Assembly (NCBI RefSeq): GCF_026213295.1
Contig: NC_079416.1
Coordinates: 1,508,083 to 1,572,082 of the forward strand
DNA: 64,000 nt
Origin: Gadus chalcogrammus
Lineage: Eukaryota; Chordata; Actinopteri; Gadiformes; Gadidae
Direction of reading: 5' to 3'
The notes under the pieces are model-generated. The model had not been told where the DNA came from. It saw nothing but the letters and a program-made list of their open reading frames with translations, and made no database searches. Made by a program: the position numbers and the translations under genes. This document shows positions 1 to 64,000 of this stretch, one piece after another; the stretch's first letter is position 1, and each line of letters begins with the position of its first letter.

Positions 1-110
1 TGCAGGACCTGGCAACCCTGCGCTGTTGCCCGGGGTGCTGAAATGCTCCGGAACAGATCTGGATTCACTATGGCCAAAAGACTTGTATGCCCCCCCCCCC
101 CCTTAAATAA
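1..110. repeat. fragment of the palindrome-core repeat
   Basis: The first ~45 bases (starting tgcaggacctggcaaccctg) match the outer edge of the palindrome core at about 44801-44845 and, inverted, about 49380-49420. After that the copy diverges and runs into a C homopolymer at 91-103. It is a fragment of a local repeat family, with no coding potential. Confidence 0.7.
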
Positions 111-373
111 ATTCTATGGCAGAATAAAGAATAAATTCATGCATTATCATTCAACTTGAATATGTGTTTTTACAGTGTGGTGGAGGACTGACGTATGTTG
201 CCCAACCCGGAAGTGAGCGTCGCCCTGGTTTCCCTTGACAAAAAGCCAACGGGTTTTTCCTTTGGATTTTTGCAGAAAAATTAGCATCTTTGAAGCACAT
301 CCTCAAAAACTGAAGATAAATAAATAAATAAAAATATCTGTGCTCCAAAGAACGAAATGTAAACAAATGCATT

Positions 374-408
<35 letters not shown>

Positions 409-619
409 ATTTAATTTAGAGGCGCCTTTCAAGCACCCAAGGTCACTTTACAGAGCATATAGTCATCATTCAAAACTATGTAAAACAGACTAGGAATAAA
501 AGAAAAAGAGGTTAATCATGAATAATAATAATAATTAATAACACTCAAAGACGCCTACAGTGAAGGGGGGACCTCACTAACCACCACCAATGAGTAGCAC
601 CCACTTGGGTGATGAATGG
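111..619. repeat. repeat mosaic with ATA microsatellite and LINE/SINE-like tail
   Basis: No gene is seen. A stretch near 330-375 (aacgaaatgtaaac..atgcattctgaat) matches part of the GA-repeat element at 42.8 kb and recurs at about 1030-1055. An (ATA)n run at about 376-408 leads into a segment reading 'gcgcctttcaag' and 'ggtcactttacag'. That pattern is common at the 3' ends of fish non-LTR retroelements. The assignment is from recalled family patterns. Confidence 0.5.
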
Positions 620-623
620 GAGT

Positions 624-997
624 TGTGGTAACCCGCTACCCAAATGAGCCGGGTTACCGGTACAAACGACGCGTTTGGTGAAGGTTAAAGCCATTGTGGG
701 CATTTATTAACAGTCAACTTTAGCCAACCAAGGCACTCGCGGTCTCTAGGGCCTCCGTGGGCCTCTAGCTGCATGTGGACCCGAGCGCTTCCTTCTTCCT
801 CCCGACCCGTGCTGTGCTGGGCTGGTCCTCCTTTTAAGATGGCCCCTCCGCTTTCGGCCAGGTGTCCACCAATCACCCTGATTGGGGAGCCGAATGGGCT
901 GCTCTCCATCGCCGGCTGGTGGGTGGGGGTGGTATACCCAGTCCTTTACGGTACCCCGGGCCTGTCCAGGCCGAGGCTCCCGTGGCGGGATGCCACA
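624..997 (-). mobile_element. solo LTR (Gypsy-type), reverse orientation
   Basis: The segment starts TGTGGTAACCCG and ends CGGGATGCCACA, so it has the TG...CA ends and short terminal inverted repeat of an LTR. It is flanked by a perfect 4-bp duplication, GAGT at 620-623 and 998-1001. On the minus strand it carries AATAAA within a 'gttaataaatg' context, so transcription would run right to left. It shares layout and local words (tttattaac, tctctagg..tctccgtg) with the LTR at 24644-25009. No internal retroelement sequence lies beside it, so it is a solo LTR. Confidence 0.8.
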
Positions 998-1001
998 GAG
1001 T

Positions 1002-1744
1002 GTTTCTCCGATTTTTCCATGCTACACAGAACGAAATGTAAACCCATGCAAATAAAGACTTCATGTTCATAATCATTTAAATATCATTAATCTCCTGAGT
1101 GTGTCGAGTGGTATTCTATTTTTTTCAGCGAGGCTGCATCCAGTCACTTGACCGTCATGGTTGCTATGGTGGTTGCTATCGACCGCCCCCTCTAATCCTT
1201 ACATGGTTCTAAAAACCACGCGGCAAAGGAGCTGCCGTCCATTGTGTTGTTTTTGTCGTAAACTAGGGTCAGATGGTTAAAAAATAGACAGATATTCCAA
1301 GGTATCCTTAAAAGGCAGCTTGGATGTTTTTATTTTGTGCAGTTTAGACTTCTTCTATAACCTATTTTTGAAAGCAAAACACCAAGCTCATTGATTTAAC
1401 GAGGCAGGGTTATTTGAAACAATTTATTGAATAAATATTTATGAGAGGTCATTCCTTCTTCTGAGTTTGCTTCCTATTTATGTCTAGTGTACACCCCTAC
1501 TGTCAGCAAGCATCACCCCCCCCCCCCCCTCCCCATATGGATTTGGAGAATTGCTGCCACGTCCCGGTGGTGGAGGTATCATATATATGAAAGAGGGCAT
1601 TCAATTATACTACAATGATCAATTAGGAGGCCGAAGCCCTAAAGGAAGTGATGCAATAGGTGACTGAGTCGACAACATTTAAGTAAGCCTTGGGGTCTCT
1701 TATATATCAAAGGGGGTCTCAAAGGACGCATATAAGCTTCAACC
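1002..1744. other. non-coding stretch, nothing recognised
   Basis: The stretch holds a C homopolymer at about 1516-1530 and AT-rich unique-looking sequence. I see no ORF with recognisable similarity, no RNA gene and no clear element ends. The short word at 1030-1055 resembles part of the GA-repeat element. Confidence 0.5.
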
Positions 1745-1989
1745 TGTGGCTTACAGGAAATGACTCAGCAAGTGCTCCATCTTGTTGCACCCACCCAGCG
1801 GCTCGCTTGCAAGATTTTGGCCTGAAGTTCTTCCCAGACCTACACCGTAGCCATCCAACCTGCATATCGGAGAATCAGGCCTCTCTTTAATAATGACAAA
1901 AAGTTATGAGAGGAATACACATAAACTTTTGTTGTCTCATAAGCGGCGTGGTGTCGGCTGCTTTTGACCTTTTGACCCCAGACTTCTGA
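1745..1989 (+). repeat. copy of palindrome-core repeat, segment 1
   Basis: The segment reading 'ggctcgcttgcaagattttg', then 'tgacaaaaagttatgagag' and 'gcggcgtggtg', matches 45360-45540 in the palindrome core and the inverted copy at 48690-48850. It leads straight into the foldback at 1990. It is a copy of the locus-specific repeat and is not coding. Confidence 0.75.
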
Positions 1990-2606
1990 GGGAATAGCTG
2001 AATCAATTCATTAGTCAATCAGAAGTATGTAAATATCTTCCCGGTGTCGTAAGCGGGCGAACAAGGTGTCCTTCAACATCTACGCTTCCAGGCGATTGCA
2101 ATGGTGCCACACATGAGCATATTCGAACATGTTTAATGGTAGTAATTAGCTGTCGAAATTGGAGGCCTTAATCAATAATGAGCAGCTATTGATTTACTTT
2201 CCGATAGAAATTTGTGACAAATGACATATTATTTAGCATCTACACGTTGAGCTGAGTCCAATGACACCAAGCATGACACTCTAGCAAATGTATTTTACAT
2301 GGTACATATGGTCTAGGACATGATCTCGGTGTGGCAAGAGGGCAAGCTTGATCTCATTGGACTCAGCTTAACGTGTAGATGCTAAATAACATGTAATTTG
2401 TCAAGAATCTCCATCGGGAAGCAAATCTATAGCTGGTCATTATTGATAAAGGCCCCCAAAATCGACAGCTAATTACTACCCCGAAACATATTCAAATATG
2501 ATCATGTGTGGCACTCGAAACGTAGATGTCAATGGACACCTTGTTTGCCCCCTTACGCCTCCGGGAAGATATTTTCATACTTCTAATGGATTGATTCATA
2601 TTTTAA
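1990..2606. repeat. inverted repeat (foldback), ~270-bp arms
   Basis: The left arm (about 1990-2262, from gaatagctgaatcaattcat to the word acgttgagctgagtccaatg) is mirrored by about 2345-2606, with ~80 bases between. The arms differ by scattered substitutions. The single-arm version of the same unit sits at 44890-45285 and, inverted, at 48925-49315. So the small foldback and the big palindrome are built from the same unit. Confidence 0.8.
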
Positions 2607-3670
2607 GGTTCTCGGAATGAGACTTTAGGCGGCTGCAGCAGAAGTGTTGAGACGAAAGATGATATCAAGACATTTATAGAATATTCAGATTCACATTATG
2701 ATTCTTCGTCATAACTATCCGACCAAACATCCTTCACATTCACCGAGCGAAGATTATGAAAGTCCAGGCCCCCCTCCATCTCGTTGCACCTGCACCCAGC
2801 GGCTCGCTTGTATGATTTTGGCCTGAAGTTCTTCCCAGACCTACACCCTAGCCATCCAACATGCATATCTTAGAATCAGGCCTCTCTTTAATAGTGACAA
2901 AAAGTTATGAGAGAAATACACGTGAACTTTTTGTTACCTCATAAGCGGCGTGGTGCCGGCTCCTTTTGACCTTTTGACCCCAGACTTCAAAAACGTGGCC
3001 ACAGGCCAGCTGTGTCTACACACCTTAAGCCACAAATGTACACATCCATCCCACAAAAAATGGGGAGTAGAAACTAACCTCTGTCTTATGTACATTTACT
3101 GTACTGTTGGAGGTCACGCCCCTTTTCCGGCCTTTTCGAGATAGCTAGGGATACTGAAATGTTTACACACATTTCCCGGGGCCCAGAGAACGACATATCC
3201 GAGATTTGGAATTGTAGCCCTTAGAGAAAAAAAGTTTTCCCAAATGGACTGTCATTTGGACAAAGCCCCTCAGAAGTGTTGCCTGCAAGACCTAATGGTC
3301 CAGAATGTGGTGGAAAAACAGTTTTTGAGATAGGAAGGTCGTACCGCCCTGAAATTTGAATACCTTATTCTAGGGCCTAACTGGGACCCCCGCACCGAAA
3401 CTTGGCCCGGTCGGACCCGGAGGGCCCTTCCTGCCCAAAACTTGGCCCAGTCGGAACCCGAGTGCAGGAAGGGGGGGCCTGGACTTTCATAATCTTCGCT
3501 CAGTGAATGTGAAGGATGTTTGGTCGGATAGTTATGACGAAGAATCATAATGTGAATCGGAATATTCTATAAATGTCTTGATATCATCTTTCGTCTCAAC
3601 ACTTCTGCTGCAGCCGCCTAAAGTCTCATTCCGAGAACCTTAAAATATGAATCAATCCATTATAGATATG
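2584..3670. repeat. second foldback: long inverted arms around a core-repeat loop
   Basis: The left arm at about 2584-2773 (taatggattgattcatatt onward) is mirrored by about 3472-3670. The ~700-bp loop contains the core repeat: the 'tgacaaaaagttatgagag' segment, the 'ctgtgtctacacacctt' segment, and the words 'aacttggcccggtcgg' and 'aacttggcccagtcgg'. The last words recur at the exact centre of the giant palindrome. At about 3105 this copy is uninterrupted where both palindrome arms carry a 1.07-kb insert, so it serves as the empty site. Confidence 0.8.
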
Positions 3671-4174
3671 CCTGTGGATGGCTTCATTTCCCTACCGGAC
3701 GTTGCATCATGGGAACCAGCATCTCACAACTGACTGACTCGGACTCTGACTGACTAACTTAAACAACTTCGGTACCGTGAGTACCCGGTGTGTATTTTTG
3801 GTTTTGGGTGGGTTGTTGCTACTACGGGTCGAGAGACGCTGGTTATTTATTTCCTTATTTCTCTGTTGGAGTTCGTGGTAAAACCAGAAACGGAATTTTC
3901 CCAAATGGATTAAACATGGAATAAACGAGGAACAGACAGACTGATGCGTACGCACGCTGCATTTATTTTCTTCTTGTTTGCGCTGTGGATAATTACTTTG
4001 CAAATATTTTGTGGAAATCGCATTGCTGGATTGTCTTTATGATTTATTGTTGCTGTTTGATCTGCCTGGTTATTAATTTGTGTGGGTTAACTAAGCTATT
4101 TTCGGTTATGTTTTATTTTACTTTGTCAGACTTGACTCTGACTGGCAGCCCACACATTACATAGAACATTACAT
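3671..4174. other. non-coding stretch
   Basis: No ORF with recognisable similarity and no repeat ends were found. The short tandem word 'ctgactgact' occurs near 3729-3755. The sequence ends directly at the TTA target site of the Harbinger element. Confidence 0.4.
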
Positions 4175-5451
4175 TTAGGCTGCATCCCATTTCTACCCCT
4201 TACCCCTCCCCCTTACCCCTCCCCCTTGTTTTGAAGGGGTAAGGGTGTCCCAATTCTCATTTGGGTTAAGGGGTAGGGCGAAGACAAAAGGCTATGTAGC
4301 CCTTGAAACGAAGCTATCCAAGGACCACACTTTAAAGGGAGGGCTTCGAGGAAAATCCGGCCGAAAATGCATTTTTACTAGTTGTTATCATTCGGACTCA
4401 TGCTGTAAAGTTGACTGTATATTCGGCTCGAAGTCATACACGGACAATGCGATCTCTGAGCTCGATATAAAACATGACATAACAGTAAATAACCGTTGAA
4501 CTATACATACAAGATTTTGGCGCTCTCTAGTGGCCAACCGAAATCGCCAAATAAACAAACAGCAGCGATGGCTCAAGCGAAGGACACGCACAAATGTAAG
4601 TATTTTCAGCACTTTACACGGCAGACTGGTGTAATAATACTATTTTCGAGCGGTTTTTAATTGTGAAGTTAGTTTTGAATCACTAGTCAAGTTTGTTTTG
4701 ATTCACTAGTCAAGTTTGTTTTGAATCACTAGAAGCCGATGCTAATGTGTTCCGCTATCGCTATTTGTTGAGATAGATATCCGATAACCCTTGACATGAC
4801 ATGTTAAGGTTTCAAGTAAAATTTGTGTGCAGTGGATTTGCTTACTACTACTATTACTTGGTTGATTATACCGGCGCACTGCTTTGATATCGGTAAAGCT
4901 GCCACCTAGGCTACGTCACTCGCCTGTCAAACAGAAGATTTCCTTTCCACTTTTACCTCAGGGACACCACAGGAGACCAGACGGCTCATTAATTTCAGGG
5001 CGACCAGGGACAATGAGTTCCTAAAATCGAAAATGATCGCCAGAAAACAGTGGGAGTGAGTCTTACGTTGTTCAATCTTTTCATTTTTGCGTCTGTTTTC
5101 TACTTTGGTATTTCTGTGTTGAGCTCAATAGCCCACTGAATGTCCAGTGTTTCCCCCATGTTCACACAGCAGCGGCGCGCCGCCGCTGCTGAATTTTCTC
5201 CGCCGCTGCAATAAAAATCCTTCTCCTAATTATTATATATTTTTTTTACATAGCTCCTTTTAGAAAATGTACAGCGCTTAACGTCAATTGCGCAGCACGC
5301 GGCACATCGTCACGTAACCAACATCAAAGAGGAAAAATACACAGCAAGTGTGGCAGTTGTTGGCAGTAGGCTACCCTACACGGTTGCAAAGTTACATTGA
5401 TTCTAGGAGTAGCGAGTGAAGCGGCAGATCGAGGAAAGAGAGAGACAGACA

Positions 5452-5503
5452 AAGAGAGAGAGAGAGAGAGAGAGAGACACAGAGAGAGAGAGAGAGAGAA
5501 AGT
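5452..5503. repeat. (GA)n microsatellite
   Basis: A run of GA/GAGA dinucleotides, slightly interrupted, inside intron 2 of the Harbinger accessory gene. It is simple-sequence expansion. Confidence 0.9.
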
Positions 5504-6821
5504 AAGTTGCTAAAATGTGTCGCTACATGACCACCAGTGTTAAAAACCCTCTGAGCCCAATCATTTTATTGTATCTATAAACCGCAACCTCCGTGCCGTT
5601 TTTCCTCTAGTATTGTGTGTGTGTGTGTGTAGTAGGCCTATGTGTGTGTGTGCGTGTTGTCGCTCTTTTTGGGATCACTCATAGCCTTTACATGAGCTTA
5701 TATCCAGTCAGGAATTTATAGCCTAGGTATTTTCGGGAACTTTGAAAAATGAATCGATACTGTTAGATCCGATGTTGTTCTTTATTGCCATATAAAATCC
5801 GTTTTCATCGCGTATTTTAGTTAGGGATTTATGCTAATCGCCTGTAAGCATGTGGTCATTAGCATAAATGCAGGGAAAAAACCTAAGGACTTCTTAAAAG
5901 ATCATGAATAGTTTCTATTATGTATAACTTATATTTATTTTATAATTTTCTCATCACTTTTTGACTCCCAAGACTAAGAAGAAGTGTTTTAAGCAATAAC
6001 AAGCTTATCATCGCTCTCTTGTCCTCTTCCCCTGACTCTCACTGTCTCACAAAGGAGCTGAGCTCACCTGAGGTCTATTTGTAGTGCTAAGGCTCACACT
6101 GATTGGTATTCAATTAGCATGTGTGAGTCTGTGTTATTTTCAAATTTTAGTTAGGTTTATAATTTAAAAATATGTGTTTTGCCCATTGTTGCAGGAGATT
6201 TCATTTTTGAACAAAGTGTCTTATGTAAAAAACAGTTATGCTTTGGGCATAGCAACCATGTTTAGTGTTTAAGCATGAGGCAAAAATCTGTAAATAAATT
6301 GTGCAAATTATATTTGCGTTGTGGCATTTTTGGTTTAAATATTACTATACAAAAAAATAAAAATCTGTAAATGAAGACACAAAAGGCAAAGTTACAACAC
6401 CAATAATCCCATCTACAGTAATACACAGGACTGTTTGAATAGGATTTAAGTGCATATTCTCCTCTCAAAGTGCACCAGATTCATGCATTCCAATGTAAAG
6501 GGTACAAAAAAAATTTGGCCGGGGGGGGAATGACCCCGGACCCCCCTACAGGGATCGGGGACCACACCACCGCTGCTGAAAAAAATCCTGCGGGAAACAC
6601 TGATGTCTGTGTCGTTATACTATACGTTGGCTGTGATGTAGGCTTTTTCTGGAAGAAATGGGGGTGGAGGGGAAAGTGACCAGGCAACAGGCTTCTAAGA
6701 AGTGGGAGAACCTTAAAAAGAAGTACAAGGTGTGTGTCTAGTTTGAAATAAACAATTACCAATTGCCTAATGAATGTATCAACCAAACGAGACCATTGTT
6801 TTTGTTGTAATTGAGTATTTG

Positions 6822-6822
<1 letters not shown>

Positions 6823-6904
<82 letters not shown>

Positions 6905-6934
6905 TGTGTGTGTCTGTGTGTGTCTTTGTGTGTT
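6823..6934. repeat. (GT)n microsatellite
   Basis: About 110 bases of TG dinucleotide, with TGTC interruptions at the 3' side, lie in intron 3 of the Harbinger accessory gene just before its acceptor (ttttttcag). Long HTH or CVCV open frames over this tract are by-products of the repeat. Confidence 0.95.
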
Positions 6935-7181
6935 TGTTTTTTCAGGATTTGAGGACTCCCAAAACTCGGGTCGGGGACTGAAAGTGGGGAGGTGACTGGC
7001 GACGTGGTACTATTATGACTTGATGCACAAGGTTCTTGGTGCCCGGCCAGCAATTGACCCACCAGTCCTTGTGTCATCTATTCAAGACCCCATGGTTATC
7101 CTCATGGTGAGGGTGATGTGGTTTCATGAATTTCACTAACTGCTATTCAAACATGTTTCATGAGATATTAGCTGAACATTT

Positions 7182-7650
7182 CTAAAGAAAATGACTTCTA
7201 ACAACTGACTTGCATTGTTTCTTTAGGAGATGGTGGAGCCCTACACCCAAGGTTGACCTCCACCTTGTCTTCATCATCCCGAAGGCCCGCTCTATCACAG
7301 AACGCGCCTTGGATTGGCAGCAATTAAAGCGCTGCTGCACCTGCCCAATCACCGGCTCTTTATAGGGAGTCAACAGACATACGGGCGTCTGGAGGCAGGG
7401 GTACCCACCATCACCTAAAAGCATGTAACCCGGCGGTGGATACCTGGCAGTCAAATAAAAAGAACTGTTTTTCATTACGCTTGTGTCATGGACAGACCCT
7501 GGGTAGCCCACAAAAATGTCCAAAAATGTCCCCTTTGCATCGCATATGGCCTGCATGTTAATTAAATAGAAATTCTTGTAATTTAGATAGTCTAATCGAT
7601 GTAGTTGTGGTGGCTTGATCCGAATATGGGTTCCATCGATCCTTCTTTTC
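7182..7650 (-). pseudogene. PIF/Harbinger DDE transposase, C-terminal half
   Basis: The reading frame runs from about 7650 to 7182 and covers the catalytic core. The three motif positions of the family are visible: 'IDGTHIRI' (first Asp), 'LLGDGGYPC' (second Asp) and 'ARSVIERAFGMMKTRW' (Glu). The linking segments 'FLDIFVGYPGSVHDT' and 'PVCLLTPYKEPV' are typical of Harbinger proteins. The N-terminal third is missing or scrambled. Upstream of about 7650 the frame runs into a LINE/SINE tail with CCTAT repeats, which probably split the gene. The enzyme would cut and rejoin DNA at TWA targets. This copy is incomplete, although the DDE triad itself is intact. It lies convergent with the Myb-like gene of the same element. 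Confidence 0.88.
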
Positions 7651-7654
7651 CAAA

Positions 7655-7830
7655 GAGGGCAGCACGTTTCTTGTCAAACGAGCGCCTGACAGTCTCTCCG
7701 TCCTGTCTCCCCACACTGTCCTTTATGTTTCTTGGACGGAATGTATCTGATAATTTCGTTGCTCTGTAACATGTGCAATGACAACAAATAAAATCCTATC
7801 CTATCCTATCCTATCCTATGGCAATGTTTT
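7655..7830 (+). mobile_element. non-LTR retroelement tail with (CCTAT)n
   Basis: The sequence reads 'aatttcgttgctctgtaac', then 'gtgcaatgacaacaaataaa', and ends in CCTAT pentamers at about 7793-7819. This matches the usual 3' end of fish LINE/SINE copies and explains why the Harbinger transposase frame is lost here. The upstream edge is uncertain. Confidence 0.6.
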
Positions 7831-8208
7831 GATATGTTGAGGGGAGTGTCTTATGTCTGCATTTATTTGAAAGAGCATATGCACAGAAAAGCAGACGGAC
7901 GGAGTTACAATGGAGATCCTGCGAGTTTTTAAAGCCATTTGACGCGTCACATCACATAGGGAAGTTAACGCCAGCATTTCTGACGTTTTTATCCACTAAT
8001 TCATTATGTTATGTGAGGCAACGCAACGTATGCTTGATCTGAAACATGCCTACTCGTGGCCTCTGTTGACATAGCAGTCAGCTGTCCGCAGTCAGCGACG
8101 ATGAAGCCACGTAATGGAGGGGCGTCCCATTTCTTAGGGGAACGTTTTACCCCTCTGTATTGAGGGGCAAGGGGAAGGGGTAAGGGCTAGAAATGGGATT
8201 GGGCCTTA

Positions 8209-8747
8209 GGCTGAATCCGAATACTCATACTTGACTGCTATATAGTATGCATTTTGTAGTACGCCACAAATATAGCACGTCCGAATGCTCAGTAAGCATT
8301 GTGTAGTACGGAAAACGTTTCCGATGAGTACTACCGCCACAGTAAACAACAGAGTTCACTACGCTATCCCACAATGCAACCGGAGTCTGGTAACGAACGA
8401 AGAAGAGATGGCTGACCCGACACCACCAGAAAGACGTAGTAGAAAGCGGCGAAAAAAAGAGACATTAAAAATAGTAAAAAAGTAAAGTAAGTAATTAAGT
8501 AAAAATATTTTTTTAATTTAATAGCAACGATGACAAGACGGAAAACAGGTAACTTATCAAGGTCATTTTGCCGGCATCTGAGGGGAGATACGTCATCTCC
8601 AAACATCCGGTGGAATTTCGGCGGTGTTCGGAAGCGTTCGGAGGCGTTCTACGCATAGCTGTAGACCGTACTACGCAGTCAAGTGTAGTACGGTCAAGTA
8701 GTAGACACTGAACAGAAATAGTATGTACCAAGTATTTGGATTCAGCC
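8209..8747. mobile_element. Harbinger-type MITE
   Basis: The TIRs start GGCTGAATCC and end GGATTCAGCC, with related subterminal words (atactcatacttgac; aagtagtagac). TTA lies on both sides (8206-8208 and 8748-8750). The left TTA is also the right target duplication of the 4-kb Harbinger, so one element inserted at the edge of the other. The interior has no meaningful coding. Confidence 0.82.
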
Positions 8748-8961
8748 TTAGTCTAACCCGCTACAAAATGGCACCCCAGACGTCTGGATTCACTAAAAAC
8801 CCGGGATTAAAAAAAAATATCTTCAAATTAACCCTTTTCAGGAATAGATTTATTTTCCCCAGCACCTGTTGAAATGGCCTCAGCAAAGCAAGACTGCGGA
8901 GAAACTCAGCCATCTGCAGCGAAAACCCCATATTCCTTATTAGATATGGATTTTTGTGTTA

Positions 8962-10250
8962 GGGAGAGCCGGGTCGATTGAAACACGGGACGATTGAAAC
9001 ACAGCAATTTCCTCGAAAACCACACATTGCTTTCACGTCAAATTTCGTCACTACGTTCAGCACACAAGACTGAACAACCCCACGAATTTCGTGTAATGAC
9101 GTCCCACCGTTCAAATGTTATCCCCCAAACCTGTTTGCGAGAGCGCTAACTAAAATCCTTCCTGCGGTAGTTTTTTTGTAATATATAGTTGTGTTTTTTG
9201 TTTCATGCCATAATAATATGACTATACGACAGATGAATTAGTAATTAAACCTGTGTTAAAGTGTGCAATGTCAGAGTTTTGAAGTTTAGAGGTAAAAAAG
9301 GTTTAAAGGTTCCATGACATGAAAATCTCACTATATGAGGTTTTCTAACAGAAATATGAGTTCCCCTAGCCTGCCTATGATCCCCCAGTGGCTAAAACTT
9401 GCGTTTGGTGTAAAACGAGCACTAGATGTTCTGCTCGCCTTTGAAAAAACTGAGGCTCAAGTGCGCTGATTTGGAATGTCTGTGTTTAGGACGTCATCAA
9501 GCATGATGACGTCCTAAACGTCATCATGCTCCTCCCCTTACTCTGCCTGGCCCGCCCAGAGACATTGGCCCGCCAATGAGACTCGACCGTGCGAGCGCCA
9601 CATGTGTGCGTTTGAATACACACACTGTAACGCAAGTGTTTCTTGTCGGTTCTTTGACGTGTCTTGTATTTCCACAGCGATACTGTTGTGGGGGTTATCT
9701 GAGCCATGGTTGAGAAGGAATTGGGGGAAAGGAACTTTGGCTTTGACTCGCTGAAGTACATGAACTGCGACATGCCGCCGGTTGCCGCGAGGCACCATCG
9801 CCCGGCAGCGGGCAGCCGGCAGCAGGCAGCGCGCAGTTCAGTCGACTTCAGGTTGATGTGAAAGTGAAAGAACCAGAGACGTCGCAGAACCCGACAAAGT
9901 CGTTTGTGATTCATAATATCGTCTGGAGGCGCACACAGCTTTTGCCCGTGATAATATGTATTATATGATATAGATATCTATGTATTATATGATATTATTT
10001 AGATATAGAGCTCCATGTGACGCGTCACATCACATAGGCTGCTTCAGGCGTTTGAAACAAACAGATGTCAACTTACTTTCAAAGTTAAAAAACAGCTTGA
10101 TCATCCAATATATGTATTACATTACACTTGTAACTAAGAAAACACACACATGTGAGTTGTTGATCACATGTTGAAATTATTTGTATACGTAACTTCATCT
10201 TTGAAAAAGACGTTTAACTGAAAAGTGTTTCAATCGACCCGGCTCTCCCC
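8962..10250. mobile_element. TA-flanked TIR element (GGGAGAGCCGGG ends)
   Basis: The ~25-bp TIRs are GGGAGAGCCGGGTCGATTG on the left and the mirrored end on the right, which has one extra C. TA is present on both sides (8960-8961 and 10251-10252). Removing the element and one TA rejoins the gag-like frame, which confirms the borders. The interior has no transposase and includes a second repeat family near 9305-9960. The TA target suggests Tc1/mariner-type transposition, but the family is not recognised. Confidence 0.8.
9305..9960. repeat. interspersed repeat nested in the TA element
   Basis: The sequence beginning 'ggttccatgacatgaaaatc', continuing 'tgagttcccctagcctgcct' and 'tgatcccccagtggctaaaa', matches a DNA-type repeat I recall as abundant in fish. 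It also has a local palindrome, gcatgatgacgtcctaaac against its inverse, at about 9488-9530. Element ends were not resolved. The ORFs here are GC-biased noise. Confidence 0.55.
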
Positions 10251-10737
10251 TACACTGAACCCGGATTTGTCTCAACCTCTCATTCCTCTGGCAGTGGTAG
10301 CTCAAAATTAAGTTGGAGATCAGGATGGTTGTTCATCTTCATGGACGACTGAATTAATGGAGGAACCAGTCGACACTCATATAACAATAAAAGCAACTTT
10401 GGAGAAAGAATTTCAAATTCTAAGGGAAGCACAAAAACAACACAAGGAGGACCTTGAAAAAACGGTTACAACTTTATTTGAAAAAATCACAGCAACATAT
10501 GAGCAACGCTTTCAACATTTGCACGAAACTCTGGACAAACAGTCAACATTTCTGAGGAGAGAGTTTGCAGCAAACCTTAACTGGCGCTTAACACACCATC
10601 ATACAGAGATTTTAAAGGACATCAAAGAGTTCATGACCCCAGTCGCACAATCAGTTCATCACCTGCAGGAGGATGTGTGGAAATTGTCCCAAAATATGGA
10701 CAACGTCCCAGGAATTGGGTACAATGAAACAGACATT

Positions 10738-11891
10738 GGGCCCTATCTTGCATCCGGCGCAAGTGACTTAGTCACTGGCGCATGTGTCGTTGCTAGTTTA
10801 CAACTGGCGCAGAGCGTTCTTTTCCCACCACCGCCACTCGCCGGTAAATTAGGGATTGATCATGCGCCCCAAGGGGCGGTTCAGTTTCTGAATACCATTG
10901 CGCTACTGACCAGGAAATACCTGGTTTAAAGTCAGTGGCGCGTTGTTCAGATGCTATTTTAAGGGCGCATGCATACATGCGCATGCGATGCATACGGATT
11001 GCTTGTGCACCTCGCGCATACACTTTGCTTCTCCCATCTACCTAGCCGCACATTCTTGGTAAATTATTTGGGAAAGAACAGCTGATGCAGCGGTAATAAG
11101 TTGTACTTTTAAATCAATGCATCTGCAAACACCGTACAGCAAACACATATTTTCTTGACAGAGACATCGTGTAGGCCTACATGCCCATAACTTTTAGGAT
11201 TGATGAGTATTTGATCGTGAAAAACATTGTTTTACCGCGAGTGAGTGTTAAAAAGAATGAATGAATGCGGGCGCGCGTGTGTGCTCTGTTTAAACACACG
11301 CAAACTAAACACGTAACGCATAATACAATCAATGGCAATGTCTATTACCACGGGGACACATGCATATTAGGATAGCATACAATACTGATAAGAAACAATG
11401 TTTATAATGTATTGCGTATATCATTAAATAGAACCACAGTTACCGCATATCATATGTTATATCATATACGTTTTCTTTGCCGAAATTTATTTGAGGACTC
11501 AGTATTTCTGAAGTTGTGGAAGAAAACCCCTTATTCCATGTGTGAATTAGGCCATATTATTTGGCAATAAACTGAGCCATTTGCAGTTCATGTGCATCTG
11601 TCTCATCGGAGACTGCAGACGCGCTGTCAAAATATCAACTCGTCCGATTCAAATGCGCTCATGGCTCTTAAAGGGGATGGGAGCTGGCACTCTCATTGGT
11701 TTGTTGGACGTTACGCCCAAACCACACCTACGGGTAACTAGGCTGCTTCAGACCAACCCTTTTGACACTTGCGCCGCGACGCAAGTGTCATTTATCCGCC
11801 TGTAAAATAGCGATAGCGCCGTAGAACCGCCCACAAAGCTACTTGCGCTTTGCGCTTCCCACTTGCGTTTCAGACCGTTAAAATAGGGCCC
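10738..11891. mobile_element. GGGCCCTAT-ended DNA element
   Basis: The ends are GGGCCCTATCTTGC on the left and, inverted, GGGCCCTATTTTAAC on the right. A 3-bp ATT duplication flanks them (10735-10737 and 11892-11894). Subterminal words rich in 'gcgcaagtg' and 'cttgcgc' are typical of this common fish MITE group. The element interrupts the gag-like gene. The open frame running into its left end is only read-through from gag. Confidence 0.78.
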
Positions 11892-12589
11892 ATTGAATGT
11901 ATCTGCACTTGCACCACTCCCTGTTTCAGCAGCACTGAAAGATGTTCGGTTGGAGGAAGCTCATAGGCAGCGCCTCCAATCTACTGCTCTGACTGATACG
12001 GCAGGTGTGCTTCGGACTCCAGAGGATTCTCCTGTTCTGTCTGAGTCCAGGGCACGGTTAACAGGAAAATGTCCTGTAAAACTGCTGTTCCCATCATTTG
12101 GAAAGATGGAGGATGAACCAGATCCCCTTTTGTACTTGGAGAAATGTAGTGATTTTCTTGCTTTAAATCCGCTGATGGATGAGGAATTGATGGCAACTTT
12201 GAGAAATGTTCTACATGGAACAGTGAGAGACTGGTGGGATGTGGTATGTTTAAACACGCATACCTGGTCAGACTTTCAACAGAAATTCCGTGCTGCCTTT
12301 CTGTCAGAAGATTATGAAGATGAACTGGCAGAGTAACTACAGTGGATGGACTGGTGAGGCTCGGACAACAACTGGAAAAGGACAGGGCGAGTCAGACTAA
12401 CTATGAACAACGGACAAAAGAAATTGTGAAGCAGAAAGAGAAAGTGGAGATGTTTATTGCTAATGCCCCACCACCGCAGAAAGACAACATTTCCCATGTG
12501 GTTTACTGCTGGAGGTGTAAAGGCAGCCAATGCTTCATATTCATGCCCAAATTATAATCAGTTCAAGAAATCTAATTCCCCTGGACAAT

Positions 12590-12790
12590 TCTACCCGCAA
12601 CAATCCCACTCACAGCAACAACACCCTCAGCCACATCATTCTCAGCAGCCTCACCCGCAACAATCCTACCCACAGCACTCCCACCCTCAACAATCCCATC
12701 CGCAGCAACAAAACCCTCAGCCACATCATTCTCAGCGACCCTACCAGCAAAAACACTCCTCTAATCAAACCTACCCACAGCCATTTGACT
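12590..12790 (+). repeat. Gln/His/Pro-coding short tandem repeats
   Basis: Imperfect 12-15 bp repeats (variants of ccacagcaatcccaccc) encode PQQSHPQQ-like residues in the tail of the gag-like gene. This is low-complexity expansion after the zinc-knuckle region. Confidence 0.75.
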
Positions 12791-12883
12791 CTTCAAATCC
12801 CCAGAACCATTCTTCAGTGAACGCTGTGACCCATTCAGCTCAATCACAGATTGACTTTCTGGCTTACAAACATGTCAACCCGA

Positions 12884-14220
12884 GGGGTATTCCATCAAAG
12901 CCGCTAACAAAAGCGGCGCTTAGTTGATTTAAGCCCGGCTAGAACTAACGCCAAGTTCCATTTGAGGCTAAAGCCGTTCCATCAACCCAGTTCAGCTGTG
13001 CCTTGCTCAGGTTAGTTCAAGCCAGGCTTACGTAATCGTGGATTAGGCACACTCACGAGATATGTAACCAGCCCAGAACTGTTAATGTCGAATCATGCAT
13101 CAAATGTCCAAAAAGGACCGAGCGGGATCTTCTCCAGCGGCGAACAGAAGCTGCTTATTGAGGTCTATGAGGAGTACAACCATATAATATCTCAAAAAGG
13201 GAACAACGTAACCATTAATAAAAACAGGGAGGCCACCTGGCAATAAATTTGCCAAGTATTAAGCGTAACATATTTAAATATAATATTGACCATAGATTAG
13301 TAATAAGGGAGATAGCCTTGCGGTAACGTGTCAGACTTGCACCTGGTCGTCCGGGGTTCAATCCCCACCTAGGCTTACTGGAGAAATCAAAAATCTATTC
13401 ATGCCATTTATTTTCCATTACTTTGAATATTCTAAATTGATTGACTTTTTTTACATTGATTGATTTTTCTCAATTGAAGTGATCTTGGCTGCCTGCCGAG
13501 AAACTCACCTGAATGGAATTCATGTGGCTGCAATTTCCCATGCAGCAGTGTCTTTGTCATTGTGACAAAGGCTCATCAGTAACAATAATATTAACATTAA
13601 CTTTACCATGGGTTTTTGCAAGTTATATTTGGGTTCTAGGGATATTGTAAGACATATTTATGATATAAAAAGTCAATTGTGAGGCCTAATTTCTCTGATA
13701 TAAAGGAAATTACAGCAATAAGAATTCAATATCTTGACCAGGAAGCGAACTCGGGTTGCCCATACTACAGGCCGGATGCTAGAGCACTCATCCAACTGCT
13801 GGTTCCGAAATTTGATAGAATACATAATTTTGTCTAAAAATGTTTTAGAAAATATCCATGATAGCGATAGATAGCGATTCATTTAATTATTTTATTAGCA
13901 TAATTTAATCTTAGACCCTTAGTGAAAATACAGACTGTTTGTACTCCATATATGTTCATTTATGACAAAGTCGTGAGGTTCTTGGCAGAACCTTTTGATG
14001 GTACACTTGTTTCCGACAGATGGAATTCTCTGAAACACCTCTCAAATAAGCCTGACAGTTAGCCTGGTACCGACCAGGTTCATTTGGTTGGATAAATTGC
14101 CATGGTTACTTAGCGGAGATTCCCTTAAGTCACCTTAATGGAACGCAACTGTAGCTTAAAGTGGCCAGGCTAAGCGAAATAAGCCCGGCTTTGCCTTTAG
14201 CTTGGTTGATGGAATACCCC
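12884..14220. mobile_element. GGGGTATTCCATCAA TIR element
   Basis: The left end GGGGTATTCCATCAAAGCC is mirrored on the right as GGTTGATGGAATACCCC. Subterminal words (gccggctagaac; aagcccggctttgcc) are also inverted. No clean target duplication was found because both flanks are C-rich. The interior is AT-rich with no transposase and holds two tRNA-like snippets. It truncates the gag-like gene. Confidence 0.72.
13310..13378 (+). other. tRNA-like snippet (B-box-like), not a tRNA gene
   Basis: The stretch contains 'ggggttcaatcccc', a good T-arm/B-box match, after a D-arm-like 'agccttgcggtaac'. The two acceptor strands do not pair, so it is more likely a SINE- or tRNA-derived fragment inside the element than a functional tRNA. 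Confidence 0.4.
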
Positions 14221-14221
14221 C

Positions 14222-14300
14222 CCGGTATCACGTGATGCAAATTATAACCCATGCATTTTGAATGGGAGTGTTTTTCAGATTGTTCTTGTGTGGACTAAAC

Positions 14301-14371
<71 letters not shown>

Positions 14372-14410
14372 CAGACAGTATTGTGCACCCTCTAGTTATA
14401 TATGTGAAAG
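14222..14410. repeat. partial copy of the GA-repeat element
   Basis: The order 'cggtatcacg', 'atgcattttgaatgggagtg', a (GA)n run at about 14304-14368, then 'gtgcaccctctagttat' repeats the order seen in both palindrome arms at 42727-43020 and 51165-51450. It is a family of short non-coding elements. Confidence 0.7.
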
Positions 14411-14559
14411 AGTTAAATCCAACACTTTCAGGGTGTATATATGGGGACCACCACAAAAGTGTTAATTTGACACTTTCATTAGTGTAATAAACTACAACAC
14501 TAACAAAGTGATAAAATGTTACACTTTAAGAGTTCCTCAGGAACACCAAGCCGGAATTT

Positions 14560-14800
14560 ACTCCAGCTTATTGTTATTTCTTTCCCTAAATTTAACTCCA
14601 AAAGTGTTATTTTTAAACACCAGTTTATGGTTATCTTTCCTTTATTATCAACTCCAAAAGTGTTATTTTTAAACACCAGTTTATTGTTACCTTTCCTTTA
14701 TTATCAACTCCAAAAGTGTTATTTTTAAACACCAGTTTATGGTTATCTTTCCTTTGATATCAACTCCAAAAGTGTTATTTTTTAACATTTCACCCAGTGT
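14560..14800. repeat. ~58-bp tandem repeat, four copies
   Basis: The unit contains 'aactccaaaagtgttattt' then 'aaacaccagtttatggttat' and is repeated about four times with small changes. Flanking copies of 'aaagtgtt' and its inverse 'aacacttt' are frequent from 14420 to 14830. Such clustered short motifs fit the subterminal repeats of an EnSpm/CACTA-like element, consistent with the transposase just to the right. Confidence 0.7.
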
Positions 14801-14985
14801 CAAATTGACAATATAGGTGTTGTTTTTACTTTATATTATGCTACAAAATGTTAGTTGGTCTTTTCCATATGAACCTGAACAATAATACTTACTAGAAATG
14901 CATTATATTAGACTTTTTTTAATTAAATCTCATCTGACAAAATCGCACCATGACTCATCTTACAAAATTCAGCAGCAACGCCATC

Positions 14986-17405
14986 TTACAAAATGCAGCA
15001 GTCAGGTACAATATAAAACAATGAGTCACAGCCATAGGACATCTGCAGGTCGAAAGGCTTGTGATGCTGCAAATCATCTCGATTTACAATGTACATATGG
15101 TCAATTTCTTCAACTTGAAAGGCATGGCGATGCTCAACATACACAGAATTTAACTCAATAAGAACAAAATGTATAGCCTCTTTTTTTAGGATTATTAAAA
15201 CAATTTTACCAAACAATGGCATTTCTTCCTCAACATCTACACACACAGCAGATCCTATGTGATAGTCAATGCCGTCGCATTTCACCCATGCAGTAGAAGA
15301 TACAGTAGAGGACCTATCGAGTTGAAAATATTCACAGACCAGCTCTTCTTCATCTAATTCACTTAACATTTGGGTTTTTACTGGTCCTGATTCAATACCT
15401 CTAACCGTGAACGCCTCCCAATGATAGGCAATAGCTAACTGATGTTTTAATGCTAAAGACTTTGTCACATTTTTAAAGTTTTTAATGCTAGATTTGAAAA
15501 ATCTGTGCTTCGCTTCATATCTCATGGTCCAGACATGAAGTAAAGGACCGATTTTTCTAATAACAGAGGGATAATGGATCATTAAATGATGTTTGGGAAT
15601 AAGATTGTGTGTGGGATAAATTTGTTTGAATAACGTATGATGTTCGGCAATAAGAGACCTCAAGTAGACAGTCATTCCCTCAGAGATGTTAGGTGAGAAG
15701 ACTATGTACACAATATCAAGCAGAAGCAACAGTAGATTCCAATGATTATCATTTTCTGGAACAACATTGGCAAAGATGAGTGGAATATTTCTCAAAAGAC
15801 ACATTGTTTGACTGGCATTAAGACCAAGCCCATTTCCATGAATATTGATCTTTGTTGGCCTGTTCTTACGGTCCAAGTATCCATAGCTATAACCATACAT
15901 TCTCAATAATATGTGTTCACTGGATAGGAAATTCTTTGCCAGGTAGTCAAACAGTAGCTTAACCTCATATTGTGCCACACCTTCAAGGAGGTCATGCATT
16001 ATATCAACGACAACATTATCTACAACACTGAAATACCGTAACTCATTAAGAATGCTGTTGCGTTTGATGCCATAACATGAACCATCACCAGTATTCTCAA
16101 GATGTGTGTAGTGCTGTTCATTCAGTTCTTTAGATCGCAAAATGACTCTAGGATCATGTTCACAAAATACACTCTGAGCTGTGGCCTTGTCTGTAACACA
16201 AAACCTACAATAATAGGTGGCACTAAAAGACTCCACATACCCAAGGATACCATTTAAACCCAAATTATCACCTGTAATCTGTGATATTGTGCCATAGAGG
16301 CGCTCTTTTGTGAAAGACACTTCCATCCCATAAACCTCAAGTTTTTTCACATCATCTATAAAAGGCTTGAGTATTTTGTCTAAGCTGTACTTCTTAGCAT
16401 CTTGTGAGTGGAACAAAGATATTAGATGTATATTCATCAAAGATTAATTGAGATGAGGTGGAAGATTTCGGAGTGTAAAATATAAACATCCAAGCTTATG
16501 CAACCCCGCCTTAGAACCTAAAGGGTTAGCCGTTTCAAAATCGTCATAATAAACCTGAATCTAGGGACAGCTAGAACAGCTGATTACTCTTAAAATAAGA
16601 GCCATCACAGAAGTCAGAATATAGATCACTGAATTTAGAAGATTGAATATGGCTGCATATCATTTTGTTTTTGAAAATAAACTCTAGCGTTTTAAACAAA
16701 GGTTGAGATGAAAGTGTCGTTAACTGGTACCTGTTCGTAATTTCCAGAAATTCTGTTTATCTTAGAATCGTATCTTACTCCTAAATGCACCTCTACAGGT
16801 TGTACAACTCCCCATTTGGAATTAAAATATTTTTTCCATTTGCTATCGGTGTTGAGATCAGCAAAAGGGTTCTCCAAATGTTCTAACACTTCCTCTACTG
16901 CACTTCTGCTCGGGTTACCCTCTGGCACGACCTCTAAGACCTGACGCTTTATTGAAGTGTGGATATAATTTAAACATTCCTCCATCATTTCTACAACTGA
17001 CAAAATAACAGTATTTGCCACACCACTACCCTGCAACTTCGCAATAACAGAAGCACACATATGTTTTGAATCTAAAGAACATTCCCTTTCATTGATTAAG
17101 TCAGGATTCAAGTCAGAAGTTTGGACAGAGGGGGCACATCCATCTGAAGGCAGAGCCGGCGTACCTAAAGATGTGCTAGGTTGGGGTTCATCTGTCAAAC
17201 CTGGTTCAGTCACATTAATGTTGCAGTGTACACGTTTCAGGTGTTTGCGGAAACCAGAGTAACTTCTAAATTCTAAGCAACAACCATCCTGAGCACATAT
17301 TAAATTTAACTTTTTGCCAGGATACAACCCATGTAACAGTTTAAGGTGTTGAACCAAGGCCCCACTAGAGCCAAGTAGTGTCCTACAAATGTAACACCTA
17401 TACAT
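14986..17405 (-). pseudogene. EnSpm/CACTA-like C2H2 transposase-family gene
   Basis: The gene reads from about 17405 leftward. The first frame (to about 16692) begins with two C2H2-type fingers ('CYICRTLLGSSGALVQHLKLLH', then 'CCLEFRSYSGFRKHLKRVH') and ends with 'GNYEQVPVNDTF'. It then changes frame near 16715 into 'FSDLYSDFCDGSYF' and 'YYDDFETANPLGSKAGLHKL', has stops near 16580 and 16447, and continues as a 484-residue frame. That frame carries 'NIHLISLFHSQD', 'YYCRFCVTDKATAQ', 'DIMHDLLEGVAQYE', 'NHWNLLLLLLDIV' and 'HHLMIHYP'. This matches a family widespread in fish and marine invertebrates that resembles tnp2/EnSpm transposases (recalled, not searched). At least one frameshift and two stops make this copy dead. 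Confidence 0.7.
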
Positions 17406-17482
17406 CATGCAGTAACTATAATAAGTATTCAAGTATAAATCAAACCACAATTCAAAGCAGTTTTTGTACCGGAATTACAAAC

Positions 17483-20400
17483 CTTGTGAAAAACGACCAG
17501 GTGGTCAATGGCATCCCTTGCACTGATCTTGTGACCCCTTTTCCTCCCAGCTGGCTGAGGTGACAGGATGTGTAACAGGAGGAGTAAAGTGGACATATCG
17601 CTGTCCCAACCTGTTTTGGTGAAGTTATATATAAAAATCCAGAATAAGGGATGATAATGAGATCGTGTTTTATGAGTAATTAGGCCGTGAGCTACGGGGG
17701 CCTTATCGTGCAACCCCTTCCACAAAAAACAACTTTTTTTTTTTTTTTAAATGAAGGTCTGACCCTGCTGAACATGAATTATAGATTTACATTGAAAATC
17801 AATGCGTTACAATACATTGGAAATACATTGTAGGAACATGACATAGGTGGAAGGTGTGATATCTGTCTTTGCATGTTTATTCACATCTAGAGGACATGAG
17901 CTTGGAAAATGGTATGGTTTGAGTGGTTTAAAAGTTGGTGTATACATATATATCCATTTACAAACTCTTAAGCATCTATAACTCCACCCTTAACACTGCC
18001 ATTTAACACATTCACTTATTGGCATGCTTAAACCAATGAACATTTACCTGGGTAGTAATCTGGAGATGACTCCACTTGTTCCCCTCTGGCAGATTGTAAA
18101 AGGCGTTGCAATAACGGGGTCTGTACCAGGGCAGCGGCTTCTTTTATCAACTTTGGTTTGTATGAGGGCCACCTTTCCAGAAGTCTGGCTGCTGTTTCTG
18201 CTCCGAAGAGAAGGCTGAAGTCTTGAAGAACCTGGAAGATAACACAAATGACAATTGAGAATAAGGCAGTCGAAAAGCAGAATATTTCACTTGTAGCATT
18301 TACAGACTTACCAATCCTTTTGTGTCCAAAAGTCTTGGGAACATGGACAGAACTGATGCCGAGGTTTCAGGATTGTGGATGAGCCCCTGCCGGAAATGGA
18401 AGGTTTCTTGCATCTTCTGGAAGATGGTGTCACGCTCGTTGGTATGAGTCATCAAGGAAATGGCCTCTTTGCATTGCTCATCCTGAAGCTGATCTTCTTG
18501 ACTGTTGTCCCTGACGAGTGTTGGACCACCTCCCATCACAACAGCAGCCTTAGATTAGATGAGATTCAACTTTATTGTCAGTAGCAGAGTACAGGTACAG
18601 AACCAATGAAATGCAGTTAAAAATGAAATGCAGTTACCTTAGGGGAACTAGATGACTCGGGATGAAATTTGGTCTTCCGTTGAATAGTCTTGAGCCTCCA
18701 AGCCAGGAAGCCTGATCCACTTTGGGCATCATAGAAATGCTCCTAACAAAAACACAATTCTCTGTTATCTATGTCCCTACAATGAATGACCAGAGTACTC
18801 TGGAAGAGAGAAAATTACACCTTCTCTCACATCACCCCTGCACAATGCTATATTCTTCCATGAACTAATATTTACAATTAATTGCCTCCCCGTTCCCCGT
18901 TTGTTGGCGGGGGGGGGGGCACGCATACTCTGGCGACGCATTCTCCGGTTCCGATCGTCGGGGGGGGGGGGGGGGGGGGCTACTGTCCGGCCCGATCTCG
19001 GAGGCCACCGGCCCACATGTGGACCCCAAAATATTAAATAGAACTTACATAGCCTTTCTTTGACATTGGATCTTGCAGGGAAGGGAACAAAGTGACGATG
19101 CCAAGTGCATATTTCTCCTTAGTCAGTCGTTGTGGAATTCTCCTAATATGGACAAATAAAAATACAATATTACATGCTTTTTTTGTACTACATAAAATGG
19201 AAGAACCATGATTAACAAATAAGTTTAGGACTATCATACCCCTCTTTTTCTGTCATGTGTGCTGCTAAAATGTTCACCATCTGCCGTCTGGAACTGTCAC
19301 ATATTTTCCCAGTGTCCTCGTACTCCTTCAGGACTGTTGCACCACCAGGCTTCTCCAGCAGAACATTCTTCACCAACTGAAATAATTGCGAAGACACGCA
19401 TCACTAGAAAATAGTCGTAACATTCAACAACAAAGTGAAAACTGTACATTGAGTAATGTCCTGCTTATTCTTTTTGCAAAAAACATTCTGTGGTGCACAC
19501 ATCCAGGTGTTGGACAAAAAAGTAAAAGTAAAGCAAAAAGGCGAATATCCGACACATTTAAGCCTGTCCAGTATATGAATATTTGCAGACTCACATCTTT
19601 CGCTGTAACACACTGCAACACACTGCAACATCTCTGCCCCCAAGCATGCCCTTTTGCTTTGGCTAAGTTCGACCTCACTACCCTGACTACTCAACAGGGA
19701 AAGTGTATCCGTGAGGCTACCTGAAGACTCACTGGCAGGCGACTCTAGCAAAGGGGGGGGGGGGGGGGGGGGGAGAAACACTTTCAAGTACACTTTAACC
19801 ATGAATACCACAATTCCTCACTAGCAACATCTCTGCATTGCAACTCCATGCAAGTTGGTGTTTTAGCGTGCGTACGAACATACTTCACTATATGCAACAT
19901 ACCTCCTTCAGAATCATGGATGACCAAGCACACCAACTCTGGAAACACATCAGCATCGACTTCAGTTCCTCCATCATCGGTCACTGTCAAGGTCTTGTCT
20001 TCAGGAATGGAGAACTTTACGCGAACTGAGATATATAAAGAAAAGAGAATCAAGAGTTAGTTTACCCTACATCTGAACATCTGAATACAAAACGCTATAA
20101 GAAAACAGGTAAAAATAGGAATTCAAGAACAGGAACAGGGATTTTTTCTTCAGTCGCTTGTTTTGGGCTTGTTTTCAGCGTCCCGGTTGCTTATTTTCTG
20201 TGAGAGTTGGCAACACTGCTCACATTGCTTCTACCCAAACGGTCCTGAAGCACTGAGAGGTAGCGCAAGCACATTTTACTTTGTAGCCCTAGATGTGGTC
20301 TGGATTTCCAGGCTACCCACACAGCACAATTAGACAAGTTAAGTTCAAGCTAATATCAGCACCTTCAGACAACCACCTCTTCACATTAACCTTGCCTATC

Positions 20401-20496
20401 TCGTTAGCACTTACCTTCAGTTATGAACATTTCCAAACATGGCTCAGATATCTTTACATATTTCTTCAAGTTGAAGTACTTCACCTTGATAATCAT
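17483..20496 (-). CDS. SAMD3-like spliced gene, nine exons, 3' exons not found
   Basis: Minus-strand exons: 20415-20496 (ATG at 20496), 19903-20025, about 19633-19744, 19240-19376, 19049-19142, 18638-18742, 18312-18548, 18048-18231 and 17483-17610. Borders are GT-AG and phases match across almost every junction. The exception is the third exon's donor, where a 10-bp tandem duplication (19611-19630) blurs it. No stop is met. Segments include 'KVKYFNLKKYVKIS', 'SRRQMVNILAAHM', 'EKYALGIVTLFPSLQDPMSK', 'SGSGFLAWRLKTIQRK' and 'ISARDAIDHLVVF'. These resemble fish proteins annotated as sterile alpha motif domain-containing 3-like (recalled). The expected C-terminal exon is missing here, but a fragment resembling it lies in both palindrome arms. 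The gene ends ~80 bp before the EnSpm-like gene, so it may be a passenger gene of the same element or a host gene cut by it. Confidence 0.62.
18549..18637 (-). mobile_element. short non-LTR retroelement tail inside an intron
   Basis: The sequence 'agattagatgagattcaact', 'ttattgtcagtagcagagta', 'cagaaccaatgaaatgcagt' matches the usual 3' end of a fish LINE/SINE with ATTAG-type repeats. It makes up nearly all of this short intron, with a duplicated 'aaatgaaatgcagtta'. The exon borders on both sides are untouched. Confidence 0.55.
18908..18980. repeat. poly-G tracts
   Basis: Two G homopolymers (about 18909-18920 and 18960-18979) lie in the intron between the fifth and sixth SAMD3-like exons. 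Another lies at about 19752-19773, right before the third exon's acceptor, where it forms the C-rich tract on the coding strand. Their exact lengths are not trustworthy in an assembly. Confidence 0.8.
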
Positions 20497-21852
20497 CGTC
20501 ACTGCGTCACCGTGTCAGGGTGACGTTACCTGATGATGAGAAATGAAAGTTTTAAAATGTCACTAATTTCAACATGGGCTAGAATTCTAGCTAACTGGAA
20601 ACAATGTGCACTGATTTACACCGGCAGCGTTCTACTCCCGTCTCACGGCCGCTAAAGGCGGCTGCATGCTTCAGCGTTGGTGTTACGTTGTTGCGCAAAA
20701 TTTACTCAAAGCAATTCATGCTCCCTTTTAGGTTGCGCGTGTTGCGCGTGTTGCCAAGCAATTTACCGCCAGAACAGTAGGCGGAGTAATATGTGGAGTA
20801 AAGTTTTTCGTTGAAGACGACCTCGAGAATGAGGTCTTTGTCTGTGGGAGTCGTTGGTTTGTTTATGTGCCAGATCGTGTTCTCCCCATACACAGTGAAT
20901 GATGGCAACAGACAGAGGATCAGGGGTGATGAAGTTGTTGATCATTGGGGTTGTATAAATGTGCATATCTCTCTACATTTTAAAACAACATAATGTGTTG
21001 GCAGCAAAGTTAACTTCACTTCACGTTAATGCTTTTGTATATGAGCCTGCCGGGTCGTCCTTGCCTTCTGGCATTTAAAAATGGCGGTATGAAAACAGGA
21101 AATGTGATACTCCAGACAGGAAGTAGTAACCAGACCAGCAGACCAATCACAGCCTTGCAGGCTGCGCGGCTCGCGTAAAAGCTTACGTAAAAAATTACGC
21201 ATGTCTAGAAAAATCGCCCGACGCACGCAAGACGTGAGAAGTCGCGCAAGGGGTGCGCAAGGGCGCGCAAGGGCCTCTTGCGCTTGCGCTTACGCTTACG
21301 TAACTGAGCATAAATCGGCCTTTAGTTTTACGCCGTTTCTAAATCGTCTCGGCGCCAGGGTTGCCAGATTGGCCCAGATTTCCCGCTCAATCTGGCAATC
21401 CTAGCTGCAGCGCGCTGCCCAATCTGGCAACCCTAGCTGTAGCGCGCTAGGGCGGGAAATCGGGCCCGATCTGGCAAGCCTCCCGCCGGGGCTTCGGGAG
21501 GCTGCGCTGGGCTCACTGCTCCGGGAGTGTTGGTGGTTGTGCTTGTTCAAATAAAGAAACATTCAGACATTCCGACGGTGGCGGTGTGAACTGATACACC
21601 TGTTACGCTCACGTCTCTCCATGTCACCTAAAAATAAAAGTATTTTTCTTCCGTGTTTACGGTCTTTATTCATTCATTGCGCCGCCGGGTTCTCCCGACT
21701 CTCTGGTACTTCTACAACAAGTAAAGACTCACAGTGGAAATTATCTCGGCTATGGTGTTGAAGGAATTGGTGGAAAGGTATTCAACGCTCTGTTCCGACC
21801 TCTCGGTCGTATGCGGACTCCTCCGGCTGGACTCGTCCGCATACGACGAGAG
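20497..21852. other. non-coding, with repeated GC-rich motifs
   Basis: No gene is recognised. Features seen: tandem 'gcgcgtgttgcgcgtgttgc' near 20735-20755, clustered 'gcgcaagg' and 'cttgcgc' words at 21240-21300, and two or three copies of 'tctggcaaccctagctg' near 21390-21440. A poly(A)-signal-bearing stretch lies at 21540-21680. The last ~130 bp before the gap share 'gaaggaatt..ggaaag' with 9710-9735, so more than one MITE-type fragment is present. A 5' UTR or promoter of the SAMD3-like gene could lie in 20497-20750 but cannot be shown. Confidence 0.4.
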
Positions 21853-21952
21853 NNNNNNNNNNNNNNNNNNNNNNNNNNNNNNNNNNNNNNNNNNNNNNNN
21901 NNNNNNNNNNNNNNNNNNNNNNNNNNNNNNNNNNNNNNNNNNNNNNNNNNNN
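21853..21952. other. assembly gap (100 N)
   Basis: Exactly 100 N, the usual placeholder for a gap of unknown size. The LINE fragment begins right after it, so its 5' part may lie in the gap. Confidence 0.99.
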
Positions 21953-23240
21953 CCCACGCTTTCTATGACTCCATCAAGGCTATTTATGGCCCACAGAGGA
22001 AGAACATAACCCCTGTCAGATCAGCAAATGCCGAAGTGCTGGGGAAGCTGGGGTTCTACCAAAGTTCAGAAAGATCTTGCGGCAGTTTCATGATGGGATG
22101 CAAGCCTGTGTGAGTGTTGGTGGCCAACAATCTCCATTCTTCAGTGTGGATGTGGGGTCAAGCAAGGGTGTGTCCTAGCCCCAACCATCTTCAACATATT
22201 CCTCTCCATAGTCACCCTCCTCTCCCACAAACTCCTTCTGATGGGGTACAGATACAGTACAGACTGGATGGCAACCTCTTCAACATTAGGCGCCTCCAAG
22301 CCTTCACCAAAACCACCACCCAACACATCTTAGAGCTACAGTATGCAGATGATTGTGCTCTCCTCGCCCACTCACCAGAATCTCTACAGCGTGCGCTGAA
22401 TGTGGTCGCCTCCATCTACAGCGCCATTGGTCTCCAAATCAACATCAAGAAAACACAAATAGTTGCTCAGGAGTTCACCCCCGAACGTGTGTGCCCACCT
22501 TCACCCTCGATGGTCCTCCCCTTGCCATCGTCCCACACTTCACCTACCTAGGCAGTATTCTGTCCCCCTCCTGCAACATCGATGATGACATCCAGGTCTG
22601 CATCGGTCTGGCCTCCGCTGCCTTTTGCAGGCTTAGCGCCAGGGTTTTCCAGAACAGGAACCTCACCACCTCCACCAAAGCAGCTGTGTACGGGGCAGTC
22701 TGTCTTTCCACACTGCTGTATGGTTCGGAAACCTGGACACCCTACCAGAGGCATTTTCGAACCCTAGAGGCCTTCTACATCTGTTGCCTGCAAAGGATCC
22801 TGGGTTTGTCCTGGGAAGGCAGGGTGACCTATGCCGAGGTCTTTGACCGGACCCACACACAAAGCATCGCCCTGCTCCTTGCGCAGAAACACCTACGCTG
22901 GGTTGGGCATGTGATCTGTATGCCTGCCCGCCTGGGCAGGCATACATTATAAGGATCACCTCAAACCCTCCTGAAACAGTCCAACATTCCACCTACTGCA
23001 CTCGAGTCCCTGGATGCTGATTACAACACCTGGAGCTCCTCCTGCAACCAGGGAACTACTCACCTTCAGGAGCAAGCCACAGAGAGGAGGATACAGCGAC
23101 GTGCCAGAGGCATCAGCGTGCTGCAGTGCCCGCACCCTCCAGTGCCACTTACCCCTGTCTCTCTTGTGGTAAAATCTGCGGATCCCGCATAGGCATGCAC
23201 AGCCACTTGGCTATGCATCGCCGCAACACACCCCAATAAT
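21953..23240 (+). pseudogene. LINE reverse transcriptase, 5'-truncated
   Basis: The reading frame starts in the RT domain right after the gap ('FRKILRQFHDGMQACVSVGG'). It reaches the catalytic motif 'LQYADDCALLAHS' near 22340, the 'FTYLGSILSP' and 'STLLYGSETWT' segments, 'LRWVGHVICMP', and a C-terminal C2H2-like finger 'CGKICGSRIGMHSHLAMH' near 23160-23222, ending at a stop. Several single-base shifts divide it among frames, notably near 22150, 22450 and 22950. It belongs to the Jockey/I-type side of non-LTR elements. The exact clade is not determined. It would copy RNA into DNA at a nicked target; this copy is inactive. Confidence 0.82.
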
Positions 23241-23448
23241 TGTCCTTCCTTTCTATTTGGAGCAACGTCATCATCGTAATCGATGTGTGTGTGGCTGGGT
23301 GTGTGTGTGGTTGGGTGTGTTGGATGTGTTATTGCCCTGCACTGCCTACTTCATACTGGATGTGATCTTAAATTGACATTCCTTAACTGCAATACTGCAA
23401 CACAAAATCTGTAGCTTAGAATCAGGTTCAATTAGCTTACTTAAGATT
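23241..23448. other. GT-rich spacer
   Basis: Imperfect repeats of 'gtgtgtgtggctgggt' at about 23284-23330, then AT-rich sequence up to the stop codon of the next gene. Nothing else is seen. Confidence 0.5.
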
Positions 23449-24643
23449 TCATTTTTGTCCAACCTGCACTTTTGCCTTGAGCAACAGGCGTCGGACATGC
23501 TCACACTCTATGAAGTCCATCACATCAGGGGCTATGCTGTAGATCTCTCGTGTTATTAATTGGACTGGTGATGCATTTCCCATTAGTTTCACTATGGCTT
23601 CAACTGGGCAGAAACAGACATCCTTTGTGAGAAGCTTAGGCTGATACTTTGCTGTTGGACCATTGGGATGCAGAAACTCCACTTTCACATCTTGCTGCTC
23701 AGTATCCACAGCAATGGTCTTGGCTAGCCACTAGTGGCCATCATATACTACTGCTAGCCAGTCTCCATTATTAAGGCTGCTAACAGTCATAACTGTCACA
23801 GTACCCTCGGGACCTTTCAGAGGCTACTCATCCAACTCATCTTCCATTTCCAGATCCTCTTCCCTCTCCCCTCCATCTCCTTTTCCATGTCCTCCAACAA
23901 CATGGCCAAAGGTATTTTATTTGCTGCCCTCCTTGTATCACTCTGCAGTGTATCTGGGTAGCCATGGAATAGAAGGTAGCTGGGCAGAAGCACTGGCAAA
24001 CCAACATCTTGCTGCAAAAGCAGGATAGTTGTCTGTGGTGGATCCTGTTATCATGTGGGATGACCTGATGTATTTGTCTTGTTGATGGAACCTGTTTGAG
24101 AGGATGCATGAGAAGTATTGTATCTTTGTATGTCTTCTTCTGCAACGTGGTACAGCTGAATGCTCTTCAGACTGTTTGAGACCTTTTAAAGAATGTGTGT
24201 CCATCTGTCACATAATTTCCTCTCAGGACCAGGTTGTCAGCTGTTCTTTTCACTGTTCCGCCAATTCTTTCTGGTGCGCCCCTACCATTGGAAGTGGGGA
24301 AGAAGTTCCATGTTGCTCTTTCAACCCCAGTGTGGGGGATACAAGACAGAAGGAAAAACTCTTCTTGTTCTTATACTGTTTACTTGGACCATCAGACCAA
24401 AATTGCATGGTGGTAACCTGTGGATATCTCGTTTTGATATATTTTAAGACTGGATCCATGTGTGTCCAGATTGCTGCAGCATCCTGTCTCTTTGACTCTG
24501 AAAGTGTGCAAAACCCTGCCTTTCCACCCTTAATGTAATACATTCCGGTATGTAGCGTTACCTGTGGCAGATTTTGTCCAAAATGGCAGGCCTGTACTTC
24601 CGATTGATTCTTCTTCATCTCCAGGATTCTGAAAAGTCAACGT

Positions 24644-25009
24644 TGTGGCAACCCGGTTGGCTGGAAGACTGGTTGACACGGTAAGTAGGCACGTTCAAGG
24701 CAAGTTTAAAGCCGGTCACGGCATTTATTAACAACAGGGTAGAAGGTTAAGCATAAGAGTCTCTAGGCTAGGGTCTCCGTGAGCCTCGTAGCCGTCGTGG
24801 GGTTGTGCGTCTCCTTCTCCGTTGTCGGTGGGTCGCCTCCCTGCAGTGAGTCCTCAACTCTGCTTTAACCCCTCCACGCGTTCCTCTCGCCAGGTGTTTC
24901 CCATCCAGCTGATGAGGATCAGCTGGGGAACGCTTCCTGTCCCTGGCACGTGGGTGGCGGCGGTACACGACCTCTACCACCGCCCCCTGGTGGGGGGCGG
25001 GTTGCCACA
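24644..25009 (-). mobile_element. solo LTR (Gypsy-type) in the uncharacterised gene
   Basis: It starts TGTGGCAACCCG and ends CGGGTTGCCACA, with a perfect 4-bp duplication ACGT at 24640-24643 and 25010-25013. The minus strand carries AATAAA in 'gttaataaatgccgtgacc'. It is 366 bp, close to the 374-bp LTR at 624-997, and has the same internal order of words, so the two belong to one family. It sits inside the codons of the 'HVDFSE' motif of the host gene. Confidence 0.85.
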
Positions 25010-27175
25010 ACGTGAACAATTGCTGTGTATTTGCTCATAGAGTTTGATGAGCTCTGAAAGACTGCCACTGTGTTGGACGAGTTTAGTATTGATGTGGATT
25101 CCATTGACTGTGTCTTCTTGAACTCTCTCCCGCTGCTTCCACTGAACATGGATTTTGTCTTGCTCTTGGGTTGTAACAGTACCTTCATTTAGACATCGTG
25201 AGCAGGTGCGAAGAAGGCAGGCCTCACTTGCTGGAGAGCAACAAACTAATTGAAAACTGTCACCCAGTTTGTTTGACTTCGCAACACCAGACATTCTAAG
25301 GACCTCGAGCATTAAGTATGCATTTTCATGCTTTTGACACAGACATGTCCTTCCATCAGATGCTTTTGGTGCTGTAATATAGAATGGCTTCAGAGTACAG
25401 AAAGAAGAATAGCTCAGCTTCACAGTGGGGTTCCTAATGAGGAAATCAGTGTGGAGGTTGATCATGGAGTCTGTCAGGATCATTCTCTGCTGCTTCATCT
25501 TATTCCTAGTGATGGTGTCAGTCTTATCAGTGGTCACATGTGCAGAGTTCAGGAAGAAATCCTCAACAGTCTCTGTTATACCCTTTAGGAATGTTGGCTT
25601 TTTCTTTGTCTGTTTCTTTCCTCTCATTAACTTGTAGGTTATCCGAAACTGGTGGATTTGGTGAAGGAGACGATACTTTTGTAGAATCTTGCCTGATGAT
25701 ACACTTAGTGCTGGTTCCTGACGCCGTGGCCCAGGAGTTTGTTTGTTTTTCTTCAGCTCTCTTCTTAGAAGGGCTTTCTTGATTTTTGGATTCCTAATTT
25801 TGCTTCCTGATAGCATCTTCTTTGTTTCCCTGCCTGGGGAATCAAGTGGTGTTTTAATTATAGCCTTTCTTCCTCGACATATTCTTTTTCTCAGTTTGTT
25901 TCGTTGCTCTGTTACCTTCTTAAAGGGGACCTATTATGCTTTTTCGACTTTATGACCTATAAACGTTATTATAATGATGGATAGTCATATCTAACCATAC
26001 TAAAGTGTCAAATAATGACGTACATGCATTTCGACATATTTCCTGCTGACAGTCTGGGGTGGCTGTGCAGAGCGCTAAACACGCGGGACAACGTTTGCGA
26101 TTCACTTGTTCACATTTCCGGGAAATCATCTACGTAGAGGCACTCCTGCCGCACCCCCATATGCCTGGTGTCTCCGTCAATTCTACCACCCCCTAAATGG
26201 CAATGCTAGTGAAACCTGTATCCCGTAACGGTTGTAACAGGTTGGTGAGGAGATTCGCTCAGCCCCTAACTACCTTGTATCAGACGCCTATCCCTCTTAC
26301 CTCGGTGCCCCACCCTGGGCATAACCCGTAGCCAGGAATGTGGCAGACCGATCACGTCTGTTATGATAGCTCTCCTCTGGATCCGTGCACTTGGTGAATT
26401 TGCTGAGATGTTTTAGGAGTATGACTTTAGGGGTATGACTAACTCCCGGGATACGTTTGATTTCTTTGTACTAGGTAACCTCTTAGATCAACGATGCCTA
26501 TACTAGAACAGTTAGTTTGTTCACTGAAGCTCTAACCTACACTCCTCCTTAGCAGGTCCTTGGAATGATTGAAAAGGAATGGTTTGAATATAGTTTTATT
26601 TGCAGGATTAATATCTGGGACATTGCAGCAAGCGGTGAAGGCCTTTAAGAAAGCATGTTAATACATATAATATATAGTGACTAATAAAATGCCGTCAGTC
26701 ACACTTCTGAATAAGTGCTATAAAATACATCCGGAACACATCTTGGTGGGTTTGTCTACGATAATTTCGATTCCCGATTTCTCACCCCTCTACACTACGT
26801 CCAACACTCCCCTCAGCTGTGTGAAGAGAAAGGCCGTTGTTCCCTTGTCGTCGGCCCCCGCACTGATTCAGATTGGGGAGGGTGAGCTGCGCTGGAATGT
26901 TGCTCCGATGGCCCCTATTTGATACGGGCCGCACCGTATCGTCGAGAAGTGAGCAGCGCTGGCGTTCCACGCCGGTGTTGACAGAGGAAAAGAGAGGGAA
27001 TCCCTATCTCTCCTATAATATAGTGCCTTATAAATTGGGTTTGTTTATAAAGCTGATTAAGTCTATAATAATTTTGATTCCTGATTCTTACCTCTCTACA
27101 CTACGCTTCCCCGGTGTCGACGGTAGCTCTATCTCTCCTCGGGCACGGAGGGTCGGTCTCATCAAATGGTCCCAC

Positions 27176-28554
27176 TATGGAAGCATATATGTAGCAAAAT
27201 TCAAATGGCAATGCAATTTGCAATTTGCAATTCAATAAGTAATTACGTTATGCAATTGACAATGCATTATGCAATTTCATAATGTAATTTGTAAATACGT
27301 TATTCAAAGTGTATTTTAAAATGCAAAGTGACAATGCAATCCTCCATTAAATTTGCAAAAGTTATAACAATAAAAATACAATAACATTTTGTCAAATTCT
27401 TTGAGTTCCTTTATTCAAATTGAAAAGCTATAGCGTCCCCGTGATTGCAATCCACTTCGCCACGCTCCGTGTGTTGCGATATTCAAATGACATTTCAATC
27501 CGCAAAACGGAATCCAAAACGGAATCCAAAGAGGAAATCCAAAGAGGAATCCAAAGAGGAATCCAAAAAGTCAATATGCAAAGTGGCAAACGTATCAGCC
27601 ACCAGCGGGAACTACGTCACTTTCTATTGTGTCAGACTGTTTTATGTGTGGGGGGAGGGAGTTCCAGAGCCTGGGTGCTGAACAGCTGAATGGCCGGGCA
27701 CCCATTCGTAATGAGTCGTGATGTGGGGATACATAGTAGTCCAGCAGAGGTTGAGCGGAGGGAGCGGGAGGGAGTGTATTCTTGGAGGAGGTCCCAGAGG
27801 TAACTGGGGGCTAGGTTGTGGAGAGCTTTGTAGGTGAGGAGTGGGTGGAGACGGTGGGTCTCCCGACCCTATGTTTCGCACCCAGTGCCTGTAGCACTTT
27901 GGAAATCTTTGTGTTTACCACACTGGCGTCAAAACGTACCCGTGAGGATAAGTCGTCTATCCTATCTCCCAGAACACGCACTCTATCTACTGCATCTGTG
28001 TCTTCAACACGATTGTTCTCCACATCATCGGCCAAACTTCGGAGCGTATCAATAATCACCATTGGTGACCATGGACCTGACACATACGAACTAGAAGTGA
28101 ACAAGGAAATTACGAGCAAGTGACGTAGTTCCCGCCCAGACGCTGATTGGCTGATACGTTTGCCACTTTGCATATTGACTTTTTGGATTCCTCTTTGGAT
28201 TCCTCTTTGGATTCCCTCTTTGGATTCCGTTTTGGATTCCGTTTTGCGGATTGAAATGTCATTTGAATATCGCAACACACGGAGCGTGGCGAAGTGGATT
28301 GCAATCACGGGGACGCTATAGCTTTTCAATTTGTATAAAGGAACTCAAAGAATTTGACAAAATGTTATTCTATTTGTATTGTTAGAACATTTGCAAATTT
28401 AATTGAGGATTGCATTGTCACTTTGCATTTTAAAATACACTTTGAATAACGTATTTACAAATTACATTATAAAATTGCATAATGCATTGTCAAATGCATA
28501 ATGGAATTCCAAATTGCATTGCCATTTGAATTTTGCTACATATATGCTTCCATA
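27176..28554. mobile_element. 1.38-kb foldback element with ~445-bp inverted arms
   Basis: The left arm 27176-27620 (tatggaagcatatatgtagc onward) is mirrored by about 28112-28554. A 7-bp duplication GTCCCAC flanks it (27169-27175 and 28555-28561). The arms include repeated 'gaatccaaag' words and the outermost sequence is A/T-rich. The ~490-bp middle holds a piece of non-LTR-like repeat ('gggagggagttccagagcct' to 'gagagctttgtaggtgagg') and a minus-strand open segment containing 'RVRVLGDRIDDLSSRVRF' of unknown origin. Long arms and a 7-bp target are not diagnostic of one superfamily. Confidence 0.82.
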
Positions 28555-28664
28555 GTCCCACAGCCAGGATGTTCTCATCAAATGGTCCCACAGCCAGTAG
28601 TCTTCTTTGCCCCGGTGGGCTAAGACACGCATATCTGTAGCGTGTTGGAGAGAGGATGTCCTAA

Positions 28665-28880
28665 TTTTTCTCAGTCCGAAAGTCCGGAGATCGGATGTTC
28701 TAATCTCTCTAAGTCCGAAAGTACGGAGATCGGAATGTTCCAAGTTTTCTAAGTTTTCTAAGTTTTCTAAGTCCAAAAGTCCGGGGATCGGATGCTCTAA
28801 TTTCTCTAAGTCCGAAGGTACGGAAATCGGATGCTCTAAGTTTTCTGAGTTTTCTAAGTCCGAAAGTCCGGAGATCGCAA
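28665..28880. repeat. minisatellite of 'ctaagtccgaaagt.cggagatcgga' units
   Basis: About five to six degenerate units with cores 'aagtccgaaagt', 'cggagatcgga' and 'tgctctaa', plus a triplicated 'tttctaag' near 28745-28772. The long open frames on both strands (LENLEH or FSKFSK patterns) come from the repeat. Confidence 0.8.
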
Positions 28881-29029
28881 AGGGCCCAGGGCCGCCCCCC
28901 ATGGAGCCCCCGTCGGGACGATGTCTCTATCTCTCTGCTTCCTACAGCGCCTTTTATCTAAAACTTTCACTGTCAGCCCCGCCCTCTCTCTTACCCATGC
29001 AGCTGGCCATCAGGTCACTCTGACCTGGT

Positions 29030-29310
29030 ATTTTTCCACCGCGCCATGGCAAAGATTCTCTCAGGCACGTAGGCCTACTCTCAGGCACGTTCTTTCCGGC
29101 ACGTACGCCTTCAGAAGAACTGGCACGTTCTTTCCGGCACGTACGCCTTCAGATTGTTGTTACTTGTTCCACAAATTATACTAATAAGTAAAATACACCA
29201 TATAATGATAAACAATACCATAATACAACATATCATAAGTGTAAGATAAACAATACAACAATACAACATATCATAAGTGTAAGATAAACAATACAACATG
29301 TCATAAGCGT
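29030..29310. repeat. two short tandem arrays
   Basis: 'ggcacgttctttccggcacg' occurs twice with related 'tctcaggcacgt' copies at about 29055-29150. 'agataaacaatacaacaat' and 'catatcataagtgta' repeat at about 29200-29305. Both are local duplications with no coding role. Confidence 0.7.
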
Positions 29311-30056
29311 ATGACAACATCATTTCACCCACAAGTGCTGTAATCTTTCTAGGTGCTTTCTTCCATAACCGATCATGTCTAAACAACATGATAAATCTTA
29401 TAGTGAATGATAGATATTAAAGAAAGAGATATATTTATGATGATATTAAAACAAAGAAACACTTTACAATGAATGATGGATATTAAAGAAAGAGATAGAT
29501 TCATGATGATACTAAAAAAAAGAAGCAAAGAAAATGATTGTTATATGATGATACTAAAACATGATATATGATTTTATGATATTTAACTGATACATGCCTA
29601 AACCTGATACATGAGTAACACTGACATAAGTAAATCTATTCCTCTTCAGTCCTTCAGTCCCCGCTGGTAAAACCCCCACCTTTCCCAAGGCCTTGGACAT
29701 TTTCCAACAGCCCCCACCTCCCTCTCCCTTATCTGCCCACAGACCTCTCCACCTCCTCCCTGTCTCCTGGACTCTGAGAAATCGACCTTACTTGACACTG
29801 GTCAAATCAGCCCGCGTGCGCACTTCAAGGAAGGTAACCAATCACAACGGAGTTGGGTTGGCAGGATGGGGGCAAGGGGTGGAGAAGGACGAAACCGAGC
29901 GTTGACAGAGAATGCTGAAAGCGCCAAGATGAGAGGAAGAGTTTCCCGAAAATCTATATAGTTTTTTGTGTATGGTTAAGCATGACTATCAATCATTATA
30001 ACAACGTTTATACAGTAGGTCATAAAAGTCGAAAAAGCATAATCGGTCCCCTTTAA

Positions 30057-30476
30057 GCTTCTCTTTCAAAGTTTTTATTTCTCTTGAATGCCTTTTTCTC
30101 GTTTTACTTCTCTCCCTTTCCTGTCTGAGAGACTGACTGCTGTGTCTGGCATTGTATTCTTGAATGTTCTGATCTTGCGGACTATCTGGAGGGGTGTGAG
30201 CCTCCAGCACTGCATCTTCATTGGATCTTTTCAGTCTGGACCTTTTTCTTTGCCTCTCTCCAATACTTTCTTCAATTCCTCTTTGCCCTGTCTCCCATCT
30301 CGTCTATTTGTATTTTGTACTTTTTTGTCTGTAACTCTCTTCTTCCACCTTTGTCTTTCCTTCTCTTGCATAGCATGTTTGCTCTCTTGGTCACTGTTTA
30401 ATATTTCCCTTCTCTTTCGTTGGTACTCTCTATTTCTTCTTCTTTGCTCCTCAACTGACAATTTCTGTCTGGCCAT
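30057..30476 (-). pseudogene. N-terminal exon of the uncharacterised coiled-coil gene (left arm copy)
   Basis: This is the first exon of the gene described at 23452-30476, entered separately because it is the outermost gene piece shared by both palindrome arms. The ATG is at 30476. The frame runs 81 residues to a TGA at 30231; a one-base shift then continues it to the TTAA insertion with 'KRHSREIKTLKEKL'. The translated sequence is identical to the 63541 copy, including the frameshift, so the break predates or is shared by the inverted duplication. Confidence 0.8.
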
Positions 30477-30550
30477 GCTTTCCTACAATACAAATTGAAA
30501 AAAAATTACTTAAATAAGACTAAAGAATCAGATTTCTATTTATTGGCATG

Positions 30551-30582
30551 ATTGATTGATGGATGGATGGATGGATGGATGT
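30551..30582. repeat. (GGAT)n microsatellite, mirrored at 63435-63466
   Basis: ATGG/GGAT tetramers, about five copies, between the coiled-coil exon and the LINE. The mirrored copy reads ATCC. Confidence 0.85.
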
Positions 30583-30913
30583 AAAATCCTCAAGGTGTGG
30601 GATGTAGTTTTCATAACAAGATGTTATGAAAATCATACATATTTACATACATATGTAGAGACAGAGATATATGTGCTGGGAACATTACACGTTATACAAT
30701 AATAAGCAGACCACTGCCTGCCCATTCTCTACAAGTCAGATGTGTATGGTTAAATAATGTAATGCATGCTATGTATGTACATTTATGTGTAAATAAAACC
30801 CTGAAATAACATTTTAACCCTTTACTATATTCACAAATGATATTATATTAGCACATTAAGAGGTTATGGAGTGATGGTTATGGATTTGTCAACTCCGTCA
30901 GCTTATAGGTCAA

Positions 30914-32385
30914 CTCTAAGATTTGAACACCAAAGTGACAGCCATATCCGACTACATCAACTTCTGCGTACATACCACCATACCTGTGAAAGCAATAAAA
31001 AAATACCCAAACTCCGAACCCTGGATTACCTCTGAATTTAAAAAAAAGCCTGAGAGAGAAGCACACAGCCTTCAGGCTCAAGGACACAGCTGGTCTCAGA
31101 TCTGCAAACCGCAATCTAAAAAATAAAACCCTCATGGCCAAAATTCAGTTCAAACACAAACTTGAGCACAAGTTCAGCAACAAGAACACTAAAGACGCCT
31201 TTCAGATGGTAAAAACACTCACTGGATACAAACCCACTCACAGCAAAACAACAGCACACACCACAGATGCTCTCCCCACTGATCTAAATACATTTTTAAA
31301 CCGGTTTGACTCACAGGATTACACAGACAAATGCATTAAAGCACTGCAGGCTCTCCCCCAATAGATCCCAATGAGTCTTCCCCCTGGAGGAAGAATCATT
31401 GGGGAGGAAGTCCGCCACCAGCTCAGCCCAGCAAAGCCCCAGGACCCGACGGCATCCCAGCAAGGGTGCTGAAGACCTGTGCCACTGAGCTGGCTCCAAT
31501 TGCCCACTCCCTCTTCTGTGAATCCTACCTGACTGCCACAATACCCCTCCTCTGGAAGAGCGCAACTATAATCCCGGTACCCAAGAAACCACGACCCACC
31601 AAACTAAATAATTGCCGCCCCATTGCCCTCACACCCATAATCATGAAATGCCTGGAAAAACTGGTGCCCAAAACCATCCTCCCATTCGTCAAAACCACAT
31701 CTGGACCCCCTTCAATTTGCATACAGGGAAAAAAGGGGCACAGCGGACGCTGTCGCCTGCCTGCTTCATCTTGTCCTCCAGCACCTACACTCCCCAGGCA
31801 ATTTCGCCAGGATCCTATTTGTGGACTTCAGCTCCGCCTTCAACACCATCCAAAGACACCTGCTCGTCCAGAAGCTTCATCCCCTCAACACTCCACCCAT
31901 CCTGATACACCTCCTGCACAACTTCCTCAGTGACAGACGGCAAGCTGTTCGGGTAGGCACAACCACATCACCTTCACTCACCACCAACACCGGAGCCCCT
32001 CGGGGCTGTGTGCTTAGCCCTTTCCTTTACACCCTGTACACTAATGACTTCACCAGCCCCTCCCACACTACCACCTACCTCAAATACTCAGATGACACTG
32101 CCATCCTAGCTCTTCTGTCAGCCAATAACTCTGTATTGGATTACCACAACACTCTGGTCACACACTTCTCTAAATGGTGCACACATAACCACCTGCATCT
32201 CAATATTTCCAAAACAAAATAAATAACAATAGGCACTCCATCATCCCAGCCCCCCACTCTCATCAACAACGACACAGTAGAAACAGTTGACAGCTTTAAA
32301 TACCTCGGACTCACAATAGACAATAAACTCTCTTTCAACCAGCACACAACGGACATTCAAAAAAGGTGCCATCAAAGACTGTATG
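30914..32385 (+). pseudogene. L2/Jockey-type LINE reverse transcriptase (left arm)
   Basis: The frames together cover a linker ('TIPVKAIKKYPNSEPWITSE'), 'KAPGPDGIPARVLKTCA' (RT start), 'NNCRPIALTPIIMKCLEKL', 'FVDFSSAFNTIQ' (first catalytic Asp), 'GAPRGCVLSPFLYTLYTND', 'YLKYSDDTAILA' (catalytic DD box, with Ser where Ala is usual) and 'NISKTK'. One C fewer than the right copy in a C run near 31360 breaks the frame, and more shifts follow at about 31710. The 3' side ends near 32385, where a hAT remnant begins. No endonuclease domain is present, so the copy is 5'-truncated and dead. Confidence 0.85.
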
Positions 32386-33050
32386 CCAGGGTTCCCCAAT
32401 TAGTTTTTCCAGAGGGCCAAATTTGGTCAAACATGCCATGCCAAGGGCCGAAATGTCGTTTCATTTTTCTAATTCGCCATTTTTATGTGCAAATTTAGCT
32501 TTAATTATAATTACTGTTTTAGCGATAATGCAGGAGGGCTAGATCAATTAGGTTTAAATAGCATCCAGCTTCGACTGGAGGGCTTCAATCGCTTCGTACA
32601 TGTCAGCAACAGTGTGGTTCTTGCCTTGTAGCTGCAGGTTAAGGTGATTCAGATGAGACATGATGTCACAAAAAATTAACATCTGCCAACACCTTGGCGT
32701 CAGCCCGCCAGAAATTTGCGGGCTTTTGGGCTCTGCAGGCTGGATAAAAATGACACACGTTCATCACGCAGGTCGCACACCCTCTCCAACACACGGCCTT
32801 TACTCAGCCAGCGAACATCGTTGTGCAGCAACAGATCTTTGTGTTCAGCTGACATTTCCTCGGCACCTGCTTTCATAGCTCCACAACTTTTGTTTTGATT
32901 TTTTCCTCTTGATTTAAGATTTCACCAGCCATGTGAATTGCACATTGTTTAATGAACTCTGCATCAGCAAAGGGCTTCTTAGCTTCATCAAGCGTCCAGG
33001 AAACATGCAATGAAGCAGCTGTTCAAAATCAAAGTGAAATCAATAAAAAT
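32386..33050 (-). pseudogene. hAT transposase remnant (left arm)
   Basis: The minus strand gives pieces of a ZBED/Charlie-type hAT transposase: 'EAKKPFADAEFIKQCAIHMA', 'HKDLLLHNDVRWLSKGRVLE' and 'NHLNLQLQGKNHTVADMYEA', in that order and separated by shifts and stops. The end at 32386 reads 'ccagggttccccaattag', a hAT-like terminus beginning CAG. The protein's catalytic regions before and after are missing. It is an internally deleted, non-functional copy. Confidence 0.7.
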
Positions 33051-33054
33051 AAAT

Positions 33055-34817
33055 AGTGCTGTCAAGCGACTAAAATATTTAATCGCGATAAAAGAAAGGA
33101 TATTCTAAATATCCCTTGATTTCGTGCTGCTAGCCTTTTAGTGAGATCAGAGTGTTGAGAAGGACAGTAATAAAATATATTTGGTAAGATGGATATAAGA
33201 AGAGAGACCCGCAGTGAATTCAACCCGGTCCACTTGAGATCGGGTAGGTGCATGACAGTGGTAGGCCTACCGTAAAACTAAATAGCCCAGGCTTTTATTT
33301 GTTTCAATCACTGACCTTTCGAACAAAACTCTTGCTCAGCAAAGATGGGAAATACTATAACACTTATTATTAAAACCAGTATGAATATTCCTACCCTGCG
33401 TAGGCCTATACACACTACCAGGCTATCGAATAACACCCCCCCACACACACACACACACACACACACACGGTGGCGGAGTGGTCAATGTAATCGGGAAGTC
33501 GGGAGAATTCCCGGTGGGCCGTTAACGGTTTCGGGGCTGTCTCGATTACTGCGTGATAACATTATTGCGTTTATAAAAGTTCGCTTGCACAGCGTCCGTC
33601 CGGCAGACTGAGTTGTGCGCACCCGCAACCTCTCACTCACTCACACGACACAACACTCACAAACTGTAAATGTCGCAACCAAGTCAATCGTTGTCTAGAA
33701 GGGAGTACACTGAGCCCCCTCCCAAAGTCAGGGTCCGGATCTAACCATATCGGGCACACGGCGAACTGTGCCCAGGGGGTCCCAACCATTCCGCAGCCAG
33801 TGGGGGGTGACCACACACGAAAGAACACGTTTTTTTTTATTTTATTTTTTTTGATGAATGTTTGTACTCTAGTAATAGTATACATGGTATTATTTAAGTA
33901 GGGTATTCATTTAAATTCAGTATTAAAACGAATGTCATAAGAACCAGCAATAATTAATGATTTTCTGATGCAATATCGTGCCTAATGGTGAACAGTTAAC
34001 CCCCCTGAGAGACTAAAAGTAACGTGTCTTAAAGAACTGCAGCGTCTGTGATAATCTATGCACCTGAACACAACGCAGTAGTCGGCGGAGTAAGACCAAG
34101 CGGCGGAGGCTACACTTTATGTGTCATTATGTGTGTGGTAAAATAATAATAATAAAAAAAATATATAGAATTATTTGTTTCCCTGATTTTTTTCGGGGGG
34201 GGGGGCTTCAGACATGTTGTGCCCAGGGCCTAAGATTTTGTCAATCCGGGCGCCCTGACCCCTAAAGTGGTCCAACCCAGGTGGGCCTTGAACGCGATTT
34301 GTCAGAAAGACCAACAGCTAATGATAACATAGAGTGGCAAAGTCCCACCCCTTCCAGGTGGAGCCCATGGGACCTATGAGATCGAAAAAATATGACATGG
34401 GTTTTTCAATGGAGAGAAAAGTAATAATTTTCTGGTCCCAGTCTTTATATTCCCTGGATTACACATATGTTGTTGTGGACTTAAATTGTAATTTTTCATG
34501 CGAAGGAAAACTAAAAAATTACACACCAAACACACACACACTTTTAAGGAGTTGTGATTCCACGCCCACTTCGTATGTCCTTGCTTGCAACGCAGCCAAG
34601 TTTGTGCGGCGTGATGTTTTTTTTTGGTTTCCGGTGTAGCTAGATCGGTATGGTGTTGTAGTTTGTCTAATGTGACGTTTTGTTGCTAGACAGTAGGTTA
34701 AACAAACTACAACGTTTGCCAAGCCAAAGAGCGTTAATTCACTGCGATAAAACAGTTAGCGCCGTTTAAAATTGGTTGCATTAGCGCCGGTAATAACGCG
34801 TTTAAACTGACAGCACT
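33055..34817. mobile_element. AGTGCTGTCA-ended TIR element (left arm)
   Basis: It starts AGTGCTGTCA and ends TGACAGCACT. 'taatcgcgat' and 'taataacgcg' words lie just inside each end. The interior includes a CA run (33440-33468) and 'gggagaattcccggtgggcc', plus a 'gtgcccagggggtcccaacc' block. It is 63 bp longer than the right-arm copy through scattered single-base extras. No target duplication was resolved and no transposase is present. Confidence 0.65.
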
Positions 34818-34839
34818 AAAGATAACTAATCTTATAAGA

Positions 34840-35135
34840 TGATAAGGATTAACAATAACAATACATAGAATATAAGTAACAGGAGGTACGGGAGCTAAAT
34901 CAGTAAGTGGCAAGGGAACTAATGGTGTGTCGCCAAGAGGAGTCCGTAAAACCAAACAAAAAGTCAAAACACCGAGGGGTGTGGAGTAGCAGCCTCGAGC
35001 ACAGACTAGGCAGGCCTTTTTTTTTGAGCTCTTGCGGCAATTCGATCTCAATTCAATTCAACTTAGTTATAGAGCGCGAAAAAACATTTACACATGTCTC
35101 ATGGCACTTTACAGAGTGTTGAACATTCAGAGAGA
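34840..35135. mobile_element. LINE/SINE tail with ATTCA repeats (left arm)
   Basis: 'attcaattcaactta', 'tagagcgcgaaaa', 'catggcactttacagagtg' is the typical tail of a fish non-LTR element. It is mirrored at 58955-59245, where it ends 'ttgaattgaattgag'. Confidence 0.55.
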
Positions 35136-36124
35136 GCCCATGAGGGGCGGAAGGAAGGAACACCACCTTGAATTAAGAGATACCATATTCACCTTATTCC
35201 GCACACCCCTTTTTAAATGTTATTGTCTTCCGCTTTGTGTTGAAAGCTCCAATTGAAAGCTCCACGCTAGCTAGGCTAGACAGCTACATTGAAATACCCG
35301 TGCGAGTAAACTATTTAGTAACCCCCCCATATTATTGGCTATTGTTTTAATGTAATTAGTTTTTAAGTATTATGTCAAAGTATTAACTCAATCATTAAAG
35401 GATTTAGCAAATGCCTCAAATGTGTTTTGATTGACCCTCACTGACAAAGACATTCACGTTTGTGTATAAAATACAGATATTCAGTTAAAGTTTGTTATAG
35501 ATTTGTAAAAATGAACAATATAAACAACCCAAGATGGTGAGTTAGATTTCAGCTTATTTCTACAACTGTATCGGTACCAGACTCTAGCGTTGTGTATTTT
35601 CAGTCGTATGTAGTAATTCTTGAAGTTCGAAATCAAAGCATCTTGACAGGTTGGATGTTATGAGGGTTGAATAGTATGAGTTTATTTTCCAGGAATAGCA
35701 GCGAGATACAGACTTAGGTTGGAATCAATCTATAGTGGACCGGTTAGTCGATCACTTATTCCTTGGCTGTCGAACCCTCTACTCGTCGAACCAAGGGGTG
35801 GGGGCGGAAGTATTATTATAGCAAAAAGGGGTAGTATCATGAACAAGAGAACAGACGGCACTCTTCGAGCAGTTGATAAGGTATCTGGCCCCTAGCTATG
35901 TCCCGGAAGACCAGGTCGGTTCAACCTTGTTGAAACATAACAATGGCAGAATGTTTGGGGATAACACCTTGTATCAGTATGAGAGGCACTTGCCTGTTCC
36001 TAGACTAGAAATGTGAACAAAAGAGAGACACTAAAATACACCAACATTCTACAAAGAGAAACAACATTTTAACCATGTAACCATTACAACTGGTTTAACT
36101 TATAACTGATTGAACATCTTATTC
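35136..36124. other. AT-rich non-coding stretch (left arm), mirror 58030-58954
   Basis: No ORF with recognisable similarity. The right-arm mirror contains the same words (gaccaggtcggttcaacc; ggaataagt) with small indels. Nothing else is seen. Confidence 0.5.
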
Positions 36125-36485
36125 CTCATCTTCTTGTATAATGTCCCCACGAAGATTACATAGACCTGCCAGACTCTCAGAATCTTGTCAAATTTCGGGG
36201 CAAGGTAATGGGCACTGTTTGAGAGACTATTCTGTAGTTCTTCAGGCGATGTAGGACCCTCTCAACGTGCACTCAGGACGTTGGCTATGCGCCCCGTTGT
36301 GGTGGTGTCTTCTTCGGACAAGGGAAGGCCTCTTCTGGTGGAAAGCTGCAGGACGAGCTTGACTTTTACGTTCAAACAGAAGATCTTGGATAACAACTCC
36401 TCGGTCAGCCATCAGCTCATCACAGATACTCCAGAAACCCCTGTGTTGGCTGTGATGAACTTGTCACTGCATCTTCCACCATATG
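36125..36485 (-). pseudogene. DDE_4-type transposase C-terminus (left arm, frameshifted)
   Basis: Mirror of the right-arm reading frame at 57661-58024, but with extra bases that break the frame at several points (for example near 36228 and 36280). Recognisable pieces on the minus strand match 'ELMADRGVVIQDLLF' and 'INLAPKFDKILRVCAGL' in the right copy. Confidence 0.7.
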
Positions 36486-36700
36486 AATAGAATAGAATAG
36501 AATAGAATCTTTATTTGTCATCGGGTTAAATACAGTGTATTTACACAACGAAATTAAGGTGCAGATCTTGTTCAGTGCTTTTTATTTTTAATAAAGAATA
36601 AATAGAATACAGTAGGAGATATTAATAAATATATAACAACAATAACAACAATAACAACAATAATAACAATAACCCCAATAACCCCTCCCCCTGCCTTCCA
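36486..36700. mobile_element. non-LTR tail with (AATAG)n and AAC repeats (left arm)
   Basis: 'aatagaatagaatagaatc' then 'tttatttgtcatcgggttaa', 'acacaacgaaatta', followed by a (CAA/TAA)n tract at 36633-36672. Typical of a fish LINE/SINE 3' end. The mirror is at 57445-57660. Confidence 0.65.
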
Positions 36701-37639
36701 CTTAGGCCCAATCCCGTTTCTTTGCTCACTGTCTCAACCCTACCCCTCATTGCTACCCCCTCATTGCTACCCCTCATTGCTACCCCTCATTGCTACCCCT
36801 AACCGATCCCCTACCAAATGGGACAACCCTACCCTGTGACGTCATCATGGCCTCCCCGTGCCCCTAGCAGATAACCAGACCCCTGGTAATGTTACAAGAG
36901 ACAGACTGGCTGCCATTGTCTCGGGCAACGAGCAAGACCCATGATGTTTAACCTGAAATGGTATTTATATTTTGTAATTGGCATGTTTAAATAAAGTATT
37001 AAAAAAAAAAAAAAAAATTAATACTATTTGTCCCTCGTAATATACCTTTATTTTGAATGTCACTTAGCTACATGTTAAAGGTGGTATTAGGGTGCACTCA
37101 CACTAGGGCCATCTGGCCGGGGCCGTTGGCCGTTTTCACTCCTAACCGTGCCCCAGTGTTCTCTGGCCTGCACTCACACTAGGCCATCTGGCCGTGGCCC
37201 GTTGGCCGTCGCAGCTGTGGCCTGGCCACGGAAGGCTCTTGTGCATACGTCATCACGTCGTAAACGTCATCACCCAGCGTCCCGCTGCATGGACCATAAT
37301 AAGCCTGCCGCCAGTCAGAGTTTTAACACAATGACAACAACACAGAGAACACACCAACAGTTGAACTGTTTACCGTTTAATGGGAAGAAGAGGCTCGTCG
37401 CCTTTAGTATGTCCGTGGTCGTCCGCGTTGACTATACGTCATCCAGCTCAGGTTGCGTAGCCGTGCGTGGGCGCGTGTCGCTCATTAGCATCTGTACCGT
37501 AGCGGCCCGGTCGTAGCAGCACACCTCAAATACCACAACCTAAATAAGAAACACTGAACCACAATCTAAAATACACACACACGCATCTAAAATACACACA
37601 CACGCACACCTAAAAATACACACACACATACACTCACTC

Positions 37640-38680
37640 TCTCTCTCAGCTTTTGAGAGAATGGTGGAGAATCACATCTTCTCAACCATTCCGCCAACTT
37701 TGCCTTGCTCTCCTCATGCCTCGCCTGCTCCCTGGCACTCTCCTCTTGGAAGGGTGTCTGGGGTGGTGGAAGAGGTGCCTGGGGTGGAGGAAGCATGAGG
37801 GAGAGGTGGTGGGGGGGCTGGTGGCAGTGACTCAACGAAGTCCTGAAAGAAAACGAATAAGAAGGAATTAGGAATTATATGCCAGAACTGGTTGATATGG
37901 CCATATGTTATGTACAATATATAATAGCTATGTACACAATATAGGTACTGCCAAAAAATACATTGATTAACCATGTAAGAATACTAATATAATATATTAG
38001 TATATATAATAATACTATAGAAATTTACTAATATAATATAATATATAGTATATATAATATTACTTATATAATATTACTAATAATTAGTATAAATCTTATT
38101 TTAACCTGGAGTCACTAGAACATGGAAGATCTGGATATCATACGACATGATATGCAGCCCGGTCTGCAGAGCCCGGTCGACGGCCGGGCTGCAGAGCCCG
38201 GTTCTCGGCCGGGCTGCCGGCCGAGAACCGGGGAAAGTCGGCCGCGGACTTTCGCGATCTTCGCGAAAGTCGGCCGCGGACTTTCGCGATCTTCCGCGAA
38301 GTCGGCCGCGGACTTTCGCGATCTTCCGAGAGTCTCACGGCCGGGCTTTCGAAGAATATTACAAATATATATATATATTAGTATAAAATCTTATTTTTAA
38401 ACCTGGAGTCACTAGAACATGGAAGATCTGTATATCATACGACATGATATGCAGCCCGGTCTGCAGCCCGGTCGATGGCCGGGCTGCAGAGCCCGGCCGA
38501 TCTTCCGCGAAAGTCGGGCCGCGGACTTTCGCGATCTTCCGAGAGTCCACGGCCGGGCTTCGAAGGCCCGCGGCCGTGGCTGGCAGAGTATAATTATAAA
38601 ATAATTACTAGTTAATTACAGAGAAAAACACTTACATTTGGGTTTTTCCAATCCTGTCGCATCTTTTCGCCCTCCATCTT
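37640..38680 (-). pseudogene. accessory-gene remnant of the Harbinger-like element (left arm)
   Basis: Mirror of 55448-56490. The minus strand encodes 'FQEESAREQARHEESKAKLA' and 'EWLRRCDSPPFSQKLRERV' (E to K change at one site), and exon 1 is near 38640-38680 with extra bases. It is part of the Harbinger-like element at 36705-38917. Confidence 0.5.
38154..38580. repeat. GC-rich palindromic tandem array (left arm)
   Basis: Two blocks (38154-38355 and 38448-38580) follow repeated leaders ('cctggagtcactagaaca', 'tcatacgacatgatatgcag'). They are built of ~33-bp units combining 'cggactttcgcgatcttc' with 'cgcgaagtcggccg', where 'cgaaagtc' and 'gactttcg' can pair. A second motif alternates 'gcagcccgg' and 'ccgggctgc'. 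The array sits inside very AT-rich DNA. Confidence 0.85.
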
Positions 38681-39039
38681 GTCTAGGATAGTTCTTGATT
38701 TCAGTTTCGTTCGCAAGGTATTGTGGGAGCAAGTCAGAACTGAAGCGCTTGAGGGTGCCCATGGAAAATCTCAATTTTGAGGGGATGTTAAGCCCTCCCC
38801 CTTACCCCTCATCTACCTCAAATGTGGTAATGGGACATGACTCCACGGCGCGTGAACCGCGCAACAGTGAGGGTTAGGGTTGAGATTTTCTATGTAGCAA
38901 AGGAATGAGATTGGGCCTTAAGATACATTTAAGCATCCTACACCCTCCCCTCCCCTCCCAGGACAACAACCCCTTCTGCCCACATATATCTAAATAGCAG
39001 CAGGTCCAGGAAGGTAAGCATAATGAGGAATGTCCAAAG

Positions 39040-39305
39040 GTAGTGGTGACTTGTTCATGTGAGTTGTCTATGTATTGCACAGGGGTTATTTTTTGTTTAG
39101 CGTACGTATGGCCCAGGGGAAGAAGCTGTTGGTTAGTCTGGTGGTGCGTGATTTCATTGAACTGTATCGCCTGCCAGAGGGAAGCAGATCGAACAGGTGG
39201 TGAGCAGGTGTGCGTAGCGTCTTTTAGATGGATCTGGTCCTGTTTCGGCAGCGGGGAGCTGGCCAGCTCTTCCAAGGAGGGCAGTGGGGCAGCCTGTGAC
39301 TTCTG
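39040..39305 (-). pseudogene. LINE C-terminal fragment (left arm)
   Basis: Mirror of 54820-55065. The minus strand gives 'MEELASS' and, in another frame, pieces of 'LFDLLPSGRRY' and 'SRTTRLTNSFFPWAIRTLN'. These are the last residues of L2-type LINE proteins. Confidence 0.65.
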
Positions 39306-39316
39306 AGCTGTGCTAA

Positions 39317-40282
39317 CACTGGAAAGAAGGGTTTCTAAAGCCGTACTTCATCTGATTATTATTTGGTAATGCAATTCAATAAACATTTTATTTTTTATTT
39401 TTAAAATAACTTTTTTTTATTTCAAAATACTGTGAAATATAGATATTTTTAATTAGGAGCTCAATTAAGAAATATCCATTTTGACAAATGTAAAATGTTT
39501 AAGGTTGTGTATTCAACTGATTAATAATTTTGTCATTCAATCCAAATCATTTTTTTTGTTTTCTCCTAAAACAGATTCTAGCTTCTTTTTCAGCTGCTAT
39601 TGGTGACTTTTGGCGACTTTTTGAGGTGAAAGCACCAGCCTTGACCAGAGTGACGATGACTCACTGGTTCTGTGAGCTAGGACAGTCTGTCTGTGTCTGG
39701 AGGGAGGTCTGGAGTAGGTCTAACTCTTCTGCCATTTAGATTGTTAATATATATTGTATATTGTGTGGGCGGCAGTAGCTCAGGTGATAGAGCGGGTTGT
39801 AGATTTGTCGCTTGTCGCTGTTATGAAAAAAAGTCGCCAAGGGGGGTCTGAAAAGTAGCTAAATATAGCGACAAAATCGCTAAGTTGGCAACACCTGCAG
39901 TTTGGTCCAGTAGTCGTACAGTGTCTTTGTATTTAATGCGCATGCCGCAGGCTTGTACGTAACCTTGAAAATTGTACATTTGTCTGAACAATATTTCTAA
40001 ATGAGCTCCTTATCAATTATAAACAGTGTTATAGGAAGAAAACAAAAAAAAAATATTTGGATTGAATGACAAAATTATTAATCAGTTGAATACACAACCT
40101 TAAAATTTTACATTTGTCAAAATGGATATTTCTTAATTGAGCTCCTAATTAAAAAATATCTATATTTCACAGTATTTTGAAATAAAAAAAAGTTATTTTA
40201 AAATAAAACAAAAAATGTTTATTTGAATTTAATTACAAAATAATAATCAGATGAAGTACGGCTTAAAACCCTTTTTCCAGTG
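39317..40282. mobile_element. TA-flanked element with ~260-bp inverted arms (left arm)
   Basis: Ends CACTGG...CCAGTG. The long arms include 'gccgtacttcatctgattat' and its inverse. The unequal middle contains a SINE head and 'agcgattttgtcgctatatt'-type words. A TA flanks the clean right-arm copy on both sides, suggesting Tc1/mariner-type target choice. Confidence 0.72.
39766..39835 (+). mobile_element. tRNA-derived SINE head (left arm), mirror 54300-54370
   Basis: 'ggcggcagtagctcaggtga' then 'tagagcgggttgt' resembles the 5' half of a tRNA with an A box. There is no anticodon/T-arm half, so it is a SINE head or fragment and not a tRNA gene. Confidence 0.6.
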
Positions 40283-40590
40283 TAGCGCCGCCGCGTCTGC
40301 AGAGTGGCGAACACATCAGAAATCTTCGACTACCGGACTACTTTGTACTACTGTCATTCAACTTCTTTTGGACAAATCCCACGATTGGAAGATCCGTGGC
40401 TATTCAATCGATCCGGGTGCTATTAGCAAAAAAGTTTGCAAGGTAAGCTTAAAATGTCGGCTACTTTTCCTACTTTTTGCCTGAAAGCACATGGGTGTAA
40501 GCATAGCACCAGTTGATATTTAGCAGGGGCGCTAGCAACGTTGATATGGTAGCAGGCTAAAGACCAATAGATTGATAACTCTATAAAAAT

Positions 40591-41550
40591 GATCACCTGC
40601 GTCTTTTGTAGAAAGATATGTGGGTTACATTACGAGGCTATGTTACTACATTGCAGAGTGCAATAGGAATTAGCCTCGTTGCTTTTCAAATGTGTTGGCG
40701 CTGTCATGCCAAATTGTACCGGCTGCCCAAATTGTACCGGGCGCTCATCCATACGTATCCATTCCAAACTGCCCTGGCAACAGGATGATCGCGTCGTCCA
40801 AATATAAAGTAAAAACACTTGTTTTTACTTATATTTGTATTGTATTTAATTGTTTAATCAAATTTAGCTAGTAAACTGAGTGTTTAAAGCGGGTTCAAAA
40901 AACATTTGCGCTGATGTTGCCAAAAGACGAAATAACATAATACAGAAAACGGAATGCGCTAGATAACACTTTATATTGGTATTGTATTTAATTGTTTAAG
41001 TCAAATTTAGCAAGTAAACTGAGTGTTTTACAGCAGGTCAAGGACGAAATTAGCACAATACAGATAACGGATCGCTAGATAGAAGGGTTTGCGAATGTCC
41101 CGTGAACCTTCACGTCGTTCGACCGCGATTGTCCGTTGCCAGGCAACGGACGACGCGATCATCTGTTGCCAGGGCAGGTTTGGAATGGATTACGTATGGA
41201 TGACGCGCCCGGTACAAATTTGGCAGCCGGTATAAATTTGGCATGACAGCGCCAACTTGTAGTACAAACATTTACCACTTTATTGCAGCTTTCAAGGGGC
41301 ATTTTTATCGCGTGCACAATGCACCTGAACCGCAAGCCACTCCTAGAGCTGTGTGCAGATTAAAATGCGCAGTTTCATTATGTGCGGCCATTTTCACACA
41401 GTGAAGAGCTAGTGTCCTCACTTAAATGATCATATTGGAGAGGGCAGGTCTGTGTCATGTCCAGTAAGTGGTTGTAAGCCCATGTTTACAAAAAAGTCAT
41501 CATTTACTTCTCACAGTGTAGGAAGCATAAAGAATGCTCCACTGATGTGA
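40591..41550 (+). pseudogene. C2H2 N-terminus of an EnSpm-like gene (left arm, broken)
   Basis: Starts 'MITCVFCRK' at 40591 but is shifted soon after by extra bases. A TIR element (40702-41248) splits it, and the second part carries the 'HNAPEPQATPRA' and 'SCPVSGCKPMFTKK' region with further shifts. The right-arm copy is cleaner. Confidence 0.7.
40702..41248. mobile_element. TGTCATGCC TIR element with GCGC target (left arm)
   Basis: Starts TGTCATGCCAAATT and ends AATTTGGCATGACA, with inverted arms of ~110 bp. GCGC flanks both sides (40698-40701 and 41249-41252). The interior is AT-rich with duplicated 'gtaaactgagtgttt' words and no coding. Confidence 0.8.
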
Positions 41551-41597
41551 GGTGCAGTGCTGTTAATAAAACCTGTTTACGTAATTTGTTCATAGGA

Positions 41598-41777
41598 CAG
41601 TCCTGCTATTCCTCAACAAGGTACATGCTGAGTCTGGATCGGAACCTTGTCAACACAAACATCTCCTCCTTCATTTCTGCATTGGTGCCTCATGTTCGGG
41701 AGCTACTCACATTTTGGAGCTACAACTCCTGTATCCATCTGAGCTGGCTTCAACTCTGGAAGTTCCTTCAAGGTGAA
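41598..41777 (+). pseudogene. SAMD3-like C-terminal exon fragment (left arm)
   Basis: Encodes 'NLVNTNISSFISAL' and, after shifts, 'GSYY' and 'ELASTLEFLQ'-like residues. See the right-arm copy for a better reading. It is joined directly to the truncated Harbinger. Confidence 0.5.
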
Positions 41778-41778
41778 A

Positions 41779-42725
41779 CCCCTTACCCCTCCCCCTTGGT
41801 TTGAAGGGGTAAGGGGGTGTCCCCAATTCTCATTTTGGTTAAGGGGTAGGGCGAAGACAAAAGGCTACGTAGCCCTTTGAAACGAAGCGAAAACGTAGCT
41901 TGAAACGAAGCTATCCAAGGACCACACTTCAAAGGGAGGGCTTTCAGTAAAATCCGGCCGAAAATGCATTTTTACTAGTTGTTATCATTCGGACTCATGA
42001 TGTAAAGTTGACTGTATATTCAGCTCGAAGTCATACACGGGGACAATGGCTATCTCGGAGCTCGATATAAAACATGACATAACGGTAAATAACCGTTGAA
42101 CTATACATACAAGATTTTGGCGCTCTCTAGTGGCCAACCGAAATCGACAAATAAACAAACAGCAGCGATGGCTCAAGCGAAGGACCACGCACAAATGTAA
42201 GTATTTTTCTGCACTTTAATTACGGCAGAATGGGTGTAATATACTATTTTCGAGCGGCGTTGTGAGTTTAGTTTTGAATCACTAGTCAGTTTGTTTTGAT
42301 TCACTAGTCAAGTTTGTTTGAATCAACTGCCGATGCTAATGTGTCCGCTATCCGCCATTTGTTGAGATAGATATCCGATAACCTTGACATGACATGTTAA
42401 GGTTTCAAGTCAAATTTGTGTGCAATGGATTTGCTTACTACTACTATTACTTGGTTGATTACCGCGCACTGCTTTGGATATCGGTAAACCTGCCACCTAG
42501 GCTAAGTCACTAGCTCGCCTGTCAAACTGAAGATTTCCTTTCAACTTTTACCTCAGGGACACCACAGGAGACCAGACGGCTCTTTCATTTCATCAGGGCG
42601 ACCAGGGACAATGAGTTCCTAAAATCGAAAATGATCGCCAGAAAACAGTGGGAGTGAGTCTTACGTGTTCAAATCTTTTCATTCTTAGCGTCCTGTTTTC
42701 TACGTTTGGTATTTCTGTGTTGAGC
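41779..42725 (+). mobile_element. truncated Harbinger 5' part (left arm)
   Basis: Matches 4190-5128: 'ccccttacccctccccctt' start, accessory exon 1 near 42168 (with one extra C) and exon 2 near 42550-42655 (with extra bases), then an abrupt stop at 'gtgttgagc'. The outermost TIR bases and everything past intron 2 are missing. Confidence 0.8.
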
Positions 42726-42726
42726 C

Positions 42727-43020
42727 AACCCGGTATCACGCAATTGCGTGTTCCTGTCGCACAAAACGTTAATCCCTATTGAAGCGTGTTTCCAACACGA
42801 TAGTCCGACTTTTTGCGTGTTGCACAAAACGAAGTAAACCAATGCATTCTGAATGGGAGTGTTCTAAAGACAATTAACGGTTCTCCACAAAACGTACGAG
42901 AGAGAGAGAAGAGAGAGCGGGGGTGTGATGGGACAGAGAGAGAGAGAGAGAGAGCGAGAGAGAGGCTTCAGAAAGGGTGTGCGCAGATAGTACGTGCACC
43001 CTAGTTATGTTTATGCCAAA
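42727..43020. repeat. GA-repeat element (left arm), mirror 51165-51450
   Basis: 'cccggtatcacgcaattgcg', 'aatgcattctgaatgggagt', a (GA)n stretch at about 42898-42965, and 'gtgcaccctagttatg'. Same order as 14222-14410. The right-arm copy has (CT)n at about 51222-51283. Confidence 0.75.
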
Positions 43021-43424
43021 ACCTATATATATAATTAGGCTGTGGAAATTGCAATAAGTTAAGAACACAACTTCGCACGTTGAGCAACGCAGCCGTGTGA
43101 CTCGTTTATTTTGTAAAAAAGAAAACCGGAAAACAAAGCGTGCTGAAGGTAAACAAACTCCAGCATGGTCTGTGACGTCATGAGACGCACGTAATCCTTA
43201 GGGACCGACGCGATCCCTGAACCACAAGAACGTAAATGACATGCCGTAAACAACAACACAATTGAAAGAAACAAAAACATAACGAGATACTGTGGTGAAT
43301 TATGTTACGGTCACTACAAGGCTATAATTATATTTAGCGTGTAATGAGACAATCTATAGCCAAATTGTCTAAGATGCCCGAGAAGCATTCGGGGATATCA
43401 GCATGGGAATCGGCGAATCAACCC

Positions 43425-43545
43425 ATTGAAGGGGGGGGGGGGGGGGGGGGGGGGGGGGACATGTTAGTTGAAAACAGGGGGGGAGTGGGGGGGGGGGGAC
43501 ACGTTTGTTGAGGGGGGGGAGACACGTTTGTATGGGGGGGGCAAC
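43425..43545. repeat. poly-G tracts (left arm), mirror 50660-50758
   Basis: A ~27-base G run at about 43430-43458 and several shorter ones, separated by 'acatgttagttgaa' and 'acacgtttgttga'. The mirrored C runs differ in length, as expected of unreliable homopolymers. Confidence 0.85.
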
Positions 43546-43841
43546 GCTCGACAACGAGAGTTGGTTTTATATTGAACGCATCGACAACGAGAGTTGGTTT
43601 TTATTGAACGAGACTTCACACGGAACAGCTGCACTAACGATGGTCACGTCACTCTCGGTGACGGTGTCCGACAATAATGAACACACGAACAATGTTAATA
43701 GAAGCAACACACAACCACATAAAATCCCGAACCATTAACCCACTTAATCCTAACACAAAACAGATTAACAAAAGCCCCATTTGTCAACTGAGAACCCCAA
43801 TTCCCAGAATCCCCCGCGGCTCCGGAACACGGCGTAGCTTA

Positions 43842-44255
43842 TATTAATCTTTATTAACTGAATGGGAAATGCAATATTTTAGGACAGATACACCATTAAA
43901 CGCGTTTCTAATGACATTTCTAGCGAGAATGTACATTTTCCTTACATAATCTTCAGTCAGTGAATGTGTATGATCTTTATTAATCTGTATTATCTGAAGG
44001 GGAAATGCAATTATTTCTACAGATACACCGTTAAAAACCGTTTCTAATGGAACTTTTCTGCGAGAAATGTACATTTTCCTTACTATCTTCAGTCAGTGCA
44101 GGTGTATGATCTTTATTAATCTTTATTATCTGAATGGGAATGCATATTTAGGACCGATTCACCGTTAAACGGGTTTCTAATGAACATTTCTAGCGAGAAA
44201 TATACATTTTACTTGCATAATCTTCAGTCAGTGATTGTGGTCCTGATCTTTAGTT
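43842..44255. repeat. ~125-bp tandem repeat, three copies (left arm), mirror 49953-50366
   Basis: The unit holds 'tgatctttattaatctttat', 'tctgaatgggaaatgcaata', 'cgtttctaatgacatttcta' and 'cataatcttcagtcagtgaa'. The right arm has three cleaner units. No coding. 'taatctttattatctgaatg' also starts each unit's A/T-rich half. Confidence 0.85.
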
Positions 44256-44512
44256 TTATAGTTATTAGGATTTGATCGGCTCGCTCGCATGTTTCAACGA
44301 CGTCAGGTTTGCTTTCGCTAAACTAGCAGCTCACGTGCTTCCTGCGTTGTGTTATAAACTGTTACTTTATGTAACCTTTGTAATGATATCATCTTGTTAG
44401 AAACACGTATATCATGAGAGCCAACCCAGTCGTCGCCAAAAGCATACGTTCAGTGTACTTTTCGTGAACAATGGATTACGTCGCATTGCAACATAAAATA
44501 GCGTGTTATACC

Positions 44513-44645
44513 ACACACACACGCACGCACACGCACAGACACACACTACACAAGCACACACAAGCCCACAACAACGCACGCACAGACACACAAACAACAC
44601 ACACACACACACAGACACCACCCACACACGCACACACGCACACGG
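44513..44645. repeat. imperfect CA/CG microsatellite (left arm), mirror 49566-49700
   Basis: ACACAC/GCACGC mixture; the mirror is TGTGTG/CGTGCG. The open frames here are repeat artefacts. Confidence 0.9.
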
Positions 44646-45659
44646 TGCATTTCGCTGCTAAAACAACAACAAAAAATATTCCCTCAAATATTATTACTTT
44701 CAAAACGTTGGCCAAAATGGCCAATAATATCATTTTTTATTTGGGATGCTTCTAGGACATTTTGGGTGGATTTTGAACGGTATGTGGGGGGCACGTTTTT
44801 TGCAGGACCTGGCAACCCTGCGCTGTTGCCCGAGATCTGGATCCACCCCGGCGTGGTGCCGTCTCCTTTTGACCTTTTGACCCCAGACTTCTGGGGAATA
44901 GCTGAATCAATTCATTAGTCAATCAGAAGCATGTAAATATCTTCCCGGTGGCGTAAGAGGACGAACAAGGTGTCCTTCAACATCTACGCTTCCAGGAGAT
45001 TGCAACGGTGCCACACATGAGCATATTCGAACATGTTTAATGGTAGTAATTAGCTGTCGAAATTGGAGGCCTTAATCAATACTGAGCAGCTATTGATTTG
45101 CTTCCCGATAAAGATTTGTCACAAATGACATGTTATTTAGCATCTACACGTTGAGCTGAGTCCAATGACACCAAGAACGACACTCTAGCTAATGGTAACA
45201 TGCATTTTACATGGTACACCTAGGTCTAGGACATGATCTCGGTGTAGCAAGAGGCCGAGCTTGATCTCATTGGACTCAGCTTAACATCCTTTAGATTCAC
45301 AGAGCGAAGATTATGAAAGTCCAGGCTCAGCAAGTGCTCCATCTCATTGCACCTGCACCCAGCGGCTCGCTTGCAAGATTTTGGCCTGAAGTTCTTCCCA
45401 GACCAACACCCTAGCCATCCAACATGCATATCTTAGAATCAGGCCTCTCTTTAATAGTGACAAAAAGCTATGAGAGAAACACACATTAACTTTTGTTATC
45501 TCATAAGCGGCGTGGTGCCGGCTCCTTTTGACCTTTTGACCCCCGACTTCAAAAACGTGGCCACAGGCCAGCTGTGTCTACACACCTTTAGCCACAAATG
45601 TACACCTCCATCCCACAAAAATGGGACATAGAAACTAACCTCTGTCTTATGTACATTTA

Positions 45660-46743
45660 CGCCATCGTTTCCACATACGTATGTTTTTCGTGTCCGTGCT
45701 TCCGTAAATTTACGGAAGGAGTCGCTAGTGTTTACGTACGGGCATGAATTTATTTACGGACAAAAGATGTTAGGAGAAATCAGCGGATTGCTTACTCCGG
45801 GTAGGAAATGAGTGCCCAAATGAAGGAGTTCAAGACCTCGGGGTCTTGTTCGCGAGTGAGGGTACTATGGAGCGTGAGAGTGGCCGGAGAATCGGAAGCA
45901 GCGGGGGCGGTAATTGCGTTCGCTTTACCGCACCGTTGTGACGAAAAGAGAGCTGAGCCGCAAGGCAAAGCCTCTCGATCTACCGGTCGATCTTAGTTCC
46001 TATCCTCACCTATGGTCATGAGTCGGGGTGGTCCCTAGAATAAGGTATTAAAAATTTCAGGGCGGTAGGACCTTCCTATACGGTGTACATTTGTGGGCTA
46101 AAGGTGTGTAGGACACAGCTGGCCTGTGGCCCATCGTTTTTGAAGTCGGGGGTCAAAAGGTCAAAAGGAGCCGGCACCACGCCGCTTATGAGATAACAAA
46201 AGTTAATGTGTGTTTCTCTCATAACTTTTTGTCACTATTAAAGAGAGGCGAGATCGCGGGTACAAGCGGCCGAGATGAGTTTTCCTCAGAAGGGTGGCTG
46301 GCGTCTCCCTAACTCGGATTAGAGCCGCTGCTCCTTTACTTAGAAAGGAGTCAGCTGGGTGGTTCGGGTATCTGGTAAGGATGCCCACTGGGCGCCTTCC
46401 TTGGGAGGTGTTTCAGGCACGTCCAGTGGGGAGGAGACATCGGGGAAGACCCAGGACTAGTTGGAGCGATTATATCTCAACACTGGCCTGGGCACGCCTC
46501 GGGATCCCCCCTGTCAGAGTTGGTCAATGTGGCCCGGGAAAGGGAAGTCTGGGGCCCCCTGCATGCGCTGCTCCCCCCGCGACCCGACCCCCGGGTAAGC
46601 GGATAGGAGACCGGTACTTTGGAACATGAGGATCGACATATACAGAGATAAAAACAAAACCACAGGCTGGGTAAGAGATCGCTGAGGAGTTTGGGCCTGC
46701 AATGTACTTAGCCGTAGAATGTACGATGGTGGAAACGCGGCTT
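45660..46743. mobile_element. CGCCTCGTTTCC TIR insert carrying a LINE piece (left copy)
   Basis: Ends resemble CGCCTCGTTTCCACATACGT but are mutated here (cgccatcgtttcc at the left). TTA at 45657-45659 and 46744-46746. The uninterrupted version of the target is at about 3090-3115 (gtacatttactgtactgttg). Confidence 0.72.
45808..46620 (+). pseudogene. LINE RT C-terminus inside the TIR insert (left copy, frameshifted)
   Basis: Same content as 47620-48400, but frames break early: 'MSAQMKEFK' shifts near 45838, and 'MPTGRLPWEVFQARPVGRRH' shifts near 46510. Confidence 0.7.
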
Positions 46744-47096
46744 TTACTGTACTGTTGGGAGGTCACGCCCCTTTGCCGACCTTTTCGAGATGCTAGGGAG
46801 CAAAAAATGTTTACACACATTTCCCGGGGCCCCGGACGAAATATCCGAGATTGGGCGTTCTAAAGCCCTTCAAGAGAAAAAAATTTTCCCAAATGGAGTG
46901 TCATTTGGGATAAAGCCCCTCAGAAGTGGAGCTGCAAGGACATAATGGTTCAGAATGTGGTGGAAAAAACAGTTTTTGAGATAGGAAGGTTCTACACGCC
47001 TGAATTTTAATACCTTATTTGGGCCTAACTGGGACCTCGCACCCGAAACTTGGCCCGGTCGGACCCCGAGGGCAGAAGGGGGGGCCCTTCCTGCCC

Positions 47097-47120
47097 TCGG
47101 GGGTCTGACGGCCAAGTCTC
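47097..47120. other. palindrome centre, 24-nt spacer within a hairpin-prone repeat
   Basis: The left arm ends in 'ggcccttcctgccc' and the right arm begins 'gggcaggaaggagcc'. The spacer itself contains 'ggtctgacggccaagt', a decayed inverse of the 'acttggcccggtcggacc' words on both sides. The same words occur as direct repeats in the loop of the foldback at 3365-3475. Confidence 0.85.
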
Positions 47121-47475
47121 GGGCAGGAAGGAGCCCCCCCTTCTGCCCCGGGTCCGACCGGGCCAAGTTTCGGTTGCGGAGGTCCAGTTAGGCCCTAGGA
47201 ATAAAGGCTATTAAAATTTCAGGGCGGTAGAACCTTCCTATCTCAAAAACTGTTTTTCCACCACATTCTGAACCATTAGGTCTTGCAGGCTCCACTTCTG
47301 AGGGGCTTTATCCAAATGACACTCCATTTGGGAAAACTTTTTTTCTCTAAGGGCTAGAACTCCAAATCTCGGATATGTCGTACACGGGGCCCCGGGAAAT
47401 GTGTGTAAACATTTTTGCATCCCTAGCTATCTCGAAAAGGTCGGCAAAGGGGCGTGACCTCCAACAGTACAGTAA

Positions 47476-48548
47476 CGCCTCGTTTCCACATACGTACATT
47501 CTACGGCTAAGTACCTTGCAGGCCAAACTCCTCAGCGATCTCTTACCAAGCCTGTTGGTTTTGTTTTTATCTCTGTATATGTCGATCCTCATGTTCCAAA
47601 GTACCGGTCTCCTATCCGCTTACCCGGGGTCGGGTCGCGGGGGGAGCAGCGCATGCAGGGGGCCCCAGACTTCCCTTTCCCGGGCCACATTGACCAACTC
47701 TGACAGGGGGATCCCGAGGCGTGCCCAGGCCAGTGTTGAGATATAATCTCTCCAACTAGTCCTGGGTCTTCCCCGAGGTCTCCTCCCCACTGGACGTGCC
47801 TGAAACACCTCCCAAGGAAGGCGCCCAGTGGGCATCCTTACCAGATACCCGAACCACCTCAGCTGACTCCTTTCTAAGTAAAGGAGCAGCGGCTCTAATC
47901 CGAGTTAGGGAGACGCCAGCCACCCTTCTGAGAAAACTCATCTCGGCCGCTTGTACCCGCGATCTCGGCCTCTCTTTAATAGTGACAAAAAGTTATGAGA
48001 GAAACACACATTAACTTTTTGTTATCTCATAAGCGGCGTGGTGCCGGCTCCTTTTGACCTTTTGACCCCCGACTTCAAAAACGTGGCCACAGGCCAGCTG
48101 TGTCTACACACCTTTAGCCACAAATGTACACCTATAGGAAGGTCCTACCGCCCTGAAATTTTAATACCTTATTCTAGGGACCCCCGACTCATGACCATAG
48201 GTGAGGATAGGAACGAAGATCGACCGGTAGATCGAGAGCTTTGCCTTGCGGCTCAGCTCTCTTTTCGTCACAACGGTGCGGTAAAGCGAACGCAATACCG
48301 CCCCCGCTGCTCCGATTCTCCGGCCACTCTCACGCTCCATAGTACCCTCACTCGCGAACAAGACCCCGAGGTACTTGAACTCCTTCATTTGGGCACTCAT
48401 TTCCTACCCGGAGTAAGCAATCCGCTGATTTCTCCTAACATCTTTTGTCCGTAAATAAATTCATGCCCGTACGTAAAACACTAGCGACTCCTTCCGTAAA
48501 TTTACGGAAGCACGGACACGAAAAACATACGTATGTGGAAACGAGGCG
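47476..48548. mobile_element. CGCCTCGTTTCC TIR insert carrying a LINE piece (right copy)
   Basis: 1073 bp with ends CGCCTCGTTTCCACATACGT and its inverse, flanked by TAA (47473-47475 and 48549-48551). Comparison with the empty site near 3105 shows exactly one TAA gained, so this is a genuine 3-bp target duplication of PIF/Harbinger type. Confidence 0.85.
47620..48400 (-). pseudogene. LINE RT C-terminus inside the TIR insert (right copy)
   Basis: One frame (48400 to 48161) reads 'MKEFKYLGVLFASEGTMERE', 'RRIGAAGAVLRSLYRTVVTK' and 'AKLSIYRSIFVPILTYGHES'. After a rearranged stretch containing core-repeat sequence, another (47941 to 47620) reads 'MSFLRRVAGVSLTRIRAAAP', 'MPTGRLPWEVFQARPVGRRP' and 'LVNVAREREVWGPLHALLPP'. 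These are consecutive parts of the C-terminal region of a common fish LINE. The two parts are separated by a segment of the core repeat, so the insert has itself been rearranged. Confidence 0.75.
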
Positions 48549-51220
48549 TAAATGTACATAAGACAGAGGTTAGTTTCTAGTCCCCATTTTTTGTGGGATG
48601 GAGGTGTACATTTGTGGCTAAAGGTGTGTAGACACAGCTGGCCTGTGGCCACGTTTTTGAAGTCGGGGGTCAAAAGGTCAAAAGGAGCCAGCACCACGCC
48701 GCTTATGAGATAACAAAAAGTTAATGTGTGTTTCTCTCATAACTTTTTGTCACTATTAAAGAGAGGCCTGATTCTAAGATATGCATGTTGGATGGCTAGG
48801 GTGTTGGTCTGGGAAGAACTTCAGGCCAAAATCTTGCAAGCGAGCCGCTGGGTGCAGGTGCAATGAGATGGAGCACTTGCTGAGCCTGGACTTTCATAAT
48901 CTTCGCTCTGTGAATGTAAAGGATGTTAAGCTGAGTCCAATGAGATCAAGCTCGGCCTCTTGCTACCCCGAGATCATGTCCTAGACCTAGGTGTACCATG
49001 TAAAATCCATGTTACCATTAGCTAGAGTGTCGTTCTTGGTGTCATTGGACTCAGCTCAACGTGTAGATGCTAAATAACATGTCATTTGTGACAAATCTTT
49101 ATCGGGAAGCAAATCAATAGCTGCTCAGTATTGATTAAGGCTTCAAATTTCGACAGCTAATTACTACCATTAAACATGTTCGAATATGCTCATGTGTGGC
49201 ACCGTTGCAATCTCCTGGAAGCGTAGATGTTGAAGGACACCTTGTTCGTCCTCTTACGCCACCGGGAAGATATTTACATGCTTCTGATTGACTAATGAAT
49301 TGATTCAGCTATTCCCCCAGAAGTCTGGGGTCAAAAGGTCAAAAGGAGACGGCACCACGCCGGGGTGGATCCAGATCTCGGGCAACAGCGCAGGGTTGCC
49401 AGGTCCTGCAAAAAACGTGCCCCCCACATACCGTTCAAAATCCACCCAAAATGTCCTAGAAGCATCCCAAATAAAAAATCATATTATTGGCCATTTTGGC
49501 CAACGTTTTGAAAGTAATGATATTTAAGGGAATATTTTTTTGTTGTTGTTTTAGCAGCGAAATGCACCGTGTGCGTGTGTGCGTGTGTGCGTGTGTGTCT
49601 GTGTGTGTGTGTGTGTGTGTGTCTGTGCGTGCGTGTGTGTGCTTGTGTGTGCTTGTGTGTGTGTGTCTGTGCGTGTGCGTGCGTGTGTGTGTGTGTATAA
49701 CACGCTATTTTATGTTGAAATGCGACGTAATCCAGTGTTCACGAAAAGTACACTGTCAACGTATGCTTTTGGCGACTGGGTTGGCTCTCAGATATACGTG
49801 TTTCTAACAAGATGATATCATTAAAAGTTACATAAAGTAACAGTTTAATAACACAAACGCAGGAAGCACGTGAGCTGCTAGTTTAGCGAAAGCAACCTGA
49901 CGTCGTTGAAACATGCGAGCGAGCCGATCAAATCCTAATAACTATAAAACTAAAGATCAGACACAATCACTGACTGAAGATTATGCAAGTAAAAAGTATA
50001 TTTCTCGCTAGAAATGTTATTAGAAACACGTTTAACGGTGAATCGGTCCTAAAATATTGCATTTCCCATTCAGATAATAAAGATTAATAAAGATCATACA
50101 CATTCACTGACTGAAGATTATGTAAGGAAAATGTACATTTCTCGCTAGAAAAGTCATTAGAAACGCGTTTAACGGTGTATCTGTCCTAAAATATTGCATT
50201 TCCCATTCAGATAATAAAGATTAATAAAGATCATACACATTCACTGACTGAAGATTATGTAAGGAAAATGTACATTTCTCGCTAGAAATGTCATTAGAAA
50301 CGCGTTTAATGGTGTATCTGTCCTAAAATATTGCATTTCCCATTCAGTTAATAAAGATTAATATAAGCTACGCCGTGTTCCGGAGCCGCGGGGGATTCTG
50401 GGAATTGGGGTTCTCAGTTGACAAATGGGGCTTTTGTTAACTTGTTTTGTTGTTAGGATTAAGTGGGGTTAATGGGTTCGGGATTTTATGTGGTTGTGTG
50501 TTGTTCTATTAACATTGTTCGTGTGTTCATTATTGTCGACACCGTCACCGAGAGTGACGTGACCATCGTTTCGTGCAGCTGTTCCGTGTTGAAGTCTCGT
50601 TCAATAAAAACCAACTCTCGTTGTCGAGCGTTCAATAAAAACCAACTCTCGTTGTCGAGCGTGCCCCCCCCCTACAAACGTGTCTCCCCCCCCCTCAACA
50701 AACGTGTCCCCCCCCCCCCCCCCCTTCAACTAACATGTCCCCCCCCCCCCCCCCCTTCATGGGTCTGATTCGCCGATTTCCCATGCTGATATCCCCGAAG
50801 ATTCTCGGGCATCTTAGACAATTTGGCTATAGATTGTCTCATTACACGCTAAATAATATAATTATAGCCTTGTAGTGACCGTAACATAATTCACCTACAG
50901 TATTTCGTTATGTGTTGTTCTTTCAATTGTGTTGTTGTTTACTGCATGTCATTTACGTTCTTGTGGGTTCAGGGATCGCGGTCCCTAAGGATTACGTGCG
51001 TCTCATGACGTCACAGACCATGCTGGATTTGTTTACCTTCAGCACGCTTTGTTTTCCGGTTTTCTTTTTTACAAAATAAACGAGTCACACGGCTGCGTGC
51101 TCAACGTGCGAAGTTGTGTTCTTAACTTATTGCAATTTCCACAGCCTAATTATATATATAGGTTTTGGCATAAACATAACTAGGGTGCACTGTACTATCT
51201 GCGCACACCCTTTCTGAAGC

Positions 51221-51252
<32 letters not shown>

Positions 51253-51453
51253 GTCCCTCCCGCTCTCTCTTTCTCTCTCTCTCGTACCGTTTTGTGGAGC
51301 ACGTTAATTGTCTTAGAACACTCCCATTCAGAATGCATTGGTTTACATTTCGTTTTGTGCAACACGCAAAAAGTCGGACTATCGTGTTGGGAACACGCTT
51401 CAATAGATTAACGTTTGTGCGCAGGAACACGCAATTGCGTGATACCGGGTTGG

Positions 51454-52380
51454 CTCAACACAGAAATACCAAAGTAGAAAACAGACGCAAGAATGAAAAG
51501 ATTGAACAACGTAAGACTCACTCCCACTGTTTTCTGGCGATCATTTTCGATTTTAGGAACTCATTGTCCCTGGTCGCCCTGAAATGAAAGAGCCGTCTGG
51601 TCTCCTGTGGTGTCCCTGAGGTAAAAGTTGAAAGGAAATCTTCAGTTTGACAGGCGAGTGACTTAGCCTAGGTGGCAGGTTTACCGATATCAAAGCAGTG
51701 CGCCGGTAATCAACCAAGTAATAGTAGTAGTAAGCAAATCCATTGCACACAAATTTGACTTGAAACCTTAACATGTCATGTCAAGGGTTATCGGATATCT
51801 ATCTCAACAAATGGCGATAGCGGAACACATTAGCATCGGCAGTGATTCAAAACAAACTTGACTAGTGAATCAAAACAAACTTGACTAGTGATTCAAAACT
51901 AACTTCACAACCGCTCGAAAATAGTATTATTACACCATTCTGCCGTAATTAAAGTGCAGAAAATACTTACATTTGTGCGTGTCCTTCGCTTGAGCCATCG
52001 CTGCTGTTTGTTTATTTGGCGATTTCGGTTGGCCACTAGAGAGCGCCAAAATCTTGTATGTATAGTTCAACGGTTATTTACCGTTATGTCATGTTTTATA
52101 TCGAGCTCAGAGATCGCATTGTCCGTGTATGACTTCGAGCTGAATATACAGTCAACTTTACATCATGAGTCCGAATGATAACAACTAGTAAAAATGCATT
52201 TTCGGCCGGATTTTCCTGAAGCCCTCCCTTTGAAGTGTGGTCCTTGGATAGCTTCGTTTCAAGCTACGTTTTCGCTTCGTTTCAAGGGCTACGTAGCCTT
52301 TTGTCTTCGCCCTACCCCTTAACCAAAATGAGAATTGGGACACCCTTACCCCTTCAAACCAAGGGGGAGGGGTAAGGGGT
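51454..52380 (-). mobile_element. truncated Harbinger 5' part (right arm)
   Basis: Mirror copy with cleaner exon 1 and exon 2 of the Myb-like gene. Compared with 4190-5128, this arm agrees at several sites where the left arm has extra bases (for example 'gcgtctgttttctactttgg'). Confidence 0.8.
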
Positions 52381-52381
52381 T

Positions 52382-52565
52382 TCACCTTTGAAGGAACTCC
52401 AGAGTTGAAGCCAGCTCAGATGGATAATGGATGTTGTAGCTCCAAATGTAGTAGCTCCCGAACATGAGGCACAATGCAGAAATGAAGGAGGAGATGTTTG
52501 TGTTGACAAGGTTCCGATCCAGACTCAGCATGTACCTTGTTGAGGAATAGCAGGACTGTCCTATG
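52382..52565 (-). pseudogene. SAMD3-like C-terminal exon fragment (right arm)
   Basis: After a 'ttcatag' acceptor-like site the frame reads 'LSLDRNLVNTNISSFISALC', 'LMFGSYYIW' and 'NIHYPSELASTLEFLQR'. I recall this ending from SAMD3-like proteins of fish TE loci, the part missing from the gene at 17483-20496. It lies downstream of the C2H2 piece with nothing between, consistent with a large internal deletion. The identification rests on memory of the family. Confidence 0.5.
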
Positions 52566-53558
52566 AACAAATTATTAAACAGGTTTTATTAACAAGCACT
52601 GCACTCACATCAGGGGAGCATGCTTTATGCTTCCTACACATGTGAGAAGTAAATGATGACTTTTTTGTAAACATGTGCTTACAACCACTTACTGGACATG
52701 ACACAGACCTGCCCTCTCCAATATGATCATTTAAGTGAGACACTAGCTCTTTCACTGTGTGAAAATGGCCGGCACATAATGAAACTGCGCATTTTAAATC
52801 TGCAACAACAGCTCTAGGAGTGGCTTGCGGTTCAGGTGCATTGTGCACGCGATAAAAATGCCCCTTGAAAGCTGCATAAGTGGTAAATGTTTGACTACAG
52901 TTGGCGCTGTCATGCCAAATTTATACCGGCTGCCAAATTTGTACCGGGCGCGTCATCCATACGTAATCCATTCCAAACCTGCCTGGCAACAGATGATCGC
53001 GTCGTCCGTTGCCTGGCAACGGACAATCGCGTCGAACGACGTGAAAGGTTCACGGACATTCGCAAACCTTCTATCTAGCGATCCGTTATCTGTATTGTGC
53101 TATTTCGTCCTTGACCTGCTTTAAACACTCAGTTTACTTGCTAAATTTGATTAAACAATTAAATACAATACCAATATAAAGTGTTATCTAGCGATCCGTT
53201 TTCTGTATTATGTTATTTCGTCTTTGGCAACATCAGCGCAAATGTTTTTTGAAACCCGCTTTAAACACTCAGTTTACTAGCTAAATTTGATTAAACAATT
53301 AAATACAATACAAATATAAAGTAAAAACAAGTGTTTTTACTTTATATTTGGACGACGCGATCATCTGTTGCCAGGCAGGTTTGGAATGGATACGTATGGA
53401 TGACGCGCCCGGTACAAATTTGGCAGCCGGTACAAATTTGGCATGACAGCGCCAACACATTTGAAAAGACAACGAGGCTCATTCCTATGCACTCTGCAAT
53501 GTAGTACATAGCCTCTTAATGTAACCAATATCTTTCTACAAAAGACGCAGGTGATCAT
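52561..53558 (-). pseudogene. C2H2 N-terminus of an EnSpm-like gene (right arm)
   Basis: ATG at 53558. The first finger is 'CVFCRKILVTLRGYVLHCRVH' split as C-x2-C-x12-H-x3-H, followed by 'CLFKCVGA'. A TIR element (52908-53448) interrupts it. The frame then resumes with 'YAAFKGHFYRVHNAPEPQAT', 'CAVSLCAGHFHTVKELVSHL' and a finger 'CPVSGCKHMFTKKSSFTSH'. Removing the element with one GCGC keeps the codons in frame. This is the finger-rich start typical of the EnSpm-like family whose catalytic part is seen at 14986-17405. Here the catalytic part is missing. Confidence 0.75.
52908..53448. mobile_element. TGTCATGCC TIR element with GCGC target (right arm)
   Basis: Mirror copy, 541 bp, GCGC at 52904-52907 and 53449-53452. 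It inserted into the codons for 'CVGAN' of the C2H2 gene. Taking it out with one GCGC restores the frame, which proves the borders. Confidence 0.85.
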
Positions 53559-53857
53559 TTTTATAGAGTTATCAATCTATTGGTCTTTAGCCTGCTACAT
53601 ATCAACTGTTGCTAGCGCCTGCTAAATATCAACTGGTGCTAGCTTACACCATGTGCTTTCAGCAAAAAGTAGGAAAAGTAGCCGACATTTTAAGCTTACC
53701 TTGCAAACTTTTTTGCAATAGCACCGGATCGATTGAATAGCCACGGATCTTCCAATCGTGGATTTGTCCAAAAGAAGTTGAATGAAAGTAGTACAAAGTA
53801 GTCCGGTAGTCCGAAGATTTCTGATGTGTTCGCCACTCTGCAGACGCGGCGGCGCTA

Positions 53858-54814
53858 CACTGGAAAAAGGGTTTTAAGCCGTACTTCATCTGATTATTAT
53901 TTTGTAATTCAATTCAAATAAACATTTTATTTTTTATTTTTAAAATAACTTTTTTTTATTTCAAAATACTGTGAAATATAGATATTTTTAATTAGGAGCT
54001 CAATTAAGAAATATCCATTTTGACAAATGTAAAATTTTAAGGTTGTGTATTCAACTGATTAATAATTTTGTCATTCAATCCAAATATTTTTTTTTTGTTT
54101 TCTTCCTATAACACTGTTATATTTGATAAGGAGCTCAATTTAGAAATATTTGTTCAGACAAATGTACAATTTCAAGGTTACGTACAAGCCTGCGCATGCG
54201 CATTAAATACAAAGACACTTACGACTACTGGACCAAACTGCAGTGTTGCCAACTTAGCGATTTTGTCGCTATATTTAGCTACTTTTCAGACCCCTTTGGC
54301 GACTTTTTTTCATAACAGCGACAAGCGACAAATCTACAACCCGCTCTATCACCTGAGCTACTGCCGCCACACAATATACAATATATATTAACAATCTAAA
54401 TGGCAGAGTTAGACCTACTCCAGACCTCCCTCCAGACACAGACAGACTGTCCTAGCTCACAGAACCAGTGAGTCATCGTCACTCTGGTCAAGGCTGGTGC
54501 TTTCACCTCAAAAAGTCGCCAAAAGTCACCAATAGCAGCTGAAAAAGAAGCTAGAATCTGTTTTAGGAAGAAAACAAAAAAAAATGATTTGGATTGAATG
54601 ACAAAATTATTAATCAGTTGAATACACAACCTTAAAATTTTACATTTGTCAAAATGGATATTTCTTAATTGAGCTCCTAATTAAAAATATCTATATTTCA
54701 CAGTATTTTGAAATAAAAAAAAGTTATTTTAAAAATAAAACAAAAAATGTTTATTTGAATTTAATTACAAAATAATAATCAGATGAAGTACGGCTTAAAA
54801 CCCTTTTTCCAGTG
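53858..54814. mobile_element. TA-flanked element with ~260-bp inverted arms (right arm)
   Basis: Mirror copy, 957 bp, flanked by TA at 53856-53857 and 54815-54816. It separates the C2H2 gene's upstream exon-like sequence from the LINE C-terminal fragment. Confidence 0.72.
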
Positions 54815-54819
54815 TAGGC

Positions 54820-55065
54820 ACAGCTCAGAAGATCACAGGCTGCCCACTGCCCTCCTTGGAAGAGCTGGCCAGCTCCCGCTGCCGAAACAGGACCAGATCC
54901 ATTCTAAAAGACGCTACGCACCCTGCTCACCACCTGTTCGATCTGCTTCCCTCTGGCAGGCGATACAGTTCAATGAAATCACGCACCACCAGACTAACCA
55001 ACAGCTTCTTCCCCTGGGCCATACGTACGCTAAACAAAAAATAACCCCTGTGCAATACATAGACA
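54820..55065 (+). pseudogene. LINE C-terminal fragment (right arm)
   Basis: The frame reads 'LEELASSRCRNRTRSILKDA', 'THPAHHLFDLLPSGRRYSSM' and 'SRTTRLTNSFFPWAIRTLNK', the conserved end of L2-type LINE ORF2 proteins in fish. The catalytic domain is absent, and the fragment abuts the TA-flanked element. Confidence 0.7.
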
Positions 55066-55447
55066 ACCACATGAACAATCACCACTACCTTTGGACATTC
55101 CTCATTATGCTTACCTTCCTGGACCTGCTGCTATTTAGATATATGTGGGCAGAAGGGGTTGTTGTCTGGGAGGGAGGGGAGGGTGTAGGATGCTTAAATG
55201 TATCTTAAGGCCCAATCTCATTCCTTTGCTACATAGAAAATCTCAACCCTAACCCTCACTGTTGCGCGTTCACGCGCCGTGGAGTCATGTCCCATTACCA
55301 CATTTGAGGTAGATGAGGGGTAAGGGGGAGGGCTAACATCCCCTCAAAATTGAGATTTTCCATGGGCACCCTCAAAGCGCTTCAGTTCTGACTTGCTCCC
55401 ACAATACCTTGCGAGAAAACTGAAAATCAAGAAATATCCTAGACAAG

Positions 55448-56490
55448 ATGGAGGGCGAAAAGCTGCGACAGGATTGGAAAAACCCAAATGTAAGTGTTTT
55501 CTCTGTAATTAACTAGTAATTATTTTATTAATTATACTCTGCAGCCCGGCCGCGGGCTTCGAAGCCCGGCCGTGGACTCTCGGAAGATCGCGAAAGTCCG
55601 CGGCCGACTTTCGCGGAAGATCGGCCGGGCTCTGCAGCCCGGCCATCGACCGGGCTGCAGACCGGGCTGCATATCATGTCGTATGATATACAGATCTTCC
55701 ATGTTCTAGTGACTCCAGGTTAAAAATAAGATTTATACTAATATATTATATTATATTTGTAATATTCTTCGAAGCCCGGCCGTGGACTCTCGGAAGATCG
55801 CGAAAGTCCGCGGCCGACTTTCGCGGAAGATCGCGAAAGTCCGCGGCCGACTTTCGCGGAAGATCGCGAAAGTCCGCGGCCGACTTTCCCGGTTCTCGGC
55901 CGGCAGCCCGGCCGAGAACCGGGCTCTGCAGCCCGGCCGTCGACCGGGCTCTGCAGACCGGGCTGCATATCATGTCGTATGATATCCAGATCTTCCATGT
56001 TCTAGTGACTCCAGGTTAAAAATAAGATTTATACTAATATATTATATTATATTAGTAATATTATATAAGTAATATTATATATACTAATATATTATATTAT
56101 ATTAGTAATATTCTATAAGTATTATTATATATACTAATATATTATATTAGTAATATTACATGGTTAATCAATGTATTTTTTGGCAGTACTATATTGTGTA
56201 CATAGCTATTATATATTGTACATAACATATGGCCATATCAACCAGTTCTGGCATATAATTCCTAATTCCTTCTTATTCGTTTTCTTTCAGGACTTCGTTG
56301 AGTCCACTGCCACCAGCCCCCCCACCACCTCTCCCTCATGCTCCTCCACCCCAGGCACCTCTTCCACCACCCCAGACACCCCTTCCAAGAGGAGAGTGCC
56401 AGGGAGCAGGCGAGGCATGAGGAGAGCGAGGCAAAGTTGGCGGAATGGTTGAGAAGATGTGATTCTCCACCATTCTCTCAAAAGCTGAGA
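55448..56490 (+). pseudogene. accessory-gene remnant of the Harbinger-like element (right arm)
   Basis: Exon 1 (55448-55489) reads 14 codons, 'MEGEKLRQDWKNPN', to a GTAAGT donor. A second exon after 'tttctttcag' (56291 on) encodes a Pro-rich stretch and then 'FQEESAREQARHEESEAKLA' and 'EWLRRCDSPPFSQKLRERV' before a GT-rich intron-like run. Small indels between the arms change the frame of the Pro-rich part. The acidic/Arg-rich coil resembles tails of Harbinger accessory proteins, which is an inference. The exons between are missing and the GC array lies in the intron. Confidence 0.55.
55540..55985. repeat. GC-rich palindromic tandem array (right arm)
   Basis: Mirror of 38154-38580. Three clean copies of a 33-bp unit (core 'cgcgaaagtccgcggccgac') lie at about 55798-55885, with a shorter block at 55540-55668. 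Leaders 'gtatgatatccagatcttcc' and 'gtatgatatacagatcttcc' close the two blocks. Confidence 0.85.
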
Positions 56491-57349
56491 GAGAGAGTGA
56501 GTGTATGTGTGTGTGTATTTTTAGGTGTGCGTGTGTGTGTATTTTTAGATGCGTGTGTGTGTATTTTTAGATGTGTGGTTCAGTGTTTCTTATTTAAGGT
56601 GTGGTATTTGAGGTGTGCTGCTACGACACGGGCCGCTACGGTACAGATGCTAATGAGCCGACACGCGCACACGCACGGCTACGCAACCTGAGCTGGATGA
56701 CGTATAGTCAACGCGACGACCACGGACATAATAAAGGCGACGAGCCTTCTTTCCCATTAAACGGTAAACAGTTCAACTGTTGGTGTGTTCTCTGTGTTGT
56801 TGTCCATTGTTGTTAAAACTCTGACTGGCGGCAGGCTTTATTATGGTCCATGCAGCGGACGCTGGGTGATGACGTGTTACGACGTGATGACGTATGCACA
56901 AGAGCCTTCCGTGGCCAGGCCACAGCTGCGACGGCCAACGGCCACGGCCAGATGGCCTAGTGTGAGTGCAGGCCAGAGAACAATGGGGCACGGTTAGGAG
57001 TGAAAACGGCCAACGGCCACGGCCAGATGGCCTAGTGTGAGTGCACCCTAATACCACCTTTAACATGTAGCTAAGTGACATTCAAAATAAAGGTATATTA
57101 CGAGGGACAAATAGTATTAATTTTTTTATTTTTTTTTAATACTTTATTTAAACATGCCAATTACAAAATATAAATACCATTTCAGGTTAAACATCTTTAC
57201 AATGGGTCTTGCTCGTTGCCCGAGACAATGGCAGCCAGTCTGTCTCTTGTAACATTACCAGGGGTCTGGTTATCTGCTAGGGGGCACGGGGAGGCCATGA
57301 TGACGTCACAGGGTAGGGTTGTCCCATTTGGTAGGGGATCGGTTAGGGG

Positions 57350-57408
57350 TAGCAATGAGGGGTAGCAATGAGGGGTAGCAATGAGGGGTAGCAATGAGGG
57401 GTAGGGTT
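57350..57408. repeat. 13-bp tandem repeat aggggtagcaatg, mirror 36735-36800
   Basis: Four to five exact copies of AGGGGTAGCAATG next to the right TIR of the Harbinger-like element. It is an expansion of a subterminal word. The left arm has the inverse copies. Confidence 0.85.
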
Positions 57409-57444
57409 GAGACAGTGAGCAAAGAAACGGGATTGGGCCTAAGT

Positions 57445-57660
57445 GGAAGGCAGGGGGAGGGGTTATTGGGGTTATTGTTATTATTGTTGTTATTGTTGTT
57501 ATTGTTGTTATATATTTATTAATATCTCCTACTGTATTCTATTTATTCTTTATTTATAAAAAAAAAGCACTGAACAAGATCTGCACCTTAATTTCGTTGT
57601 GTAAATACACTGTATTTAACCCGATGACAAATAAAGATTCTATTCTATTCTATTCTATTC
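57445..57660. mobile_element. non-LTR tail with (TATTC)n (right arm)
   Basis: Mirror of 36486-36700: (TTG/TTA)n at about 57474-57512, 'taatttcgttgtgtaaatac', 'gacaaataaagattctattc' and TATTC pentamers up to 57660. Confidence 0.65.
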
Positions 57661-58024
57661 ATATGGTGGAAGATGCAGTGACAAGTTCATCACAGCCAAC
57701 ACAGGGTTTCTGGAGTATCTGTGATGAGCTGATGGCTGACCGAGGAGTTGTTATCCAAGATCTTCTGTTTGAACGTAAAGTCAAGCTCGTCCTGCCAGCT
57801 TTCACCAGAAGAGGCCTTCCCTTGTCCGAAGAAGACACCACCAACACGGGGCGCATAGCCAACGTCCGAGTGCACGTTGAGAGGGTCATACATCGCCTGA
57901 AGAACTACAGAATAGTCTCTCAAACAGTGCCCATTAACCTTGCCCCGAAATTTGACAAGATTCTGAGAGTCTGTGCAGGTCTATGTAATCTTCGTGGGGA
58001 CATTATACAAGAAGATGAGGAATA
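57661..58024 (+). pseudogene. DDE_4-type transposase C-terminus (right arm)
   Basis: An open frame reads 'ICDELMADRGVVIQDLLF', 'VLPAFTRRGLPLSEEDTTNT', 'RIANVRVHVERVIHRLKNYR', 'LAPKFDKILRVCAGLCNLRG' and ends at TAA 58023-58025. 'MADRG' and 'HVERVI' hold the second Asp and the Glu of a DDE_4-type (Harbinger/ISL2EU-like) transposase. The N-terminal part with the first Asp is missing. A LINE/SINE tail (57545-57660) abuts the 5' side, so the gene was cut by that insertion. Upstream codons in the open frame belong to the tail. Confidence 0.8.
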
Positions 58025-58954
58025 AGATGTTCAATCAGTTATAAGTTAAACCAGTTGTAATGGTTACATGGTTAAAATGTTGTTTCTCTTTGTAGAATGT
58101 TGGTGTATTTTAGTGTCTCTCTTTTGTTCACATTTCTAGTCTAGGAACAGGCAAGGGCCTCTCATACTGATACAAGGTGTTATCCCCAACATTCTGCCAT
58201 TGTTATGTTTCAACAAGGTTGAACCGACCTGGTCTTCCGGGACATAGCTAGGGCCAGATACCTTATCAATGCTGAGAGTGCGTCTGTTCTCTTGTTCATA
58301 TATCCCCTTTTTGTATAATACTCGCCCCAACCCTTTGGTTCGACGAGTAGAGGGTTCGACAGCCAAGGAATAAGTCATCGACTAACCGGGTCCACTATAG
58401 ATTATTCAACCTAAGTCTGTATCTCGCTGTATTCCTGGAAAATAAACCATCTATTCAACCCTCTAATCCAACCTGTCAAGATGCTTTGATTTCGACTTCA
58501 AGAATTACTACTACGACTGAAAATACACAACGCAGAGTCTGTCCGAACAGTTTAGAAATAAGCTGAAATCTAACATCTTGTTGTTTATATTGTTCATTTT
58601 TACAAATCTATAACAAACTTTAACTGATATCTGTATTTTATACACAAACGTGATGTCTTTGTCAGTGAGGGTCAATAAAAACACATTTGAGGCATTTGCT
58701 AAATCCTTTAATGATTGAGTTAATACTTTGACATAATACTAAAAACTAATTACATTAAAAACAATAGCCAATAATATGTACAAATAGTTTTCGCCGGGTA
58801 TTTCAATGTAGCTGTCTAGCCATAGCTAGCTGGAGCTTTCAATTGGAGCTTTCAACACAAAGCGGAAGACAATAACATTTAAAAAGGGGTGTGGCGGAAT
58901 AAGGTGAATATGTATCTCTAATTCAAGTGTGTTTTCCTCGCCCCTCATGGGCTC

Positions 58955-59245
58955 TCTCTGAATGTTCAACACTCTGTAAAGTGCCATGAGACATGTGTAA
59001 TGTTTTTGCGCTCTATAAATAAAGTTGAATTGAATTGAGATCGATTGACAGGCCAAAAAAAGGCCTGCCTAGTCTGTGCTCGAGGCTGCTACTCACCCCT
59101 CGGTGTTTTGACTTTTTGTTTGGTTTTACAGGACTCCTCTTTGCGCCACACCATTAGTTCCCTTGCACTTACTGATTTAGCTCCCGTAACTCCCGTTACT
59201 TTATATTCTTATGTATTGTTATTGTTAATCCTTATCATTTAATAA
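58955..59245. mobile_element. LINE/SINE tail (right arm)
   Basis: Mirror of 34840-35135: 'gtaaagtgccatgagac', 'gcgctctataaataaag', 'ttgaattgaattgag'. Confidence 0.55.
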
Positions 59246-59260
59246 AGATTATTTATCTTT

Positions 59261-60541
59261 AGTGCTGTCAGTTTAACGCGTTATTAACGGCGTTAATGCA
59301 AACCAATTTTAACGGCGCTAATTTTTTTATCGCGTGATTAACGCTCTTTTGGCTTGGCAAACGTTGTAGTTTTTTAACCTACTGTCTAGCAACAACTAGT
59401 CACATTAGAAAAACTAAAACACCATACCGGATCTAGCTACACCGGAAACAAAAAAACAATCACGCCGCACAAACTTGTTGGGGCAAGCAAGGATACGGAG
59501 CGGGTGAATAACTCCTTAAAAGTGTGTGTGTGTTTGTGTGTAATTTTTTAGTTTTCCTTGCATGAAAAATACAATTTAAGTCCACAAACAACATATGTGT
59601 AATCCAGGGAATATAAAGACTGGGACCAGAAAATTATTACTTTCTCTCCATTGAAACCCATTCATATTTTTCGATCTCATAGGTCCCATGGGCTCTACCG
59701 GAAGGGGTGGGACTTTGCCACTCTATGTTATCATTAGCTGTTGGTCTTTCTGACAAATCGCAGTTCAAGGCCCACCTGGGTTGGACCACTTTGGGCAGGG
59801 CCGGATTGACAAATCTTAGGCCCCTGGGCACAAATGTCTGAAGCCCCCCCCCCCGAAAAAAATCAGGAAAAAATAATTCTATATATTTTTTTTATTATTA
59901 TTATTTTAACACACACATAATGACACATAAAGTGTAGCCGGCTTGGTCTTACTCCGCCGACTACTGCGTTGTGTTCAGGTGCATAGATATCACAGGACGC
60001 TGCAGTTCTTTTAAGACACTTTACTTTTAGTCTCTCAGGGGGGTTAACTGTCACATTAGGCCACTATATTGTTCAGAATCATTATATTGCTGTTCTTATG
60101 ACATTCGTTTTAATAATGAATTTTAAATGAATACCCTATTTAATAATACCATGTATAACTATTTTAAGAGTACAAACATTCATAAAAAAATAAATAAAAA
60201 AAAAGTTTCTTTCGTGTGGTGCCCCCCCACTGGCTGGGAATGGTTGGGACCCCTGGGCACAGTGCCGTGTGCCCTAATGGTAGATCCGGCCCTGACTTTG
60301 GGAGGGGCTCAGTTACTCCCCTCTAGACAAAATTGACTTGGTTGCGACATTTACAGTTTGTGAGTGTTGTGTCTGTTGAGTGAGTGAGAGGTTGCGGGTG
60401 CACAACTCAGGCTGCCGGACGGCGCTGCAAGGAACTTTTATAAACGCAATATTGTTATCACGCAGTAATCAGACAGCCCCGAAACGTTAACGGCCCACCG
60501 GGAATTCTCCCGACTTCCCGATTACATTGACCACTCCGCCA

Positions 60542-60574
<33 letters not shown>

Positions 60575-60960
60575 GGGGTGTTATTCGATAGCCTGGTAGT
60601 GTGTATAGGCCTACGCAGGGTAGGAATATTCATACTGGTTTTAATAATAAGTGTTATAGTATTTCCCATCTTTGCTGAGCAAGAGTTTTGTTCGAAAGGT
60701 CAGTGATTGAAACAAATAAAAGCCTGGGCTATTTTAGTTTTACGGTAGGCCTACCACTGTCATGCACCTACCCGATCTCAAGTGGACCGGGTTGAATTCA
60801 CTGCGGGTCTCTCTTCTTATATCCATCTTACCAAATATATTTTATTACTGTCCTTCTCAACACTCTGATCTCACTAAAATGCTAGCAGCACGAAATCAAG
60901 GGATATTTAGAATATCCTTTCTTTTATCGCGATTAAATATTTTAGTCGCTTGACAGCACT
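59261..60960. mobile_element. AGTGCTGTCA-ended TIR element (right arm)
   Basis: 1700-bp mirror of 33055-34817. The block near 60220-60300 reads 'gggccctgggcac'-type fish repeat words without the extra bases seen at 33720-33800, and the CA/GT run is at 60543-60571. It is probably the more accurate copy. Confidence 0.65.
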
Positions 60961-60964
60961 ATTT

Positions 60965-61629
60965 ATTTTTATTGATTTCACTTTGATTTTGAACAGCTGC
61001 TTCATTGCATGTTTCCTGGACGCTTGATGAAGCTAAGAAGCCCTTTGCTGATGCAGAGTTCATTAAACAATGTGCAATTCACATGGCTGGTGAAATCTTA
61101 AATCAAGAGGAAAAAATCAAAACAAAAGTTGTGGAGCTATGAAAGCAGGTGCCGAGGAAATGTCAGCTGAACACAAAGATCTGTTGCTGCACAACGATGT
61201 TCGCTGGCTGAGTAAAGGCCGTGTGTTGGAGAGGGTGTGCGACCTGCGTGATGAACGTGTGTCATTTTTATCCAGCCTGCAGAGCCCAAAAGCCCGCAAA
61301 TTTCTGGCGGGCTGACGCCAAGGTGTTGGCAGATGTTAATTTTTTGTGACATCATGTCTCATCTGAATCACCTTAACCTGCAGCTACAAGGCAAGAACCA
61401 CACTGTTGCTGACATGTACGAAGCGATTGAAGCCCTCCAGTCGAAGCTGGATGCTATTTAAACCTAATTGATCTAGCCCTCCTGCATTATCGCTAAAACA
61501 GTAATTATAATTAAAGCTAAATTTGCACATAAAAATGGCGAATTAGAAAAATGAAACGACATTTCGGCCCTTGGCATGGCATGTTTGACCAAATTTGGCC
61601 CTCTGGAAAAACTAATTGGGGAACCCTGG
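60965..61629 (+). pseudogene. hAT transposase remnant (right arm)
   Basis: Mirror copy of 32386-33050 with the same three protein segments on the plus strand (about 61010-61130, 61145-61300 and 61330-61455) and the same stops, so the decay is shared by both arms. Confidence 0.7.
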
Positions 61630-63103
61630 CATACAGTCTTTGATGGCACCTTTTTTGAATGTCCGTTGTGTGCTGGTTGAAAGAGAGTTTATTGTCTATT
61701 GTGAGTCCGAGGTATTTAAAGCTGTCAACTGTTTCTACTGTGTCGTTGTTGATGAGAGTGGGGGGCTGGGATGATGGAGTGCCTATTGTTATTTATTTTG
61801 TTTTGGAAATATTGAGATGCAGGTGGTTATGTGTGCACCATTTAGAGAAGTGTGTGACCAGAGTGTTGTGGTAATCCAATACAGAGTTATTGGCTGACAG
61901 AAGAGCTAGGATGGCAGTGTCATCTGAGTATTTGAGGTAGGTGGTAGTGTGGGAGGGGCTGGTGAAGTCATTAGTGTACAGGGTGTAAAGGAAAGGGCTA
62001 AGCACACAGCCCCGAGGGGCTCCGGTGTTGGTGGTGAGTGAAGGTGATGTGGTTGTGCCTACCCGAACAGCTTGCCGTCTGTCACTGAGGAAGTTGTGCA
62101 GGAGGTGTATCAGGATGGGTGGAGTGTTGAGGGGATGAAGCTTCTGGACGAGCAGGTGTCTTTGGATGGTGTTGAAGGCGGAGCTGAAGTCCACAAATAG
62201 GATCCTGGCGAAATTGCCTGGGGAGTGTAGGTGCTGGAGGACAAGATGAAGCAGGCAGGCGACAGCGTCCGCTGTGCCCCTTTTTTCCCTGTATGCAAAT
62301 TGAAGGGGGTCCAGATGTGGTTTTGACGAATGGGAGGATGGTTTTGGGCACCAGTTTTTCCAGGCATTTCATGATTATGGGTGTGAGGGCAATGGGGCGG
62401 CAATTATTTAGTTTGGTGGGTCGTGGTTTCTTGGGTACCGGGATTATAGTTGCGCTCTTCCAGAGGAGGGGTATTGTGGCAGTCAGGTAGGATTCACAGA
62501 AGAGGGAGTGGGCAATTGGAGCCAGCTCAGTGGCACAGGTCTTCAGCACCCTTGCTGGGATGCCGTCGGGTCCTGGGGCTTTGCTGGGCTGAGCTGGTGG
62601 CGGACTTCCTCCCCAATGATTCTTCCTCCAGGGGGAAGACTCATTGGGATCTATTGGGGGGAGAGCCTGCAGTGCTTTAATGCATTTGTCTGTGTAATCC
62701 TGTGAGTCAAACCGGTTTAAAAATGTATTTAGATCAGTGGGGAGAGCATCTGTGGTGTGTGCTGTTGTTTTGCTGTGAGTGGGTTTGTATCCAGTGAGTG
62801 TTTTTACCATCTGAAAGGCGTCTTTAGTGTTCTTGTTGCTGAACTTGTGCTCAAGTTTGTGTTTGAACTGAATTTTGGCCATGAGGGTTTTATTTTTTAG
62901 ATTGCGGTTTGCAGATCTGAGACCAGCTGTGTCCTTGAGCCTGAAGGCTGTGTGCTTCTCTCTCAGGCTTTTTTTTAAATTCAGAGGTAATCCAGGGTTC
63001 GGAGTTTGGGTATTTTTTTATTGCTTTCACAGGTATGGTGGTATGTACGCAGAAGTTGATGTAGTCGGATATGGCTGTCACTTTGGTGTTCAAATCTTAG
63101 AGT
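61630..63103 (-). pseudogene. L2/Jockey-type LINE reverse transcriptase (right arm)
   Basis: Mirror of 30914-32385. A continuous 266-residue frame (62882 to 62082) covers the linker and the first RT blocks up to a shift near 62290, and a second frame (62194 to 61793) holds 'VDFSSAFNTIQ' and 'YSDDTAI'. The C run near 62656 has six bases here and five on the left. Otherwise the translations agree. Confidence 0.85.
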
Positions 63104-63540
63104 TGACCTATAAGCTGACGGAGTTGACAAATCCATAACCATCACTCCATAACCTCTTAATGTGCTAATATAATATCATTTGTGAATATAGTAAAGGGTT
63201 AAAATGTTATTTCAGGGTTTTATTTACACATAAATGTACATACATAGCATGCATTACATTATTTAACCATACACATCTGACTTGTAGAGAATGGGCAGGC
63301 AGTGGTCTGCTTATTATTGTATAACGTGTAATGTTCCCAGCACATATATCTCTGTCTCTACATATGTATGTAAATATGTATGATTTTCATAACATCTTGT
63401 TATGAAAACTACATCCCACACCTTGAGGATTTTACATCCATCCATCCATCCATCCATCAATCAATCATGCCAAATAAATAGAAATCTGATTCTTTAGTCT
63501 TATTTAAGTAATTTTTTTTCAATTTGTATTGTAGGAAAGC

Positions 63541-63957
63541 ATGGCCAGACAGAAATTGTCAGTTGAGGAGCAAAGAAGAAGAAATAGAGAGTACCAACGA
63601 AAGAGAAGGGAAATATTAAACAGTGACCAAGAGAGCAAACATGCTATGCAAGAGAAGGAAAGACAAAGGTGGAAGAAGAGAGTTACAGACAAAAAAGTAC
63701 AAAATACAAATAGACGAGATGGGAGACAGGGCAAAGAGGAATTGAAGAAAGTATTGGAGAGAGGCAAAGAAAAAGGTCCAGACTGAAAAGATCCAATGAA
63801 GATGCAGTGCTGGAGGCTCACACCCCTCCAGATAGTCCGCAAGATCAGAACATTCAAGAATACAATGCCAGACACAGCAGTCAGTCTCTCAGACAGGAAA
63901 GGGAGAGAAGTAAAACGAGAAAAAGGCATTCAAGAGAAATAAAAACTTTGAAAGAGA
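63541..63957 (+). pseudogene. N-terminal exon of the uncharacterised coiled-coil gene (right arm copy)
   Basis: ATG at 63541, same 81 residues, same frameshift and same TTAA boundary as the left copy. The rest of the gene, if present, lies beyond the window after another copy of the TTAA element. Confidence 0.8.
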
Positions 63958-64000
63958 AGCTTAAAGGGGACCGATTATGCTTTTTCGACTTTTATGACCT

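Follow-up and report, generated by a model that had tools for sequence, protein, structure and literature searches.

The window analysed here, a stretch of 64,000 nucleotides from Gadus chalcogrammus (C5:1508083-1572082 in an assembly of 630 Mb and 168 contigs), is dominated by an inverted repeat, and the question arises whether the chromosome itself or only its assembly carries this structure. The initial annotation had offered two branches, one a genome structure that would be remarkable, the other a serious error of assembly. With the sequence read a further 60 kb past the window and 20 kb before it, the error branch was favoured; the genome-structure branch was disfavoured by the start of one arm at a scaffold gap, by the polarity of the errors and by a missing target-site duplication. 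Very probably the giant palindrome is a misassembly, folded back inside a palindromic transposon; the right arm would be the genuine chromosome and the left arm its false inverted duplicate. The gap coincidence, the quality asymmetry and the transposon are points absent from the initial annotation.

Extent and geometry of the inverted repeat

The palindrome described for 30017-64000 was confirmed by an end-to-end alignment with its own reverse complement; chance does not give such symmetry. It was larger than first noted, extending from 21953 to ~75439, i.e., 11.4 kb beyond the window edge, with a left arm of ~25 kb and a right arm of ~28 kb. A scaffold gap of 100 N occupies 21853-21952, and the first base after this gap (21953) is the start of the left arm. 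On the right side the sequence goes on past 75439, on the left side the arm stops at the gap. A genuine palindrome should pass into unique flanking DNA at either end, and an arm ending at a contig end or gap is a mark of an artefact; here the left arm ended directly beside the gap. Its outer zone (21953-33450) is a near-identical reverse complement of the right-arm sequence 60565-75439, minus a stretch of 3.37 kb. A patch resembling raw reads follows (33450-47135), comprising the left inner arm and the first bases past the centre. From 47136 to 64000 the right arm is clean, and it continues to 75439 outside the window. The centre of symmetry (47043-47173) is a palindromic repeat core whose longest perfect arms measure 24 bp (47043-47066 and 47150-47173), with 83 nt between them; in an alternative register there are perfect arms of 16 bp with 47 nt between. 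The previously described 24-nt spacer was not found as such.

Window positions 1-21852 and the 20 kb upstream were rejected as a continuation of the right arm, since among the 40 longest matches only repeat matches were obtained, the longest of 945 bp. A third copy of the arms was likewise rejected: two stretches of the arms (2.0 and 3.5 kb) were searched in the 630 Mb assembly, and among the 40 scored candidates for each, no place other than the two arms matched over the full length.

The 3.37 kb stretch is present in the right arm only, between the direct repeats A (64219-65251) and A' (67574-68614). The single left copy (28758-29798) follows A' to ~29322 and A from ~29383; the switch between these positions removes the 3.37 kb. 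A plain hairpin read would not yield this switch; a further assembly collapse or another haplotype is needed. A and A', ~1.04 kb long and 98.2 % identical, belong to a region (64219-71208) mostly outside the window, in which further direct repeats (65351-66353 and 70197-71208) are 97.7 % identical; the region resembles a tandem duplication split by a 1.4 kb insertion whose ends are inverted.

Differences between the arms

Between 30017 and 47109, an affine alignment yielded 277 events of extra bases on the left (372 bases), 146 events of bases lacking on the left (171 bases) and 140 mismatches, counts that depend on the aligner, as a first MAFFT alignment, replaced by this one, gave more mismatches and fewer gaps. 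361 of the 423 indels had a size of 1 bp. The net surplus of 201 bases on the left explains the drift of 200 in the sums of mirrored positions that the initial annotation had recorded. Transitions and transversions occurred in a ratio of 27:110 (30017 to ~47070), unlike usual neutral divergence. Arms of a genuine palindrome present substitution divergence or symmetric homogenisation; the differences observed were dominated by indels and mostly confined to one arm. An old segmental duplication with neutral divergence was rejected on the same observation.

The quality of the left arm changed in steps at ~33.45, 36.0 and 47.135 kb. Difference events were almost absent up to 33.4 kb, reached ~7 % with many insertions between 33.45 and 36.0 kb and amounted to ~3-4 % between 36 and 47 kb. 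The whole inner zone (33.45-47.13 kb) was rich in one-base indels, and the sequence was clean from ~47135 on when set against three further copies of the central repeat. Within 21953-33450, the outer zone, the arms differed almost only by bases lost on the left: 19 small losses and one substitution (33135) were listed, leaving aside the paralogue differences of A and A' and an item of two bases where the compared stretch ends. With the A/A' switch likewise left aside, this was the only arm-specific substitution listed in the outer zone; the inner zone is very error-rich.

The polarity of these differences was read from repeat copies elsewhere in the genome that match the right arm over at least 200 bp with at least 88 % identity. 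Seventeen outside sequences served as witnesses (C12, C72, C22, L002-L008, L025-L030 and window positions 1-21852), representing 14 distinct places, as L002 overlaps with C22, L004 with C12 and L005 with C72. Of 523 difference columns, taken from an alignment with low gap cost that over-counts substitutions, 454 sided with the right arm, 41 with the left and 28 with neither; 37 of the 41 left-siding columns fall in the central transposon. Eleven of the 19 loss sites listed for the outer zone were compared with two to three outside copies each, five copies being fetched from listed matches and differences at alignment ends not counted. The base or bases lost on the left were present in the outside copies at all 11 sites, with the letters of the right arm at eight and other letters at three. 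The column counts, these 11 sites and the 27:110 ratio give one arm a markedly lower consensus quality of the sequencing-error type, as in an artefact.

Reading frames were affected as well. The left arm alone lacks one base at ~31355, which breaks a frame of 311 aa that stays open in the right arm, and the view that all stops and frameshifts of the outer part are shared was not confirmed. The base was present in all seven outside copies covering the site, of which two look identical; an eighth fetched match did not cover it. Several frames of the right arm are longer than their left counterparts, and a 204-aa frame at 57411-58025 (+) with a DDE_Tnp_4 match has no left counterpart of at least 150 aa. 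Conversely, the right arm offers no counterpart of at least 150 aa to a 157-aa frame on the left (38874-39347). Transposase fragments with Pfam DDE_Tnp_4 matches, which we take to be of Harbinger type, lie at 7182-7673 (-) and 57411-58025 (+). The frames at 61793-63017, with their left counterpart at 31340-32219, have relatives elsewhere in the genome at 81-94 % identity and by their motifs presumably resemble non-LTR reverse transcriptase; a Pfam search with 62085-63017 returned no family.

The palindromic transposon at the turn

Comparison with other copies identified the centre of symmetry as the asymmetric core of a repeat family. The central 401 bp matched at least 40 scored places, the window included (80 rows in both orientations, from the best 40 of 908 candidates). 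Longer stretches of three other copies showed the family to be naturally palindromic, and their homology with the arms of the window stopped at 51453 on the right and at 42725 on the left. The palindromic transposon holding the turn (42725-51453) has the borders CAACCCGG...CCGGGTTG. That the whole palindrome is a single large transposon was rejected, since other copies end at borders corresponding to 42725 and 51453. An insertion of ~1.07 kb is mirrored in both halves of the window element (45660-46743 and 47475-48548); seven other copies (L002-L008) read straight through.

The copy C12 is self-inverted over 3579-10411 (L017 and L018) with 98.6 % identity; thus long inverted repeats make up most of the element, as in foldback-type DNA transposons. 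The family consists of near-perfect palindromic DNA transposons, ~6.8 kb long in C12 with halves of ~3.4 kb and the termini CAACCCGGTATCACGC. The asymmetric core of ~110 bp was oriented forward on the contig strand in four and reverse in three of the seven copies L002-L008, which may simply be the orientation of insertion. Another copy of the central repeat (C5:13300467, L049-L052) has halves that are 100 % identical over 1,297 bp; its symmetry ends inside the stretch read, in which the usual borders were not found.

Thirteen other copies were sampled (C12, C72, C22, C17, C16, C20, C19, C7, C1, C8, C9, C4 and a second one on C5). Five of them could be delimited at both ends, and each of these five carried a perfect direct duplication of 7 bp (GGTATTG, TGCAGAA, CACCAGC, TTATATA and TACATAC), the fixed-length target-site duplication of a foldback-type DNA transposon. 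C72 has two 3' borders; its duplication was scored at the outer border, and the inner border has none. Mirroring past a border, or to the outer edge of the stretch read, occurred in none of the 13 copies, with less weight on the eight without both borders, which were read in short pieces only. The window copy has no target-site duplication. Its flanks, GTTGAGC| and |GCTCAAC, are reverse complements of each other. A search of the assembly that allowed up to one mismatch gave no hit for the expected true left border, in which the direct duplication GCTCAAC precedes the element, and so the true left flank was not recovered; a control pattern returned exactly the two mirrored borders. The true left border may lie in unassembled sequence.

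Private variants mirrored between the halves of the window element were rejected as proof of a fold-back. In the aligned core stretch C72 and C12 also present mirrored variants, and C22 an unmirrored one. Mirrored private variants within single copies (C12, C72) suggest arm-to-arm homogenisation.

Origin of the left arm

We infer the cause of the palindrome from what was observed, namely its geometry, the asymmetry in quality, a family of natural palindromes and the lack of a target-site duplication in the window copy. Followed leftwards, the right arm reaches the border of the natural palindromic transposon at 51.45 kb; in the middle of the element the assembled sequence turns and repeats the right arm on the opposite strand, as far as the end of its contig at the scaffold gap (21953). 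A strand may have snapped back in the element during library preparation, or an adapter may have been missed, either of which would give a fold-back read. By another route, reads entering the element could overlap their own reverse complements, or gap filling could have contributed. Snap-back of a strand and reverse-complement overlap of reads are possible because the halves of the element are reverse complements. A redundant, moderately corrected contig of 11.5 kb would then have been bridged to the clean contig by one or few uncorrected long reads. Such bridging is suggested by the raw-looking patch of 13.7 kb. The transposon alone places the fold-back after its insertion and does so equally for a fold in the chromosome and for one in the computer. 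Points against a misassembly are the 41 of 523 columns siding with the left arm, the 157-aa frame found on the left only, the 3.37 kb switch and the left flank that was not recovered. A further one comes from PMC12870357, where none of the three PacBio samples examined had systematic fold-backs. In other respects the paper speaks for a misassembly: it puts fold-back reads at ~0.55-0.6 % of the genomic reads from ONT and mentions assembly-graph tangles as one of their effects.

A genuine and very recent fold-back duplication would start from a break near the palindromic transposon, whose halves snap back so that repair copies at least 25 kb of flank; the left arm would be real and merely poorly assembled. 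The symmetry does turn at a natural inverted repeat, and such repeats are said to have been reported by Tanaka in 2002 as seed sites of large palindromes. A real fold-back would equally leave mirrored flanks and a missing target-site duplication, and the true left border was not found elsewhere in the assembly. However, the left arm begins exactly at the scaffold gap, and most of the polarisable differences resemble errors and fall on the left arm. With one outer-zone substitution listed, the A/A' switch set aside, a real duplication would also have to be almost brand new. We regard this origin as unlikely. Less likely still, indeed improbable, are two haplotypes joined head to head, i.e., a misassembly of alleles with one allele in the right arm and the other, inverted, in the left outer contig. 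Such a join could account for the absence of the 3.37 kb between direct repeats, as in a deletion allele, and the outer left zone does look like a separate, less corrected contig. But two alleles of an outbred organism normally show more than the single substitution that was listed for the outer zone besides lost bases and the A/A' switch, and a repeat collapse explains that switch equally well. What favours the fold-back misassembly over a real duplication is the coincidence with the gap, the polarity of the errors and the almost complete lack of substitutions.

If it stays in the assembly, the false arm doubles each gene and each transposon of ~25 kb, introduces broken reading frames and encourages the wrong report of a palindromic or amplified region. 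A test independent of reads is offered by mirrored flanks in place of a target-site duplication at a palindromic transposon, combined with one-sided error polarity by outside copies. Long-read assemblies may turn round recurrently at natural palindromic transposons. Were the structure genuine, an almost brand-new palindrome of more than 50 kb with a snap-back at a transposon of several kb, then a family with at least 40 listed places would provide ready-made seeds of inverted duplications.

Sex chromosomes carry large natural palindromes with long, near-identical inverted arms. The window shares such arms, but is without a unique left flank and has error-like indels on one arm. The fold-back artefacts profiled with Breakinator (PMC12870357) likewise consist of a strand followed by its own reverse complement and lead to assembly-graph tangles; in the window, by contrast, the fold stands in a finished assembly and turns at a natural palindromic transposon, with the causal read only hypothetical. 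The authors of Pacasus attribute inverted duplications of a published gorilla Y assembly to whole-genome amplification; once palindromic reads had been split, these duplications were undetected in the compared contigs (PMC6218980). These artificial palindromes resemble the window as false inverted duplications in an assembly, but there they were traced to amplification (PMC6218980), whereas nothing in the window shows whether its library was amplified. The central element shares long inverted repeats and direct duplications of 7 bp with the foldback-like Galileo of Drosophila, for which chimeric copies without matching duplications, as in the window copy, are described (PMC3573991). The inverted repeats given there for Galileo measure up to ~1.26 kb, whereas the central element is almost entirely palindrome, ~6.8 kb with halves of ~3.4 kb.
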